Shown: in pieces, positions 1-64,000 of the stretch | Layout of the letters: each line of letters starts with the position of its first letter | Numbering within the stretch: the stretch's first letter is position 1 | Source of the DNA: Candidatus Kuenenia stuttgartensis | GTDB lineage: Bacteria; Planctomycetota; Planctomycetia; Isosphaerales; Isosphaeraceae | Direction: 5' to 3' | Assembly: GCA_945865635.1 (NCBI GenBank) | Contig: CAMBEP010000013.1 | Location: 1 to 64,000, forward strand | DNA length: 64,000 bases | The notes under the pieces: model-generated | Database searches by the model: none | Told to the model about the DNA's origin: nothing | The model's input: the letters and a program-made list of their open reading frames with translations, nothing else | Program-made: the position numbers and the translations under genes

Positions 1-3000
1 TTGCGGCCGTCGGATAAACCCACATCCCCGCGCTGAAGCCGCCTGTGAAATTATCCAGCCCAGTATTCGGAATTTGATAAAACTGGCTGGAGCCATTGAA
101 GTTGCCAAGGCCTTTTTGATCAGGCAATTCAAAATCAAAGCCTGAGGAAGGCAGGTTCGCCGTTGTCACAGAACCGTCGCCCTGACTATTATAGCCCGAC
201 TCCACATGCACCCTCACCGTGGCCTTACCCAGGTGCACCTCACCGCTACCGGAAAGGTTCATAAAGGTTTTAGCCCAGCTTGGCAGGGTGGCTTTAAGTG
301 TCATGTCAGCTGTGCCGACCATGTCAAAGATCTGGTTGGGGCCATCATACGAAACATAAATCGACGCAGAGCCCAGAGAAATACCCGCCAGACCGATGGT
401 GCTTGTGATGGTGAAGTCAAGACTTTCAAGCTGGCCTCTGCGAATGACCAGCCCTGCGCTGGTACCAGTTGTCCCGTCCGACTTCAAATAAGTGCCGCCC
501 AGAGTAGCCGTGAATTCTGAAATATACAAATTCAACTTGGCAGAGCCGCTCATGGTGAATGTACGGTTGTCATTGCTGTAATCCATCTTCAAGTGGGATT
601 TTGCAAATGTCATTCCGGCAATAGAAAAGTCCGTGTCGATTGACATTTGGAACGATTGCACCACTTCGGTTTTGGTGTTATACACCAAGCCCGGCGTTCC
701 ATCGCCGCCGAGGTTGATATCTACACTGCCAAGTATAGGCAGCCCTATGCTGGCTGTTCCGGTCATGACGAACAATTTTGTTGAATCTGAGTAATTAAAC
801 TTCATCTTCGCCTTGCCCAGCGAATAATCGCCCACGCCCAGCACGCTGGCGTTCACGGTCATGTCGAGGCTTGTCAGGCTGCCGTTGGTAATCACAAGAC
901 CTTTGGTGTCGCCCCCGCCAAATATCACTTCCACTGTGGCCAGAATCGGAATGGTCACAGTGGCTGAACCTGTCAGGGTAAAGACTTTGGTTGATTCGAC
1001 ATAAGTGAAATTTAGGTTTTTCGTGGTGAAGAGAACGCCGCCTACCCTGAAGCCACTGTTGAGCGTCAAGTCCATGCTGACAAAGTTGCCTTTCACCACA
1101 ATCAGGCCTGATGAGAGCTTCGTGCCATCGGCCGCAAACTGCCCCATGGTGATATCCACATAACCCATTCCAGGCATGATCGCCCCGGCACTTCCGCTCA
1201 TGGTGAAGGTTTCTGTATCCATGACATACGTAAAATTCAGGTCTTTCGTATAAATAGCACAGCCGCCGACGAAGAATAATGAATTGATGGTCATGTCAAG
1301 GCTGACGAACTTGTTGTCCTTCACGACCAGGCCGCGGCTGCGGACGGTACCGTCGTCGTCCACCTTGCCCAGAGTCACTTCCACTATTCCAACCGGCATG
1401 ACAGCACCCGCCGTGCCTGACATGGTGAAGATCTTTGTATCTTCCACGTAGGTAAAGTTTAAATTGCGAGTGTAGAGCAAAACGGTGCCAACCTTGATAT
1501 TGGCGTTAACCGTCATGTCGAGGCTGACAAAACTGCCGTCTCGTACGACCAGGCCACGGCTGCGCACAGTGCCGTCTAAGTCCACCTGTCCGAGCGTCAC
1601 GTTTACATTGCCAAGGCTTGGCATGGCCACAGACGCCGTGCCCGACATTGTAAACTCAGCCGTGCTTGCCATATAGGTGAAGTTGAGATTCTTTGTGGCA
1701 AACAAAACCGATCCTGCCCTGAAAGTGCTGTTGATCGTCATGTCGAGGCTGACCAGCGACCCGTCGGTAATGACAAGGCCGTTCCTGGTGGCATTCCCAA
1801 GTGTCACATTTACATTGCCAATGCTTGGCATGGCAGCGCAGGCCGTGCCACGCATGGTGAATGTCTTGGTGGGCTCTGTGTAGGCAAAATTCAAATCTTG
1901 AGTGGTGATCAAAACTGAACCGACACGAATATTACTGTTCAGTGTGAAGTCGAAACTTCGGAACGTGCCGTTGGCAAAAACAAGCCCGTAATTGGTGTCG
2001 TTGCCAAACGTGACATTCACATTGCCGATTTTGGGCAGGTCAACGCCAGCCGTTCCCTTCATCATGAAGGTTTCATTTGAGTTGAAATAAACAACATTCA
2101 GGTCTTTGGTGTAGAACTTCATTCTCCCGGCTGTGAAATTGCTGTTCACCGTCAAGTCCAGGCTTTTGAAATTTCCGTTGGTAATCACCAGGCCACGATT
2201 AATAATCGTTCCATTGGCCGCAGTTTTACCGAATATCACTTCAATATTGCCTAAGCTTCCCATCGCTAAGTTAGCCGCGCCTGTCATAGCAAACGACGAG
2301 TTGGCTTTCACATAATAAATATTCAGATTCTTGGTCGTAAAACTTAATCTCCCAGCCGTGAAATTGCTGTTGACCGTCATGTCAAGGCTGGAGAGATCGC
2401 CATTGGTAATCACCAGGCCGTCTCGGGTTGCATTTCCAAAAGTCACCAGGAGGTCGCCCACGCTTGGCATGTTGACAGACGCCGTGCCTTTCATGCTGAA
2501 ATTACTACTGGCTGCGACATAATTAAAATTCAGGTTCGTTGTTTTAATACTGACGCCGCCAACACTCAGGTTGGAATTCACCGTCATATCCAGACTTGTC
2601 AGGCTGCCGTTGGTCACCACCAGGCCATAGTTCGTGGTGTTGCCAAATGTTACGCTCAGATTGCCGACCGATGTAACGCTAACGCACGAAGTGCCCTTCA
2701 TGGCAAAGAAATTCTTCGCTGAGTCATAAGCAAATGTCAGGTTGCTGGCCTTGAACGTCAATCCACCTGCGGTGATATTCGAGTTGACGGTCATATCCAG
2801 ACTTTTCAGGCTGCCTGCACTGATCACCAGCCCCTTGGTGGCATTTCCAGCCGACGTGCTACAGCCAAATCCAACAGAAATGGTGCCAAGTGAGGTGATC
2901 GTGGCGTTGGCCAGGCCCGTCATCGAGAATTGGGCTGCAACGTTCGTAATTGTATTTGCTGACGTGTAAAGCAGCCTCAAATTGCTCGTTGTAAATGTCT

Positions 3001-6000
3001 GGCTGGCAACTGTAATATTGGAATTGACGGTCATGTCAAGCAACGACAGGCTGCCACTTGTAATGACAAGCCCGCGGCTCATGTTATTATTATTTGAGTC
3101 TTTCTTGCCAAACTGCACGGCAATATTTCCGATGCCCGATACGCTGGCAGATGTGTTGCCTGTCAGTGTGTAAATGCTGTTGGCCGTGTCACCAGTAATA
3201 ATCATATTTGTGGTGTTGAAGGTAACGCCCGCAAGTGCCAGATTTGAAGAGACCGTCATGTTCAGGCTTTTCATGGCCCCATTGGCAATTACAAGACCGT
3301 TTGAGCCTGTACCACCAAAATAAACATTGACATTCCCAAGCCCGGTGGCCGTGAAACTGCTGCCACCGGTGAGTGAAAAAGTATCATTGGCCGTGTTTAC
3401 GGAAAATGTCAGATTATTCGTTGTAAATGAAACGCTGCCGACGGAAAGATTTCCGGTCACCGTAGCGTTCAGTGTGGTCAGCACTCCATTGGTCACCTCA
3501 AGACCCGTTGTCGAACCGCTCCCAAACCCAACACTGAGGGAACCAATGCTCGGCATATTCAGGGAGGCGTTACCCTTCATCGTGAACTTGTTTGTAATTG
3601 TATTCGCCGTAATATTCAGGCCAACCGTCTGGAATGTCGAACCGGCGACAGAGAGGTTGCTGTTGACCGTCATGTTGACACTGGTCAATGAACCGTTGGT
3701 AATAATAAGCCCTGTTGCGTTGGCCCCACCAAAAATGACACTCAGAGTACCAATCTTGGGCTGACTGAGCGTCGCATTACCCGTCATGGTGAATGTGTTG
3801 GCCGAACTGTTCACCTTCATGTTCAGGCTATTGGCGGTAAATTTGGTACTTAAAATCGAGACATTGCCACTGACAGTCACGTTCATGCTGGTCAGGGTGC
3901 TGTTGGTCACGACAAGGCCAGTCGAATTGGCTCCGCCAAAGATCACGCTGATATAGCCAACGCTCGGAACCGTCAGACTGCTGTTGCCCGTCATGGTGAA
4001 GGCGTTGGTCGACGTATTGGCGGTGATCCTCAGGCCAATGGTAGAGAAAGTCGAGCCAGCCACAGTGAGGTTGCTGTTGACGGTCATGTTGACACTGGTC
4101 AGCGAACCGTTCGTCAGAACCATGCCCGTAGAATTGGCTCCGCCGAAGATCACGCTCAGGTTGCCCATGCTTGGCACCGACATCGTGGCGTTACCGGTCA
4201 TGGTGAACGTATTCACCGCTGCATTCGCCGTCAGGTTCAGGCTATTGGCCGTGATGTTGGTGCCAAGAATTGAAACGTTTCCACTGACCGTCACGTTCAT
4301 GCTGGTCAGGATGCTGTTGGTCACCACTAATCCGGTCGAATTGGCTCCGCCAAAGATCACGCTGATATAGCCAACACTCGGAACCGTCAGGCTGCTGTTG
4401 CCCGTCATGGTGAACGCGTTGGTCGACGTATTGGCGGTGATCCTCAGGCCAATGGTAGAGAAAGTCGAGCCAGCCACAGTGAGGTTGCTGTTGACGGTCA
4501 TGTTGACACTGGTCAGCGAACCGTTCGTCAGAACCATTCCTGTCGAATTGGCTCCGCCGAAGATCACGCTCAGGTTGCCCATGCTTGGCACCGACATCGT
4601 GGCGTTACCGGTCATGGTGAACGTATTCACCGCTGCATTCGCTGTCAGGTTCAGACTATTGGCCGTGATGTTGGTGCCAAGAATTGAGACATTGCCACTG
4701 ACCGTCACGTTCATGCTGGTCAGGGTGCTGTTGGTCACCACTAATCCGGTCGAATTGGCTCCGCCAAAGATCACGCTGATATAGCCAACGCTCGGAACCG
4801 TCAGGCTGCTGTTGCCCGTCATGGTGAACGCGTTGGTCGACGTATTGGCGGTGATCCTCAGGCCAATGGTAGAGAAAGTCGAGCCAGCCACAGTGAGGTT
4901 GCTGTTGACGGTCATGTTGGCACTGGTCACTGTGCCATTCGTCGCAATCATGCCAGACGAGTTACCACCACCAAAAATGACATTGAGATTGCCCATATTT
5001 GGGACAGAAAGTGAAGCATTTCCTTTTACGGTGAAAGTATTGGCTACAGAATTGGCTGTTAGATTGAGGCTATTGGCGGTAAAGTTCGTGCTTAGAATGG
5101 ATAGATTACCGCTGAAAGTTGAATTAAAACTAGTCAATGCACCATTGGCGATGACCATGCCGGGGTTGGCCGAATCGCCGAGAACAATGCTCAGGTTGTT
5201 GCTGCCGAATCTGAAACTTGCGTTGCCATAAACAGAAAACTTCTCAGGACTTGACGTGTAAATCATCGTGAGGCTATTCGCCGTGAGATTAGCACCGGCC
5301 ACCGTCATATTCGTCGTCGCCGAAGCGTTAAGATCGGCGAGTGCCCCATTCGAAATCACCATGCCGGGGTTGGAGGAATTGCCGAGAATCAGGCTCAGAT
5401 TTCGGCCCGTACCAAAATCTAAGCCAGCACTTCCATAAATTGTAAATCTCTGGGATGGTGTTGAAACATACGTCAGCCCCAGCCCGATGGCCGTGAAGTT
5501 CGCCCCGGCAAAGCTGGTGGAGATATTCCCCGATGCGTTCAGGCTGGAAAGCGATCCATTCGAAATCACCACGCCCGGGCTGGTCTGGTTGCCCATCGCC
5601 AGAGTCATGATACTCGAAGAACCAAACGCCAGACTTCCATTTCCGCTGATGGTATATTGGCTTAAACTGCTGTTATAATTCAGCCGTAACAGGTTTGCCG
5701 TCAGGTTGGCGCCCGCCATCGTGGCATTGACCGTAGCCGCTGCGTCAAAACTTGTCAGGCTTCCGTCTGTGACCACCAGACCCTGACTGCCTACGGTCGA
5801 GTTGCCCAAGTTCACAACAACGTTGCCAAACCCTGTGACGTTGGCTGAACCTTGCCCAGTTACCGTAAAGACATTCGATGAAGGTGTGTAAACACCGGTT
5901 AGATCCGAAGCCGTAAACGTGGTCCCGCCAAGCGTGAAATTATTGCTCAGCGATGCAGTCACCCCTGTTAATGAAAATCCAGACGCGGTCACATTCACCG

Positions 6001-9000
6001 TATTCGTGCCATTTACAGCCAAATTCAGGCCGCCTGGCAAAGCCACTGAGCCTTGAAGCTGCAAAACCGCGTTGCCGTTGTCGCCTGTCAGGCTGAAGCC
6101 AAGGCTGTCAAGCGTGAAACCGACACCCGCCACGGTCACGGTCGATCCGGCAAGGCCTGCAATTTTGCCATTCACCAGGTCGGTGATACTGCCCGAAGTG
6201 ATCCCACCGCTGACCAGAGTCACATTCGAAGTCAACGCGGCTGCTTTAATTTCACCTGAGGCAGAAAAGAGTAATGTGCTGGTGTTAATACTGACATTAC
6301 CAGTCAATTGCAACAGCTTGTAGAAACTTGTCCCGATGGCAGGTATAAATCCAAGATAAACCGAGCCGTTTGCCGAATAGGTGCTGCCGGAAACCTGGAA
6401 ACCGGCATCGTTGCGGAATTCGAGCCCTCCTACGTCCACTAATAGTGGGCTTGAGTTAGGATCATTAGTCGTAATCACACCGGTAGCATTCAGAGTATAG
6501 CTGCCCTGAGTAAACGTATGGCTTGAATTGGAAACTATGCCAGTGATTGTATTATTGGAAACCAGACTGATGTTTGAACCCCAGGTTACAGAACTGGCCA
6601 AAGTGATATTTCCGGTCGTGCTGCTGCCAATGGTCAGGTTCCCTGCGGTGATGTTGTTGAGTTCAGCCTGAGTCAAACCAAGATTAGACACACTGTCAGC
6701 CCCGCCCAGGTTCACTCCAGCTCCAAGTGTCTGAATCAGCACATTCCCCGCCGTGGTGGCGTTGACTGTGCCAACCAGATTCAGGCTGTTGGCCGTGAGG
6801 GTGATCAGGCCGCCGTTGGAATAAACTTTGGATCCTGCATCGAATAAAATGAACCCGACACCGGTACTAAGATTGCCCGGGGTGCTGCCGGTGATCGTCA
6901 CATGGCCCGCGCCCGTGGCCGAGATGTTGGCGGATGACTCCAAAACAACGCCCTTGGTCCCCGACCCCGTGCCGCACGAGGTGCCGTTGACCGTGAGCGA
7001 GCCTGAGCTGGTCGTGACGCAGGAGTTGCCGTACACAACGATACCGCTGGCGGAATCCGTCCCATTCGCCGCGGTGCCGGTAACCGTAACATTACCCGCG
7101 CCGGTGGCCGAGATGTTGGCGGAGTCACCCAGCCAAACGCCCGTGGAATACGACCCCGTGCCGTTCGAGGTGCCGTTGAGCGTGAGCGAGCCTGAGCTGG
7201 TCGTGACTTTTGCGGAACTGTAAAACTGGATGCCCCAAGCGTGATTCGTCCCACAAGCCGCGGTGCCGGTGATCGTCACATTGCCCGCGCCGGTGGCCGA
7301 GATATTGGCGGATGATTGCAGAACAACGCCCAAGGAATAGGTCCCCGTGCCGCACGAGGTGCCGTTGACCGTGAGCGAGCCGGAGTTGGTGGTGATGGTG
7401 GCGCCGGTTGCAAAAACGCCATAGGCGTTATTCGTAGATCCATTCCCGCTCATGCCCGTGATCGCCACACATCCCGATCCGCCCGCCTGCACCTTGGATG
7501 ATGTCAGATTAACCCCGGCGTTGACCGTATTCAACCCACCCCGCCCGTCGATTGTGATATTACCGCTCGTGGTGTTCACATTCGCCGCGGCACCGCTGAT
7601 CTGCACTCCATCAAACGTGCCCGTCTGATAGCTGCCATTATTGCCCGTCAGAGAGATATCGCCCGCCTCGGTGGTGATGTTCCCCGTGACCACGATATTC
7701 CGGCTCGTCAGGCGGATTCCGCCTGTTCCGGTGGTGGAAAGTGGAAAGCCGACGGCAATATTATTGGTCGTATTGCTTGTGATCAGAGCCAGGCTGCCGT
7801 TGGCTGGCCGGCTGATGTTCGCTGTTACAGCAATATTGCCTGTGCTGCTGCTGCCGATCGTCAGCAGGCTGGCCGTAATCTGGTTGAGTTCTGTTTGGGA
7901 TAGGCCCAGATTGGCTAAGGTGTCGGTGCCGTCGCCCAGGTTCACGCCTGATCCAAGCGTCTGGATCAGCACATTGCCCGCCGAGGTGGCGTTAACCGTG
8001 CCTGTCAGGTTCATAATGTTGGCCGTGAGGGTGATCAGGCCGCCGTTGGAATAAACTTTGGATCCTGCATCGAATAAAATGAACCCGACACCGGTACTAA
8101 GATTGCCCGGAGTGCTGCCGGTGATCGTCACATGGCCCGCGCCCGTGGCCGAGATGTTGGCGGATGACTCCAAAACAACGCCCTTGGTCCCCGACCCCGT
8201 GCCGCACGAGGTGCCGTTGACCGTGAGCGAGCCTGAGCTGGTCGTGACGTTGGATTTGTTTACATTGACACCCTTGATGTTATTCGTCCCATTCGCTGTC
8301 CCGGTGATCGTCACATGGCCCGCGCCAGTGGCCGAAATGTCAGTTGAGTTCAGATAAACGCCGGAAGAATAAATCCCCGTGGCACACGAGGTGCCGTTGA
8401 CCGTGAGCGAGCCTGAGTTGGTCGTAACGGTGGATGTGCTCGCAGAAAAACCGCCGGCGTAAGTTGTCCCATTCGCCACGGTGCCGGTGATCGTCACATT
8501 GCCCGCGCCAGTGGCCGAGATGTTGGCGGATGAAAACAGATAAACGCCCCTGTTAAAAGACGCCGTGCCGCACGAGGTACCGTTGACCGTGAGCGAGCCG
8601 GAGTTGGTCGTGACGGTGGATGCGTATACATAGATGCCGCAGGCGGAACTCGTCCCATTCGCCGCGGTGCCGGTGATCGTCACATTGCCCGAGCCGGTGG
8701 CCGAGATGGTGGCGTTCGTTTTCAGGTAAACGCCCTTGGAATGATTCCCTGTGCCGCACGAGGTGCCATTGACCGTGAGCGAGCCGGAGTTGGTTGTGAC
8801 TTTGGATCCGGATACATATATGCCGCAGGCGTTATCCGTCCCACACGCCGCGGTGCCGGTGATCGTCACATGGCCCGCGCCCTTGGCCGAGATATTGGCG
8901 GATGAAATCAGATAAACGCCCTTGGTACCCGTCCCCGTGCCGCACGAGGTGCCGTTGACCGTGAGCGAGCCTGAGCTGGTCGTGACGCAGGAGTTGCCGT

Positions 9001-10246
9001 ACACAACGATACCGCTGGCGGAATCCGTCCCATTCGCCGCGGTGCCGGTGATCGTCACATTGCCCGCACCGGTGGCCGAGATGTTGGCGGAGTCACCCAG
9101 CCAAACGCCCGTGGAATACGACCCCGTGCCGTTCGAGGTGCCGTTGAGCGTGAGCGAGCCTGAGCTGGTCGTGACTTTTGCGAAACTGTAAAACTGGATG
9201 CCCCAAGCGTGATTCGTCCCACAAGCCGCGGTGCCGGTGATCGTCACATTGCCCGTGCCGGTGGCCGAGATATTGGTGGATGATTGCAGAACAACGCCCA
9301 AGGAATAGGTCCCCGTGCCGCACGAGGTGCCGTTGACCGTGAGCGAGCCGGAGCTGGTGGTGATGGTGGCGCCGGTTGCAAAAACGCCATAGGCGTTATT
9401 CGTGGATCCATTCCCGCTCATGCCCGTGATCGTCACACATCCCGATCCGCCCGCTTGAACCTTGGATGATGTCAGATTCACCCCGGCATAGACCGTATTC
9501 AACCCACCCCGCCCATCAATCACAATACTACCGCCTGTCGTGTTGACATTCACGGCTGAACCGCTGATCTGCACTCCATCAAACGTGCCCGTCTGATAGC
9601 TGCCATTGTTACCTGTCAAAGAGATATTGCCTGATTCGCTGGTAACATTCCCCGTGACCACGATATTCCGGCCCGTCAGGCGGATGGAACCTGTACTATT
9701 GGCAGAAGTCCGATTCGAAACGGTGATCTGGTTTCCTGCTGTGGTCAGGTTCAGATTGCTCCCATTGATAAACGAAGTGGCATTGGCCACCGTGATCGCG
9801 CCTGAACTGGTGTTGGAGAAATTGACCGTCAGGTTGTCCACGAAATTGCCTGTGGACGATCCAAAATAAAACGCTGAACCTGAGTTGGCCGCATCGCTTG
9901 AGATCAGAATCTGGTTGATGTTGGCCGTGGAGTTCACAAACAGATTCGTGCCGGTATTGCCGACAGCCGATGACGACGTACCGCTCCAGGTGCCGGTGGT
10001 GGCGATCGTATAGTTGCCCGCATCTGACGTGGAAACGATCGAGAGCGTTTCGCTGTTCTGGTTGGTCACAACGGTCAGTAAACCCGTACCGCTGTTGTAA
10101 TTAAACGTGGCCAGAAGTTGGCGCTTTTCGAGCCCTTCAAAGAAGTCGCTGCCGCTGAGCAGGCTGGCCCGCGACGCACGCAATACAGAAGCGTTGCGGC
10201 GATTGGTGGAACGAAGCATCGAGCGAAACATGGAGCGGATTTTCAT
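1..10246 (-). CDS. giant repetitive surface protein (5' part, truncated by window edge)
   Basis: The reading frame opens with ATG at 10246 and, checked in several stretches, stays open to base 1, giving at least 3415 codons. The N-terminus is basic and carries LEKRQLLA near residue 39, the planctomycete relative of the LEPRxLLS extracellular motif. Residues about 215-1180 hold filamentous-haemagglutinin-like beta-strand repeats (units such as GNVTITGTA and SGSLTVNGTS). Residues about 1300-3350 hold roughly 25 units of about 69 residues built on NLTYVDSTKVFTMSGTA-like strands followed by GLVVTNGSLTSLDMTV. At the left edge the frame reads LDNFTGGFSAGMWVYPTA, the start of a LamG/concanavalin-A-like domain. 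Composition is rich in T, N, S, G and V. I infer a secreted, beta-solenoid, probably adhesive or matrix protein. No catalytic motif is seen. Export route and C-terminus lie outside the window. Confidence 0.88.
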   Translation of the reverse strand, partial: MKIRSMFRSMLRSTNRRNASVLRASRASLLSGSDFFEGLEKRQLLATFNYNSGTGLLTVVTNQNSETLSIVSTSDAGNYTIATTGTWSGTSSSAVGNTGTNLFVNSTANINQILISSDAANSGSAFYFGSSTGNFVDNLTVNFSNTSSGAITVANATSFINGSNLNLTTAGNQITVSNRTSANSTGSIRLTGRNIVVTGNVTSESGNISLTGNNGSYQTGTFDGVQISGSAVNVNTTGGSIVIDGRGGLNTVYAGVNLTSSKVQAGGSGCVTITGMSGNGSTNNAYGVFATGATITTSSGSLTVNGTSCGTGTYSLGVVLQSSTNISATGTGNVTITGTAACGTNHAWGIQFYSFAKVTTSSGSLTLNGTSNGTGSYSTGVWLGDSANISATGAGNVTITGTAANGTDSASGIVVYGNSCVTTSSGSLTVNGTSCGTGTGTKGVYLISSANISAKGAGHVTITGTAACGTDNACGIYVSGSKVTTNSGSLTVNGTSCGTGNHSKGVYLKTNATISATGSGNVTITGTAANGTSSACGIYVYASTVTTNSGSLTVNGTSCGTASFNRGVYLFSSANISATGAGNVTITGTVANGTTYAGGFSASTSTVTTNSGSLTVNGTSCATGIYSSGVYLNSTDISATGAGHVTITGTANGTNNIKGVNVNKSNVTTSSGSLTVNGTSCGTGSGTKGVVLESSANISATGAGHVTITGSTPGNLSTGVGFILFDAGSKVYSNGGLITLTANIMNLTGTVNATSAGNVLIQTLGSGVNLGDGTDTLANLGLSQTELNQITASLLTIGSSSTGNIAVTANISRPANGSLALITSNTTNNIAVGFPLSTTGTGGIRLTSRNIVVTGNITTEAGDISLTGNNGSYQTGTFDGVQISGAAANVNTTSGNITIDGRGGLNTVNAGVNLTSSKVQAGGSGCVAITGMSGNGSTNNAYGVFATGATITTNSGSLTVNGTSCGTGTYSLGVVLQSSANISATGAGNVTITGTAACGTNHAWGIQFYSSAKVTTSSGSLTLNGTSNGTGSYSTGVWLGDSANISATGAGNVTVTGTAANGTDSASGIVVYGNSCVTTSSGSLTVNGTSCGTGSGTKGVVLESSANISATGAGHVTITGSTPGNLSTGVGFILFDAGSKVYSNGGLITLTANSLNLVGTVNATTAGNVLIQTLGAGVNLGGADSVSNLGLTQAELNNITAGNLTIGSSTTGNITLASSVTWGSNISLVSNNTITGIVSNSSHTFTQGSYTLNATGVITTNDPNSSPLLVDVGGLEFRNDAGFQVSGSTYSANGSVYLGFIPAIGTSFYKLLQLTGNVSINTSTLLFSASGEIKAAALTSNVTLVSGGITSGSITDLVNGKIAGLAGSTVTVAGVGFTLDSLGFSLTGDNGNAVLQLQGSVALPGGLNLAVNGTNTVNVTASGFSLTGVTASLSNNFTLGGTTFTASDLTGVYTPSSNVFTVTGQGSANVTGFGNVVVNLGNSTVGSQGLVVTDGSLTSFDAAATVNATMAGANLTANLLRLNYNSSLSQYTISGNGSLAFGSSSIMTLAMGNQTSPGVVISNGSLSSLNASGNISTSFAGANFTAIGLGLTYVSTPSQRFTIYGSAGLDFGTGRNLSLILGNSSNPGMVISNGALADLNASATTNMTVAGANLTANSLTMIYTSSPEKFSVYGNASFRFGSNNLSIVLGDSANPGMVIANGALTSFNSTFSGNLSILSTNFTANSLNLTANSVANTFTVKGNASLSVPNMGNLNVIFGGGNSSGMIATNGTVTSANMTVNSNLTVAGSTFSTIGLRITANTSTNAFTMTGNSSLTVPSVGYISVIFGGANSTGLVVTNSTLTSMNVTVSGNVSILGTNITANSLNLTANAAVNTFTMTGNATMSVPSMGNLSVIFGGANSTGMVLTNGSLTSVNMTVNSNLTVAGSTFSTIGLRITANTSTNAFTMTGNSSLTVPSVGYISVIFGGANSTGLVVTNSILTSMNVTVSGNVSILGTNITANSLNLTANAAVNTFTMTGNATMSVPSMGNLSVIFGGANSTGMVLTNGSLTSVNMTVNSNLTVAGSTFSTIGLRITANTSTNAFTMTGNSSLTVPSVGYISVIFGGANSTGLVVTNSTLTSMNVTVSGNVSILSTKFTANSLNMKVNSSANTFTMTGNATLSQPKIGTLSVIFGGANATGLIITNGSLTSVNMTVNSNLSVAGSTFQTVGLNITANTITNKFTMKGNASLNMPSIGSLSVGFGSGSTTGLEVTNGVLTTLNATVTGNLSVGSVSFTTNNLTFSVNTANDTFSLTGGSSFTATGLGNVNVYFGGTGSNGLVIANGAMKSLNMTVSSNLALAGVTFNTTNMIITGDTANSIYTLTGNTSASVSGIGNIAVQFGKKDSNNNNMSRGLVITSGSLSLLDMTVNSNITVASQTFTTSNLRLLYTSANTITNVAAQFSMTGLANATITSLGTISVGFGCSTSAGNATKGLVISAGSLKSLDMTVNSNITAGGLTFKASNLTFAYDSAKNFFAMKGTSCVSVTSVGNLSVTFGNTTNYGLVVTNGSLTSLDMTVNSNLSVGGVSIKTTNLNFNYVAASSNFSMKGTASVNMPSVGDLLVTFGNATRDGLVITNGDLSSLDMTVNSNFTAGRLSFTTKNLNIYYVKANSSFAMTGAANLAMGSLGNIEVIFGKTAANGTIINRGLVITNGNFKSLDLTVNSNFTAGRMKFYTKDLNVVYFNSNETFMMKGTAGVDLPKIGNVNVTFGNDTNYGLVFANGTFRSFDFTLNSNIRVGSVLITTQDLNFAYTEPTKTFTMRGTACAAMPSIGNVNVTLGNATRNGLVITDGSLVSLDMTINSTFRAGSVLFATKNLNFTYMASTAEFTMSGTASVAMPSLGNVNVTLGQVDLDGTVRSRGLVVRDGSFVSLDMTVNANIKVGTVLLYTRNLNFTYVEDTKIFTMSGTAGAVMPVGIVEVTLGKVDDDGTVRSRGLVVKDNKFVSLDMTINSLFFVGGCAIYTKDLNFTYVMDTETFTMSGSAGAIMPGMGYVDITMGQFAADGTKLSSGLIVVKGNFVSMDLTLNSGFRVGGVLFTTKNLNFTYVESTKVFTLTGSATVTIPILATVEVIFGGGDTKGLVITNGSLTSLDMTVNASVLGVGDYSLGKAKMKFNYSDSTKLFVMTGTASIGLPILGSVDINLGGDGTPGLVYNTKTEVVQSFQMSIDTDFSIAGMTFAKSHLKMDYSNDNRTFTMSGSAKLNLYISEFTATLGGTYLKSDGTTGTSAGLVIRRGQLESLDFTITSTIGLAGISLGSASIYVSYDGPNQIFDMVGTADMTLKATLPSWAKTFMNLSGSGEVHLGKATVRVHVESGYNSQGDGSVTTANLPSSGFDFELPDQKGLGNFNGSSQFYQIPNTGLDNFTGGFSAGMWVYPTAA
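3840..4920. repeat. 414-bp near-identical tandem repeat inside the giant surface gene
   Basis: Two full copies (about 3984-4397 and 4398-4811) and partial copies on both sides repeat with exact 414-bp spacing. This equals 138 codons, or two 69-residue units. The copies differ by only a few bases, whereas neighbouring units share only protein-level similarity. The period is a multiple of three, so copy-number change keeps the frame. Confidence 0.9.
6789..7560. repeat. long direct repeat, left copy (partners at 8019-8245 and 8908-9528)
   Basis: The part from about 6789 to 7015 recurs almost unchanged 1230 bp to the right (8019-8245). The part from about 6940 to 7560 recurs 1968 bp to the right (8908-9528). 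Both spacings are multiples of three. These are intragenic block duplications of the haemagglutinin-like section of the giant gene. Confidence 0.85.
8019..9528. repeat. long direct repeat, right copies
   Basis: Contains the partners of the 6789-7560 block, at 8019-8245 (offset 1230) and 8908-9528 (offset 1968). The stretch between them (about 8246-8907) is filled with further, more diverged units of the same 100-130 bp theme, so the section grew by repeated unequal exchange. Confidence 0.8.
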
Positions 10247-10875
10247 CGGTTAAACCCCGTATTCTGATAGTGATGGAGCATGTACAGGGATTCGTGGAGC
10301 AAGAAGCATCTGAGAGACAAATTAGGCAACCGACAGGCAAGACCAGATTTCCAGCTCTAAGGGATGAACTGAGTGAAACCAAGGATACAGGCAAGGAACA
10401 AAGAGAAACTATATACCCAAGAGACAGACCGAAAGTTGGGGATATTAGATTTTTGGACGATGGATGTTTCCAAGCTTCAAATCTAACTGGTGTTCAACAA
10501 CAAAGCAACAGAATTCCAACTTTTCTTAAATTAATCTATTTTAGGGGGTTAGGCCATCTGGAGATAACCCGGGTGATCTCTGAAAAGCCCCCTTTTCCGA
10601 TCTCAAGACAGGGTTCCTCGACGAAAGTCTTATTCCTGTCGCAACTGGCTCAGGCCGAATAATGAGGTCGCTCTACTTTGATTCGACGCGAAGCCATTCA
10701 TTGGGGCGGAAAAAAGGGGAGTTTAACCCGAATATTTCATGAGTACTCGAATTTCGCACATATCAACGATTGCTTATGCATTCAGGGCCCGTTTTCTTTG
10801 AAAACCTTTTTTGTGCGTAAAGTTTCCCCCTGACCCCCACCATCTGGAGCCCTTGTTTTTCAAGATTTCTCAGCT
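10247..10875. other. intergenic region upstream of the giant gene; no gene recognised
   Basis: About 630 bases lie between the giant gene's start codon and the RHS remnant. A 130-codon open frame on the plus strand (10270-10662) has low-complexity, unfamiliar content and no ribosome site, so I do not call it. The promoter for the giant gene should lie here, but no convincing box was recognised. Confidence 0.5.
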
Positions 10876-11022
10876 TTATGAAGGTGGTTGTGGCGTCATT
10901 TGCCCCACTCCCGTGAGCCGGGTGGCCGCGTCGTAAGCCCAAGCCGTCCGGTTGCCGTTGGCAAGCATGCCAAAAGCAAAATCAGGCAGGTTATTTTTGG
11001 TTGATGATAGAGCGGCGACCAT
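10876..11022 (-). pseudogene. RHS/YD-repeat remnant
   Basis: Reading the minus strand from an ATG at 11022 gives a short frame containing LPDFAFGMLANGNRTAWAY, then DAATRLTGVGQM, and a stop at 10876-10878. The pattern ANGNR..AYDAATRLTG is a classic YD repeat of RHS proteins. The 48-codon frame is far too short for a functional RHS core. It sits just downstream of the immunity gene at 11052, so it is probably the residue of an older cassette displaced by recombination. It could in principle be expressed, but I treat it as a relic. Confidence 0.6.
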
Positions 11023-11051
11023 CTAAAGGTTCTCCAAGAGAGGATGACAAT

Positions 11052-11582
11052 CTATGTTGATTGATCGTCCGGAGGCGATGGTCCTATTGGATACGGGTTC
11101 CACGGCAAATCAGAACGGCCTATCTGCCAGCCGTATTCTGCACTGTAAACAACGATTTCTTTGTCAGGAATAAAGATATGAACAACTTCATTATCATCAC
11201 TAATTGTAGTAAGGAAATCGATGCATGTTCCGCACGAAAAAGTGAACCTGACGTCGAATTCGCTCACATTACTCACTTCTTTTAAATAACCAAGGCGGAT
11301 GGTGTTGACACATACGTTCAGTTCCGTACAAGTGGATCCCAAATCATACCGACTACACACTAACATTCCAGGTCTAACAAACCGCCATCCGCCATCATAA
11401 GTGCCAATTTCCCATTCGCCATGCGGTGTTCCAGTTCTTTTTGAGAAATGAGTTTCGCCAAAGCCCAAAAAAAGACTTTTGTCTGAATCAACGCGGCAAA
11501 ATGTGCACTTTTGTCCAAGTAGCAGTTTCAGTTTTTGTGAAATGGTTTTTGGTAGCTTCATAGATTGATTCTTTTCAGCCAT
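11052..11582 (-). CDS. putative immunity protein for RHS cassette A
   Basis: This encodes 176 residues from ATG at 11582; a second ATG seven codons in is possible. The start overlaps the 3' end of the RHS cassette A gene by 25 bp, the usual tight coupling of a polymorphic toxin and its immunity gene. The sequence has several cysteines (CTFCRV near the N-terminus and CGTC in the second half) and no signal peptide, so it is probably cytoplasmic. I do not recognise a named immunity family. The C-terminal stretch GWQIGRSDLPWNP is nearly the same as in the gene at 15537-16085, although the rest of the two proteins differ. Function is inferred from position only. Confidence 0.6.
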   Translation of the reverse strand: MAEKNQSMKLPKTISQKLKLLLGQKCTFCRVDSDKSLFLGFGETHFSKRTGTPHGEWEIGTYDGGWRFVRPGMLVCSRYDLGSTCTELNVCVNTIRLGYLKEVSNVSEFDVRFTFSCGTCIDFLTTISDDNEVVHIFIPDKEIVVYSAEYGWQIGRSDLPWNPYPIGPSPPDDQST

Positions 11583-13156
11583 TTTGGAATTAGTTGGCCA
11601 GCATCTTCATAAAGTTGCATGGCATCTTCTATTACCTCTATTATAGTACAATCTCCAAGTGCACGATCTTTTAAATCATAGAATTCTCTCGCAGAATCTT
11701 TTCCAAGTTCTTTGTAAATCTTGTCTCTTATATATCCGACTTGCTTTTCCGGAGCCGGGATGCGTTTCCCATACTCCTCCATATGTAATATAATTGTATT
11801 AAGGGATCCAATAGCGAATCCCGTGGTAATAAGGCCAACAGCGACCGCTTGAGTGCTGACAACCACACCGCCGCTCACATACACATAACCAGTTACCCCA
11901 ACCAAGCCCACGCCTTGCATGGACATTTGTTGACCAAGCATTTTCCCGATATCTGTGAGCGCCGCCCCGGCTGAACCGGCGTTCCCAACTCCCATTCCAA
12001 TTCTAAGGGCGTCTCCGCTTAATTGACCAGCGGAGTACTCCCATGAATTGTAATCAATCCCACCGTTGATCCCAGCATAATTTCGAAGGGCGTCAGTGGC
12101 ACTACCAGTAAGCACATCTCCCACACCGGCAAAGAAGTTCGACGCGCTGTCCAGCCAATCCAAACCGCTCGGATCTCTTCCGTTGATCGGCGAGTTGTTC
12201 ACATACCGGAACAGATTCATATCCCCAGATTCGAACCCGATTGGATCCTTGCTCAAAAACCGCCCCGTGGCCGGGTCATAGAAGCGGGCCCGGTTGTAAT
12301 AAAGGTTCAACGCCGCGTCGTGTTCGCGGCCGGTAAAGCCGAACCGGTCGCCGCCGGAGCCCGAGGCGTTCACGTTGTTGCCGAAGCTATCGTAACCGGT
12401 GTGGTAAACAACGTTTCCCGACACATCGACGATGTCCCGCACCGAGCCGAGCCGGTCGGATAAATACCAGTTAGTAACCCCGGAAGCGTCCGTGCGGGCC
12501 AGCAGAGAGTCCACGGCCGGGCCGTAGAGGTAGCGATCATTGAGCGTGCCCGATCCCGTGAAATCGGCGTAGGGGTTCTGCCCGTCGAAGAGCGTCCAGG
12601 TCTGCACAGGCGTCCCCGAACCGGCCCCGTCGGCGTCGATTTGCTCGCCGATCCGCCTGTTCAAAGCGTCGTAGGTGTAAGTCACCTGGTAATCAACCAC
12701 GCTGCCTGAGGTCTTGCGGGTCGCGCCCGTCAGTCGGTCGCGGTAATCGTAGGCGAACGTCGTGATCTTGCCTGTGGCGGTGTCGGTTTTTGCTGTCACG
12801 TGTCCGGCCGAGTCATAGGCGTAGGTGGCGTTCGGCGATGCCGAGAGCGTGCCGCCCGTGCCCACGGTGTAGCCCGTCGTGTTCCGGTTGCCGTTGACGT
12901 CGTAAGCGTAGCTTTCTGAGCGGGCCCCGGTGGCCGAGGTAAGCTGGTTTTTATTGTCGTAAGTGTAAGTCACCGAACCTTCGGCGTTGGTTTCATGCGT
13001 CAACCGGTTGGCCGCGTCGTAAGCATAGGCGAAAGTCGCCAGCGACGAGCCGCCCACGACGCTGTGCGTGATCGTGCCGACGTTGCCCGCCGAGTCATAG
13101 GCGAGGGCAAAGTTGGGCTGAATCAGGTTGGATAAGGATTCGGGAGTGAGTGTCAT
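11558..13156 (-). CDS. RHS core C-terminal fragment with variable toxin tail (cassette A)
   Basis: This encodes 532 residues from ATG at 13156. Residues 1-230 are YD repeats (AYDSAGNV, YDYRDRLTGATR, YTYDALNRRIGE). Residues about 225-325 are the RHS-associated core, with YLYGPAVD, DRLGSVRDI, FGFTGREHD, LYYNRARFYDPATGRFL and DPIGF. After the DPSGLDWLD boundary comes a roughly 200-residue unique tail: a glycine/alanine-rich hydrophobic part, then a charged segment ending in PKWLKRINL. A full RHS protein is much longer and starts with a secretion domain; here the start lies inside the repeats. This is a displaced C-terminal cassette. The tail type is not recognised, but toxin activity is expected from architecture. 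Confidence 0.75.
   Translation of the reverse strand: MTLTPESLSNLIQPNFALAYDSAGNVGTITHSVVGGSSLATFAYAYDAANRLTHETNAEGSVTYTYDNKNQLTSATGARSESYAYDVNGNRNTTGYTVGTGGTLSASPNATYAYDSAGHVTAKTDTATGKITTFAYDYRDRLTGATRKTSGSVVDYQVTYTYDALNRRIGEQIDADGAGSGTPVQTWTLFDGQNPYADFTGSGTLNDRYLYGPAVDSLLARTDASGVTNWYLSDRLGSVRDIVDVSGNVVYHTGYDSFGNNVNASGSGGDRFGFTGREHDAALNLYYNRARFYDPATGRFLSKDPIGFESGDMNLFRYVNNSPINGRDPSGLDWLDSASNFFAGVGDVLTGSATDALRNYAGINGGIDYNSWEYSAGQLSGDALRIGMGVGNAGSAGAALTDIGKMLGQQMSMQGVGLVGVTGYVYVSGGVVVSTQAVAVGLITTGFAIGSLNTIILHMEEYGKRIPAPEKQVGYIRDKIYKELGKDSAREFYDLKDRALGDCTIIEVIEDAMQLYEDAGQLIPKWLKRINL
12170..12907. repeat. RHS core direct repeat, copy A (partner 14755-15492)
   Basis: About 738 bp encoding YD repeats through the DPIGF core are nearly identical to 14755-15492, with constant 2585-bp spacing. 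Similarity stops sharply at the toxin-tail boundary. Homologous exchange between the two copies would delete or swap one toxin/immunity cassette. Confidence 0.85.
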
Positions 13157-13207
13157 CAGAACTCAAACTTCGGGCGATCTGTGATTTGCGAACCAACCGG
13201 TCAGGTT

Positions 13208-13488
13208 TTAATCAGATTCGTAGATGCGGCAAAGTGTGTCAAGGAAAATCTTGGAAGCCTGCACGATTTCGTAGAACGTTGGTTTTGTGACGAGCGGTAG
13301 ATCAGCTCGGGAAGGATGAAGACGAACGATCGTTGAGCCAACCCTGTCGATTCGTGCCCGAATTGACTGAAGCATCCTGAGAAATGTAAAGAAGTTGCAG
13401 CTTCCTTTACGCGAATAATGTTGATTGAATACCCCTTTTCCTTGAGCCTTTCCCAAAATATCGGCTCAATCAAGAACGCCAAGAATAT
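13208..13488 (-). pseudogene. frame-disrupted small ORF between RHS cassettes
   Basis: Directly after the stop of the 13489 gene, the same frame reads on without ATG through FLIEPIFWERLKEKGY and IIRVKEAA. The continuation that looks protein-like then lies in the next frame (FFTFLRMLQSIRARIDRV, then PTFYEIVQASKIFLDTLCR) and stops at 13208. Joining the two needs one frameshift near 13390. Both halves have protein-like composition, but only TTG starts are available. It may be a broken immunity gene or the tail of an older cassette. No family is recognised. Confidence 0.35.
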
Positions 13489-13989
13489 TCAATACACCAC
13501 AAAATTTCCGATTGGCCATGAATTGAGATTCCCCGACCAGCCACATGGCAACCTTCCGGCGGTATAAATCGAGAACAATTTATCAAAAAACAATGGAACT
13601 CGTTTAAAAAGTTTGTGATACGATGCCTGTAACGCAATACGATTCAGGTCGAGCAGTACTGAGTCCGAGATAAATTCATCTGTCATGTTCGCCAGTGCAT
13701 TCGAAACACAGGGCATGATTTCTGCTTGAATACGCTGACGCGATACTTTGGCAAGCCGGTTCCAATTGCCGTACAAGTCCATGTGGTTTTTAGCCAGATA
13801 GCCTGTCAAATCGCCCTGGGCTTCTGTTCGTGCATACTGCCATTGATTCGACCTGATACCATTGATAGCTTCTGAAAGGCTTGGGGCAACATCGACACCA
13901 AAATCAAATTCATGACTGAACTGTTCCCCACTTCTAATGAACCACTTGATCTCTTTCATCCGTTCGTAGATTTCTGAATCTAAATCCAT
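13489..13989 (-). CDS. putative immunity protein for RHS cassette B
   Basis: This encodes 166 residues from ATG at 13989, preceded by AGGAA at a good distance; a GTG two codons upstream (13995) is possible. It begins 24 bases after the stop of the HNH-type RHS cassette (14014), on the same strand. The protein is mainly helical in appearance, has no signal peptide, and ends in AGRLPCGWSG followed by SWPIGNFVVY, a type of C-terminal ending I have seen in hypothetical proteins next to RHS and CDI toxins. Role as the cognate immunity protein is inferred from its position directly after the toxin tail. The precise family cannot be named from sequence alone. Confidence 0.6.
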   Translation of the reverse strand: MDLDSEIYERMKEIKWFIRSGEQFSHEFDFGVDVAPSLSEAINGIRSNQWQYARTEAQGDLTGYLAKNHMDLYGNWNRLAKVSRQRIQAEIMPCVSNALANMTDEFISDSVLLDLNRIALQASYHKLFKRVPLFFDKLFSIYTAGRLPCGWSGNLNSWPIGNFVVY

Positions 13990-14013
13990 TGTCACTGTTC
14001 CTGTTAGTAGTTA

Positions 14014-15492
14014 CTACTGGGCTAGGTTGTAAATTGGATTTGGAATACGAGGGACTGGCATACCTCCAAGTAAACCAGCTTCAACACGCTCACGAATTGC
14101 CGCCCCTAATGCCTGTTGAACTTGCAACTCTGGCAAGCCAGTTGCCCGCAACGACTGTTGTAACGCGCGAGTGTATTCAAGGTTAGTAGGCATAATATCT
14201 GATCCACGATAGAGATTCCAGAAGTTTTCAAGGGACTGGTGTGCCCGCGTGTGAGGGGCACCAACATCGGTCAATATGTTTCCTTCAAGCTTGATCGATA
14301 CTCCCTGTTGATATGGGATGATATCACGGTAGGCAGCCGATTGATTGAGATGATGGGCTTGCCCTGGCAGATCAGCTCGTCTAGAAATGTTGGCATATTT
14401 GCCGATTACGAGGCCATGTGTCGGGTCGGAATTGGTATAACCTATAAAACTTTTTGCGCCTTGTTTTGTCCCCCTTTGCGCTATATCGATAGGATTAATA
14501 ACCAGCGGCAGCCCTGTATGATGCTCAAAGAGGATTCCGCCCGCTTCTTCGAGCATCATGCCGCCGTATCCAGCATAGATGCCCGCCCCGACTGCGGCGA
14601 TGCCAACTCCTGTTCCAGCCACAGTCTGAGTGTCGCTCGCGCCCGCCAGCGTCTCATCCCCTATCGCTTCTCTCAGAATCGGATAAATGATATTTCTGCC
14701 TATCCCGAGATCCGGGAACCAATTGGCATAATCATCGAGCCAAGATTCTCCGCTCGGGTCAGTTCCGTTGGTCGGCGAGTTGTACACATACCGATAAAGA
14801 TTCATATCCCCAGCAGAAAATCCGATCGGATCGCGGCTCAAAAACCGCCCCGTGGCCGGGTCGTAAAAGCGGGCCCGGTTGTAATAAAGGTTCAACGCCG
14901 CGTCGTGTTCACGTCCGGTGAACCCGAACCGGTCGCCGCCGGAGCCGGATGACGAGACCTTGTTTCCGAAGCTGTCATAACCGGTGTGGTAAACGACGGT
15001 TCCCGACACATCGACGATGTCTCGCACCGAGCCAAGTCGGTCGGCCAGATACCAGTCGGTGACCCCAGAAGTGTCGGTGCGAGCCAGCAGAGAGTCCACG
15101 GCCGGGCCGTAGAGGTATCGATCATTGAGCGTGCCCGATCCCGTGAAATCGGCGTAGGGGTTCTGGCCGTCGAAGAGCGTCCAAGTCTGCACGGGCGTCC
15201 CCGAACCGGCCCCGTCGGCGTCGATCTGCTCGCCGATCCGTCTGTTCAAGGCGTCATAGGTGTACGTCACCTGGTAATCGACCACGCTGCCTGAGGTCTT
15301 GCGGGTCGCACCCGTCAGTCGGTCGCGGTAATCGTAGGCGAACGTCGTGATCTTACCTGTGGCGGTGTCGGTTTTTGCCGTCACGTGTACGGCCGAGTCA
15401 TAGGCGTAGGTGGCGTTCGGCGATGCCGAGAGCGTGCCGCCCGTGCCCACGGTGTAGCCCGTCGTGTTCCGGTTTCCGTTGGCGTCTTAGGC
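14014..15492 (-). pseudogene. RHS C-terminal cassette B with HNH/EndoVII-type nuclease tail, N-terminally broken
   Basis: The open part runs from GTG 15450 to 14014 (478 codons). It carries YD repeats, then the RHS core (DRLGSVRDI, FGFTGREHD, FYDPATGRFLSRDPIGF), then a tail after DPSGESWLDD. The tail has a glycine-rich hydrophobic linker and a C-terminal domain with GQAHHLNQSAAY, GVSIKLEGN and PHTRAHQSLENFW, matching the AHH-type HNH/endonuclease VII toxins of polymorphic toxin systems. Compared with cassette A, the conserved AYD triad reads A-stop-D (TAC to TAA at 15487-15489), and similarity to cassette A ends two codons further. It is therefore a silent cassette unless recombined onto a complete RHS gene; translation from the GTG is possible but would lack any export domain. 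Confidence 0.75.
14755..15492. repeat. RHS core direct repeat, copy B (partner 12170-12907)
   Basis: Second copy of the RHS core DNA, offset 2585 bp from copy A. The right limit at about 15492 is the point where unrelated sequence begins and where the TAA replaces the conserved tyrosine codon. Confidence 0.85.
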
Positions 15493-15536
15493 ATGGATCA
15501 ATGTGGAAAGAGACGGGCCACCAGACACCGGTTCCC

Positions 15537-16085
15537 TCAGCTCTCAAGATCTTCCGGATCTATCTGTTCTGTAGGAGACGGTTTCCACGGCAAATCCGAA
15601 CGGCCGATCTGCCAGCCGTCATTATTGATACCACGGGCGTACTCTTCAAGATCGATAAACTCGGTTAATGATTCACAATCGGTACCTAATATCGCTGACC
15701 AAGCCATCGATATTCTCCAAGCCAGGCGAATGAGGATGACGGCCTCTTCTTTGGTGCATTTATGTTCAACCACACAAATGAGCAAACCAGCGACCATCGC
15801 ATTTATGTCGTAAACAAGTGGGCCGGGATAAGTCAAATCAAACCAACTCTTACTGTCACCTTCATTTTTATTCAGTAGAGTGTTTAATTGCTCAAGAACT
15901 TTAACCAGGTTGTCCCATACTGCTATTGGGTTGGCATTTCCAAGATTATCAGTGACTCGCATTACGAAGTCTGATAAATTTAATGGATCGACATCTACAG
16001 TGCCAGTTGCATGCTCATGAAGTCGCACAAGGACTGCTTTCAATTCAGGATTCGGTTCTGAGTGATTAGCTGTCGATCCAGACAT
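15537..16085 (-). CDS. orphan putative immunity protein (third cassette)
   Basis: This encodes 182 residues when started at ATG 16085 (MSGSTANHSEPNPELK). The frame is open further upstream but offers no better-supported start. The predicted protein is helical and acidic, without signal peptide, and ends with GWQIGRSDLPWKPSP, almost identical to the end of the immunity candidate at 11052. No RHS tail lies upstream, so its toxin is missing and it would be an orphan immunity gene left after cassette loss. No immunity family name is recognised. It could instead be an unrelated cytoplasmic protein, but the shared tail and location favour the RHS context. Confidence 0.5.
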   Translation of the reverse strand: MSGSTANHSEPNPELKAVLVRLHEHATGTVDVDPLNLSDFVMRVTDNLGNANPIAVWDNLVKVLEQLNTLLNKNEGDSKSWFDLTYPGPLVYDINAMVAGLLICVVEHKCTKEEAVILIRLAWRISMAWSAILGTDCESLTEFIDLEEYARGINNDGWQIGRSDLPWKPSPTEQIDPEDLES

Positions 16086-16608
16086 TTTAAGGTCCTGTCT
16101 ATTCAAGGTATGAGAAAAAAAAGCCTGTAAACACATTGGCAGCCGGGCAGAGTTCATCGCTATATGTTCAGGCAATGTTTTGTAATCGTCGGCATTTTGG
16201 AACACCTCCAATCGCCCATTCCCAGAAATTTGTTCCAACAGGTTTCGTCGTTAGGCGACGGCGTGCCAATGATCAGGCCCCTCGGTACTGAGTGAATCAC
16301 AAGTCTCGCAGAGCGATTGAAGACTTGTTTTTTCGGGGTTTCATCAACGACCCTTCAACATAGGGCACATGGATTTGTTCGAGGCCGCGTGAAGTTTTTG
16401 ACTTTTTTGGAGGCGAGAGAAACAAAAAAAGCCCTCAAAATCAAAATTCTGCTGGCAAATTTTCTTGTGATTTGTTGTAATACGACTACTCTCAAAACCG
16501 ATTTTTGAGAATGTCTCCCCCCGCCTTCCGAAATTGGCTTCCTACCGCGTTCTGGTTTGAGTATTGCTGTGGCATCCCTCCTTTAAGACGACCGCAGGCG
16601 CTGAACCG
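16086..16608. other. intergenic region between RHS array and PSCyt1 gene
   Basis: About 520 bases contain no gene I can support. The small open frames there look random. The one structural element is a perfect inverted repeat, TCTCAAAA/TTTTGAGA with a five-base loop, at 16490-16510, about 100 bases upstream of the plus-strand gene. It could be an operator or weak terminator. This gap also marks the right border of the RHS array. Confidence 0.45.
16490..16510. promoter_or_regulatory. inverted repeat upstream of the PSCyt1 gene
   Basis: TCTCAAAA, a CCGAT loop and TTTTGAGA form a perfect 8-bp stem. It lies about 100 bases upstream of the start at 16609 in a divergent intergenic region. It may be an operator; function is inferred only from symmetry and place. 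Confidence 0.3.
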
Positions 16609-19600
16609 ATGAAGAACGAACGTCACTCTTTTGTGTTCCTGATGGTTTTTGCGTGCTGGATTTCGACATTGACCAATCCGTGGTCGATGGCGGCTGATCG
16701 GGTCAGTGCGGAGCATTCGGAATTTTTTGAGGCCAAAATCCGGCCGGTTTTTGTTAAACATTGCTACAAATGCCACTCGGTGGAAGCGGCTTCCAAAAAA
16801 GGTGGGTTGCAGCTTGATTTTCGGGATTCGTTGCTCAAAGGAGGCGATTCTGGCCCGGCACTGGTTCCAGGCAATGCCAAGGATAGTCTTTTGATGAGTG
16901 CCTTGCGTCACGAAGAGATTCAGATGCCGCCCAAGAGCAAACTGCCTTCCAGCGTGATTGCGGATTTCGAGCGATGGATCCAGATGGGGGCTCCTGACCC
17001 GCGCTCCGATATGGTGGTGGTGGTGGCAAAGGCCAAAGTCCCGGGAGTCGATCCTGAGAAGGGCTTGAAATTCTGGTCGTTTCAAAAGCCCGTCCGCCAC
17101 AAACTGCCAGCCGTTGTGCATAAGAATTGGCCCAAGAACGAGATCGACCACTTTATTCTGGCCTCGCTTGAAAGCAGAAAGATGCCTGCGGCCGATCCGG
17201 CGGATCGTCGTCTTCTGATTCGCCGGGCGTATATGGACTTGATTGGCCTGCCTCCTGAACCTGATGCTGTGGAAAGATTTGTAGCGGACAAATCCGATAC
17301 GGCCTTTGCCAGGGTTGTGGATGAGCTACTCGCTTCGCCGCATTATGGCGAGCGTTGGGGGCGATATTGGCTTGATCTGGCCCGATATGCCGAAGACCAG
17401 GCCCACACGCACCAGGCCCGGATGTATCCACGCGGATATATGTATAGGGACTGGGTTGTACGCGCGCTTAATGACGACCTGCCTTACGACCAATTCCTGC
17501 GGTTTCAGATCGCTGCCGATCAGCTCAAATCTCCCGACCTCCACAACCAGCGAGCCGCCATGGGCCTCTTCGCTCTGGGCCCTGTTTACTATCAGGACAA
17601 CGGCGAGAAGGAAAAGGCGCTTGCCGATGAGTGGGACGACCGGGTGGACACCCTGATGCGTGGGACCCAGGCCCTGACCGTGGCCTGTGCCCGCTGCCAT
17701 GATCATAAATATGATCCGATTTCGACCGCCGACTATTATGGCCTGACCGGAGTTTTTGCAAGCTCTGAATACCAGGAACTTCCCTCTGTGCCCGACAAGA
17801 TTGTCGAAGCCCGCCGAGACGCCGACAAGCGAGTCACTGACCAGCAACTGGCGATCGACACCTTCCTGGCTGGCTTGGCACCATCCGTTCGGCCCAAGCT
17901 TGCAAGCCAGATTCCAGCCTACATGCAGGCCGCCTGGAAAGTGATGAAAACCGACCAGGGTGGCAAGCGCGACAAAGCCAAACTGGAGCAGATTGCGAAA
18001 TCTGAGAAGCTGAGCCCAGCCCTTCTTGAACGCTGGGTAGCCTGGATGAACGAAGAGCCGGGTTCAGGCAAGGTTGGTAGTGATCGGCCGTATCTACAGA
18101 GCTGGCGAGACTTTCGAAAGTCAGCAACGGCCCAGCTCAAGACGGATGAGGGCAAGGCGCGGCAAGCGGCCGAAATTGGGCGGATTGGCCAAACAATTCA
18201 GTCACGGGTAGAGATTCTGCTGAGCCAGAGGGCGTTATTGGCCCGACAATTTGGGGCAAATTATGCATTCGTTTCCTCGTCAGACCGGAGCCGGGTCGAG
18301 CCTGGCACGATTCCTTTGGGTAACCTTTTCGACGACAAAAAAGGTGTGTTGCTTGATACAGCTCTTGCCAGCGACCCTTTCAAGGCGGCAGCAACCAAGG
18401 AGAGTCTCGGGGTAGAGACCGTAGCACAGGGCTGGGGTGGAGCGACCCAGATTGCCAAAGGCATCCGGTTCAATTTTTCATCACTTGGCAGCGACTCCCG
18501 TCAGCACGGCCAGATTACGAACGACGCCTGGTCGTCCGAAGGCGGAATTCGCACCTTGGGGCAAGCCATGGGTGCAGGTGCAGGGCGTACGGAACAAGGC
18601 ATCGGAATGCACGCCAACTCTCTGATCACCTTTAATTTGAATGAGATACGCCGCGCTGGCCTGATTTCTCCAACAGAAGCGATGACGTTTCAGGTGGATC
18701 GGGCCGGGATTAACGACGACTCGTTTGGCCAGGGTTCAAGTGTACACATTGCCGCGATTTTGTCGAAGCCTCATGAGCGAAATGTGGCCAAAGGCGCGAT
18801 TTTGGCAGGCTATGTCAACGGCAAGCTGGTGAAGGTGGATGAGAACGATGGCGTTTATCACTTTGAGGGCAAGGCACCCGAGCCGATTCTGGCCAACGGG
18901 AAATTTGCGAGATTCCAGGTACCGATACCTGCCGAGGCCCAATATCTGACAATCGTGGCGACCGGCGCCCAGATTTCTGAGACAGAAAACACGATCAACA
19001 GCGACCATGCGGTGCTTTCCAACGTAAGATTGATCTACAAGCCGACGGATCGCCAACTGGCGGAAAAGGCTGGGAGCGAATCTGCCGAAGGGCTTTCCAA
19101 ACCAGATCGGGAGCGGATGTCCGCGGATGCGGCGCTGCTTTCCGAAATGCTTGACGAGCAAGGGGTTCTAGGTCTTGCGTCGAGCCAGATCGAGTCTTTG
19201 CTGGAAGGCGCTTCGGCGACGAGTCTGGCGGCGATGCAGAAGAGTCTTGAGTCGCTTAAATCGGCGGCTTCTGCGATCACGGTGACGATGGCGCACACCT
19301 TGGTGGATGGGGCGTCGCGGGACCTGAAAATCCATATTGCGGGCGACCCTGCCAAGCCGGGATCGGTTGCCGTCCGCTCGTTTCCAGCGGTTTTGACGAT
19401 GGGCCGGAAGCAGGCTTTCACGACGCATGGAGGGAGTGGGCGTCTGGAGTTGGCCAATGCGATTGCATCGAAAGAGAATCCGCTGACGGCCCGGGTAATC
19501 GTCAATCGAATCTGGGCGGGTCATTTTGGGTCGGGCCTGGTGCGGACCCTCAATAATTTTGGTCAGTTGGGTGATCGGCCAAGCCATCCGGAGCTTTTGG

Positions 19601-20247
19601 ACAATCTTGCGGTGGAACTGATGGAATCCGGATGGTCGATCAAGGGGCTTCACCGGCGGATCATGAACTCATCGACATATCAGCAGAGCAGCACAGGTGC
19701 GGCAGGGAATCAGGAGCTTGACCCTGAGAATCGTCTTCTCTGGCGGATGAACCGCAGGCGTCTTGAAGTGGAGCCCTGGAGGGATTCGGTACTGGCGGTT
19801 TCGGGTCGTCTCAACCGCGAGGTAGGAGGGGCATCGTCGCGCTTGACGGACGATCACCGGCGGCGAACGCTTTATGGTTTCATCAGTCGTCACCAGTTGA
19901 GCGAATTGCTCCGCCTTTTTGACTTCCCCGACCCGAACATCACGGCTGGCGAGCGAGCTGTGACCACAGTTCCCCTTCAGCAGCTTTTCGTGCTCAACAG
20001 CGACTTCATTGTGGCTCAGTCAAAGGCTTTTGCGCAGCGGTTGACGGCCGAATTGGGAACCGATCCGGATCGTGTCAAGCGAGCCTTCGCGCTGCTTTAC
20101 GGGCGGCATCCTTCTGATTCGGAACTCCAGATGGCTCTAGAATTTATCGCTGGTTCGAGCTCATCCGGGCCGGGCGATTCACTGACGGGGCTGGAACAAT
20201 TCTGTCTGGCCATGTTGGGTACAAACGAATTCGCATATGTGGATTAA
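16609..20247 (+). CDS. secreted PSCyt1-DUF1549-DUF1553 protein (planctomycete cytochrome c)
   Basis: This encodes 1212 residues from ATG 16609; the frame is open upstream, but this ATG is followed directly by a signal peptide (FVFLMVFACWIS, cleavage near SMAA). Heme motif CYKCH at about residue 52 marks the PSCyt1 domain. DUF1549 follows (LLIRRAYMDLIGLPP, SPHYGERWGRYWLDLARY), with a second CARCH motif near residue 360. DUF1553 fills the C-terminal part (ARVIVNRIWAGHFG, FGQLGDRPSHPELLD). The family is abundant in planctomycetes and Verrucomicrobia, is periplasmic, and is thought to take part in oxidation of complex substrates, though its biochemistry is unsettled. It is followed after 5 bases by a DUF1501 gene, the usual partner, so the two are almost certainly co-transcribed. 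Confidence 0.93.
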   Translation: MKNERHSFVFLMVFACWISTLTNPWSMAADRVSAEHSEFFEAKIRPVFVKHCYKCHSVEAASKKGGLQLDFRDSLLKGGDSGPALVPGNAKDSLLMSALRHEEIQMPPKSKLPSSVIADFERWIQMGAPDPRSDMVVVVAKAKVPGVDPEKGLKFWSFQKPVRHKLPAVVHKNWPKNEIDHFILASLESRKMPAADPADRRLLIRRAYMDLIGLPPEPDAVERFVADKSDTAFARVVDELLASPHYGERWGRYWLDLARYAEDQAHTHQARMYPRGYMYRDWVVRALNDDLPYDQFLRFQIAADQLKSPDLHNQRAAMGLFALGPVYYQDNGEKEKALADEWDDRVDTLMRGTQALTVACARCHDHKYDPISTADYYGLTGVFASSEYQELPSVPDKIVEARRDADKRVTDQQLAIDTFLAGLAPSVRPKLASQIPAYMQAAWKVMKTDQGGKRDKAKLEQIAKSEKLSPALLERWVAWMNEEPGSGKVGSDRPYLQSWRDFRKSATAQLKTDEGKARQAAEIGRIGQTIQSRVEILLSQRALLARQFGANYAFVSSSDRSRVEPGTIPLGNLFDDKKGVLLDTALASDPFKAAATKESLGVETVAQGWGGATQIAKGIRFNFSSLGSDSRQHGQITNDAWSSEGGIRTLGQAMGAGAGRTEQGIGMHANSLITFNLNEIRRAGLISPTEAMTFQVDRAGINDDSFGQGSSVHIAAILSKPHERNVAKGAILAGYVNGKLVKVDENDGVYHFEGKAPEPILANGKFARFQVPIPAEAQYLTIVATGAQISETENTINSDHAVLSNVRLIYKPTDRQLAEKAGSESAEGLSKPDRERMSADAALLSEMLDEQGVLGLASSQIESLLEGASATSLAAMQKSLESLKSAASAITVTMAHTLVDGASRDLKIHIAGDPAKPGSVAVRSFPAVLTMGRKQAFTTHGGSGRLELANAIASKENPLTARVIVNRIWAGHFGSGLVRTLNNFGQLGDRPSHPELLDNLAVELMESGWSIKGLHRRIMNSSTYQQSSTGAAGNQELDPENRLLWRMNRRRLEVEPWRDSVLAVSGRLNREVGGASSRLTDDHRRRTLYGFISRHQLSELLRLFDFPDPNITAGERAVTTVPLQQLFVLNSDFIVAQSKAFAQRLTAELGTDPDRVKRAFALLYGRHPSDSELQMALEFIAGSSSSGPGDSLTGLEQFCLAMLGTNEFAYVD

Positions 20248-20252
20248 AGACC

Positions 20253-21644
20253 ATGAATGACCAATTGATCAGCAGTCGAAATCCGTTCATGTCGCGTCGC
20301 GAGGTATTGGCCCGCACGGCGGCAGGTTTTGGGATGTTGGGTCTTGCGGGAGTGTGTGAAGCGGACCAGCAGCCGCTGGATTCTGTGGGGTCGAAGGATC
20401 CACTGAGCCCGAAGCACTCCCATTTTAAGGCCAGGTCCAAGCATGTCATCTTTTTGTTCATGAATGGTGGTCCATCACATGTGGACACATTCGACCCTAA
20501 GCCGGAGCTGAAGAAGCAGGCCGGCAAGCCTGGAGCCAATGGGCGGGGCAAATACATGCCATCTCCGTTTGCATTCAGTCGCCATGGCGAGAGTGGTATT
20601 GAGGTCAGCGAGCTGTATCCGCATGTGGGCAAGCGGATTGACGATATTTGTGTATTGAGGTCGATGTATACCAGCACTCCGAACCATGAGCCGGGATTGT
20701 TCATGATGAATTCGGGCAGCCAGCAGCCGATTCGCCCGAGTCTGGGTTCCTGGCTGACCTATGGGCTGGGGACTGAGAATCAAAATCTGCCGGGTTTTGT
20801 CGTGCTTTGTCCAGGCAAGCCGGTGGTTGGTCCGGCATTGTGGTCCAACAGTTTCCTGCCTGGAATTTATCAGGGCACGCATGTCAACAATTCGCGACTG
20901 GATCCGGACAAAGTCATTGGCCACCTGAAGAATACGTCGGTCAGCAGCAGTTCGCAGAGACGTCTGCTCGACCTCATGCAGAAGATGAATCAGAGCCACA
21001 TGAAGCAGCGTCCGCAGGACGGTCAGCTTGAGGCCCGCATTCAGTCGCTTGAGATCGCCTATCGGATGCAGTCCGAGGCTCAGGAGGCATTTGACATTCG
21101 TCGCGAAACCAGCGCGACTCGCGAGCTTTACGGCAAGGGCGAATTTGCGGACGGATGCATGATTGCCCGCCGACTGGTCGAGCGTGGAGTGCGCATGGTG
21201 CAGCTCTACTATGGCGCCGGGCAGCCCTGGGACGCCCATGGCAACATCATGGACCACAAGCGGGACGCCCTGAAGAGCGATCAGGCCATTGCGGCCCTGA
21301 TTCATGATCTCAAGGCCAGGGGGCTGTTTCAGGACACCCTGATCGTTTGGGGCGGTGAATTTGGCCGCACCCCCACCGCCGAGGGCAGCAACGGCCGAAA
21401 TCACCACGCCACCGGGTTCAGCATGTGGCTTGCGGGAGGCGGAGTGAAGGGTGGGATGACCTACGGAGCGACCGACGATCTTGGCATGAAATCGGTGGAA
21501 AACCGGATGAGTGTCCACGATCTGCATGCGACCATCCTCCATTTGATGGGCATCAATCACGAAAAACTGACCTTCCGCTACTCGGGCCGCGACTTCCGCC
21601 TGACGGATGTGCATGGCCATGTGGCCCACGAAATTATCGCTTGA
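20253..21644 (+). CDS. DUF1501 family secreted protein
   Basis: This encodes 463 residues from ATG 20253, five bases after the preceding stop. The N-terminus has a twin-arginine-type signal (MSRREVLARTAAGFGMLGLAG). DUF1501 landmarks are KHVIFLFMNGGPSHVDTFD near residue 65, YPHVGKRIDD, the VQLYYGAGQPWDAHGN segment and GGEFGRTP near residue 370, followed by the NHHATGFSMWLAGGG stretch. The fold is related to alkaline phosphatase/sulfatase proteins. It is a standard partner of PSCyt1/DUF1553 proteins and probably acts with the upstream gene in the periplasm. The substrate is unknown. Confidence 0.93.
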   Translation: MNDQLISSRNPFMSRREVLARTAAGFGMLGLAGVCEADQQPLDSVGSKDPLSPKHSHFKARSKHVIFLFMNGGPSHVDTFDPKPELKKQAGKPGANGRGKYMPSPFAFSRHGESGIEVSELYPHVGKRIDDICVLRSMYTSTPNHEPGLFMMNSGSQQPIRPSLGSWLTYGLGTENQNLPGFVVLCPGKPVVGPALWSNSFLPGIYQGTHVNNSRLDPDKVIGHLKNTSVSSSSQRRLLDLMQKMNQSHMKQRPQDGQLEARIQSLEIAYRMQSEAQEAFDIRRETSATRELYGKGEFADGCMIARRLVERGVRMVQLYYGAGQPWDAHGNIMDHKRDALKSDQAIAALIHDLKARGLFQDTLIVWGGEFGRTPTAEGSNGRNHHATGFSMWLAGGGVKGGMTYGATDDLGMKSVENRMSVHDLHATILHLMGINHEKLTFRYSGRDFRLTDVHGHVAHEIIA

Positions 21645-21681
21645 CGAAATCCCCACAACTCCTTTTTGGGAAGCTGTTTTC

Positions 21682-22983
21682 ATGATGAATTGCAATATCA
21701 GCCGGCGGCGGTTCGTCAAGTCGGGCAGCGTCTTTGGTCTGGGCGCCTTTAACCTGCCCCTGTTGAAATCATCCCGGGTAATGGGTTCCAATGATCGCCT
21801 GAATATTGGTGTGATCGGTGTTGGCGGCCGTGGGGCGGGCGACCTGGCGGGCGTGGCTCATGAAAATATCGTAGCCCTGTGCGATGTAGACGACGATCGC
21901 CTTAGTGGAGCAGCATCCAGGCATGCGTCCGCCAAAAAATACACGGATTACCGCAAGCTATTGGAACAGAAGGATCTGGACGCAGTGGTCATTGCCACCC
22001 CAGACCATCACCATGCACCCGCCACGGTCAGGGCGATCCGCCGCAACCTGCATGTCTATTGCGAAAAGCCATTGACGCATACCGTTCAAGAGGCAAGGCT
22101 TATCGCCAAGCTGGCATCTGAGCACAAAGTAGCCACCCAGATGGGCACCCAGAACCACGAGCATCCGGGTTATCTGCGGTTGGTGGAACTGCTGCAATCG
22201 GGCGCCATTGGCCCTGTGCGTCAGGTTCATATCATCACAGACCGGCCCGGCACATTCTGGACCCAAGGCATGGAGAAGCCGACCGGCACGCCGCCCGTGC
22301 CTGAAAAGCTGCACTGGAACGAGTGGTTGGGGCCTGCTGGGGATCGTCCGTATTCGCCAGAATATGTACCGTTTCGCTGGCGAGGTTGGTGGGATTTTGG
22401 GTGTGGAGCAATCGGAGACATGGCGATCCACCTGATGGACCCTTCGTTTTGGGCGCTCAAGCTGGGTGGGCCAGTGAAGGTCACTTCCAAGGGGCCTGCC
22501 CCGAGCCTGGTCAGTGGGCCGAAGTGGATGGAGACCAAGTTTGAATTTGGCCCGCGGGGCGAACTTCCTGCAGTCGATGTCTACTGGTATGAAGGCCTCA
22601 CCAAACCGAGCCCTGAAATCCACAAAGAATTGCCCATGAATGGGTCCCTGTTTATCGGCGACAAGGGGCGAATTGCAATTCAGCATGACTCCTACCCGAA
22701 GTTGCTCCCGGAAGCCGATTTCAAGGATTTCAAGCCACCAGCCCCATTTCTGCAGGCTTCGCCCGGCCATCATCAGCAGTGGATCAATGCTTGCAAGACC
22801 GGCTCGGCCACTGGCAGCTCATTCCACTACGCCGCCCCTTTCACAGAAACGGTGCTTTTGGGAAATGTGGCCTATCGTGTTGGTCAGACAATTCAATTCG
22901 ACCCAGCCAGAGGCAAAGTGACCAACCTGGAATCGGCCAACCAATTTCTATCGAAGTCCTACCGAAAGGGATGGGAAATCTGA
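21682..22983 (+). CDS. Gfo/Idh/MocA-family NAD(P)-dependent oxidoreductase, Tat-exported
   Basis: This encodes 433 residues from ATG 21682; a second ATG follows directly. The frame is open upstream into the DUF1501 gene, but the signal sequence fixes the start here. The N-terminus carries SRRRFVKSGSVFGLGAF, a twin-arginine signal of the kind seen in planctomycete Gfo/Idh/MocA proteins. The Rossmann motif is IGVIGVGGRGAGD, and the catalytic-region EKPLTH appears near residue 130, with GCGAIGDMAIHLMD in the C-terminal domain. Family members oxidise or reduce sugars or cyclitols with NAD(P); exported ones probably carry the cofactor bound. Position directly after DUF1501 suggests a shared sugar-degradation role. 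Confidence 0.9.
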   Translation: MMNCNISRRRFVKSGSVFGLGAFNLPLLKSSRVMGSNDRLNIGVIGVGGRGAGDLAGVAHENIVALCDVDDDRLSGAASRHASAKKYTDYRKLLEQKDLDAVVIATPDHHHAPATVRAIRRNLHVYCEKPLTHTVQEARLIAKLASEHKVATQMGTQNHEHPGYLRLVELLQSGAIGPVRQVHIITDRPGTFWTQGMEKPTGTPPVPEKLHWNEWLGPAGDRPYSPEYVPFRWRGWWDFGCGAIGDMAIHLMDPSFWALKLGGPVKVTSKGPAPSLVSGPKWMETKFEFGPRGELPAVDVYWYEGLTKPSPEIHKELPMNGSLFIGDKGRIAIQHDSYPKLLPEADFKDFKPPAPFLQASPGHHQQWINACKTGSATGSSFHYAAPFTETVLLGNVAYRVGQTIQFDPARGKVTNLESANQFLSKSYRKGWEI

Positions 22984-23227
22984 CCCTGCCCTCTCCCCCA
23001 TCTTCTTTTAAAGTCAATGACAGGCCGCAACTGCCAATTGGGCATGCAGCCTTCCTTGGTTGAATCGGTTGCTATGTAGGTGCTAACTTTTCTTCATGAA
23101 ATTGTGTGACGAATTGCCCTGCCCTGCTTGCCAATTGGGACTGATTCGGTCAAAATCATTAAAGACTTCAATAATCGAGTCAATCCATCGGTCCAGGCTG
23201 ACCATTCATTTCAGATAATGGGCACTC

Positions 23228-24019
23228 ATGAAAATCCGCTTGATTCCCTCTAACACGGATGGCGATCCGGAAATTCAGTTCCTGACAAGTCTATTGGTGG
23301 ATCAATCCACCTTATTCGACGCAGGCTCTGCGGGCTTTTCGTGCCATGAAGTCGCCCTTCAAAAGATTACAAATATCTTCATATCTCATGCCCACCTCGA
23401 CCACGTGGCCTCGCTGCCCTCTTTGCTGGAAGCCTATATTGCATTTCAGTTGCCCCCACCCATGATCTGGGGCAGTGCCGAAACTCTGTTGAATCTCAAA
23501 GAATTATTGTTTAACAATCGGCTCTGGCCCGATTTTTTTGAGCTTGGATCCCCCAAAAAGCCATTGATCAGGATCTCTGAGTCTGTGGATTATAGACCCA
23601 TTCCGCTTGATGGCTTGCGAGTCACTCCAATTCCTGTCAGTCATGTGATCACCACTCAAGGCTATTTGGTCGAGTCTGATTCGGCGACAGTCATGATCTC
23701 GTCAGATACAGGGCCGACCACAGCCTTCTGGGAGATTGCAAACCAGCAGAAACGGCTCGATGCAATTATTCTTGAAGTTGCATTTCCTGACAGCATGCAA
23801 ACTATGGCCAATGCGGCCTGCCACCTCACACCGAAAGCCTTTGGCAAAGAAGTTGCCAAACTGACCAGTCATGACCCCCAGATTTTGGCTGTCCATTTGA
23901 AACCGTGGCTGCGATCGAAAATTGTTCAAGAACTTCAAGACCTGAATCTTAAAAAACTCGTCGTAGCTCGATCAGACTGCGACTATCAATTCCCTGATAC
24001 CCAAATCGGTACCAATTGA
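23228..24019 (+). CDS. class II 3',5'-cyclic-nucleotide phosphodiesterase-like MBL protein
   Basis: This encodes 263 residues from ATG 23228. It has a metallo-beta-lactamase fold with the metal-binding signature SHAHLDH near residue 57, an early DAGSAGF segment, ISSDTGPT near residue 157, ILEVAFPD and a late HLKPW. This order matches the PF02112 class II cyclic nucleotide phosphodiesterases rather than generic MBL hydrolases. It lacks a signal peptide, so it is cytoplasmic. A class III cyclase lies at 40109 and a two-site cyclic-nucleotide-binding redox protein at 29375, which supports cAMP or cGMP breakdown as its role. The gene stands alone and converges on the cytochrome gene ending at 24160. 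RNase Z-like activity is the main alternative. Confidence 0.8.
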   Translation: MKIRLIPSNTDGDPEIQFLTSLLVDQSTLFDAGSAGFSCHEVALQKITNIFISHAHLDHVASLPSLLEAYIAFQLPPPMIWGSAETLLNLKELLFNNRLWPDFFELGSPKKPLIRISESVDYRPIPLDGLRVTPIPVSHVITTQGYLVESDSATVMISSDTGPTTAFWEIANQQKRLDAIILEVAFPDSMQTMANAACHLTPKAFGKEVAKLTSHDPQILAVHLKPWLRSKIVQELQDLNLKKLVVARSDCDYQFPDTQIGTN

Positions 24020-24045
24020 AGCCGGTTTGCAGGCCTCTATACTCT

Positions 24046-24125
24046 TCGCGGCCATGAATGGCACTTTTTGATCGAGACGATGCCGGAGGCATCATTCTGA
24101 TACGATGTATCATGTGTGGCCGCGA
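24046..24125. other. nested inverted-repeat element in a convergent intergenic region
   Basis: An outer perfect 9-bp stem (TCGCGGCCA at 24046-24054, TGGCCGCGA at 24117-24125) encloses two perfect small hairpins: GATGCC-GGA-GGCATC at 24079-24093 and TGATAC-GAT-GTATCA at 24098-24112. The element sits between the convergent stops of the phosphodiesterase and a cytochrome gene. No long T-run follows, so it is not a textbook terminator. It could be a bidirectional terminator, a structured RNA or a REP-like element. Confidence 0.55.
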
Positions 24126-24159
24126 CAACTCTAAGATCGACAAATTTGAAAAAAAACCA

Positions 24160-25770
24160 TTACTCCCTGATCTGTTTCACAATCTGTTCCAGCAATGACC
24201 GGAATTTGTCAGGTTGATATGCGTTTGCAATTCTCAGACGGTCGGCCAATAATTCTGTGACGGAAATCTGTTCACCGGTTTTGATCATTGGTGAGTTTTG
24301 ATCCGATTGGCTGGCGCGGAGGCTCAAACCCAGCAGGTTGTCGATTTCATTCATTTGGGTCATGACCTTTTCCGACCTTGATTTGTCAAGGCTGAATAAA
24401 GAGATACGCAAGGCCCAGGCAATCTGGCGGGCTGAGTCAAAATCGAAAGGGTCTAAGGGCAATTCGGTAAGCAATGAGTCGAGAAACAATTCGAATGATT
24501 TCGGAAACTCACCTGAAATCATTTTCCCCGTCTGATTCCATTGGTCATGTAGCTTTTGAATGATTCGGTCAAGAAGTGCAATGGCTTGCCGGATTGCATT
24601 TTCTTGATTTTTTGAATCGCTGCCATAGGGGCTTTTGGTAAGCTCAAGATCCACTTTCTGAATCAATTCATGAATTTGATTTTCGGTCGCTTTCCAGTCA
24701 TCAGGTGCAGCAAGAATCAGGCTCAGGCGGACTAGCCTGCGCGGCCACTGCGGCAGCCTTGGTCGGCCAGGTGCTCCGGCAGATTGCCGGGTTTGCCGCC
24801 ATCTGGATTTTGGGGAGGCAATATTATGATGGCACGCACTGCAATCAAACACCGAAAATTCCGGATCTCTATTAATGCCCGAAGTTTTATGGGGATCCAT
24901 GGAATCGCCAATCAGTGCCAGTTCGGTTCTTAACAGGATCAGCCCTGAGGCTGCGAGCAATTCGACTGCACTTGCTGTGGGTGTTTTTTTCAATTCAAGT
25001 GGGTCTTGTGTCTCATTTGATGACAACCAGTGCCGGGGCATTTCGGCGATAAAACTGGCCACTTCCAAGCCTTGTAATGGAGGGTGGCCAGCGGCATACA
25101 TTTCGTGGCTGATTCTGCGCCCGAGTTGATCATCGGTATCGCCCACGTGGCATGAGATGCAAAGTCGGGCCTGGTTCACCGGGTTCTTTAAATGGGTCAG
25201 TCCATATTTTTGCCAGCGGTCCGGGCCTCTTGTATTTTTCCAATCGGGATCGGCAGCGGCGACATGCTCGATAACCCATTCTTTACTGCCCCCGTGGCAG
25301 GCAACACAGGTCACACCTTCGCGAGCCCTTTGCAATGGATTTTCAAAATAGGCGGTGGGTGTATTTTCCGGGACATTCATGGAATGGCAGCCAAGGCATT
25401 GTTTGGCTTGATGCAGGCTGGCGATTCCCAAATTGTCGGCAATTCGCTGGGCACGAAGTCCCGCTGGGGTTGTTTTCTTGTCGTCGTCAAACCAGTCAAA
25501 TGCAATTCGATGCTTGTCCATTTTGTTCCAGGTCAGCCATTCGGTCATCTGGCAATGATCGGTTTTTTTTGAGGGCTGATCGTGGCATCCGGTACAGTGT
25601 CTGGCTCCGAATATATAAGGTTTTACGCGGGTTTGAACAAAACCTTCCTGCGCCTGGATTGAGGATTGACAGATCACGAGAATCAATGCAATCAAGCGAA
25701 TTGCCTGAAAGCTGGCGTCAAAGGCGCTGAGACCATGGCTCATCCGCAATCTGAGGAATCGTGTTTTCAT
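24160..25770 (-). CDS. pentaheme cytochrome c, c554-like family
   Basis: This encodes 536 residues from ATG 25770. A long N-terminal signal (AIRLIALILVICQSSIQAQ) directs export. Five CxxCH motifs are visible: CTGCH, CLGCH, CVACH, CISCH and CSACH, all in the first 60 per cent; the C-terminal part is helical without hemes. The segment SHEMYAAGHPPLQGLEVASF is shared in form with the upstream neighbour (NHDMIAAGHPRLAFEMASY), so the two are old paralogs of the cytochrome c554/c' type. The genes lie 63 bp apart on one strand and probably form an operon. A periplasmic electron-carrier role is likely; the partner is unknown but may be the diaphorase encoded divergently. Confidence 0.88.
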   Translation of the reverse strand: MKTRFLRLRMSHGLSAFDASFQAIRLIALILVICQSSIQAQEGFVQTRVKPYIFGARHCTGCHDQPSKKTDHCQMTEWLTWNKMDKHRIAFDWFDDDKKTTPAGLRAQRIADNLGIASLHQAKQCLGCHSMNVPENTPTAYFENPLQRAREGVTCVACHGGSKEWVIEHVAAADPDWKNTRGPDRWQKYGLTHLKNPVNQARLCISCHVGDTDDQLGRRISHEMYAAGHPPLQGLEVASFIAEMPRHWLSSNETQDPLELKKTPTASAVELLAASGLILLRTELALIGDSMDPHKTSGINRDPEFSVFDCSACHHNIASPKSRWRQTRQSAGAPGRPRLPQWPRRLVRLSLILAAPDDWKATENQIHELIQKVDLELTKSPYGSDSKNQENAIRQAIALLDRIIQKLHDQWNQTGKMISGEFPKSFELFLDSLLTELPLDPFDFDSARQIAWALRISLFSLDKSRSEKVMTQMNEIDNLLGLSLRASQSDQNSPMIKTGEQISVTELLADRLRIANAYQPDKFRSLLEQIVKQIRE

Positions 25771-25833
25771 GAGACCGGCCCCCTTCCAGACTTAGGCTTT
25801 TTCCATAATCCGACGCCCTGACGACTGCCTCGG

Positions 25834-27309
25834 TTATCTGACTTTGGTCGCAGTTGTGGCCTGCAGGCGAATTTTCAGCATGTCCAGCTCCCTAAGCACC
25901 TGGGGGCTCATCCACTGCTTGCCATGATATCTGGCCAGAGAGCTCAGTGTCAGGAATCGCTGAGCTTCTTCATCCCAAGCTTTGGGGGCTGGATCCGTGC
26001 TGTTATGGATTTGCTGATCCAGGATTTGCTTGATTTCATTTGGGCTCAAGCCAGTTTGGTTTCTTTGATCAGCGAGGTCTCGGAGTTTTTGACCGATTTG
26101 GCGGCTTTCAAGAGCCATTTTCGGACGATTCGCAACGGGTGATTGCATCAGTTTCCCATAATTGCCGAAGAGTTCGACAAGGCCCCCCTGCTCCATTGGG
26201 TTTGGGCGGACTAGCGGTTCGATTCCGCTAAAGTACCAGGTGCCCCAAGCTGGCCTGCCGAGCCTTTGGCCGGGCTTTTTCAGGGCGGCCAGTTCCGGGG
26301 TCAATTCCTGATGGCAGGAATAGCAGTTGGTTTCAGAAAATTCGGGCCATGGAGCCGCTTGGGATTCGGCTCTTGCGGCGGAGAGCTCCAGAGCGGCAGA
26401 GGCCGTTGCCAGCCGGCCTGTGGCCCATAGCCAGGCGCTTCGTTCACTGGCCGACGGGGCTGGTGTGCGTATATTTTCTGACCATCGGGCGGGTTTTTCA
26501 CACCAGTGATTCGCGTGAAGGTCGCTGTAGGAGGCCATCTCGAACGCCAGTCGCGGATGGCCTGCGGCAATCATGTCGTGATTCATGTCGCGATCGGCCA
26601 GGTTGGAGTCGTTACGGTTTCCGACATGGCAGCCTGAGCAAATCTGTGTTCGCTGGAGCAGGTTTTTCGTGTCCCAGAACTGATAATCCCGCTGTTTGGT
26701 CCGTGAGTCCAAAGTGCGCCAGTTGGAGGTTGTGTGCTGGCTGATCCAGTCTGAGGCTGGCCCGTGGCAGGATTCGCAGCCGACACCGTCGGGGTTGAGC
26801 TGGGAGGTGACCTCGAATTCTGGCTCGGACCTTGGCAAGGTGTGACATGATAAGCACCTGAGATCTTGATACGCAGGCACGACTGGTCCGCCCTGGGCGA
26901 GATTCGTGGCGATTTTCGTTGCCAGATCGTCATAGAGAATACTGAACGAGCGGCTATGGGGGTCGTCGGTCATCCAGACGGTGTATTCACTTCTCCAGAT
27001 TTCGGAGCTGGGTTGATCCCCACAATTTTGTCGACCGACTCCGCCATGGCATGCAATGGCGGAACAGGAGCCAGTGCCCTGGAAAGTTCGGAGATTTCCA
27101 GAAGTCTTTGGCAAATTGGTCCTGGCAGGAGTTGACGGTTCCGTCAAAGCCGGGGGCAAAGACTGGCCGCGACGCGATGAATCGGTCTCCTGGCCCAGCA
27201 GCGAGGCCATGATCGAAAGAATGGCGATTCCTAAAACGGATGCGATACCGCTGGCTCGCAGGCTTCCCATCGTTTGACTTTCCATGAATTCCAGATTTCC
27301 CTGACTCAT
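25834..27309 (-). CDS. multiheme cytochrome c, c554-like, with one CX4CH site
   Basis: This encodes 491 residues from ATG 27309; a later in-frame ATG (MESQTM or MGSLRA) may be the true start, since the signal segment GIASVLGIAILSIMASLLG follows it. Four CxxCH motifs (CLSCH, CESCH, CSGCH, CYSCH) and one CSAIACH (CX4CH) are seen; CX4CH can bind heme in some cytochromes. The NHDMIAAGHPRLAFEMASY motif marks it as a paralog of the downstream gene. It is transcribed divergently from the NuoE-NuoF fusion gene, across an intergenic gap of about 175 bases that should hold both promoters. Periplasmic electron transfer is inferred. Confidence 0.87.
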   Translation of the reverse strand: MSQGNLEFMESQTMGSLRASGIASVLGIAILSIMASLLGQETDSSRRGQSLPPALTEPSTPARTNLPKTSGNLRTFQGTGSCSAIACHGGVGRQNCGDQPSSEIWRSEYTVWMTDDPHSRSFSILYDDLATKIATNLAQGGPVVPAYQDLRCLSCHTLPRSEPEFEVTSQLNPDGVGCESCHGPASDWISQHTTSNWRTLDSRTKQRDYQFWDTKNLLQRTQICSGCHVGNRNDSNLADRDMNHDMIAAGHPRLAFEMASYSDLHANHWCEKPARWSENIRTPAPSASERSAWLWATGRLATASAALELSAARAESQAAPWPEFSETNCYSCHQELTPELAALKKPGQRLGRPAWGTWYFSGIEPLVRPNPMEQGGLVELFGNYGKLMQSPVANRPKMALESRQIGQKLRDLADQRNQTGLSPNEIKQILDQQIHNSTDPAPKAWDEEAQRFLTLSSLARYHGKQWMSPQVLRELDMLKIRLQATTATKVR

Positions 27310-27485
27310 GCTGGTTTACATGAAATCTCTATCATGTAATATTATGCTAACCGATAAGTCGTCGAGAAACAGGTGCCAAGATCTGATTTCCCAGTCGTTA
27401 AAGCCGGACCAACTGGCCAAGTCCATCCTCTTCCGGACCGATTCCACACGATTCAAAGAAAACAAGTTTTTCAAGGCAGGTGGCG

Positions 27486-29378
27486 ATGGCCAGCACACCT
27501 TCGATCAATTCAGATTTTTCACCACCCAGGCTGATTCCCCGCCTGCGCACGATTCAGGAGACATCAGGATACCTGCCTCGGGCGAAACTGGAGTCGCTTT
27601 CAAGCGAACTTGGGATCCCGCTCCATAAAATTCATGAAATTGTCAGTTTCTTTCCACATTATCGGCTTGAGCCCGCCGCGCCGGTTCATATACGTGTCTG
27701 CCGCGATCTGGCGTGCGACCATGCTCGGGCTGCGGATGTGAAGACGCGACTTGAGGAACTGGCCCAAACGTTTGGTGCGGATCGTGTCCAGGTGGAATGG
27801 ACCAGTTGCCTGGGGTTGTGCGATCGGGCACCTGCCATTCAGGCCGAATTTGATTCGCCGGGCCAGCACTCCATGGCGATCGACGATCATGGCCAGCGGC
27901 TTGATGCGCTTACAATTCGCCTGAAAAAAACCATATCCAAGTTTTTTGAAAGTGGAGCGGGCTCTCTGAATCAAGCCACTACGGCAAGCCTGAACCGGCC
28001 AGGCTGGCGGCTTGATTATCGCCATGATGGGGATCTGGTTTATCCGGAATTTCATGCGGTGAGGGGTTTTGCAGAGCGATTACGTGATGCGGGCACACAG
28101 GCGGAAAGGTCGGCTGTGATGCAATGGCTTAACGATGAAATGAAGCGTGCCGACTTGAGAGGCATGGGCGGAGCCGGCGTGCCGACCTTTCGCAAGTGGC
28201 TCGACGTCAAATCCGCCAAGGGCAGCAAGCGATTTCTGATCTGTAATGGAGATGAAAGTGAGCCATTGACATTCAAGGACCGCGAACTGCTTTTGCAGAC
28301 ACCTGATATCGTGCTTGAAGGCATGATTTTCGGCGGTCTTTTTGCAGGCGCCACCAAGGGCTATGTTTATATTCGCCATGAATATCCAGCTCAGATTCAT
28401 GCGATGGAGCAAGCCATCAAGCGGGCCTATGAGGCGGGCGTGCTGGGCAAAAATATCCTGGGAACCGGACTCGACCTGGAAATTGAAGTTTTCATCAGCC
28501 CCGGTGGGTATGTCTGCGGCGAGCAGAGTGCTTTGATCGAAGCCATTGAGGAGAAGCGATCCGAGCCGCGGAACAAGCCTCCTCAAATTGAAACCAACGG
28601 TCTTTATGATTGTCCGACATTATTGAATAATGTGGAAACCTTTGCCTGGGTTCCCGCCATTGCCCATCATGGTGGGGCCTGGTATGCCGGAAGCGGCATT
28701 CAGGGCGGGCCTTGGTATGGGAGGCCGGGGCGGCGCAGTTCCGCCTCGAGGGGACTGCGATTTTTCTCGATTTGCGGCGATGTCAATTCGCCTGGTGTGT
28801 ATGAGGTCCCCAACGGCACCACTCTTGGAGAGCTCATCAAACTCAGTGGAGGGATGCTGGATCAGCTTCCCCTGTTTGCATTTGCGCCTTCAGGCCCATC
28901 GGGTGGATTCCTTCCGGCTCGGCTTGGCCGGGAGATGATCGCTCCGGAATTTCAGAGAGCGTTTCCAGCCGAACTCAGCGAGCTTGATGTGCTTGATTTG
29001 CCATTGGATCTGGATGAATTCCGAACCCTTGGACTGATGCTGGGCGCAGGCATGATGGTCTATGCGGATCGGCCTGAACGGAGACCTGACATGCTTGCAC
29101 AAGCCCTTTCCGCAACCCTTTTTTATCGCAGGGAATCGTGTGGCAAATGCGTTCCGTGTCGAATTGGATGCCAAAAACTTGTCCAGATTGGCGAAGCCCT
29201 GACTCTGAGCAGTCGGACAGACCCGACTGAGCTTGAGCATTTGGGACAGCTTGTTCAGGATCTCAGCGAAACTTTGGAACTGACATCGATTTGCGGGCTG
29301 GGAACATCTGCTTCCAAGCCTCTGGCTTCGTATCTGACCTATTTTCTGGAACCGAATGATCAGGGGAATGGCTCATGA
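27486..29378 (+). CDS. HoxF-like NADH dehydrogenase subunit (NuoE-NuoF fusion)
   Basis: This encodes 630 residues from ATG 27486; a GTG two codons earlier is also possible, but AGGCAGG is better spaced for the ATG. Residues about 10-150 form a thioredoxin-like [2Fe-2S] domain (VCRDLACDHA, then TSCLGLCDRAPA). Residues about 190-540 are NuoF-like, with GMGGAGVPTFRKW, CNGDESEPLTFKDRELL and GGYVCGEQSALIEAIE for NADH and FMN binding. An SLBB-like stretch (CGDVNSPGVYEVPNGTTLGE) follows, then a [4Fe-4S] site SCGKCVPCRIGC near residue 551. This is the layout of HoxF or FdsB diaphorase subunits. No hydrogenase or formate dehydrogenase genes are nearby. Its stop overlaps the next start (ATGA), so it forms a complex with, or at least is co-translated with, that protein. 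Confidence 0.93.
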   Translation: MASTPSINSDFSPPRLIPRLRTIQETSGYLPRAKLESLSSELGIPLHKIHEIVSFFPHYRLEPAAPVHIRVCRDLACDHARAADVKTRLEELAQTFGADRVQVEWTSCLGLCDRAPAIQAEFDSPGQHSMAIDDHGQRLDALTIRLKKTISKFFESGAGSLNQATTASLNRPGWRLDYRHDGDLVYPEFHAVRGFAERLRDAGTQAERSAVMQWLNDEMKRADLRGMGGAGVPTFRKWLDVKSAKGSKRFLICNGDESEPLTFKDRELLLQTPDIVLEGMIFGGLFAGATKGYVYIRHEYPAQIHAMEQAIKRAYEAGVLGKNILGTGLDLEIEVFISPGGYVCGEQSALIEAIEEKRSEPRNKPPQIETNGLYDCPTLLNNVETFAWVPAIAHHGGAWYAGSGIQGGPWYGRPGRRSSASRGLRFFSICGDVNSPGVYEVPNGTTLGELIKLSGGMLDQLPLFAFAPSGPSGGFLPARLGREMIAPEFQRAFPAELSELDVLDLPLDLDEFRTLGLMLGAGMMVYADRPERRPDMLAQALSATLFYRRESCGKCVPCRIGCQKLVQIGEALTLSSRTDPTELEHLGQLVQDLSETLELTSICGLGTSASKPLASYLTYFLEPNDQGNGS

Positions 29379-32044
29379 ATTCGGATCAAGCCGCAAAAAC
29401 TTCATCGTCCGGTTCAGGCGAGAAACTGTCGTTGCAAGCCCATCCATCAACAGATTTATTGGATGAAAACACCTGGCTTGAGGAGGATTTGTTTGCACGC
29501 GACAGCGATGGCCAGCTCCTGCGGATGGATCCAGCCACGCGTGATGAGCTTCAGACGCTTATCACAGTGCGTATCGATGGCCGCGAGGTGGAAGTGCCCA
29601 AGGCCGTGCCCAAAACGGATTCCATGGGCGATGTCCTGCGCGACGAAAATGGAATGATTATCCCCCGTGCCACAACAATTTATGACGCCGTCAGCCTGGC
29701 CTACAAAAATCAGTCTGGCGAGATCTCAGCCGTGGGGCAGAGCCGGGAAATTGCGATTTCCAGGCTGAGCCAGGAGCTATCGTTTACGCAGAGCAGTCAG
29801 GAGCTGTTTTCATCGTCGAATTTTGGGACTCAGATCTCTTCAAATCCGATACCGATTCTGTGCCACCGCGACCACCAGGAGCCGGTGGGTGTTTGTCGGG
29901 TTTGTGTGGTTCAGATTGCGAAGTTCAAGGCCAGGACCGGTCAGGTATCAGTCGAACGCAAGCTTTTGCCGTCCTGCCAGCACAGGGTTGAAGAGACCAT
30001 GGTGATCGACACCATGGCATCGCCCGACGAGAAGGCCAGAAATCGCATTAAAAAGTCGGTCAATACACTTGTAGAATTGATGCTTTCGGACCACCCAAGC
30101 CCATGCGAAAAAGAACGCAGGAATAAAGGCGACTGTGAACTTGAATCGCTTGGAAAACGCCTGAAGGTCGGGCCCAACCGATTCCGTCCGTCCGAGAAAT
30201 CGGCAGTGAAGTCGAAAATCGACCAATCCTCGCTGGTCATTTCCGTGGACCACAGCGCTTGCATTATGTGCGATCGCTGCATTCGTGGCTGCAATGAAGT
30301 GCGCGACAATCAAATTCTTGGCAGGGCTGGAAAAGGCTTTGATGCCACAATTGCATTTGATCTTGGCGACCCAATGGGCGAGAGCAATTGCATTGCATGC
30401 GGCGAATGCATGATTTCGTGCCCGACCGGCGCCCTGACATTTCGCACCAAGGTTGGGACTGAACTTGAAGGCGAGCCTGTGAATGTGGCAAAACTCTCCC
30501 GCCATAAAATTCGAGAAATCCGCAAGGCATTTTCCGGTGTATCAGGACCATTTCTGAGGTGGAATGAAGGTGCAATTGTTCGCCGAAGATTTGCAGATGG
30601 AGAGATGATTTGCAAGGAAGGCGAATTTGGTTCGACAGCCTTTTTGATTGAAGAAGGTGAAGTCGAGATTTTTCTAAAATCGCCTGTAAAGAGCCTCAAG
30701 AATCAGCCAGAAAAAGGCCTGTTGAACCGGATTCGAAAAACATTCCAATCCAATCTTTTTGCATCTGATGAAATGCAGGGCATGGGCCGAACGATTTTTG
30801 TGGATGCTCCGGAGAGTCTTGACCTGAGGAACCCGCGCGCACGGCTCAAGTCAGGCGACCTGTTTGGCGAAATGACATGCATGAACAACTATCCACGATC
30901 AGCCACAGTCAGGGCCGTGGGAAATGTGGTCGTTCTGGAAATGCTTCGCAATGTGCTTTATGTGCTTCAGCGAAGCCCGGAATTCCGCAAAAAGTTGCAA
31001 ACGGTTTACCGCGAGCGGGCGATTGATAATCATTTGCGAAATGTGCCATTGTTTGATTCTCTGAAAGCTCGCCCTGAGGCTTTTCAGGAATTTGTGGATA
31101 CCATGCGTGAGGAGGTGGTGCTGCGAAGGCTCATGCCGGGCGAAGTGATTTTCAAGCAAGGAGCACCGGCTGTTGACGGTCTTTACCTGATCCGTACAGG
31201 GTTTGTCAAAGTCAGCCAAACCCGGCCCGGCGGCGACGGCGAAGTGGTTTTGAATTATGTTGGGCAGGGTGGTTTTGTGGGAGAGATCGGCCTGCTGGCC
31301 GGTCTGCCCGAACTGAGCGATTTAGGCGTTTCACCTGTGAGAAATGCAACCTGCACCGCGCTGGATCACGTCGAACTGGTTCGTATCAGCTCGGAAGATT
31401 TTCGCGAGATGATCTCAAAATATCCCGAAATTCGTTCCTCATTGATTGAGGAAGCTAGAAAACGGCTTTTCGACAATAGTAAGATCCTGAAAGAACTCTC
31501 CTCGAAAACGCTCGACACTTTTCTGGAGCAAGGCCTACAGGAGGCGCAAAGCCTCTTGGTTTTAGATCTTACAAAATGCACGCGGTGTGATGAATGTACG
31601 AAGGCCTGTGCCGACACGCACGGCGGAGTGACCCGATTGATTCGCGAAGGGCTTAGATTCGACAATTTTCTGGTTGCAAGTTCGTGCCGGTCGTGTCTCG
31701 ATCCCTATTGCATTGTCGGATGCCCCGTGGGCTCGATCAGACGCCGGGACTCACGTGAAATCGTGATTGAAGACTGGTGTATCGGTTGCGGTCTGTGTTC
31801 GCAGAATTGCCCTTATGGCAATATCAACATGGTCGAAATTCCGACAGAAACGGGGACAGGCCGGAAAGCTCAGTCGCCGACATCAGCCAAGGCAACCACA
31901 TGCGACCTCTGCCAATCGCTTGGAGCAGGAACCGAACCATCCTGCGTCTATGCCTGCCCGCATGATGCCGCTCACCGGATGAGCGGAATCGACCTTCTCT
32001 CGATTGTAAAAAACAAATCGCGAATTGCAGAATTCACATTGTAA
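29375..32044 (+). CDS. NuoG-like Fe-S / dual cyclic-nucleotide-binding / poly-ferredoxin fusion
   Basis: This encodes 889 residues, with its ATG overlapping the upstream stop. Domains in order: NuoG/HoxU-type [2Fe-2S] site (CHRDHQEPVGVCRVC near 162, SCQHR); a His-Cys region HPSPCEKERRNKGDCEL that lacks one canonical cysteine; two [4Fe-4S] sites (CIMCDRCIRGC near 296, CIACGECMISCP near 339); cyclic-nucleotide domain 1 (about 392-545) with the phosphate-binding FGEMTCMNNYPRSAT; domain 2 (about 555-700) with VGEIGLL and PVRNAT; and a DmsB/HybA-like C-terminus (732-872) with four more [4Fe-4S] motifs. It probably takes electrons from the NuoE-NuoF partner. Binding of cAMP or cGMP in the middle could gate transfer between the two ferredoxin parts. 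Cytoplasmic; no signal seen. Confidence 0.92.
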   Translation: MNSDQAAKTSSSGSGEKLSLQAHPSTDLLDENTWLEEDLFARDSDGQLLRMDPATRDELQTLITVRIDGREVEVPKAVPKTDSMGDVLRDENGMIIPRATTIYDAVSLAYKNQSGEISAVGQSREIAISRLSQELSFTQSSQELFSSSNFGTQISSNPIPILCHRDHQEPVGVCRVCVVQIAKFKARTGQVSVERKLLPSCQHRVEETMVIDTMASPDEKARNRIKKSVNTLVELMLSDHPSPCEKERRNKGDCELESLGKRLKVGPNRFRPSEKSAVKSKIDQSSLVISVDHSACIMCDRCIRGCNEVRDNQILGRAGKGFDATIAFDLGDPMGESNCIACGECMISCPTGALTFRTKVGTELEGEPVNVAKLSRHKIREIRKAFSGVSGPFLRWNEGAIVRRRFADGEMICKEGEFGSTAFLIEEGEVEIFLKSPVKSLKNQPEKGLLNRIRKTFQSNLFASDEMQGMGRTIFVDAPESLDLRNPRARLKSGDLFGEMTCMNNYPRSATVRAVGNVVVLEMLRNVLYVLQRSPEFRKKLQTVYRERAIDNHLRNVPLFDSLKARPEAFQEFVDTMREEVVLRRLMPGEVIFKQGAPAVDGLYLIRTGFVKVSQTRPGGDGEVVLNYVGQGGFVGEIGLLAGLPELSDLGVSPVRNATCTALDHVELVRISSEDFREMISKYPEIRSSLIEEARKRLFDNSKILKELSSKTLDTFLEQGLQEAQSLLVLDLTKCTRCDECTKACADTHGGVTRLIREGLRFDNFLVASSCRSCLDPYCIVGCPVGSIRRRDSREIVIEDWCIGCGLCSQNCPYGNINMVEIPTETGTGRKAQSPTSAKATTCDLCQSLGAGTEPSCVYACPHDAAHRMSGIDLLSIVKNKSRIAEFTL

Positions 32045-32183
32045 TCAGCCATATAACCTTAAAAGAACGATTGCATTTGCAACCTTGTTACGAAAGAATT
32101 GTATTTCAAAGAGGTTTTGATTGCGAACATTTAGCTGCTCGGGAATCAGTATAAGATTTACCGGTTTTAATTCATAAAAAGGT

Positions 32184-32654
32184 CTATCTGGAACGCTTTC
32201 TTGGCTGAAGATTCCCTGAAATGGCTTTTTCACCGGTTCCTTTATCGGTCGCATAGGATCCTGTTGAACCTTGGGATTTTCGGCCATGACCAAATCCAAG
32301 CCAAGTGCTTCTGGGGAGCCATGAAGTGCCAGTGGAATCCCAGCCCCAGGTGCCTTCGTCAAGCGATGGGCCATGCCCTTGACCAAATGCCATTCCACCG
32401 CCAACCGGATAACCCTTGACCGACCCTGGTTTTGGCAATGCAGCTCTGGGCGAAATTTGGTCGGAATGACCAGCACGCTGCATGGTGTGTGGAATCTGCT
32501 GCAGCCTGCGTGGTTTATATGTGGTCCATTCATAAACCTTTTGAAAAAGTTTAGGGTGCAAGTTGACTTCCTCCTCAGAATTCGAAGTGGAGGTCAGCCC
32601 AAAAACGGCAACTAGGCAAGCCATTTTGCAAATCGATGAATTTGAGAATCGCAT
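32184..32654 (-). CDS. small secreted planctomycete protein of unknown function
   Basis: This encodes 156 residues from ATG 32654. The N-terminus (ICKMACLVAVFGLTSTSNS) is a signal peptide. The later part has a glycine/tryptophan/histidine pattern, DEGTWGWDSTG, WLGFGHGRKSQGSTGSYATD, which I associate with short exported planctomycete proteins of unknown role. An overlapping frame (32045-32533) is also open but lacks a signal and has less consistent composition in its first half. It lies 6 bases downstream of the GlcG-type gene on the same strand and is probably co-transcribed with it. No function is assigned. Confidence 0.6.
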   Translation of the reverse strand: MRFSNSSICKMACLVAVFGLTSTSNSEEEVNLHPKLFQKVYEWTTYKPRRLQQIPHTMQRAGHSDQISPRAALPKPGSVKGYPVGGGMAFGQGHGPSLDEGTWGWDSTGTSWLPRSTWLGFGHGRKSQGSTGSYATDKGTGEKAISGNLQPRKRSR

Positions 32655-32660
32655 TTAAGA

Positions 32661-34991
32661 TTATGTCCGTGGGATAGGATAATAGCGGGTTGGGATGCCG
32701 CGAAAAGCTGTATTTGAGCGTGTTGGTAAAGTAATATTCTGAGGGCCCTGAATTTTCTTGAGTGGATCAATCAGCGGCTGGCGATTGAATTTCATGTAAG
32801 GAATGCGCACTCCGCGCACGCTGAACTGATCTGCTCTTGGAGCCTGTTTGACCAGCGATTGATAGCCCACTGCGCCTGTATAAGTCACAACATCGTCTTG
32901 ATCCACTCCATCTCCACTAATCCCAAATCCGCCTGCCAAACGGGTTGTTCCAAGAGCTGGATTGGTCGAATAAAGTGGCTGCGAACCGGGAAAGAATATC
33001 ACTCCATTCTGATTTGCAATATCCGACTTGTCCTGAAAATTCTTGGACGGATAAAATGCCGCAACGGCCTGGACGTTGTCATAGGCCGATGCAGCCAGTG
33101 GTGCCCCCTGATTCTTGCCATTGCGTGCAGTGTTTGGGCTATTCAGGATAGAGAATGGTCCTGACTGATATGTATTGATCCCCTCAGGAAAAAACGGCAG
33201 GGCCAAATAACGAAACGATCTGTTTGTGAAACCAACCCCTTTGGGAATCCCTTTGATTTGATCAGAGGGTTGTATTTCATTAGGGTTGGCATAATATGCC
33301 ACGTTTCTGGCCTTGGCTACGGCGACATCAATAGAAAAAAATGTGGAGTCGGGCATTCGATAAATACCCAAAACATTGCCTTTATTGTCGCTTGCCGCAA
33401 TTGTCATTTTCGCAGTGCTGCTCAACGGGAGGCGAATGGCAGAACGCGTGATATTCGCCTGGGTAATGGAACGATCGACCAGATTGACGACATCAGAAGC
33501 CTTTAAATCGCCTGCACCTGCGGCGGCATCTACCGGCTTGGCCAACCAGCCTCCAGCAAGCGGCTGGCCTGCAAGAATGGTACCACCTTGCTTGTTTACG
33601 ATTGCATTATCGCCATTAATTGCACCCAGTGGGAGCCTTGCACCTTCATTCAATAAATTCTCGGTTCCCAATAAGCCTTGGCCGCCAAAAAGTGGCAGGG
33701 TAATTCCCACGAGATCGATTCGGCCTGAGGGGAGTCCGAATATTGACGACGAATTTGGCTTCTTTTCTGTTGTTCCAGGCAAGGCGGGAGCATCACCCAC
33801 AGGGCCCGCAGTGGCGAGATTTTCAGATGGGATTCCGCCGACCGCAACAAATGCAATATACTCTGCTTCAAGCGATCGGTCTGGCTTTTGAGGATCAAAA
33901 AATCCTGCGTCGTTTAAATACGAATTCTCCTCGGTAGCCATTCCAGTCTTTCCAGGAAAAAAGACCCCGATTCCGCCCACAATTGTGTTGTTCTTATAAA
34001 TGGGAATTCCGCCTGGCAGAGTTGCAATTCCACGCGACTGGGCGTCGGGAAAAGTTCCTGTCACTGAGCCCCAGGAATCGGGGGCATTGACATACAATTT
34101 GGCCTTGTTTGGGTCCATTGTCGTCGGAATTGGTTGCGGAGGATTCATTCGTCCATTGTCAACCAATCTGCCAATATCAATAAATTGACCATTCTGGTTT
34201 TTAAGCAAAGGAATTTGCGAATCGGGCACATTGAAGCGATTGGGCAATGCGATATCGTCGGCTGTGCCCCGTATGGAATCGGCTCCGGCATGAATGGTGC
34301 TGTCGCGATTTGTATATTCGATGGCAAAGAGGTCGACTTGCGGCGTGTAGGGGATGTTTGGTGGGAAGTGCCCCTTGGCACCAATGGGAGCCACAAAACC
34401 TGGCCCAAATAAAGGTGAATCTGAGGCTGTGCCGTCGGGAGTGGATTTGACAACCCGCTCTGTCATCGTCGTCTGACTGATGAACTGCACCGTTCTGCTT
34501 GTGAGTGGAGCCTGATTATTGCCAAAAAAGGCCCCAGTGCGGGCCTCGGCCACTGCTCCGTCAATTGCAAATGTTTTGATCGCATTATTGGAAGAGATTT
34601 CGCTGGAAAGGCCCGATTCCATGCGTACACCCAAAATGTTGCCCCCACGGTCAACAATTACGATAATGGCGTCCTGCGATGAGGATACGGCTGATGCGCG
34701 ATCTAGAATCGTTGCGACATCGGATACGCTCAGAGTCTGGTTGACAAGGTTTGCGGAAAGTTTTGTTAATTCTGTGTCAGAAAGTGTCAAATCCGTCGGG
34801 GCAGGATTAATAATCTGGCCTTTGGAAAGGCCCAAAGCCTGATCCCGCTTGACCGCTTGTGAATTGACCTGCTGCTGGCTGCTGCCAGATACGACCACTG
34901 GAGTGATCGAAGCAAGCAATTGCCTGGCCTCCAGGCTCTGAAGGCCTGATGTCAGGGGGAACAACGTTTTGTTTCGCGCACCTGAATTCAT
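32661..34991 (-). CDS. double GlcG/HbpS-like (DUF336) secreted protein with LEARQLLA motif
   Basis: This encodes 776 residues from ATG 34991. LEARQLLA near residue 20 is the planctomycete surface-export motif. Two heme/small-molecule-binding GlcG/HbpS-like domains are visible. The first has IVIVDRGGNILGVRMESG, IDGAVAEARTGAFFGNN and IYKNNTIVGGIGVFFPG. The second has NLVDRSITQAN, ASDNKGNVLGIYRMPDS, DVAVAKARNVAYY and LAGGFGISGDGVDQDD. The C-terminal region carries simple R/P-rich sequence. HbpS-type proteins bind heme or sense redox stress, which suits a neighbourhood full of cytochromes, but the ligand here is unknown. The promoter should lie in the divergent gap to 35277. Confidence 0.85.
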   Translation of the reverse strand: MNSGARNKTLFPLTSGLQSLEARQLLASITPVVVSGSSQQQVNSQAVKRDQALGLSKGQIINPAPTDLTLSDTELTKLSANLVNQTLSVSDVATILDRASAVSSSQDAIIVIVDRGGNILGVRMESGLSSEISSNNAIKTFAIDGAVAEARTGAFFGNNQAPLTSRTVQFISQTTMTERVVKSTPDGTASDSPLFGPGFVAPIGAKGHFPPNIPYTPQVDLFAIEYTNRDSTIHAGADSIRGTADDIALPNRFNVPDSQIPLLKNQNGQFIDIGRLVDNGRMNPPQPIPTTMDPNKAKLYVNAPDSWGSVTGTFPDAQSRGIATLPGGIPIYKNNTIVGGIGVFFPGKTGMATEENSYLNDAGFFDPQKPDRSLEAEYIAFVAVGGIPSENLATAGPVGDAPALPGTTEKKPNSSSIFGLPSGRIDLVGITLPLFGGQGLLGTENLLNEGARLPLGAINGDNAIVNKQGGTILAGQPLAGGWLAKPVDAAAGAGDLKASDVVNLVDRSITQANITRSAIRLPLSSTAKMTIAASDNKGNVLGIYRMPDSTFFSIDVAVAKARNVAYYANPNEIQPSDQIKGIPKGVGFTNRSFRYLALPFFPEGINTYQSGPFSILNSPNTARNGKNQGAPLAASAYDNVQAVAAFYPSKNFQDKSDIANQNGVIFFPGSQPLYSTNPALGTTRLAGGFGISGDGVDQDDVVTYTGAVGYQSLVKQAPRADQFSVRGVRIPYMKFNRQPLIDPLKKIQGPQNITLPTRSNTAFRGIPTRYYPIPRT

Positions 34992-35276
34992 CCACGGTTC
35001 CTTTAAAGTGACTCTGCAAACCCGATTCGCAACAATTCGTCCAACACAAGCTCAGCCCCCTCACCGCTCTCATCTTATCTATCGGTGTTAGTGACCTGAT
35101 CCTGCCAATTTATTTCGTATAATCGTGAGAATCCAACTAAACGGTATTCACCTAAAAAAGCTCCGGCTTTAAAATTCATTGGGTTTTGATCGCCAAAATC
35201 GTTACAGTCGTTACAAATTCTCAAGAACCGATTGGTTTATGACGATCCTCTTAGAGAAGGTAAAGTCATCTGACTC

Positions 35277-37250
35277 ATGACAAATCGTCAGGCTCATTCA
35301 GAGAATTGCAGTTACCAAAAGGGGCATACGCTGGCCATCTCAAGGCGAATCACAAGCCTGATCATGCTTGCCTTGGGCTTTGCCTTGGTGCCTCTGTCGG
35401 CGATGGCCCAATTTGAGCCGACCCCCTATCGATCATCTCCCTTGTCATCAACAGATCCAGAATCGCTTGGTCTGCCCAAATTGCCCTCATTTCTTAATCG
35501 CCCGATTCAGGATGATCTTCCGCGGGTAACGCCATTGCGATCTCCGGATATTGCTGAGAGTTATGAAGAGCCAGTGATGGACCCGCCATTGGGCTATGCG
35601 GGACAATCGACGATCATTCCGACCGAGCCCAGAACGAGTGCCGATGCGATTGCGGTTCCGGATCGCTGGAGGATTGGCTTTCCAGCATGGGACCGGAGTA
35701 AGTCGGGCGGCCAGATTCGCGAGGTGGATTCGCCGTATTCGCTAGGCCGGTGGTGGGATCCATACAATCAGAATCAGTTCAAGGGCGACTATCCGATTAT
35801 CGGCCAGAACATTTTTTTGAATGTCATGGCGAAGGCGGATTTAGACTTTGAAGGTCGCCAGGCGCCGACCCAGACATCGCCTTTTGAGAGCACATCGAGG
35901 CCCTTTTCGTCAAACTTTTATGGCCGGTCGTCAAGTTTTTTCACATTGCAATATTACAGCATGGGTTTTGAGCTGTTTCATGGAGATGGTGGTTATCGGC
36001 CCGACGATTGGAAGATCAAGATATTGCCGGTCTGGGGGGTGAGCGATTTCTCATTCAGCGAACTATCGCAGGTCAGCCCCAATGTGCTTGAGGGAAGCTC
36101 GCGATTAAGAACCTATTTCAACCCGATTCAGGAAGGATATGTGGAATACCGGCTGGCAGATGTCAGCCCCGACTTTGATTTTATCTCGGTTCGGGTCGGA
36201 AATCAGCCATTTAATCAGGACTTTAGAGGGTTCCTGTTTCAGGACACCACTCGTGGCATCCGATTCTTCGGCAATCTTTTTTCAAACAGGGATCAATGGA
36301 ACCTGGCCTATTTCCGTCAGTGGGAGAAGGATACAAACACGGCCCTGAACACGTTTAACGACCGGCCGCAGAATCTCTTCTTTGCCAACTATTACCGGCA
36401 GGACTTTTTGGTTCCGGGTTATACCATTCAATTTAGTCTTGCCTATGACAATGACATTTCAAACACCAAATTCGACAAGAACCGGTTTCTGGTGCGTCCG
36501 GACGGGGCAGGAATTTTCCAGAGACACACTGTCAATGCAGCCTATTTGGGGTTTGCTGGCGATGGCCATATTGACCGATTCAATTTATCGCATCAGTTTT
36601 ACTGGGCATTTGGCAACGACAGTCTTAATCCGATAGCGAATCAGCCCGTGACGATCAATGCCCAGATGGCTGCCATCGAAGCTTCTTACGATCGCGACTG
36701 GATTCGATTCAAGAGCTTCTTTTTCTGGTCGTCGGGCGACTCGAATGTGAACGACAATAAAGCGACTGGATTTGATACGATTCTGGACGGACCGAATTTT
36801 GCAGGTGGCCAGTTCAGCTACTGGAACCGTCAGCAATTGCCACTTCTTGGTGTAAATCTGGTGCAGCGTCTGTCGCTGGTGCCTGATCTTAGGGCGAGCA
36901 AGATTCAGTCTCAGGCCAATTTTGTGAATCCTGGAATCATGATTCCGGGTATTGGCATGGACATGGATTTGACCCCGAAGCTGCGGCTCATAACCAACTC
37001 TCAATTGATCTGGTTTCAAAACACAAGTTCACTCAAGCAGTATTTGTTTGATGGCAACATCAAGCACTTTATTGGCGGCGATCTAAGTTGTGGGATGGAA
37101 TACAGGCCACTGCTGAGTGAGAACATTACATTTGTGGGTGGAGTTTCGATGCTCGTGCCTGGCGATGGATTCCAGTCGATTTTTGCGAATTTTGGTTCGG
37201 CGGCAAGTTCGATGGTGGCTGGATTTGCGAATCTTGTCATGGCATATTAA
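35277..37250 (+). CDS. outer-membrane beta-barrel candidate next to cytochrome genes
   Basis: This encodes 657 residues from ATG 35277. A signal peptide (SLIMLALGFALVPLSAMAQ) ends near residue 45, so a shorter start is possible. A proline-rich segment follows, then about 480 residues of alternating aromatic/polar strands (FFTLQYYSMGFELFHGDG, RTYFNPIQEGYVEYRLADV, IQFSLAYDNDI, MAAIEASYDRDWIRFKSFFFW) typical of a transmembrane beta-barrel, with many W, Y and F residues at strand ends. No porin family can be named with certainty. Directly downstream come a b-type membrane protein and a decaheme cytochrome, an arrangement that recalls porin-cytochrome conduits (MtrB or PioB roles). That functional link is inference. 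Confidence 0.72.
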   Translation: MTNRQAHSENCSYQKGHTLAISRRITSLIMLALGFALVPLSAMAQFEPTPYRSSPLSSTDPESLGLPKLPSFLNRPIQDDLPRVTPLRSPDIAESYEEPVMDPPLGYAGQSTIIPTEPRTSADAIAVPDRWRIGFPAWDRSKSGGQIREVDSPYSLGRWWDPYNQNQFKGDYPIIGQNIFLNVMAKADLDFEGRQAPTQTSPFESTSRPFSSNFYGRSSSFFTLQYYSMGFELFHGDGGYRPDDWKIKILPVWGVSDFSFSELSQVSPNVLEGSSRLRTYFNPIQEGYVEYRLADVSPDFDFISVRVGNQPFNQDFRGFLFQDTTRGIRFFGNLFSNRDQWNLAYFRQWEKDTNTALNTFNDRPQNLFFANYYRQDFLVPGYTIQFSLAYDNDISNTKFDKNRFLVRPDGAGIFQRHTVNAAYLGFAGDGHIDRFNLSHQFYWAFGNDSLNPIANQPVTINAQMAAIEASYDRDWIRFKSFFFWSSGDSNVNDNKATGFDTILDGPNFAGGQFSYWNRQQLPLLGVNLVQRLSLVPDLRASKIQSQANFVNPGIMIPGIGMDMDLTPKLRLITNSQLIWFQNTSSLKQYLFDGNIKHFIGGDLSCGMEYRPLLSENITFVGGVSMLVPGDGFQSIFANFGSAASSMVAGFANLVMAY

Positions 37251-37371
37251 AATTGCATCGCGATCGGCACTGGTGTAGAATCATGATCGATCAACAGCAT
37301 CTTAAGACGAGTCATCAAGCCGTATCTGTTCTGAGCCCGATCTTGCCATCCAATGAACGTCAGGGAAAACC

Positions 37372-38337
37372 ATGCTGATTTGGAGAGACAGAAACTTTGA
37401 AGTGCACCGCAACTGGGCATATACGGTCGTTTTATGGACGATTTTATTTAGCGCATGGTTTCTGATTGGATTTTTTAAGATGGGGAGGTGGCCATCAGGT
37501 GGTAGTACGGCTGGCCTGACAGCGGGAGTCATTGCGGGGCTGATCATGGTCTTTGAGATGTTTTTATGGCCCAGAAAAACGATTTTTCGTGCATGGCGAA
37601 TTGGCAGGACAAAATATTGGCTTAAAGCTCATATTTGGCTTGGGATTCTCTCTCTGCCATTGGCAATGTTGCATGGTGGGTTTCATTTTGGTTTGAAGGC
37701 ATCTCCACTGGCAGGAATTTTGAGTTGGCTGACACTTTTCGTCGTTGTGAGTGGATTAGCGGGCTTGTATATCCAGAACCTGATCCCGAGGATCATGCTG
37801 GAATCGCTGCCTGGCGAGACGATTGTAAACCAGATTCCCGAAGTGCTTGAATCCTATCTCCGGGAAGCCGACCAGATGATTCGCGAGACATGTGGCCTTG
37901 CTGAAACTGATCAGCAACGGCAGGAGAATGGCCCCGATATTTCGATTTCGTCGTCAATCAAAACCACTGGGGCGATTAGTGGCCGCATGGTCCATTTGCA
38001 TACGACCTATCCTTATATTCAAGGCTGTGACGATTTGCTGGATTTCTGGAGGAACGAAATCGAGCCGTTCCTGAAACCTGGCAAGATGAAGCCAACCGGG
38101 CTTGGCAACAGTCGGGGTTCCGAATTTTTATTCCAGTCGATTTCGGATCGATTGCCAGTCGCGTCCAAACCGGTGGTGGAACGACTGAGTCTGATATGTA
38201 ACCAGAGGCGTCAGTTTGACCGACAGGAGCGATTGCATTTCTGGCTTCATTCCTGGCTGGTGGGTCATGTGGCATTATCCGTAACATTAATGGTGGCACT
38301 GTTCCTGCACGTGGTGCTTGCCATAGAGTTCCCCTGA
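37372..38337 (+). CDS. b-type cytochrome-like integral membrane protein
   Basis: This encodes 321 residues from ATG 37372. About five membrane segments are visible: near residues 14-34, 45-65, 83-105, 115-140 and 293-320. Histidines lie in the helices KAHIWLGILSLPLAMLHGGF and HFWLHSWLVGHVALSV and in LFLHVVLAIEF, well placed to bind two b hemes across the membrane. A soluble loop of about 140 residues sits between helices 4 and 5. No named family was recognised; it resembles the cytochrome b subunits that pass electrons between quinol and periplasmic c-type cytochromes. It is followed after 39 bases by the decaheme gene, with which it probably forms a quinol-oxidising unit. Confidence 0.75.
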   Translation: MLIWRDRNFEVHRNWAYTVVLWTILFSAWFLIGFFKMGRWPSGGSTAGLTAGVIAGLIMVFEMFLWPRKTIFRAWRIGRTKYWLKAHIWLGILSLPLAMLHGGFHFGLKASPLAGILSWLTLFVVVSGLAGLYIQNLIPRIMLESLPGETIVNQIPEVLESYLREADQMIRETCGLAETDQQRQENGPDISISSSIKTTGAISGRMVHLHTTYPYIQGCDDLLDFWRNEIEPFLKPGKMKPTGLGNSRGSEFLFQSISDRLPVASKPVVERLSLICNQRRQFDRQERLHFWLHSWLVGHVALSVTLMVALFLHVVLAIEFP

Positions 38338-38376
38338 CCGGGCCAACCGATTCCTTTTGAGAGGCGGGAAATTGCA

Positions 38377-39906
38377 ATGTCCATGGATCAGATCCCTGAG
38401 AAGGCCAAAACGCGTGCATCACGTATCGCTTTTTCGTATTACAATCGACCCGACAGATTTTATCGGTCACGCAAATGGTTTGCAATTGCGTCGACCCTGA
38501 TTGCAACTGGGATTCTGGGAACAGCATGGATCCTGTTCAAGCCTGAAGATACAAGTTCGCGAAATTTCCGATTTACAAGCCTTGCATCGCCCGGGCCGGT
38601 GGCTCGGCCGCATGCCCTTTGGGAGAGCCGGTGCGAGGTCTGTCATAAGGCGGCCGAAGGATTGAATCCGGAGCGGACATCGCCGATTTTTCATTCTGTG
38701 GTTACTCAGGATGCGCGATGTCTTGATTGCCATCGCAATGCGCCTCATCATTTGAATTCAAAACCGGATAAATCACCGGCGTGCGCTACGTGTCATGAGG
38801 ATCATCAGGGACGCTCGATGGATTTAACTGATGTCGGCAACCAGCACTGCACGAAATGTCACACCAATTTGAAAGATTCGCTTGTCCAGGATTCAGAGAC
38901 CGGGAGAAGTGCTATTGCTGGTTTTGGTCCGAAATCACATCCTGAATTCCGATTACATTTGAGCGATCAGTTGCCTGAGAATATCAAGTTCAATCATGCA
39001 TTGCATTTGTCGCCAGGCCAGAATCCTGCTCCTGATGGGTTGGCCCTGATTCGTTTTAAAGACTTACCAGAAAAAGATCGGCTGCGTTATGGGCTCAAAG
39101 GGCCTGAAGATCTTGAAACGGTGGTCAAATTGCAATGCAATTCCTGCCATGTTCAGACTCTGACGGATTCATTGGGAGGTTCGCTCGGGGTGGCGCCGAC
39201 GGGTCAGTTGCGTAACCCATTGTCTGTAAGGTTTGAGCGTGATTGTGCGGCGTGTCATCCGCAAAGTTTTGGAGTATCGGGAGGGCGAACTTTGGCAGTT
39301 CGTCACGGCCTTCAGATTCCTGAGCTTCTGGAAGAATTGCGAGCTTTGTATTTGAAAGAGTATTTTAAGGATAATCCGGCCATTCTGGATCGAAAGCTAT
39401 CGGATTCCGGGATTCCGGGAAAGCCTCAGAAGCTGGCCGACCCGACAGTGGGCAAGGCGATTGCGGAAAGTGTCGAAAAAGGGGCAGAATTATTACTTGG
39501 AAAGTCGTGGAGGGAACTTGGTCCGAGAGGTCGACGCGGGTGTGTGGAATGTCATGAATTTCAGGAGTCAGGATTGGCTGGAAATTTCAAGGTGCAGCCG
39601 GTTTTGGCAACTCGCTCAAAATTGATTGGTGCAAGATTTGATCATGGCCGGCACACGATGATGGATTGTCGGGCGTGTCATGATGCGGAAGGATCCAGAA
39701 ATGCAATGGATCAGCTCATCCCCAAGGTTCAGAATTGTTTTGGATGCCATGGGGAAAGTGGTTTAAGCCGACATGCGTCGGCGAGTGCAGGATCGTCGTG
39801 CGTGACGTGTCATGGTTATCATCAAAAAGGCAAAGGGGCTGATGCAGAATTAAACTCAGCCCGCCCTGCCCTGCCGAGCCAATTTCGCTCGATTCTTGAA
39901 CCATGA
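38377..39906 (+). CDS. membrane-anchored decaheme cytochrome c
   Basis: This encodes 509 residues from ATG 38377, preceded by the strong site GAGGCGGG. A single N-terminal membrane segment (WFAIASTLIATGILGTAWIL) near residue 35 anchors or exports the protein. Ten CxxCH motifs occur: CEVCH, CLDCH, CATCH, CTKCH, CNSCH, CAACH, CVECH, CRACH, CFGCH and CVTCH, with extra histidines nearby for bis-His ligation. A heme-free, lysine-rich insert lies around residues 320-390. Cytochromes of this kind shuttle electrons from the inner membrane across the periplasm. The upstream b-type gene and barrel gene suggest a route from quinol to the outer membrane. Confidence 0.9.
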   Translation: MSMDQIPEKAKTRASRIAFSYYNRPDRFYRSRKWFAIASTLIATGILGTAWILFKPEDTSSRNFRFTSLASPGPVARPHALWESRCEVCHKAAEGLNPERTSPIFHSVVTQDARCLDCHRNAPHHLNSKPDKSPACATCHEDHQGRSMDLTDVGNQHCTKCHTNLKDSLVQDSETGRSAIAGFGPKSHPEFRLHLSDQLPENIKFNHALHLSPGQNPAPDGLALIRFKDLPEKDRLRYGLKGPEDLETVVKLQCNSCHVQTLTDSLGGSLGVAPTGQLRNPLSVRFERDCAACHPQSFGVSGGRTLAVRHGLQIPELLEELRALYLKEYFKDNPAILDRKLSDSGIPGKPQKLADPTVGKAIAESVEKGAELLLGKSWRELGPRGRRGCVECHEFQESGLAGNFKVQPVLATRSKLIGARFDHGRHTMMDCRACHDAEGSRNAMDQLIPKVQNCFGCHGESGLSRHASASAGSSCVTCHGYHQKGKGADAELNSARPALPSQFRSILEP

Positions 39907-40108
39907 CAGAATCGGAACAACAGATTCCAGCGTAATTTGCGGCAACCCTCAAGATTCTTGAAGCCGATTGATTGCATTGTGCGGAATTTGTTCGTACAAT
40001 TAATGGGCATACGAATGATGTGCCGCGAATGTGAAGGTTGACAAGGCGGGTGCTCCCGTGTCGTGATCCATTTTTGGAATTCAAGCATTTTGAGAGGGTT
40101 GGGGAGCA

Positions 40109-42070
40109 ATGTTTCAGTTGAACATTTTCGAGCATGGGGTTTTGAAATGTACCTCCCAGATTGGTTGCCTGACATGGCTTGGGCGTGAATACAACGAAGC
40201 GGAAAGCACCAAGATTCTGAAGCCCTATCAGGGAACGGACCCGAAGGGGCTTCAGTGCTTGCGAATTGCGTATGTGCCGCATTCGGATCATACAATTTCG
40301 CGGTGGTCTCTGAGTCTGATTCCGATCGATTCCGAGAGGGTCAGAATTGAAGTGGCGGGCAAGAATTCCTACATGATTGATGGTTATGTCATGGAGTCGC
40401 TGAAACCGATTGAATTTAAATTGCCGGTTAAGATCAAGGACCGAAACTTTTTATTTGTGCTTGACCCGATCGAAATGAAACCAAGAGTGGATGATGATGA
40501 TGAGGTCAAAGTGCTCGACGTCAAGCCGATTGCCCCATTTTCCAATTACGCTTCGATATCACTTGATTTTGAGGATACCAATAGCTCGCAATCCATGAAT
40601 GACCTGAGCAACTCAGCCCAGATTGCTCCTCTGGTCAATCGGCTTGATTATTCTTTAAAATCGAATGGGAATCTTGATGTGACAGTGGCTCTTAAAATGC
40701 TGGAAGGCATGCTTGGAATCATTCAAAGTGCGGTGACGGATGTCGAATTTTTCGAAAGGGCTGTCCAGGTGATGGTCAATTTGTTGGACCTTGACCAAGG
40801 CTGGGCATTGACACTTAATAAAGCAGGCGAGTGGAAAGTGGTTGCCACGGTTCATAACTCGCGTTCAGATCAGCCGTTTCAGAAAGTACCGAATGACAGT
40901 TTATTGAGAAAGCTCAAGGAGTCGGGCCAGAGTGTCTGGATGCGTCTGGGCGACCAGAATTTGACACGCTCCGAGATATTGATCGGGCTTTCAGAATCTG
41001 TTGGGGCACCGGTTCTAAGCCCATCCGGCCAGGTTGTCGGGGGGTTGTGCGGGATCAAGTTTGTTGATGATTATTACTCGAATTCTGCAATGATTGCATT
41101 AAATAAATCGCGGTCTGAGACGCTTACGGAATTGCGTGTGATCATCATGCAGATATTGGCGGGGTGTGTGGCGTCGGGTATCGCCCATCTTACGATGAAA
41201 GGCGAGCGGGACCAGCTTGAGACGCTGCTTGAGCAATATTTTACGAAAAAGGTTTCGGAGCGGATCAAAAAGGATCCGAATTTGCTGCGCGGATCAGAAT
41301 ATGAAATTACGTCTTTGTTTTGTGATATTCGGAATTTCAGCCGGATCAGTTCGAATCTTGAGCCTGATTTGCTTTTGGAATGGCTTCAGGAATCGCTCTC
41401 TTCAATATCTGAATGCGTACCGGAATATGATGGGATCGTGGTGGATTATATTGGCGACGAGCTGATGGCGATCTGGGGTGAGATCAGTGCGGAAAGCGAT
41501 CATGCTGTAAGAGCGGTGAAGGCTGGATTTGCAATGATCCAGGAGATTGAGCAGCTTTCCGAGATTTGGAAGGAACGCCTGGGCGGGACAGGTTTTTCGG
41601 TGGGTGTGGGGATCAATACGGGCAAGGCTTTTGTGGGAAATATTGGGACACCCCGAAAATTGAAATTTGGAGCGATTGGGAATTCGGTAAATCTGGCGAG
41701 CCGGGTTCAGGGGGTCACGAAATATTTTCAGTGTCCGTTTTTGGTGACGCATCACACGTGGTTGCAGCTTCACGGCCAGTTTCTTGGCCGGCGCATTGGG
41801 AGCGTGTCGCTTGTCAATATTCCTGAGCCAGTGGATTTGCACCAGGTTTTTCCGAGTCGGGATCCTGACAAAGTGCAATTGTGCAGTCTATACGAAAAGG
41901 CTTTGGCTTTTTTTGAGGGTCGTCAGTTCAGCGAAGCGGCAGCAATTGCTGGCCAGATTTTGAATACGCACCGGGATGACCGCCCGTCGATCATTCTGCT
42001 TCAGAGAGCGATTGGCTGTCTGATCGACCCAGGCTCGTTTTCAAAGTCTGTGATCATTCAGGGCAAATAG
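40109..42070 (+). CDS. class III nucleotide cyclase with FHA-like and GAF-like domains
   Basis: This encodes 653 residues from ATG 40109, with GGGGAG just upstream. The N-terminus (about 15-110) looks like an FHA domain (LTWLGRE, then HTISRWSLSLIP). A GAF-like domain lies at about 215-350 (LDLDQGWALTLNKAGEWKVV, GGLCGIKF). The class III cyclase domain occupies about 395-590. Both metal-binding aspartates are present (FCDIRNFS, YIGDELMAIWG), and FVGNIGTPRKLKFGAIGNSVNLASR forms the dimer/substrate region. The position usually occupied by a purine-contacting lysine, just before IGD, holds Asp (VDYIGD), so product choice (cAMP or cGMP) cannot be told. No membrane segment is seen. The gene stands between two multiheme cytochrome genes. 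Confidence 0.9.
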   Translation: MFQLNIFEHGVLKCTSQIGCLTWLGREYNEAESTKILKPYQGTDPKGLQCLRIAYVPHSDHTISRWSLSLIPIDSERVRIEVAGKNSYMIDGYVMESLKPIEFKLPVKIKDRNFLFVLDPIEMKPRVDDDDEVKVLDVKPIAPFSNYASISLDFEDTNSSQSMNDLSNSAQIAPLVNRLDYSLKSNGNLDVTVALKMLEGMLGIIQSAVTDVEFFERAVQVMVNLLDLDQGWALTLNKAGEWKVVATVHNSRSDQPFQKVPNDSLLRKLKESGQSVWMRLGDQNLTRSEILIGLSESVGAPVLSPSGQVVGGLCGIKFVDDYYSNSAMIALNKSRSETLTELRVIIMQILAGCVASGIAHLTMKGERDQLETLLEQYFTKKVSERIKKDPNLLRGSEYEITSLFCDIRNFSRISSNLEPDLLLEWLQESLSSISECVPEYDGIVVDYIGDELMAIWGEISAESDHAVRAVKAGFAMIQEIEQLSEIWKERLGGTGFSVGVGINTGKAFVGNIGTPRKLKFGAIGNSVNLASRVQGVTKYFQCPFLVTHHTWLQLHGQFLGRRIGSVSLVNIPEPVDLHQVFPSRDPDKVQLCSLYEKALAFFEGRQFSEAAAIAGQILNTHRDDRPSIILLQRAIGCLIDPGSFSKSVIIQGK

Positions 42071-42220
42071 GGATTTTACAGACCATCAGGCTTAAGCTGA
42101 AAAATTTCCGGTGCAAGATTTTCTTTTTTAAAACTCTTGCATCGTGTGGCCTTCTTGTGTAATTTGTCAGAAGCAGCCTTGACGAATCAGAAGGATACTC
42201 GCCGAAAGGAGTTCGGCCCA

Positions 42221-45200
42221 ATGCATTTTAAGCCGTTTCGCAACATGCTTGTCAGAGACCTGTGTCAGGGTCTTCTCGGCCTGATTGTATTGATTTCGGG
42301 ATTGTCTTATTTTCATTTGATGAATGTGGCTCAGGCGCAGACCCCATTCAGGCGAGTGCCGGTGGATGTCAATCCGGTTCGGCGGGTGCAATATGAAGCA
42401 GGTTCGCTTGATACAGGGCTTGAGCCTCTGAATGCTCAGGCGGATGAACTCGTGGCGGCCAAGAGTCAGGGCTGCATTCAATGCCATCGTGGGCAGCACG
42501 ACCCGCATTTCAAAGAGACAGTCAGGCTGGGCTGTACGGATTGTCATGGTGGCAATGGGCGTGCAATTGACAAGGCGGCCGCACATGTCCATTCACGGTT
42601 CCCGGAGGCCTGGCCCGGGTCTGCAAATCCACAGAGGTCTTATACTTTATTGAATCGCGAATCGCCGGAATTCATTCAATTTGTCAATCCGGGAGATTTA
42701 AGGGTAGCTAGGCTGAGTTGCGGCACATCGGGTTGCCACAGTGAGATTTTGGATCAGGTTGGCAAAAGCATGATGACCCATGGGGCGATGCTGTGGAACG
42801 CCGCTTTATACAATAATGGAGCCATACCGTCGAAGCACCCGCGTTATGGGGAAAGTTATTCCATGAACGGGACACCACAGAGGCTATTGACACTGCCTCC
42901 GCCAACGGCCTTTGAGACTGCGAACAAAGGGGTTCTGCCGTTTCTGGAGCCCTTGCCACGATTTGAAATCAGCCAGCCGGGCAATATTTTGCGGATTTTT
43001 GAACGAGGCCGACGCGAGCCTCAGGAAATTGGACTGCCCAACCCTCAGGAAGATCCAGGCCGACCCAAGGCAGGGCTTAGCCCGCGCGGGCTTGGGACAA
43101 AGAACCGGACTGACCCTGTCTTTCTGGGGCTTCAAAAAACCCGTCTACTGGATCCGACCCTGAACTTCTTGGGTACCAACGATCATCCAGGCGATTACCG
43201 TTCCAGCGGATGCACCTCGTGCCATGTGATCTATGCCAACGACCGATCGCCGATCAATTCAGGCCCCTACGCCGCTTATGGCCACAAAGGCACCTCGTTT
43301 CAGGCCGATCCGATGATTCCGAGGGGGGAATCCGGGCATCCGATCGAGCATCGATTTACGATCGGAATTCCGACCAGCCAGTGCATCGTCTGCCACATTC
43401 ATCCAGGCACTACGGTCATGAACAGCTACACAGGCTTCATGTGGTGGGACGAAGAGACAGATGCCGAGGTCATGTTTCCTGAGAAGGAGAAGCGGCTGAG
43501 CTCAGAGGAATTTACAAAGGCCCAGATGTTGAATCCAGACGAAGCCGCAGCGCGCGGGCACTGGTCAGACCCTGAATTTCTGGCCAATGTGACAGACTTG
43601 AATCCATCGCTGAAGCACACCCAGTTTGCCGACTATCACGGCCACGGCTGGGTTTTCAAGGCCGTTTTCAAGAAAGATCGGAAAGGCAATCTGCTGGATC
43701 ATCGCGGCCGGGTCGTTGAAGAAGCAGCCGGGCCAGAGCTGCAAGCGGCAACCGCGATTGCAATGGATGTGAAAGAATTGTATCGGATGGTTTTGAGTGC
43801 TGAAGAATTGACCAAAGCCGAGGAGTCGGTTTCTGCCAGACGCGATGGAATGCCAGTGCATCAAATGGATATTCACTTGGAAAAAGGGATGCACTGCGTG
43901 GATTGCCATTTTGTGCAAGACATGCACGGCAACGGCAAGCTTTATGGAGAGGTTCGTAATGCCATTGAAATTCAATGCGTGGATTGCCACGGCCAGGTCG
44001 GCCAGCGGGCGAGCCTGATCACATCAGGGCCAGCCTCGGATACATCAGGGTTGGAATCGGGAAAAGCAGGTCGAGATCTCGCAACCATGCGCACTCCATT
44101 TGGAGAACGCCGGTTTGAGAAGCAGGGCACGAAAATTGTACAGCGATCGATGGTCGAGAAAGGGCTGAAATGGGAAGTTTCGCAAGTTGACGACACAATC
44201 AACCCGCAATCGCCTGATTATAATGAGCGGGCGCATCTGGCCAAAACCGTGCGTTTTGAAGGCGACCAGATGACCTGGGGCGACCAGCCAAAGGATCAGT
44301 CGCTCTGTGCCCACTCAAGCAAGAACATGTCGTGCATAGCCTGCCATTCGTCGTGGAACCCAAGCTGTTTCGGATGCCACCTGCCGCAGAAAGCCAATCG
44401 CAAGACCCCCATGCTTCATAATGAGGGCGATGTCAGCCGAAATTCGATTTCCTACAATTTCCAGACGCTCAGAGACGACGTTTTCATGCTTGCTCGCGAT
44501 GGCGATGTGACTGGAAACCGGATCGGGCCTGCCAGGTCAAGCTGTGCAATCCATGTTGGCTCTTATAATGGGAATCGAGAGTCGATTTATGTTCAGCAAC
44601 AGACGGTTTCCGCCGAGGGCCTCTCAGGCATTGCATTCAGCACGAATGTGCCTCATACCGTTCGCGCAATTGCACCAAAAATCCGGGGCGGAGCAAATCA
44701 TGGCCTGCCTGATAGCGCTGAGGCCATGATTTCCGGACGAAGCGAGACGAAGATGTGCACGGATTGTCATATTTCCGAAAATGGCGACAATAATGCCATC
44801 ATGGCCCAATTGCTGATGCAAGGCACGAATTTCACGAATTTTATCGGTCGATATTGCTGGGTGGCTACAGGCGAGCATGGACTTTCGGCCGTGGTCGTCA
44901 CAGAGCGTGATGAGCCGCAGACAGTGATTGGAAGCTCGCTCCATAAAATTGCTTATCCACAACGATTTGAAAAGCATTTGCATGAAAAGTCCGAATTGGA
45001 GCATTTGCACGAGCATCCCGGCCGCGACATTTCGGAATTTCGCACCAAGCCGGATCTGCTTGCAATTCAGGCTCGTGGCGAATATCTTTATGCAGCCTGC
45101 GGCGATCAGGGCCTTCGTGTGTTTGACATTGCATTTATTGATAACAAGGGATTTTCGGAACGTATTACGACCGCCCCCGTATCGCCCTTAGGCCAAAGGC

Positions 45201-46318
45201 TTTACGTGCGCACTAAAAATGCTCGGGATGTGGCTGCACCAACCACCATTGCACCCGACCCGACACGATCGCATCTGCCCGAGAATAAAGAGCAGGATGT
45301 GCATTTGGCCTATGCCTTTATTTATGTGGCCGATTCTGAGGAAGGCTTGGTGATGGTCAGCGCTGCCACTTTACTCGATGGAAACCCGCTCAATAATTTC
45401 CTCAAAAAGGATATTGTTTTCAATCCGGATGGAATTCTTGATGGAGCCAAGTCCGTAACCGTGATTGGGACCAATGTTTATCTGGGATGCAACAAAGGTT
45501 TAGTGGTCGTGTCGGTTGCCGACCCGGAAAAACCCCGGGTGACAAGCATTCTAGGGGCCCCGTTCCTGAATGATGTGCGCGATGTGGAACCGCAGTTCAG
45601 ATACGCCTTTGTGGCCGATAGCGAAGGCATCAAGATCCTCGATATCACCAACCCCGAACTGCCTCAACCCGTCTCGGCCCTGCCGATGGCCGAGGCCTAT
45701 AAGATCTATCCAGCCAGGACCTATGCCTATGTGGCCGCCGGCCATCAAGGCCTGGTGATCCTCGATATTGAAAAGCCCGAAGAGCCAAGAATCGACCAAA
45801 TTTTTAATGCAGGTGGCGAAATCAACGATTGCCGGGATGTCAAACTAGGTATCACCTACACCAGTCAGTTCGCCTATCTTGCAGATGGTCACAATGGCTT
45901 GAAAGTGGTTCAATTGACATCGACGGATACACCCGGCTATCAGGGATTCAGCCCTCGCCCGACCCCTAGATTGGTGGCATCCAAAAAAATGCCAAAATCG
46001 GGACACGCCCTTGCAATTGCCGAAGGCATGGACAGGGATCGGGCCGTAGATGAGTCGGGCAATCAAATTGCTGTATTTGGAAGGGTGGGAGCACGCCCAC
46101 TGAGTCTCGAAGATCAGAGGAAGATGTATCTGCATGATGACCAGATCTGGAAAGTATCAGACAATCCGCGTTCTGCCATTTACCGGAAGAGTCCCGGAAT
46201 TTCGCAAATACAATCTCCGATTCAAGACAAATTGGTTCTCCCCAAAAAAATGACAACCAAGCCTGCTGGACCATTAATTCCGATGGATCCCCAATTGAAA
46301 CAGGCACGCAAGAAATAG
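42221..46318 (+). CDS. decaheme-type cytochrome c fused to LVIVD beta-propeller repeats
   Basis: This encodes 1365 residues from ATG 42221, with AGGAG nine bases upstream; the frame is open further 5' but only with TTG. A signal segment (GLLGLIVLISGLSYFHLMNVAQA) leads. Nine CxxCH motifs (CIQCH, CTDCH, CTSCH, CIVCH, two CVDCH, CIACH, CFGCH, CTDCH) and one CGTSGCH (CX4CH) are spread over residues 90-860. From about residue 940 onward come LVIVD-type repeats (YLYAACGDQGLRVFDIA, FAFVADSEGI-like units, YAYVAAGHQGLVILDI, FAYLADGHNGLKVV), which should form a beta-propeller. The likely site is the cell surface or periplasm. The propeller may dock partners or substrates. It is the largest cytochrome of the locus. 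Confidence 0.9.
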   Translation: MHFKPFRNMLVRDLCQGLLGLIVLISGLSYFHLMNVAQAQTPFRRVPVDVNPVRRVQYEAGSLDTGLEPLNAQADELVAAKSQGCIQCHRGQHDPHFKETVRLGCTDCHGGNGRAIDKAAAHVHSRFPEAWPGSANPQRSYTLLNRESPEFIQFVNPGDLRVARLSCGTSGCHSEILDQVGKSMMTHGAMLWNAALYNNGAIPSKHPRYGESYSMNGTPQRLLTLPPPTAFETANKGVLPFLEPLPRFEISQPGNILRIFERGRREPQEIGLPNPQEDPGRPKAGLSPRGLGTKNRTDPVFLGLQKTRLLDPTLNFLGTNDHPGDYRSSGCTSCHVIYANDRSPINSGPYAAYGHKGTSFQADPMIPRGESGHPIEHRFTIGIPTSQCIVCHIHPGTTVMNSYTGFMWWDEETDAEVMFPEKEKRLSSEEFTKAQMLNPDEAAARGHWSDPEFLANVTDLNPSLKHTQFADYHGHGWVFKAVFKKDRKGNLLDHRGRVVEEAAGPELQAATAIAMDVKELYRMVLSAEELTKAEESVSARRDGMPVHQMDIHLEKGMHCVDCHFVQDMHGNGKLYGEVRNAIEIQCVDCHGQVGQRASLITSGPASDTSGLESGKAGRDLATMRTPFGERRFEKQGTKIVQRSMVEKGLKWEVSQVDDTINPQSPDYNERAHLAKTVRFEGDQMTWGDQPKDQSLCAHSSKNMSCIACHSSWNPSCFGCHLPQKANRKTPMLHNEGDVSRNSISYNFQTLRDDVFMLARDGDVTGNRIGPARSSCAIHVGSYNGNRESIYVQQQTVSAEGLSGIAFSTNVPHTVRAIAPKIRGGANHGLPDSAEAMISGRSETKMCTDCHISENGDNNAIMAQLLMQGTNFTNFIGRYCWVATGEHGLSAVVVTERDEPQTVIGSSLHKIAYPQRFEKHLHEKSELEHLHEHPGRDISEFRTKPDLLAIQARGEYLYAACGDQGLRVFDIAFIDNKGFSERITTAPVSPLGQRLYVRTKNARDVAAPTTIAPDPTRSHLPENKEQDVHLAYAFIYVADSEEGLVMVSAATLLDGNPLNNFLKKDIVFNPDGILDGAKSVTVIGTNVYLGCNKGLVVVSVADPEKPRVTSILGAPFLNDVRDVEPQFRYAFVADSEGIKILDITNPELPQPVSALPMAEAYKIYPARTYAYVAAGHQGLVILDIEKPEEPRIDQIFNAGGEINDCRDVKLGITYTSQFAYLADGHNGLKVVQLTSTDTPGYQGFSPRPTPRLVASKKMPKSGHALAIAEGMDRDRAVDESGNQIAVFGRVGARPLSLEDQRKMYLHDDQIWKVSDNPRSAIYRKSPGISQIQSPIQDKLVLPKKMTTKPAGPLIPMDPQLKQARKK

Positions 46319-46511
46319 GGCTGGTACTTCAGAATTTCTCTAAAATATTGGAACATGAACGGATTGGATTGGGAGTTACCAAGCCGAGTTGGATAATATT
46401 CAATTAAAAAAATTGCGGAAAGTTGTATCAAAATAGGTCGTCACGTTACGCTGTGCTTTTTTTTTCAGATGGCGAGCCGCTACCCCATCCGGAATGATTG
46501 GAACCGTTTTT

Positions 46512-46551
46512 GAAGAAGAAAAGACGCTCGTTTCATATTTTTAGACGAGCG
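46512..46551 (-). terminator. rho-independent terminator for the NHL-repeat gene
   Basis: Read on the minus strand, CGCTCGT (46551-46545), a 13-base loop and ACGAGCG (46531-46525) form a 7-bp stem. It is followed by TCTTTTCTTCTT. It lies only a few bases beyond the stop of the gene ending at 46554. Confidence 0.6.
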
Positions 46552-46553
46552 GC

Positions 46554-48719
46554 TCACGGATTGACGGAATTTATTGGAATCTGTTTGATCCATCCATTGA
46601 TAGTTGTAAAATATAGGTTATCCCTCCTGTCGAACAACAAGCCGTGGACGGAAGTGGCGTCGGAAATGGTCTTGAAATCAAGGTTGGGATAAATCATTTT
46701 GACTCCATCTTTCAAATGACTTGAGAAAAAAACCTGGTTTGCACGATTTATCGTCAGGTGCGACAGCGTATTTTCTGGATTATTGGACAGCACCATTTCA
46801 ACTGTACCGGTTAAGTTGAGCTTGCCCAGACCACGCCCGGAATCGTAAATAAAATAAATCTCCCCGCCGGGGCTGACCGCCAACTTCGATAGGCCTTGGA
46901 ACTCCCCGGTTGTAATGGAAGAAATCTGATCATTCGCTAATCGCTTGATGATACGATTTTCATGCATCGCAGAAAGATAAACGGAGTCCCATGGGTCGAT
47001 TGCAATTCCACCCAGATGCCCAAATCCGGGAAACTGGATGAAAAACTCCTTCCCAGGTGTAATTTTGACAACCATCTGATCAGAGCTGTTGATCACATAA
47101 AGATTATCGTTGGAATCAAATGCCATCTGGCCTGGCCCATTTAATCCTCCATGAAGAAACATCTGCAAGTGGCCAGTCGAATCCGTCTTGGAAATCATAT
47201 TGCCGCGGGTTGGGCCGGCCCCATCATGAGCCACGACAAGCCTGTTGTCCTGGTCAAATAGAATGCCAGAGCTTCTCCGAAAACGGTTGACCAATCGGCA
47301 TTCCCGACTGGAATCGATACGAATCACGGAATGACTCGAAAGCTGGGACACATAAAGATCTCCATTATTTGCAAAAGCCAGAGAATTCGGCTGGTCAATC
47401 CAATCCGATACCATCGCAACCGCAGGCTTCAAAACCCAAGGCAAATTGGATTTGCGATCGTTAACAGGTTTCAAAGCGTCTGCCGCCTGCGACATGTCTG
47501 CAATATTCTTGACGCCCCGGGCAAATACTTCGGATTTCCCATCCTTCCCGATTCTCAAGATTGTATCATTTCCAGAATTTGCAACAAACAAGTCCCCATT
47601 TTTGTCAAAGGCAATCCCTTTCGGACGACTCAGCCCTTCCGCAAATATCTTAATCGTTCCATTAGGTGAAATTTTCAGAATCTGGTTCCAGTCAGTGCTG
47701 GAGACATACAAATCGCCCTGTTTATCAAATGCCAGCCCGCATGGGTTCCTAATCAAACTTGCAAATGTGATTCTGGATCCATCACGCGAGATTTTTGTAA
47801 TGCAATTCATCCCGGAGTTAGCAACAAAAAGTATTCCCGAGGAATCAAAGGCCAGGCCTTGTGGTTTCTTTAGCCCTTTCACAACCGTTTTTAAGGACTT
47901 GTCCGGAGTCACATAACAAATGGAGCCTTCTTCCACAAAGGCACCCGACAAAAAGATCAATCCCGAATGATGGAGCGCCATATGGACATCCGACACAAAA
48001 ACCTTGAAATATTCCAAAGGAGTGCCGTCGGGCTCGATCTTGTAAATGATATTGTTGGTAATCGAAGCATAAATCTGCCCTTTGGAATCGAAAGCCAATT
48101 CATGGGACTCGCCCGGGATCTGACTTTGCTGGAACGAATTTAATATCTGGGGCCCCCTCTGGGCAATTGGGACGAGCGGGCGATATTCCTGAAATCCAGA
48201 CCCAGGTAGTGAAGGTACGCCAGGCCCCGTCAAATCCGGGCTTGATTCTGCCACTCCCGGTGGCCTCACAGCCAATGGCGGATTTGTTTTTTTCAAAATC
48301 CCTGTTCCCACCGTCTTGTTGGTGGCGTAAAATATTCCGTTTAATTCTGAGTTTACCTGATTCGCCGCAAATGGTGTGGCAATGCAGCCAATGGTATAGA
48401 TCAAATATCGAAAATAGGTGTTATTCTTTTTCTTGAAATAATACCAGTCATACAATCCGCTCAGCAGGGCTATAACCATATTGATAGTGAAGACCATACC
48501 AAAAATTTTGATAACAAACACCGTCATGAGATACCCATTGTAGAAACCGTAGGCGTGTCTTTCATCTCTAATGATCATAGCCATTGCAATCGAGAACGAT
48601 TTGCAATCGATGACCATGATGATCGAGCAAATGATTGAAATCATGAGACAAAAACGGTTTAGGGCCAATAAACAACCACCTGCCGGTTGATCATTCGTCG
48701 AGTTCTCTGGCATTCTCAT
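46554..48719 (-). CDS. membrane-anchored NHL/SMP-30-like beta-propeller protein
   Basis: This encodes 721 residues from ATG 48719; a second ATG two codons later is also possible. Three membrane segments lie near residues 20-40, 62-95 and 105-125. After a proline-rich linker, residues about 190-715 form repeated NHL/SMP-30-type blades of the form KPQGLAFDSSGILFVANSGM, RPKGIAFDKNGDLFVANSGND and NSLAFANNGDLYVSQLSSH. Such propellers bind ligands or, in streptogramin-lyase relatives, catalyse ring opening; no catalytic set was recognised here. It converges on the LVIVD-propeller cytochrome gene. A terminator follows the stop. Function is unknown. Confidence 0.8.
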   Translation of the reverse strand: MRMPENSTNDQPAGGCLLALNRFCLMISIICSIIMVIDCKSFSIAMAMIIRDERHAYGFYNGYLMTVFVIKIFGMVFTINMVIALLSGLYDWYYFKKKNNTYFRYLIYTIGCIATPFAANQVNSELNGIFYATNKTVGTGILKKTNPPLAVRPPGVAESSPDLTGPGVPSLPGSGFQEYRPLVPIAQRGPQILNSFQQSQIPGESHELAFDSKGQIYASITNNIIYKIEPDGTPLEYFKVFVSDVHMALHHSGLIFLSGAFVEEGSICYVTPDKSLKTVVKGLKKPQGLAFDSSGILFVANSGMNCITKISRDGSRITFASLIRNPCGLAFDKQGDLYVSSTDWNQILKISPNGTIKIFAEGLSRPKGIAFDKNGDLFVANSGNDTILRIGKDGKSEVFARGVKNIADMSQAADALKPVNDRKSNLPWVLKPAVAMVSDWIDQPNSLAFANNGDLYVSQLSSHSVIRIDSSRECRLVNRFRRSSGILFDQDNRLVVAHDGAGPTRGNMISKTDSTGHLQMFLHGGLNGPGQMAFDSNDNLYVINSSDQMVVKITPGKEFFIQFPGFGHLGGIAIDPWDSVYLSAMHENRIIKRLANDQISSITTGEFQGLSKLAVSPGGEIYFIYDSGRGLGKLNLTGTVEMVLSNNPENTLSHLTINRANQVFFSSHLKDGVKMIYPNLDFKTISDATSVHGLLFDRRDNLYFTTINGWIKQIPINSVNP

Positions 48720-49148
48720 TCCCCATCTTCAAAATCTTGTTTTAACTCTAAATCGACGTCGTCTCATCCTATCCGTTCAAGTCAATGTCGGCAACCGGTT
48801 CCCAAAAAAGTCTCAAGAGCCCGGGGCTTCTCTCTTCATCCATCACTTCGCCCTCTTAAAATAAGATGACGATTAGCGACAAAACGCCTGAAATGTGATC
48901 TCATGTCCATTTTCCTGAAATTCGTTGCGAGATGCACAGATCCAATCGCATCGACCCCGACGGGTATCCGACCTCATCAGGCTCTGCCCAGTCGCTTTTT
49001 TTTCTTAGAAAAATTTTGAAGAGAAATGTGATGATCTGGAGAATATGTGTCGATTAGGTAAGATGTCGCGGTTTAAGAACTGCTTCGCCCATGCAACAAT
49101 TGATCACGCATCCTCTGTTAATGAATCTATGATTCGGAGTGGCCTGCC
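48720..49148. other. intergenic region, nothing recognised
   Basis: About 430 bases separate the NHL gene from the small coiled-coil gene. It contains only short, random-looking frames and a short GC-rich palindrome (AGCCCGGGGCT) around 48820. The gap should hold the two divergent promoters, but no clear boxes were found. Confidence 0.5.
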
Positions 49149-49466
49149 ATGAGCTCAACATCTAATTACAATGAATCTATAGACTTATGGCAAGACGTGG
49201 CAGATCGTCTCAAGCGTATTCCGAAACAGGAAAGGGAGCAATGGCAGCAGTTGCTTGCGACTCTTGAAGAGCGAGAACGCATGACAGCACAAGCACTTAA
49301 GCTTGCTGAATCAGGCTTGAAGATGATGGCAGGTATGCTTAAGGATCAGGAAGCGGAGAAGGCGTCGGCCAATCGTCACTTGCAGGCCAAGCGTGCTCAG
49401 GCATCGCTTAACCACTGGAGGGTCGACACCCAGCCTGGTTCTGTCGGATGCATGTGGATGTCGTGA
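49149..49466 (+). CDS. small coiled-coil protein of unknown function
   Basis: This encodes 105 residues from ATG 49149. The composition is rich in E, Q, K, A and L (QDVADRLKRIPKQEREQWQQ, LEERERMTAQALKLAESG), predicting a long helix or coiled coil. No signal peptide, no cysteine pairs and no known domain are seen. It stands alone between a divergent NHL gene and XdhC. The C-terminal 15 residues differ in character and may be poorly conserved. It is called as a gene because of its regular helical composition and length, with moderate certainty. Confidence 0.5.
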   Translation: MSSTSNYNESIDLWQDVADRLKRIPKQEREQWQQLLATLEERERMTAQALKLAESGLKMMAGMLKDQEAEKASANRHLQAKRAQASLNHWRVDTQPGSVGCMWMS

Positions 49467-49616
49467 ATCACCCTTCCGCTAAATTCGTCATTTCGGACCC
49501 TCTTTCAAGGCATAGACCCAGAGAGCGCTCTTGAGTCGTCGGCCTCTCATCGCCTATCCTTTGTAGAGCGGGTCTTGGGGATCGTTGACAACTTTGAAGG
49601 GGCCGATCAGGATACC

Positions 49617-50753
49617 ATGCGCGATTTGATGAACCAATTGGCCAACGATTTGCTGGACGGTCAGACCAGAATCGTCTGTCAGGTGGTGGAAACGCGTGGC
49701 TCGACCCCCCAAAAAGCCGGTGCCTATATGATGATCGCTCCGGATGGGCAACAGTGGGGCACGCTTGGCGGGGGATGTGTTGAGAATGAGGTCAAGTCTC
49801 GAAGCTTGATGACGTTACAGCCAGATCAATGCCTGGTCAGTTCCTATGTGCTTGACCACGATTACGCCTGGGCGGACGGCTTGATTTGTGGTGGCAAGAT
49901 GATCATCACTTCGCAGAAGTTTGAGACCCGTGATTCGAAGTTTATGGATTACGCCAAGGCTTGGGCCAGGCTGGATGAAACGGGCCACGGGTTTCGGGAA
50001 GCGATAGTGCAGCACGCCTCGGACTTGATTCAAACCATTTTGGGGCAACGCTTTCTGGTTGATCACCTAGGCCAGCTTGCGGGCTTCTGGCCTGAGCCAC
50101 CCACGATGGATCAGCTTGAGTTGGTGCGGAATTCGAAGGCGACACTTCAGAGGCCGGTGACAGTCAGCGGTGTGAGTGTGATTCAGTGGCCTCAGCGGAT
50201 CCAGGTGGTGATTGTCGGGGCAGGGCACGTGGGCCAAGCGGTTGCGGAGCTCGCCCAAAGGGCCAATTTTGAAGTGGTGGTGGTCGACGACCGGGCCCAG
50301 TTCGCCAATCTGGAGCGATTTCCAAAAGCGACTGAAATTCATGTCGGACCGTTTCAGGAAATACTTACAAATATTGAGATTACGTCGCGCACTTATCTCC
50401 TGATCGTCACCCGCGGACATGGCCACGACCAGGAAGCACTTGGTCTGGTGGCTGCCACTCCGGCCGCTTACGTCGGCCTGATCGGAAGCCGGCGGAAGAT
50501 CAAAATGATCACAGAAGCTCTTCAAACTGAAGGGCTTGCGTCAGATTCTCTGGCACGTGTCAAGGCGCCGATTGGCTTGCCGATCGGTTCCCAGTCGATT
50601 TTCGAGATTGCCGTCAGTGTGGTTGCAGAAATGATTGCATGGCGCAATTTGGGCGAATCGGACGCCCGAAAGCTGGGGGGCCCTTCGGCCCATCTCATTG
50701 CCGACCCTTCAGCCAACAATGGCCCGCCCCATACACGCGCCGAAGTGGTTTGA
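49617..50753 (+). CDS. XdhC/CoxI-family molybdoenzyme maturation factor
   Basis: This encodes 378 residues from ATG 49617 (MRDLMNQLAND), preceded by GAAGGGG; the frame is also open from a TTG 14 codons earlier. The N-terminal XdhC_CoxI part shows VVETRGSTPQKAGAYMMI, TLGGGCVENEV and GLICGGKM. The C-terminal Rossmann domain shows VVIVGAGHVGQAVAELA, VVDDRAQFAN, VTRGHGHDQEAL and VGLIGSRRKI. XdhC binds molybdenum cofactor and delivers the sulfurated form to xanthine dehydrogenase-type enzymes. The next gene, a MocA-like cytidylyltransferase 60 bases on, belongs to the same process. The target molybdoenzyme is not in the window. Confidence 0.92.
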   Translation: MRDLMNQLANDLLDGQTRIVCQVVETRGSTPQKAGAYMMIAPDGQQWGTLGGGCVENEVKSRSLMTLQPDQCLVSSYVLDHDYAWADGLICGGKMIITSQKFETRDSKFMDYAKAWARLDETGHGFREAIVQHASDLIQTILGQRFLVDHLGQLAGFWPEPPTMDQLELVRNSKATLQRPVTVSGVSVIQWPQRIQVVIVGAGHVGQAVAELAQRANFEVVVVDDRAQFANLERFPKATEIHVGPFQEILTNIEITSRTYLLIVTRGHGHDQEALGLVAATPAAYVGLIGSRRKIKMITEALQTEGLASDSLARVKAPIGLPIGSQSIFEIAVSVVAEMIAWRNLGESDARKLGGPSAHLIADPSANNGPPHTRAEVV

Positions 50754-50813
50754 TGGTAAGTATACAAGTCTATAAATTTCAATGTATTACATAAAACGTT
50801 CAGGGCCCGTTCC

Positions 50814-51479
50814 ATGATTGAGGCAGGGCCATTTTCGAAGCCGGAATCGAATGGTTTACGGATCCCGGTGATCGTTGCCGCCGCAGGCCTGAGCCGCCGT
50901 TACGGACGTCCAAAGCTTTTGGAGCCAATGCCAGGCGTGCAGAAAACATTGATTCGTCATGTTGTGGAGCAGTTGGCAGCCGGAGGGCTCACCAAAGTGG
51001 TGGTCGTTTTGGGGCCACAATCTGAAGAGCCATATGGATTTATCGGAAGTGAGTCGAGTGCGGGTGGCGGCTTTGTATTGCATTTGGACCCAGGCCCGGC
51101 CGAGATGCGCGATTCGATTGAAAGTGGAATTCGTCATCTGGAGCGGATGATTTCCGAGGGGCTCCAGCCCGAGCCGACGCATGTTTTATTTACACCGGCA
51201 GACATTCCGGGTATGAGTTCTGCTTATGCATTGGAATTGACGAGACGGTGTCAGGTCAGGGGCGAGTCGTTGATTCGTGGAGTCACCCCCCTGGGCCGGG
51301 GCATGCACCCGGTGGCCCTGGCTTGGTCTCAACGGCACACGATTGACAGAATTCCCTTGAATAAAGGGCTTAACGAGCTCTGGAAGGGATTTGGGTTATC
51401 GAGTCATGAATGGCTCTGGAACGACGCTCAGGGGCATCTTGATCTGGATAACCCGCAGGACTGGAAACATTTCGTTTAA
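50814..51479 (+). CDS. MocA/MobA-like molybdenum cofactor nucleotidyltransferase
   Basis: This encodes 221 residues from ATG 50814. The NTP-transferase fold is shown by PVIVAAAGLSRRYGRPKLLE near residue 20 (a variant of the LAAGxSxRxGxPK signature), VVVVLGP, and FTPADIPGMSS, in which an Asp typical for metal binding is present. MocA converts molybdopterin cofactor to its cytidine dinucleotide form used by the xanthine dehydrogenase family, and it commonly accompanies XdhC. The pair here is probably one operon. A MobA (guanylyl) or other sugar-nucleotide role is less likely because of the XdhC neighbour. Confidence 0.85.
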   Translation: MIEAGPFSKPESNGLRIPVIVAAAGLSRRYGRPKLLEPMPGVQKTLIRHVVEQLAAGGLTKVVVVLGPQSEEPYGFIGSESSAGGGFVLHLDPGPAEMRDSIESGIRHLERMISEGLQPEPTHVLFTPADIPGMSSAYALELTRRCQVRGESLIRGVTPLGRGMHPVALAWSQRHTIDRIPLNKGLNELWKGFGLSSHEWLWNDAQGHLDLDNPQDWKHFV

Positions 51480-51666
51480 AGTCACAAACTTGATCGACGG
51501 AGCTTGACGCCCACTAACCGATTGTAAATGATAAGCGATTAGATGTGTCTGCCGGGCTGATCTGTTCTGCATTCATGTCATCGTAGTGCACGGGCTGTTT
51601 CAATTCCAGAAAATCGGCGATTTTCCCATAAAAACGAAATTGAAAGGCTTGTTGCAGAAAAATCCT

Positions 51667-54018
51667 ATGGATAACAACTGTCAGACCAGGATCCGCATGA
51701 TGCGACTCAAAGCTCTCGTTTTAACGACATTGGCAATCACCCTTGGCATGAATGGAATTGTGACGGCTGGCAATGTTGCCCCGACGTATCGCAATGTGCA
51801 GGATCAACTTGCAAAATTATCTCCAAACTCGTCGAATGACCTGAAAGCCTCTGCAAAAAAATTAGACGACTATCTTGCAAAACTCGTAAAGACCAATAAT
51901 ATTGATGCGCGTCTGGCGGCTTATCGGGCGCTGAAGTCAGACACGGACCAGTGGTCGGCATGGGCAACGCATGACCCAGCGGCTAACGATGTTGCAACAG
52001 CGCTAAATCATTGGATCGCGCCGCGATTGAAGGCCGTAGAATATGCAATTTCAGCCCGTGACGCGATTGCCCGCAACGAGGCTTGGGTTACCGACGAACA
52101 CCGCCTGATTTACAAAGAACTGGTCCAATCGCTGACAACCGCATTGGAGCAATATGAATCGGCGGATAAAACAGGGCTGAGAATTGATGCCCGCGAGAAA
52201 ATTCGTGATTTGGTTGAACAGCTTTCCAAGCGTCTCAAGAACTCGCAATGGCCTGATGCCGAACAGATTATTGCAACCATCAAATCACGATGGGAGTCGC
52301 CCAATATTCTGATCACCGTATCGGCAGAGGGTCTGAGACCTCTTCTGGATCGGGAGATTGTGAAAAAAGAGTCGATTTTGTTCAAGGGCCGGACGAGCTA
52401 TGTGACACCCCGCGAGCGTCAGGGCTATGGGCTTATCCCCTCGGACGATGCCATTGCATTTTATATCAGTCAGGCCATGACATCAGTCACACCAGTGACA
52501 GATTTTGAAGATCAGGTCAAAAGCAATAATGGCGGCAGAATTCTGAGCAAAGCGTATGCTCTGGAAAATACAATCCAGAATGACAGTGTGGTGACCACAT
52601 CATTTGCCATTCGTCCGACCGGCATTGCCATGTCGCCTGCGAATCAAAATAATGTCAGGCCCAACCTTGGAATTGCTCCAAAATCGGGTGGCGGATTCTC
52701 ACGTGCAATCATGGGCATGGCGGGCATGAATCAGCAGAAGATTATTAATGAAATTTACAGTAAGTCGATAGGTCAGATTCAAAGCGAAGCCGAGATCAGT
52801 TCCAAAGAATTGGGCGAACTTCGTGCCAACGAAGCTGCAAACAAACTTAATGTTGCCATGAAGCCATATCGCAGGTCGGATAATGCAATGGCCTATGACA
52901 AAGTTGTGGTCGAGCGGATACAGGTTCGCACCGAACCCACTCACATTCATGCCCAAGCCCGGCTGCTTTATGATCGGCCTGGCCACGAATCGATCGGACC
53001 CATTGATGTGGTCCCACCGATTGACCCGGTTGATCAGCGATATATAACCGCAGCGATTCATATTCCGAATTTGATGGAAAATCTGGCCGCCAATTTCTTT
53101 GAAGAGCTATCCAGCCGCGGCACCACCACAATTGCATTTTTACCTGATAATAATGGTGATGGTGCTGCCGAGGTGGAAATTCAGTCGGGTCAGGATCTCC
53201 TGCAATTGGCTATCGGCGAGAGCTTGCGGATCACCAAACAGCCGAAGGGTGCTAGGCTTAATCCCGGGAGTCCATTTGCTGCCCTTACAATTAGCGAAAA
53301 GAAGCTTGTCCCCCATTTTACGATGGACGATAAAGGACATCTTGTGATGATGTTTAAGGCCTTTAAAATGGATATTGCATCTCCATCGCTAACCATCCTC
53401 AGCGAAGGCCGGATGGGTGGGGCTGTGCGGATCGACTCGCCAGGCGCTGAGCTTGACATGGAGATCATCAATCTGCCGGCGACTGTTAATCAGCAGGAGC
53501 GATTGGCTCTGAAAGTGCATTCGTTTCAGCTTGATCCCCGATCGAAGATTTATGCTTACTCAGAGCCCGGTAAAGAGCCATCGGAACTGAACGCATTCCG
53601 GAAGGCGGCAGTTTTGGCGGGTGCATCGGCGTTCCTTTCATCCAAGCCAATCGACCTTCCTCTGGATGCCCTGAAGATTGGCGACAAGGTTTCCGTAGTG
53701 AAAGTTTCGCCGCTTGGAAAGACGGGCTGGTACCAATTTGTGATCAATGCCGACGGCATTTTGAAGGGCTTGGGCCAAGAGGATCAGGCCACTCCCGAGC
53801 TCCAGTCGCCAGCACCCGGATCGCCCAAGTCAGACGTTGCCATTCAGCCGATGAGCTATGTAGAGGCTCCAGCATGTTTCATTGCCACAGTGCCAGCCGG
53901 CTCGACTTATTGGGTCGTTCCCGGAACAAATCCCCCTCGAGTGGAATACAGGCCTGCGTCCGATCGGTCAGCATCGACCACAGAATGGGTGAATGTCAGG
54001 GTCCAGGCAGCACCATGA
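51667..54018 (+). CDS. secreted protein of unknown function
   Basis: This encodes 783 residues from ATG 51667. ATGs at 51697 and 51700 are also plausible, because AGGATC precedes them and the signal peptide (RLKALVLTTLAITLGMNG) follows directly. The N-terminal third is helical (PNSSNDLKASAKKLDDYLAK and further heptad-like stretches). The middle includes a segment reminiscent of a folded beta domain (KVVVERIQVRTEPTHIHAQA) and FLPDNNGDGAAEVEI. A proline-rich linker precedes a short C-terminal beta segment. No enzyme motif is recognised. It precedes the tRNA-Arg gene by 46 bases. It is probably periplasmic. Confidence 0.75.
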   Translation: MDNNCQTRIRMMRLKALVLTTLAITLGMNGIVTAGNVAPTYRNVQDQLAKLSPNSSNDLKASAKKLDDYLAKLVKTNNIDARLAAYRALKSDTDQWSAWATHDPAANDVATALNHWIAPRLKAVEYAISARDAIARNEAWVTDEHRLIYKELVQSLTTALEQYESADKTGLRIDAREKIRDLVEQLSKRLKNSQWPDAEQIIATIKSRWESPNILITVSAEGLRPLLDREIVKKESILFKGRTSYVTPRERQGYGLIPSDDAIAFYISQAMTSVTPVTDFEDQVKSNNGGRILSKAYALENTIQNDSVVTTSFAIRPTGIAMSPANQNNVRPNLGIAPKSGGGFSRAIMGMAGMNQQKIINEIYSKSIGQIQSEAEISSKELGELRANEAANKLNVAMKPYRRSDNAMAYDKVVVERIQVRTEPTHIHAQARLLYDRPGHESIGPIDVVPPIDPVDQRYITAAIHIPNLMENLAANFFEELSSRGTTTIAFLPDNNGDGAAEVEIQSGQDLLQLAIGESLRITKQPKGARLNPGSPFAALTISEKKLVPHFTMDDKGHLVMMFKAFKMDIASPSLTILSEGRMGGAVRIDSPGAELDMEIINLPATVNQQERLALKVHSFQLDPRSKIYAYSEPGKEPSELNAFRKAAVLAGASAFLSSKPIDLPLDALKIGDKVSVVKVSPLGKTGWYQFVINADGILKGLGQEDQATPELQSPAPGSPKSDVAIQPMSYVEAPACFIATVPAGSTYWVVPGTNPPRVEYRPASDRSASTTEWVNVRVQAAP

Positions 54019-54064
54019 TCATTGACAATTCCAAGCAGATAAGCTAGCATAACCTACCTCAAAA

Positions 54065-54139
54065 GCACCCGTAGCTCAGCCTGGATAGAGCGTTTGCCTC
54101 CGGAGCAAAAGGTCAGAGGTTCAAATCCTCTCGGGTGTA
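54065..54139 (+). tRNA. tRNA-Arg (anticodon CCG)
   Basis: Acceptor stem GCACCCG pairs with CGGGTGT (one G-U pair). The D-arm is GTAGCTCAGCCTGGATAGAGC. The anticodon stem TTTGC/GCAAA holds loop CTCCGGA, so the anticodon is CCG (codon CGG). The T-arm is AGAGG TTCAAAT CCTCT. No CCA is encoded. Its 3' half is repeated imperfectly at 58391, marking it as an integration site. Confidence 0.95.
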
Positions 54140-54329
54140 GTCGATGTAAGTTATTGGTTACACACGCCTTATGGAAACCGGGAACCGATGAATTTGACGC
54201 CAAAATCTGATCCCAAAACGGGGGATTCCCCCGTTTTCGATTCGATGGAGGTGTTTGGCGTGAAGGTTCCAAAGTATCGTCGTCATAAGCAAAATTACGC
54301 CCGTGTCATCTTGAACGGGCGGGAAATTC
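54097..54329. repeat. left flanking direct repeat (tRNA 3' end + integrase start)
   Basis: From CCTCCGGAGCAAAAGGTC in the tRNA to CGGGCGGGAAATT in the integrase fragment, this stretch is repeated imperfectly at 58391-58623 (offset about 4295). It is the left attachment end of an integrated element. Confidence 0.75.
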
Positions 54330-54556
54330 ATCTAGGCGTTTATGGTTCGCCTGAATCCCGGGCCGCTTACGAGCGGGCGGTTGCGGAGTGGTTACAAACC
54401 GGCCGGAAAACCCCTAGGCCCAAACGACTTGCGACGGCCAAGCGGGAACGCGACGCCTTGGGGCTTGACGGGGTTCTTACCATCACGGTTGGCCGTTGCC
54501 GGTGTATGTACTGGACTTATACGCGGAATTCCGCCTTTTCACGAATGGTAAGGTGA
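54188..54556 (+). pseudogene. truncated integrase (N-terminal DNA-binding part only)
   Basis: This frame encodes up to 122 residues from ATG 54188. Residues about 20-75 (KVPKYRRHKQNYARVILNGR, then EIHLGVYGSPESRAAYERAV) match the N-terminal AP2-like arm-binding segment of planctomycete tyrosine recombinases. From about residue 90 the sequence changes to DNA that in another frame encodes the polymerase, so the catalytic domain with its R-H-R-Y set is absent. Its place right after the tRNA fits an integrase of the element. It is a remnant and cannot act as a recombinase by itself. Confidence 0.65.
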
Positions 54557-55974
54557 CGCCATTTGGCCGGGGCCTGATAGGGGCCATGAACTATTTTGGA
54601 ATTGAGTCGATGGCCGTTTCGGATAAGGATTCAAACCGGGCCTTGATTATGGGCGGTGGCCCTTGGAACGCGTTGGAGCGGGTTCGGATTCTGGATTATT
54701 GCCAAGCCGATGTGGATGGAACGGCCAAGCTATTGGGCCGGATGTTGGCCGGGGTCGATTTGGGGCGGGCCGTGGGCTTGCGTGGTCGATATTCCAAGGC
54801 GTTGGCCTGTATGGAGTGGGCGGGCGTTCCAATCGACGTGGCGACGCTAGAGCGGGTCAGGGCCGGGTGGGTGGATATCCAAGGCCGGTTGATTCAAGAG
54901 GTGGCCCGCGTGGTTCCCGTCTATGAGGGGCGAACCTTCAAAGAAAATTTGTTTTCATCGTGGTTGGCCGCTGAAAACGTGGCGTGGCCAAGACTGGAAT
55001 CAGGGCGGTTGGCCTTGGATTGTCAAACGTTTCGAGAAATGGCCCGTGGTCATTCAGGCGTGGCCTTACTTCATGAACTGAGGGAAAGTTTATCGCAATT
55101 GCGATTGGGTGGGTTGGCCGTGGGTGGAGATGGCCGGAATCGACTGATGTTGAGTCCCTATGGATCCAAGACGGGCCGGAATCAACCATCCAATAGCAAG
55201 TTTGTATTTGGAACCGCCACGTGGTTACGTTCACTGATTCAACCATCGTCGGGGCGGTTTGTGGCCTATGTCGATTGGACTTCCCAAGAAATTGGGATAG
55301 CAGCAAAATTGGCGAACGATGTGAATTTGTTGGCCGCGTATGAAGAGGATCCCTATCTATGGTTTGCCAAGCGGGTTGGGGCGGTTCCGATGGACGCCAC
55401 CAAGAAAAGCCACAAGGCCCAACGGGATTTATATAAGGCCACCATGTTGGGCGTGGGTTATGGCATGGCGGAAACGTCTTTATCCATGCGGATCGGCCAA
55501 CCCGTGGCCAAGGCCCGTAGCCTGTTGATTCAACATCGTGAAACGTTCCCGGCCTTGTGGCGGTGGATGCAAGGGGCGGTGGATCATGCCCTATTGACGG
55601 GCCGAATCGTGGCCCGGTTTGGTTGGGCGTATCACTTGGGATCGGATCCGAACCCGCGTAGCCTTCAAAATTGGCCGGTTCAATCGAACGCCAGTGAAAT
55701 GATGAGATTGGCCGCGTGCATGTTGACGGAATCGGGCGTGGTGGTATGTTGCCCGGTTCATGACGCGTTCATGGTTGAAGGGCCTGTTGAGGATGTTCAG
55801 GCGATTGTGGAGCGAACGCAAGCGATTATGGCCAAGGCGTCGGGCGTGGTACTGGATGGATTTGAATTACGATCCGATGTGAAAATCATCATGCCGGGTG
55901 AACGATATCACGATGAACGCGGCCAAGGGTTTTTCGAGCGGGTGGTGGGGTTGTTGGGCAAACCACCATCGTGA
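54496..55974 (+). CDS. family A DNA polymerase of phage/plasmid type, 5'-truncated
   Basis: This encodes 492 residues from a TTG at 54496. In the same frame the coding signal starts a few codons earlier (GWPLPVYVLDLYAEFR), but an in-frame TGA at 54466 closes it, so the usual N-terminal start of the exonuclease domain is missing. The exonuclease region retains LDLYAEF and YCQADVDGT. Polymerase motif A is YVDWTSQEIGIAAKLA, motif B RDLYKATMLGVGYGMAET, motif C CPVHDAFMVEG; the usual HDE of motif C reads HDA. The type is seen in phage and plasmid replication genes. It belongs to the integrated element and is probably inactive or reduced to a relic, though the polymerase palm is intact. Confidence 0.8.
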   Translation: MPVYVLDLYAEFRLFTNGKVTPFGRGLIGAMNYFGIESMAVSDKDSNRALIMGGGPWNALERVRILDYCQADVDGTAKLLGRMLAGVDLGRAVGLRGRYSKALACMEWAGVPIDVATLERVRAGWVDIQGRLIQEVARVVPVYEGRTFKENLFSSWLAAENVAWPRLESGRLALDCQTFREMARGHSGVALLHELRESLSQLRLGGLAVGGDGRNRLMLSPYGSKTGRNQPSNSKFVFGTATWLRSLIQPSSGRFVAYVDWTSQEIGIAAKLANDVNLLAAYEEDPYLWFAKRVGAVPMDATKKSHKAQRDLYKATMLGVGYGMAETSLSMRIGQPVAKARSLLIQHRETFPALWRWMQGAVDHALLTGRIVARFGWAYHLGSDPNPRSLQNWPVQSNASEMMRLAACMLTESGVVVCCPVHDAFMVEGPVEDVQAIVERTQAIMAKASGVVLDGFELRSDVKIIMPGERYHDERGQGFFERVVGLLGKPPS

Positions 55975-55977
55975 CAA

Positions 55978-56178
55978 TCAAAATTTTGGGCGTTGTTTGG
56001 ATGGTGATTTTGGGGGGAATTCGGATTCGATATTTTCTCGAATTTTGGCTTGTTCCGCCCTCTGTTCAGGGGTTCGATATTTGGCCTTGGTTCGTTCCAG
56101 GGCGGCCAATTGTTCATTTGTGGGTTTGTTGGGGGGATTTTCCATCGGTTCAAACCTTTGTGGATTCGTCCACTTCAT
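55978..56178 (-). CDS. putative antitoxin of a BrnT-like TA pair
   Basis: This encodes 66 residues from ATG 56178, overlapping the end of the toxin candidate by 29 bases. It is hydrophilic and helical (NEQLAALERTKAKYRTPEQR, AEQAKIRENIESEFPP) with no known DNA-binding fold visible. An overlapping alternative frame (55908-56153) is proline/asparagine-rich and improbable. The order, toxin first, is that of BrnT/BrnA systems. Assigned by position. Confidence 0.6.
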   Translation of the reverse strand: MKWTNPQRFEPMENPPNKPTNEQLAALERTKAKYRTPEQRAEQAKIRENIESEFPPKSPSKQRPKF

Positions 56179-56467
56179 AAGCCGTGATCGGTGTCAGGAT
56201 TCGGAAACCACCGTCTATGTCGAATTCGAAAACGACGATGATGAATTTCCCGGAATTTGTCCACCCGAATGTAATTCGGTTCCCGGTGGATCGGCTTACC
56301 CCAATTTCAGAACCACGATAGTTCAAGACACTTTCAACTTCGTCGGGGGTCAATCCATGCTCAGCAACATGTTCCACATTTCCGCCCGGTTCTGTATCCC
56401 AATTGATGAGGTCAAATCGGATCATACGGAAATCAGGGCTGATGTTATGTGTTTCAATCCGAATCAT
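56150..56467 (-). CDS. BrnT-like type II toxin
   Basis: This encodes 105 residues from ATG 56467; a second ATG at codon 15 (MIRFDLINWD) may be the true start. The pattern INWDTEPGGNVEHVAEHGL, TPDEVESVL, then RSTGNRITFGW and FRILTPITAYEV follows the BrnT-like ribonuclease-toxin fold as found in planctomycetes. It lies on the opposite strand from the other genes of the element, with its antitoxin candidate downstream and overlapping. Such pairs often stabilise mobile elements. Confidence 0.7.
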   Translation of the reverse strand: MIRIETHNISPDFRMIRFDLINWDTEPGGNVEHVAEHGLTPDEVESVLNYRGSEIGVSRSTGNRITFGWTNSGKFIIVVFEFDIDGGFRILTPITAYEVDESTKV

Positions 56468-56579
56468 ACCAACTCATTTCATCCTATCCAATTGTTTCTG
56501 GATTGGTCAAGACTTGAATACGATCAAGATTTGGGATGAATCCGAACCCGTGCGGTTTTGGCATAAAGCCATGCGGTTT

Positions 56580-56683
56580 TGGAAACGGATCATCCTAAAA
56601 CCAAATACCCGTGTATTATATTGTATTATGTATATTAGGTACTATGTAACTACGTTCTTAGAAACTATAAGGGGGTTAAGCCT
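56580..56683 (+). promoter_or_regulatory. AT-rich region upstream of the winged-helix gene
   Basis: The stretch around 56605-56670 (TATTATATTGTATTATGTAT and more) is strikingly AT-rich compared with the rest of the element. It sits just upstream of the gene at 56684 with its GGGGG site. It is a likely promoter, or the origin region of the former plasmid-like element. Confidence 0.35.
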
Positions 56684-57421
56684 ATGCCTGATACTGAAAT
56701 TCAAAACGTTGATCCGATGAACGATCCGTTCGCCAATCTGGAAACGGGTTTTCCGGTGGAAAGTGTCAGAACCCCCAAACCGATTCCGGCCCATTACCTA
56801 CCACCCAAAATGTCGTGGCCTTGGTTGACAGGGGCCGATGAATTGGGCGGTGGAGCGTTGGATGTTGGGCTTGTGGTGTTGCGGAACCATGCCAGAACCG
56901 CCCCCTATGGTTGGCCGAATCGGATCGGTCTTGAATCAGGCGAACCGTTTGGGTTAGGGCGTAAGGCGGTTCGAAATGGGTTGAAGTTGTTGGCCGATGG
57001 CGGGTTGATAAGATTAGAGATGAAACCCGGTTCCAAGGCGGTGGTGGAGATTTTGAAATCGGATTCGTCCAGGGTGATGGAATCGGATTGGTTGACGTCC
57101 ACCAAACAAGCGGAATTCATCTATCTCAAAATCCCGATGGATTGGATAAGCCGCGCGGCCAAGTGTCAAACGCCCGGCCTGATTATGGGCTTGGCCGCGT
57201 GGCGTTATGACTTCATGACGAAAATACCGGGTGAATCCCGATTCTCAATTCATCCGTTGGCCGGTTCGAACCGATCCACATCGGCCATAAGGCGGGGGCT
57301 TGTGGCGTTGGAATCCGCTGGATTGGTGAAGTTGATGGACGCCCCAAGGGGATTCGTTCGGTTGAAGATCGTCAAGGCGTTGGCCTTAGAATCAGGGGGT
57401 TCGGATCATGGCGACAATTGA
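56684..57421 (+). CDS. winged-helix protein of the integrated element, possible replication initiator
   Basis: This encodes 245 residues from ATG 56684 with GGGGG upstream. Two helix-turn-helix-like segments are visible: GLGRKAVRNGLKLLADGGLI near 87 and STSAIRRGLVALESAGLV near 205, each followed by a basic wing-like stretch. The duplicated winged-helix layout resembles Rep-type initiators of plasmids and phages, but sequence alone does not name a family. Leucine codons are mostly TTG, as in the neighbouring element genes and unlike the flanking chromosome. Its end overlaps the next gene by 14 bases. Confidence 0.6.
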   Translation: MPDTEIQNVDPMNDPFANLETGFPVESVRTPKPIPAHYLPPKMSWPWLTGADELGGGALDVGLVVLRNHARTAPYGWPNRIGLESGEPFGLGRKAVRNGLKLLADGGLIRLEMKPGSKAVVEILKSDSSRVMESDWLTSTKQAEFIYLKIPMDWISRAAKCQTPGLIMGLAAWRYDFMTKIPGESRFSIHPLAGSNRSTSAIRRGLVALESAGLVKLMDAPRGFVRLKIVKALALESGGSDHGDN

Positions 57422-57887
57422 ACCTGTTGATATTGAAAGTTACGACAAATGGCGTGGGCGTCTCCAACGTCGGGCGGTGGAGTCGGGTTGTAACATCCCG
57501 TTGGAATGTCGGGGGGTTGTGATGGCCCGCCTTGTGGCAACGGTGGAGAACCCGGAAACCGATTTTGAGACGTTCACCAAGGCGGTGAATATGTTGGCCA
57601 AGTTGGAGCGGGCGGAACAAACCGCCGTGGCCAACGCCATGAACGTAACGCGGTGGGCGGGAACCACCGGGGCGTGGGATGGAGACGATAGCGGGATTCT
57701 GGTAAGGGTTCCGAAACCGCGTTGGCCGGGGCCTTATCAGGATCAACTTGACGCCTTGGCCGATAAAATGTTGGAAATGGGTATCCCATACGAATTGGTG
57801 TCTCAAATTCAGGGTTACGAGTTTCCAGACAACGAATCAGACACGCCCCCGGCCAACCGATTGACGGATGAACGGGGGCCGGGATAA
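57408..57887 (+). CDS. hypothetical protein of the integrated element
   Basis: This encodes 159 residues from ATG 57408, overlapping the winged-helix gene by 14 bases, so translation is coupled. It is acidic overall, with helical stretches (PETDFETFTKAVNMLAKLER) and a C-terminal region DQLDALADKMLEMGIPYELV. No family is recognised. Location after a replication-type gene suggests a role in replication or packaging of the former element. A rho-independent terminator follows at 57947. Confidence 0.55.
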   Translation: MATIEPVDIESYDKWRGRLQRRAVESGCNIPLECRGVVMARLVATVENPETDFETFTKAVNMLAKLERAEQTAVANAMNVTRWAGTTGAWDGDDSGILVRVPKPRWPGPYQDQLDALADKMLEMGIPYELVSQIQGYEFPDNESDTPPANRLTDERGPG

Positions 57888-57946
57888 GGCGGGCGGTGGT
57901 GGATGTCCCCGAAATCCGTTTCGGGAACATGGTCGTTGGAATCCAG

Positions 57947-57977
57947 ACGCCCCCGTAGAAATAAGTCGGGCGTTTTT
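57947..57977 (+). terminator. rho-independent terminator of the element operon
   Basis: ACGCCC and GGGCGT form the stem around a short spacer, followed by TTTTT. It lies about 60 bases after the stop of the gene at 57408. Confidence 0.65.
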
Positions 57978-58149
57978 GTTTGGTTGGTGAAAGATTGGGC
58001 GAACGGATTGGCCCCAAGGCCCGCAAGTTGGCCAGAAAACCCACCATTCTATCACCTTGAACCCCAAGCGGGCCACCAAGGCGACGCTAGGGGGCTTAAA
58101 ATGGATCGTGGCGATTGGCCAACATTCCATCGGGTGGGTGGGAAATACA

Positions 58150-58179
58150 ATCGGGGAAGTTTCCCCCGATCCGGTTTTT
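58150..58179 (+). terminator. second possible terminator in the element
   Basis: AATCGGGGAA and TTCCCCCGAT pair with one bulged C, followed by CCGGTTTTTG. The T-run is short, so certainty is limited. Confidence 0.4.
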
Positions 58180-58390
58180 GAGAACGTTGGGGAACCCGCC
58201 AAAAAACGGGCCAATCTTCCCCCGTTTCTTCCCCCGTTTTGGTCTAAATTCCCGCTATTGTTTAACAACTAATGAATTTAAATGATAGGGATTGACTACG
58301 AATTGAAACGCTGTAATCATAGGTGTGGCGTGATGTTTTACCGGTAACAAAAGGAGCGGATCGAAAGTGATTAAATAGGCGTCAAATATT

Positions 58391-58623
58391 CCTCCGGAGC
58401 AAAAGGTCCCCCGTTCAAATTCTCTCGGGTGTATTCGATGTAATTGCCTCATAGACAAAGCCTTACGAAAAGTCAAAACCGATGGAAAACCCGTCAAAAT
58501 CTGACTCCAAATCGGAGGGTTCCGCCGTTTTCGATTCATCGGAGATTTTTGACGTGAAGGTTTCAAAAGTATCGCCGCCATAAAAAAATCTAAGCCCGCG
58601 TGGTCCTAAACGGGCGGGAAATT
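58391..58623. repeat. right flanking direct repeat: degenerate att copy
   Basis: CCTCCGGAGCAAAAGGTC, then GTTCAAAT, CTCTCGGGTGTA and TCGATGTAA repeat the 3' half of the tRNA-Arg and its downstream bases, then run on into the integrase start region. Many point changes and small gaps have accumulated, and the T-stem no longer pairs. It is the right end of the integrated element, at 4.3 kb from the left copy. Confidence 0.7.
58482..58623 (+). pseudogene. second, heavily decayed integrase N-terminal fragment
   Basis: From ATG 58482 the frame reads MENPSKSDSKSEG and AVFDSSEIFDVKVSK, similar to the first integrase fragment (54188), then breaks by a base change and stops. The following bases still match the first copy at the DNA level up to CGGGCGGGAAATT. 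It is probably the relic of an earlier insertion into the same tRNA gene. Confidence 0.6.
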
Positions 58624-58814
58624 GATTTTGACGATGGGCGGCCATCCGATCACGCTCCTTTTCGAATGCGCTTAGCCTGCGATCGTGTTTTTTGGACTTT
58701 TCTAATGCTGGAAATTTGATATAAGGCTTTTTAAATAACTCAGGATGAGTCTCTTCAAGCCGATTCAACAAGAAGATGGCATGAAGCGAACCCCCGCTAC
58801 GGAGGCCCAGGCCG

Positions 58815-61800
58815 ATGAACTGTCGCATGATATTGATTCGTGACCATTTGCGACTCATGGTTCGGTGGGCTCTGGTGGTGCCTGCCACTGCGTTGGCGGT
58901 AAGTTTGGTTTGGCAAGTTTCGAGTCAGGCGGAGGATCCTGCGGAGAGCCCGCCTGCGGATGCGGTCTGGCAGGAGGGATTTGAAGGGCCCCGGCCGACT
59001 TGGATTCGCGAGGAAGTCGATGCCCCTGTCGACTGGCTGACTCATGACCGATCGGAGCTGGCGGCCCGGGAAGGGGCGAAGAGCGAGCGATTTGTTTTCA
59101 ATTCGGGTCCAGGCAGTGGGATCTATGCGAGTCTTGCGGTGCCCAGGATCAAGGTGCGCGAGGACTTGAATGTCAGCCTCAACATGAAGTCTGACCGCAG
59201 CGGAATGAGTTTACTGGCGCGGATTGTCTTCCCTGAGGACAAGGACCCTGACACAGGAAAGCCTTCATTTGTGGTGATTGCCGGCGGTGCGTATACCAAT
59301 ACGGGGGTGTGGCAGAAGCTGGCTTTGATTGATATTTCAAACGAAATGGAGCGTCAGGCGCGGCTTTTGCGGATCCGATCGCAGAGGAAGGTATCGACCA
59401 GTGGAGCGTATCTTGAGCGAATCATCCTGAATCTTTATGGCGGGGCCGGGCAGACGACGATTTTTGTGGACGACTTGCGGATATCGCCTGTGGAGTCGTC
59501 ACTGGTGGCTGACCGCGCGGAGCAAGCGGCTGCCGGGGCAGAAAAGCTTGTTGGCGCTGAAGATGCAGCGATTAGAAACCAAGATCAGGCGAAGCTTGGC
59601 TCCAAGCGGGTGATCATGCAGGGCGGTCAGTTGCGTCGCGACGGCATTGGGTGGATATTTAGCATGATCGACGCCCCCGGGACGAAGTCGGACCAGCTTC
59701 TGAGGGTAGGCTTCGACGTCCTTTCGGTCGATTCTGCCGTGAATCGTGAATCGTTGCTGGAAATGGCGCAGATGGGCTTTATGGTCGCACCCCGAGTGAG
59801 CGGCGGTCGATTGATTGCTGACGACGACCCGGACCAGGCCTTTGAAAGAGCCAAGAAGTTTCCGATCCAGGAATCGGTCGCATTTTGGGACCTCGGCCGA
59901 AATCTTGGGGTGACTCTTGACAACCCAAGTGGCGAAAAGCAGTTGGAACGTAATCGGGCGCTGGTGCGAAAGATTCATGAGGAGGCCACCCAGGCGGAAA
60001 CAGCGGGGCGGACCTTTTCGAATCTGGTTTCAGGCATCGCCGGGGGGAGGCTCGCCGGCTATGCCATGCCTCAGAATCATTTGGAGATCATGGGAATTGA
60101 TCCGACCGTATGGTCGCCTGGCAAGACGCACCAGGATGTCTTCTCATTCCTTCAGCAGCGCAGAGACTTAACCACCCTGGCCAACCCGGGCGGAGTGCTC
60201 TTTTGGGGCTGGGTTGCGGCACGTTCGGAACCGTCTGTGACCCGCCAGCTTTGGGGCGAGGACATGCCCCCAGCCTGGGGCTATCCGCGCCGATTGCCAG
60301 AACAGATCAGGCTGGATGCTTATTGCCTGATTGCTTCCGGTTATCGTGGCTGGGGAGTCAAAGGCGATGCGGATCTGACTCGCGAATCAGGCCGGTCGAT
60401 GCTGCTGGAGCTCGGTTTTCTGAATGAAGAGCTTGACCTTGTGGAGTCGTTTCTGAGCGACCAGCAAGGCCAGATCCAGGCCATCGAGTGCCACCCGCCA
60501 GACCCCCCGGTGCGGCTTTCCAAGAACGGAATTTCAAGCCTCAACACCAAGATGGTGGTGAGCAATGAAACGGTGAAACATCCGTCAATCAAGGGGGTTG
60601 CGATCAATCTGCCCGAAAAGCGTGGTCGTCTCTTGCTGATGGCCGATCTGGAGGATGCCGCACAATGGCAACCGTCTCAGATGTCGATCAACAACCTGAC
60701 GGTGCGGGTGCCGGGCACTGCGGAGAATGCGACTCCGTATCTGATTAGTCCTGGCGAGGTTCGTGTGCTCGAGCGGAAGCGGGTTCCGGGCGGCCTGCAG
60801 GTGATCATACCTGAATTTGATACCACTGCGATGATTTTATTGACAACCGACGAAGCCATGGGGCAATGGCTTTCCGTGGCTGTGGCAAGGAATCGGGCCA
60901 TGGCTTGCTCGATGGCCATTGAACAGGCCGATCGACAGATCGCTTGGGTGACAGAAACGCATAATCGCCTTACAAATGACGGTTTTACAGTCAATGATGC
61001 CGCCATTTGGCTTACGGGTGCTCAGGAGAGGGTCCAGTCCGCGCGTGAATCGCAGGCCAGGGAAGATTTTGCCCAGGCCTGGATTGAAGCCCGCCGGGCG
61101 CTTCGTCCGCTGCGCATCCTGATGCGCGACCATTGGAACAGCGCTTTGAAAACGCTTGAGGATTCGGCAACCTCCAACCTCAAAAGTGCTGTGCCGGCTG
61201 AGAGTGTCGGCGAACCAGCCCCAGCCGAACTGCGGATTCTGGTCTCACCCGTTTCGAGCCCTGGCCTGTTGTCGTTCAACACCCTTCCCCAGCACTATTT
61301 ATGGGCGAGCTGGATACGCGACGGGCGATTTTCGGGCGATGGTGTGAAGGGTGGCAATTTTGATCGGCCAGAAGCCTTGCGCGACGGTGGCTGGGTGAAC
61401 CTTTCACGCGATCTTGACGGGCGTCAGGGAGCCGCCCTTTCTGCCGATGATTCCAAAGGCCAGGGTCGTGTGCTTCGACTAAATGTGTCGAAAAAGGCTG
61501 ACGCCCGGATCGATGAACTCTCCGCCTTTGTAGACCACCCTGTCGCAGCGGTTCGAACGCACCCGATCAAGGTGAGCCCGCGCGAGATGATCCGGATTCG
61601 GGTCAAAGTGCGCATGCCGCGTCCTCAACAGCCAGGAGCAGGCGGCCTTGTGGTGGAAGATTCGCTGGGTGGACCATCGCTGGCATTCCGCCGAACGAAG
61701 GCGATCCCGGAATGGTCGGAAATTGTGCTTTACAGGCGTGCCGTGTCAGAGACTTCAATGACGGTCACCCTCGGCCTGGCGGGCGATGGCGACCTGTTTT

Positions 61801-61958
61801 TTGACGATTTGAGGGTGGAACGCCTGACCGAAAATGCGCCTTTGAACAAGGATCGGGTCGCCATTCGGGATGGTCAGCCCGCGACAGGAGGGGTGCCGGA
61901 ACCAGGCGTTCCTGTGGCAGCACCAGCCGAATCGGTTGTACCGGATAATCGGCCGTAA
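58815..61958 (+). CDS. large secreted protein of unknown function
   Basis: This encodes 1047 residues from ATG 58815. A signal peptide (RWALVVPATALAVSLVWQV, cleavage near SQAE) leads. Residues about 45-220 look like a carbohydrate-binding-type beta-sandwich (WQEGFEGPRPTWIREE, IFVDDLRISP). Residues about 260-560 have a barrel-like stretch (RVIMQGGQLRRDGIGWIFSM, LLRVGFDVLSVDSAVNRESL, SVAFWDLGRNLG) reminiscent of glycoside-hydrolase-like folds without a catalytic pair I can assign. A second beta-sandwich near the C-terminus ends in FFDDLRVERL, echoing the first. The architecture is familiar from planctomycete exported proteins of unknown function. It is probably involved in polysaccharide contact. 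Confidence 0.75.
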   Translation: MNCRMILIRDHLRLMVRWALVVPATALAVSLVWQVSSQAEDPAESPPADAVWQEGFEGPRPTWIREEVDAPVDWLTHDRSELAAREGAKSERFVFNSGPGSGIYASLAVPRIKVREDLNVSLNMKSDRSGMSLLARIVFPEDKDPDTGKPSFVVIAGGAYTNTGVWQKLALIDISNEMERQARLLRIRSQRKVSTSGAYLERIILNLYGGAGQTTIFVDDLRISPVESSLVADRAEQAAAGAEKLVGAEDAAIRNQDQAKLGSKRVIMQGGQLRRDGIGWIFSMIDAPGTKSDQLLRVGFDVLSVDSAVNRESLLEMAQMGFMVAPRVSGGRLIADDDPDQAFERAKKFPIQESVAFWDLGRNLGVTLDNPSGEKQLERNRALVRKIHEEATQAETAGRTFSNLVSGIAGGRLAGYAMPQNHLEIMGIDPTVWSPGKTHQDVFSFLQQRRDLTTLANPGGVLFWGWVAARSEPSVTRQLWGEDMPPAWGYPRRLPEQIRLDAYCLIASGYRGWGVKGDADLTRESGRSMLLELGFLNEELDLVESFLSDQQGQIQAIECHPPDPPVRLSKNGISSLNTKMVVSNETVKHPSIKGVAINLPEKRGRLLLMADLEDAAQWQPSQMSINNLTVRVPGTAENATPYLISPGEVRVLERKRVPGGLQVIIPEFDTTAMILLTTDEAMGQWLSVAVARNRAMACSMAIEQADRQIAWVTETHNRLTNDGFTVNDAAIWLTGAQERVQSARESQAREDFAQAWIEARRALRPLRILMRDHWNSALKTLEDSATSNLKSAVPAESVGEPAPAELRILVSPVSSPGLLSFNTLPQHYLWASWIRDGRFSGDGVKGGNFDRPEALRDGGWVNLSRDLDGRQGAALSADDSKGQGRVLRLNVSKKADARIDELSAFVDHPVAAVRTHPIKVSPREMIRIRVKVRMPRPQQPGAGGLVVEDSLGGPSLAFRRTKAIPEWSEIVLYRRAVSETSMTVTLGLAGDGDLFFDDLRVERLTENAPLNKDRVAIRDGQPATGGVPEPGVPVAAPAESVVPDNRP

Positions 61959-62479
61959 GTATTCTGGATTGCTTGATTAAATGCATGGCAGACGGGCATC
62001 TGGCCGGTTGGGCAGATGGGTTGATTCTGCGGGTTTCAGAAGCCGTTACGACCGTTAGGGTCCCAGAATTTTTGGGGAATTCTGGGAGACTCCGGTTTGG
62101 AATGTCTGACAGAGATGTTACACTCTCCGCAACTGGTCTGCGCGGATCGCTTTTGCCGACATTTTCTAACCATCGCAATCGTTGGAATCGATTTCTTTCG
62201 ATTGCGGGTTGAACGAACGTAAAGTTTGTTTGGCTGGTTGGGAACTTTTGTTGGGTGGGGAGCGTCCTAACAGACTGAAGGCGTTCTCCTGAATGTCTCC
62301 TTTGCAAGCCTGTCAATGACGAATTTCGAATGACGCATCGGATCAGAACCACTCTGACGAGTGGTGTATGACTGAGGCATGATTTGGAATGAAGTGGTTT
62401 GTGAAGAACATGTTCAGGTAATGGGCGAATCTAAAAAATGAGAACCGGATTGCTTCTCTGATTGAGGGAGCTGGCGAAC
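61959..62479. other. intergenic region upstream of pilM
   Basis: About 520 bases without a gene. It includes a perfect 10-bp-stem hairpin at 62061-62087 and, close to 62480, the GAGGGAG ribosome site of pilM. The promoter of pilM should lie here. Confidence 0.5.
62061..62087. other. perfect 10-bp hairpin downstream of the 58815 gene
   Basis: TCCCAGAATT, a TTTGGGG loop and AATTCTGGGA form a perfect 10-bp stem, about 100 bases after the stop at 61958. No T-run follows, so it is not a standard terminator; it may be an operator or RNA processing site. Confidence 0.5.
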
Positions 62480-64000
62480 ATGGCCAAAGTTCAAGCGGTT
62501 TGGGCGATCGATATCGGCCAGGTCGCACTCAAGGCTCTAAAGGTTGTTCCGGGCGACACACCTGACCAGATGGTGGTCGAGGAAGTGGCCCGGATTGAAT
62601 ACCCAAAGATTCTGAGTCAACCCGATGCCGACCCGGATGAACTTGTCCGAATGGCTCTGATTGAGTTCCTTGAAAAACACTCGACCAAGGGATGCCGCAT
62701 TGCGATCGGCGTGCCTGGCCAAAAAGGTTTGATCAAATTCATCAAACTTCCTCCGGTCGAAAAGAAGCGTATTCCGGAAATTGTTCAGTATGAGGCCAAG
62801 CAGCAGATTCCGTTCCCTTTGAATGAGGTTGTCTGGGATTACCAGCAACTGGCATCCGAGGACGACGACGACGCGGGCGATGACGACGAGATGTCGTTTA
62901 CGATGGCCGAGGTCGGCCTTTTTGCGATGAAGCGTGAGGAGATCAACAAAGCACTCTTCCCGCTCCGCCGTCTGGGTCTCGAGCCCGACATCGTGCAGAT
63001 GACTCCGATTGCCCTCTACAATTTTGCGACCTTTGAGCTGATCAAGGGCCGCGGGGAAAAGGGTCCGATTGTTGTTCTGGACATGGGTGCCGACAAGACC
63101 GAATGTGTGATTACCGACGGCAACCGGATCTGGCAGAGAAATGTGCCGATCGGCGGGAACCACTTCACACGGGCCCTGACCAAAGAGATGAAACTGGTTT
63201 TCGCCAAGGCGGAAGCCACCAAGCGCGACGCCGCGACCTCAGCCGACATGAAGGCGGTTTTCACGGCGATGAAGGGCGTTTTCAAGGATTTCTCGACCGA
63301 AATCCAGCGGACAATCGGGTTTTATGGAAGTGTCAACAAGGGTTCCAAGGTCAAGAAGATCATTGGCCTGGGCAATGGCTTCAAGCTCCCCGGCCTGACC
63401 ACCTTCCTGCAGCAGGAACTTGATATTCCAGTCGAGGCCCTGACCTCCTTCACCAGACTCTCTGGCGAAGCCCTGGAAGAGGCAGGCTTTGCCGACAATG
63501 CGGCCTCGTTTGCCATCTCCTATGGCCTGGCCGCCCAAGCCTTCAGCAAGCAGGCGATCCAGACCAGCCTGCTCCCGCCCGACATCAAGCAGGCCCGCCT
63601 GGTTCGCAAAAAGAAGCCCCTGGTGCTTGCCGCCAGCCTCTTGTTCATGCTTGGCTTCACCGCCATGTTCCTGGGCACTGTCAAGGCCTGGACAAAAGTC
63701 AACAACAGCGAATTCACATCGGCGGTCGAAAGTGCGAAATCCGTTGCGACCAAGGGGGCATCCCTCAAGTCCGACTACGAAGCCGCCAAGGGAGCCTTCT
63801 CAAGCGAGAAAATCAAGGGCGATTCCCTGGTCGTCTCAAACAACGAAAAGCTCATGTGGCCACAGTTGTTACAGACCATCAACGCCTACATGCCTGACCC
63901 TGTGACCGAGAAAAAGCTGAATGTGACCAGCCCGTCCGACCAGCTCAGGCTTGCCAAGCTGGCCGTTCACATCGACCAGATCAAGCCGGCTTATCGCAAT
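62480..64000 (+). CDS. pilM: type IV pilus assembly ATPase-like protein PilM (3' end beyond window)
   Basis: The visible part is 507 residues from ATG 62480, with GAGGGAG at a good distance. The actin-like ATPase fold is shown by VWAIDIGQVALKALKV, CRIAIGVPGQKGLIKFIKLP, YEAKQQIPFPLNEVVWDYQ, VVLDMGADKTECVITDGNR and KIIGLGNGFKLPGLTTFLQQ. After about residue 375 comes a single membrane segment (KKPLVLAASLLFMLGFTAMF) and a helical periplasmic start, so the gene appears to be a PilM-PilN type fusion. PilM binds PilN and organises the inner-membrane assembly platform of type IV pili. Further pil genes probably follow to the right. Confidence 0.92.
   Translation, partial: MAKVQAVWAIDIGQVALKALKVVPGDTPDQMVVEEVARIEYPKILSQPDADPDELVRMALIEFLEKHSTKGCRIAIGVPGQKGLIKFIKLPPVEKKRIPEIVQYEAKQQIPFPLNEVVWDYQQLASEDDDDAGDDDEMSFTMAEVGLFAMKREEINKALFPLRRLGLEPDIVQMTPIALYNFATFELIKGRGEKGPIVVLDMGADKTECVITDGNRIWQRNVPIGGNHFTRALTKEMKLVFAKAEATKRDAATSADMKAVFTAMKGVFKDFSTEIQRTIGFYGSVNKGSKVKKIIGLGNGFKLPGLTTFLQQELDIPVEALTSFTRLSGEALEEAGFADNAASFAISYGLAAQAFSKQAIQTSLLPPDIKQARLVRKKKPLVLAASLLFMLGFTAMFLGTVKAWTKVNNSEFTSAVESAKSVATKGASLKSDYEAAKGAFSSEKIKGDSLVVSNNEKLMWPQLLQTINAYMPDPVTEKKLNVTSPSDQLRLAKLAVHIDQIKPAYRN

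Follow-up and report, generated by a model that had tools for sequence, protein, structure and literature searches.

The 64,000-nucleotide stretch of DNA analysed here (the window) carries a gene cluster that probably encodes a complex for electron transfer from NADH to the periplasm, with an Fe-S wire that is gated allosterically by a cyclic nucleotide. The central component is cNMP-FeS, an Fe-S protein with tandem cyclic-nucleotide-binding (CNB) domains; an NADH-oxidising subunit, b- and c-type cytochromes, a class III nucleotide cyclase and a phosphodiesterase (PDE) are encoded around it (Table 1). An earlier note on this DNA had placed such a set between 23228 and 42070. The cyclic-nucleotide and redox genes that it named are all intact as judged by Pfam and motifs, but its end was too early: the cluster runs to 46318, which adds the LVIVD-propeller cytochrome. 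The HbpS-like gene, a recurrent neighbour of the system in relatives' loci, also belongs to it. The set is not a respiratory complex I, as no membrane arm subunits were found among the analysed cluster genes.

Table 1. Genes of the cluster, with coordinates in the window.
Gene	Product and features	Coordinates	Strand	Evidence
PDE	predicted MBL-fold class II-type cyclic-nucleotide phosphodiesterase, 263 aa, HAHLDH motif intact	23228..24019	+	PF02112 E=4e-15
cytA	secreted multiheme cytochrome c, 5 CXXCH, c554/c7-like	24160..25770	-	Pfam, heme count, linked in relatives
cytB	secreted multiheme cytochrome c, 4 CXXCH + 1 CX4CH, c554-like	25834..27309	-	PF13435 E=9e-11, heme count, linked in relatives
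NuoEF	fused NuoE-NuoF NADH-oxidising subunit, GTG start	27480..29378	+	PF01257+PF01512+PF10589
cNMP-FeS	Fe-S protein with tandem CNB domains	29375..32044	+	PF00027 x2 E=2e-32, several Fer4 families
HbpS-like	haem-binding/degrading GlcG/HbpS domain, probable extracellular protein	32661..34991	-	PF03928 E=9e-14
barrel	outer-membrane beta-barrel, 18 strands predicted, N-terminal signal	35277..37250	+	model, fold match
cyt b	integral membrane protein, predicted di-heme b-type cytochrome, 321 aa	37372..38337	+	31-homologue alignment, hydrophobic segments
cytC	membrane-anchored decaheme cytochrome c, 10 CXXCH	38377..39906	+	Pfam, heme count
cyclase	class III nucleotide cyclase by motifs, 653 aa	40109..42070	+	PF00211 E=4e-19
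LVIVD cytochrome	large secreted multiheme cytochrome, 9 CXXCH + 1 CX4CH, C-terminal LVIVD beta-propeller	42137..46318	+	Pfam, heme count

The N-terminus of cNMP-FeS is NuoG-like, with one 2Fe-2S and two 4Fe-4S motifs, and its C-terminus is DmsB/HybA-like, with four 4Fe-4S motifs; the tandem CNB domains lie in between. The likeness is to the N-terminal portion of NuoG only, and the protein is not a full NuoG. Its gene overlaps that of NuoEF by 4 bp. An alignment of 41 homologues reveals that the cluster cysteines are kept and that CNB residues G498, E499, R508, G636 and E637 are conserved; the phosphate-binding residues E499/R508 and G636/E637 are invariant and R656 nearly so. Phosphate-binding cassettes with their Glu and Arg (FGE..PRSATV in CNB1, GE..R.AT in CNB2) are present in nearly all homologues, and on this basis the tandem CNBs are a candidate cyclic-nucleotide receptor. 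A fold model of the protein (pTM 0.66, with the placement of the CNBs relative to the clusters unreliable) matches the tandem CNBs of PKA-R/PKG and the Fe-S modules of FDH1/HydABC. CNBs fused to the Fe-S protein persist at the named loci, in Planctomycetota, Acidobacteriota, Verrucomicrobiota, Riflebacteria, Rokubacteria and one Omnitrophota record. The cultured species Tautonia sociabilis (locus L090) also carries an ortholog.

NuoEF carries a 2Fe-2S cluster site, an FMN/NADH site, an SLBB domain and an N3-type 4Fe-4S site; the motifs ESCGKCVPCRIG and RGMGGAGVPTFRKW are present, so that the FMN/NADH motif and the Fe-S cysteines are both accounted for. The NuoG-like N-terminus and NuoEF occur together in 47 cases and are both absent in 13, with 0 mixed cases. 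From this perfect co-occurrence it is very likely that the NADH module docks on that domain. The short forms of cNMP-FeS are found entirely without NuoEF, and the CNBs are retained even there. Cyt b has no Pfam family match. Its H87, H101, H299 and H313 are invariant across 31 homologues, with three column pairs invariant, and they form two pairs spaced by 14 (H-x13-H); these two axial His pairs predict a di-heme b-type cytochrome. The cytC gene adjoins cyt b in nearly all loci. The barrel was modelled with 18 strands (mean pLDDT 61), and the closest fold match is AlgE, itself an 18-strand barrel; on these two grounds an initial reading of the system as a porin-cytochrome conduit was downgraded. 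MtrB is not among the top matches. The barrel gene sits beside the LVIVD cytochrome in many relatives.

These features suggest a path for the electrons. NADH would be oxidised by NuoEF, and electrons would pass to the NuoG-like Fe-S part of cNMP-FeS, through or past the tandem CNBs to the DmsB-like part, and on to the di-heme cytochrome b and the decaheme cytochrome c anchored in the membrane. Additional cytochromes of the periplasm and outer membrane would receive them for discharge outside the cytoplasm, possibly via the barrel and the LVIVD cytochrome. The cyclase would produce a nucleotide that the PDE would remove, and the nucleotide on the CNB pair would open or close the Fe-S path. We infer that the proteins assemble into a complex, that the CNBs bind the ligand and that electrons run outward; the regulation may have either sign. 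That ligand binding to cNMP-FeS controls electron flow seems reasonably probable.

Electrons could also run inward, with extracellular donors reducing the outer cytochromes, the complex reducing NAD+ and the cyclic nucleotide controlling uptake. Modules of the NuoEF type are reversible, as established for complex I and NAD-reducing hydrogenases, and no sequence feature fixes the direction. This reading is nevertheless improbable: transfer from multiheme cytochromes to NAD+ is usually uphill, the analysed cluster genes include no ion-pumping subunit, and short forms without NuoEF exist. A fused Fe-S/CNB protein could act in both directions in another sense as well, the Fe-S state altering CNB affinity and thereby buffering the nucleotide or reporting through it. 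Such a redox sensor is very improbable, since the seven conserved cluster motifs and the close genetic linkage with cyt b and cyt c resemble a wire and not a single-cluster sensor.

The signalling enzymes were assigned by motif. The best solved relative of the PDE is yeast 3',5'-cNMP phosphodiesterase 1 (4ojv), and H54, H56, D58, H59, H139, D160, H199 and H223 are invariant in 8 relatives; the HxHxDH motif and the further metal ligands predict a class II-type cyclic-nucleotide phosphodiesterase. It is not an NF041851 equivalog, because it scores under the NCBIfam cut-off for that family. Genes of this PDE family adjoin cyclases or CNB proteins repeatedly in other settings, among them a PDE-cyclase pair beside an NDH-2 fused to a CNB. 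The cyclase is closest among solved structures to Pseudomonas aeruginosa CyaB (3r5g). Its FCDI, GD and VNLASR motifs contain the two metal Asp and the transition-state Asn and Arg, which marks it by motif as a class III nucleotide cyclase. Its specificity residues are a non-canonical D/G and not the Lys plus Asp/Thr of purine (ATP) specificity, and the sequence fits either product, cAMP or cGMP. Some linked cyclases elsewhere (loci L100 and L114) carry K/T at these positions.

The earlier note had staked its proposal on conserved linkage in related genomes, and linkage is indeed conserved within the Isosphaeraceae-like family, in diverged loci of several genera and with reshuffled gene order. 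A class III cyclase is present in 24/24 genomes of the family with cNMP-FeS versus 8/21 others (Fisher p=3e-6), and the PDE in 19/24 versus 2/21 without cNMP-FeS (p=3e-6), simple p-values that are inflated by the shared ancestry of the relatives; with family lineages as the counting unit, the phylum test yields p=0.001. The PDE is restricted to genomes having a cyclase. Presence and absence of cyclase and cNMP-FeS match within genera g13 and g20, and the cyclase lies inside the cluster in 10 genomes (0.27 expected). Linkage kept beyond chance in diverged relatives, and cyclase and PDE presence that tracks cNMP-FeS, bear out the proposal of one system, and the cluster genes very probably form one. 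All three cyclic-nucleotide genes are there, but their ties to the redox genes differ in strength: the CNB protein belongs to the core, and the cyclase and PDE are lineage-restricted partners.

Outside this family the gene set is also found in planctomycete families f8, f31, f43 and f2, with a weaker match in f52 (9 genomes, 0.75 expected), and its linkage recurs in Verrucomicrobiota, where L114 has a different cyclase type beside the cNMP-FeS gene. In Acidobacteriota, L100 is a nearly gapless same-strand array of six genes, NuoEF - cNMP-FeS - cyt b - cyt c - PDE - FHA-GAF-cyclase, whose cyclase is the sole class III cyclase detected in that genome. Three further relatives from the class of this genome all have short forms, and no cyclase or PDE was found in the stretches fetched for them. 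The wider core, cNMP-FeS - cyt b - cyt c, is shared by at least five phyla. Named loci that are not Isosphaeraceae-like show modest enrichment around the core (3 versus 0.69 expected, p=0.03); weak cyclase matches near G260, at L141 and a second at L114 (E about 1e-6) were left out of the counts. Class III cyclases are common in the phylum as a whole (268/392 genomes), and their joint occurrence with cNMP-FeS at that level was therefore left out of the evidence. The evidence is evenly balanced on the broadest proposal, that a second messenger made and broken down by dedicated enzymes gates NADH-driven transmembrane electron transfer via the CNBs in a complex family spanning at least five phyla.

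The cyclase and PDE might instead be passengers in a co-inherited respiratory gene island, with the signalling genes acting elsewhere in the cell. Most loci outside the Isosphaeraceae have neither gene nearby, and shared ancestry explains part of the linkage. Membership persists, however, despite reshuffled gene order; presence and absence track genome-wide even where the cyclase or PDE genes lie on other contigs; the intergenic gaps in L100 are near zero; and different cyclase types were apparently recruited independently in f31, L100 and L114. In the cyclase tree, used for coarse grouping alone in view of its weak forks and long-branch warnings, the cyclases of the window type, f31, L100 and L114 form no common group. 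Passenger status is thus quite improbable.

Some core-bearing genomes (G318, G467, G468 and G470), in which no class III cyclase was detected, lack the pair, so that a dedicated local cyclase/PDE is not obligatory for the core. The CNB residues are kept in these genomes too, and nucleoside-binding trypanosome PKA-R is among the fold matches of the cNMP-FeS model; many CNB-fold proteins, this one included, bind no cAMP. Both observations would fit a real redox complex whose CNBs are structural or bind another ligand, with the cyclase and PDE serving CRP-type transcription control of the same genes. We consider this unlikely. Both cassettes retain the Glu and Arg by which the cyclic phosphate is held, the cyclase and PDE genes associate with the CNB-carrying protein, the analysed cluster genes of the window include no CRP-type gene, and in G172 a PDE-cyclase pair adjoins another CNB-fused NADH dehydrogenase.

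The gated complex proposed here combines parts of known systems. As in NuoEFG, HoxFU, HydABC and FDH1, NuoE and NuoF are fused with intact NADH/FMN and Fe-S motifs, and the N-terminus of cNMP-FeS resembles NuoG, HoxU and HydA; unlike in NuoG, the remainder is replaced by two CNBs and a DmsB-like four-cluster domain. The partners are a di-heme cytochrome b and a decaheme cytochrome c without a membrane arm, unlike those in complex I, hydrogenases or formate dehydrogenases. The C-terminal 16-Cys arrangement is that of the four-cluster ferredoxin subunits DmsB, HybA and NrfC, but is fused behind CNBs, and the membrane partner has heme-ligand histidines, in contrast to the heme-free NrfD type. Fusion of a CNB to an effector is known from PKA-R/PKG, whose tandem CNBs with canonical cassettes are the best fold match, from the mycobacterial Pat acetyltransferase and from family 2B encapsulin; the output in cNMP-FeS, unlike in these, would be an Fe-S electron path. 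We know of no electron-transfer complex with CNB control of this kind. In Shewanella, cAMP-CRP governs extracellular respiration through a multiheme cytochrome pathway at the level of transcription, whereas the candidate receptor here forms part of the electron carrier itself. Porin-multiheme cytochrome clusters of Verrucomicrobia, in which a barrel and multiheme cytochromes are predicted to serve extracellular electron transfer (PMC5615132), belong to the same broad group, but they differ from the present set, which links an NADH module, cNMP-FeS, a cyclase and a PDE and whose barrel is predicted to have 18 strands. Cyclic nucleotides are mentioned neither in that text nor in the other text on porin-cytochrome clusters that was checked. 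A word-matching search of the open-access full-text literature, which does not prove absence, found no description of the system.

The CNB/Fe-S - cyt b - multiheme cyt c complex is thus widespread and, as far as open-access papers go, undescribed. Second messengers are usually regarded as acting on bacterial respiration through transcription. In cNMP-FeS the candidate receptor domains are part of the electron carrier, and different phyla retain them, also in forms that have lost the NADH module; this suggests that in a group of soil and water bacteria a second messenger may directly control electron flow out of metabolism. If the ligand gates the path, the protein would be a redox module under ligand control that bioelectronics might use, cyclic-nucleotide signalling would be linked directly to electron flow, and the class III cyclases of planctomycetes would have a defined role.

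The contig that carries the window is 95 kb long and comes from a planctomycete draft genome of 5.37 Mb, whose family is called Isosphaeraceae-like because the same-family set contains Isosphaeraceae-titled records and Tautonia sociabilis. The locus occurs in metagenome bins under the title Candidatus Kuenenia stuttgartiensis (L067, L068, L091, L123); their near relatives are in Isosphaeraceae-like or other planctomycete bins, and the titles are probably wrong. The genes named in the earlier note were borne out, and the multiheme LVIVD cytochrome is also part of the system. Two small overlapping ORFs, possible genes without a family match, lie between the CNB/Fe-S and HbpS-like genes (32045-32654, minus strand), and a 492-residue ORF at 54496-55974 (plus strand) has a partial match to the domain of family A DNA polymerases (PF00476, E=4e-18).

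Genes of the system in the window. CNB, cyclic-nucleotide-binding domain; PDE, class II-type cyclic-nucleotide phosphodiesterase.
Feature	Position	Remarks	Basis
PDE	23228-24019		Pfam
Two multiheme cytochromes		minus strand	Pfam
NuoEF (fused NuoE-NuoF)	27480-29378	NADH-oxidising subunit	Pfam
CNB/Fe-S protein	29375-32044	4-bp overlap with NuoEF	Pfam
HbpS-like	32661-34991		Pfam
Barrel	35277-37250	no Pfam family	model
b-type protein	37372-38337	no Pfam family	alignment
Multiheme c	38377-39906		Pfam
Cyclase (class III)	40109-42070		Pfam
Multiheme LVIVD cytochrome	42137-46318		

The CNB/Fe-S protein begins with a NuoG/HoxU/HydA-like region (one 2Fe-2S and two 4Fe-4S motifs); its two CNBs come next, and after them a DmsB/HybA-like region that has four 4Fe-4S motifs. 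An alignment of 41 homologues, drawn from several phyla, shows the cluster cysteines as invariant or almost so. The residues holding the cyclic phosphate are conserved likewise (G498, E499 and R508 in CNB1; G636 and E637 in CNB2), and R656 of CNB2 is nearly invariant. The CNBs are well folded in the model (pLDDT mostly 80-96), while the overall arrangement is uncertain (pTM 0.66). In Foldseek the CNB pair matched PKA-R and PKG, while formate dehydrogenase 1 and the HydABCSL hydrogenase were the matches of other regions. In a variant at L023-L026 (G010, G009, G038, G037), CNB2 contains an insertion of a few hundred residues and the C-terminal cluster region a smaller insertion; its cyclase linkage is retained in G009, G037 and G038.

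In 77 named loci and 40 sampled planctomycete genomes, the CNB/Fe-S gene usually has the same two partners at its flanks, the b-type gene and the multiheme c gene. The b-type protein retains four histidines in two pairs, whose spacing of 14 fits the expectation for two b hemes. The multiheme c has ten CXXCH motifs in the window, and its homologue at L100 (Acidobacteriota) is likewise multiheme with a matching layout. Among loci with enough upstream sequence, NuoEF is present exactly where the CNB/Fe-S protein has its NuoG-like N-terminus (both in 47 loci, neither in 13, no mixed case); NuoEF is absent from the stretch of one more genome copy (G102, contig C272). The CNBs belong to the core, since they are retained even in short forms, which lack this N-terminus and NuoEF. 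Acidobacteriota short forms (L134-L137, L139-L143) have an FHA-like insertion within the CNB2 phosphate-binding cassette and a short CNB1 insertion at the matching position; no class III cyclase was detected in several of these genomes.

The window cyclase has its catalytic residues, and its purine-specificity pair is D/G, so that ATP and GTP are not distinguishable as substrate. The PDE has an intact metal motif, and of its relatives with a solved structure yeast cNMP phosphodiesterase 1 is the nearest. Within the Isosphaeraceae-like family, a cyclase occurs in 24/24 genomes with the CNB/Fe-S protein versus 8/21 without (p=3e-6) and the PDE in 19/24 versus 2/21 (p=3e-6), simple co-occurrence statistics that are inflated by kinship among relatives and drawn from records many of which are metagenome bins. 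No genome of the family has the PDE without a cyclase. In genera g13 and g20, cyclases are found in the genomes with the CNB/Fe-S protein and in none of those without. Gene order differs between genera and cluster membership is kept; in three genomes (G018, G040, G042) a second site holds the cyclase and PDE along with the genes for the barrel, the LVIVD cytochrome and HbpS. One other class III cyclase was detected in the window's genome, about 48 kb away from that of the cluster and on its contig (G000:C13:90343-90801, L066). Six near-tandem class III cyclases occur in a genome of the same genus that lacks the CNB/Fe-S protein (G034:C56:12473-27175).

Beyond the family, planctomycetes of families f31 (PDE beside the cyclase), f8 (ten of the system's genes inside 37 kb), f43 and f2 have a cyclase close to the CNB/Fe-S gene, as does f52 by a weaker match. 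With f52 included, this amounts to 9 genomes versus 0.75 expected (p=0.001 with each family lineage counted once). L100 carries NuoEF, CNB/Fe-S, cytochrome b, cytochrome c, PDE and FHA-GAF-cyclase genes on one strand, nearly gapless, and no class III cyclase other than this one was detected in the genome. At L114 (Verrucomicrobiota) a CHASE2-type cyclase adjoins the CNB/Fe-S gene. The cyclases of f31, L100 and L114 differ from the window type, which suggests separate recruitment. No class III cyclase was detected in G318, G467, G468 and G470, although the core is present.

PDE-family genes also lie beside cyclases in G024, G179, G172, G220 and G102. In G172 the PDE and cyclase pair adjoins a CNB-fused type II NADH dehydrogenase, which makes a second NADH-oxidising enzyme equipped with this type of sensor. 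Such a fusion (Pyr_redox_2, NDH2_C and cNMP_binding) lies at L183:11995-13959 on the minus strand, convergent to a PDE and FHA-GAF-cyclase pair (L183:9561-12031), and is apparently under the same control although it differs from the NADH enzyme of the window. In many f20 planctomycete genomes a PDE-family gene adjoins a small single-domain CNB protein, in tandem at L147-L150, L152-L157, L160, L163 and L165-L167; this is possibly a separate signalling pair.

The earlier note's proposal, that cyclase, PDE and CNB/Fe-S receptor form one system with the redox genes in which a second messenger controls electron flow, is supported as a gene system by conserved linkage, presence tracking and recurrence outside the family. 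CNB-fused effectors and NADH-linked electron-transfer complexes are each a precedent for one half; no precedent for the combination was found in the open-access literature. Electrons would pass from NADH through NuoEF and the NuoG-like clusters to the C-terminal clusters of the CNB/Fe-S protein, then through the di-heme b protein and decaheme c outward, the first and last parts of this path being assigned from the protein families. Cyclic nucleotide bound at the CNB pair would alter the path. Because the CNBs are placed along the chain between the two groups of clusters, and because the cyclase and PDE are linked, we infer from the sequences that cyclic-nucleotide control of the electron path is the best explanation for this system.
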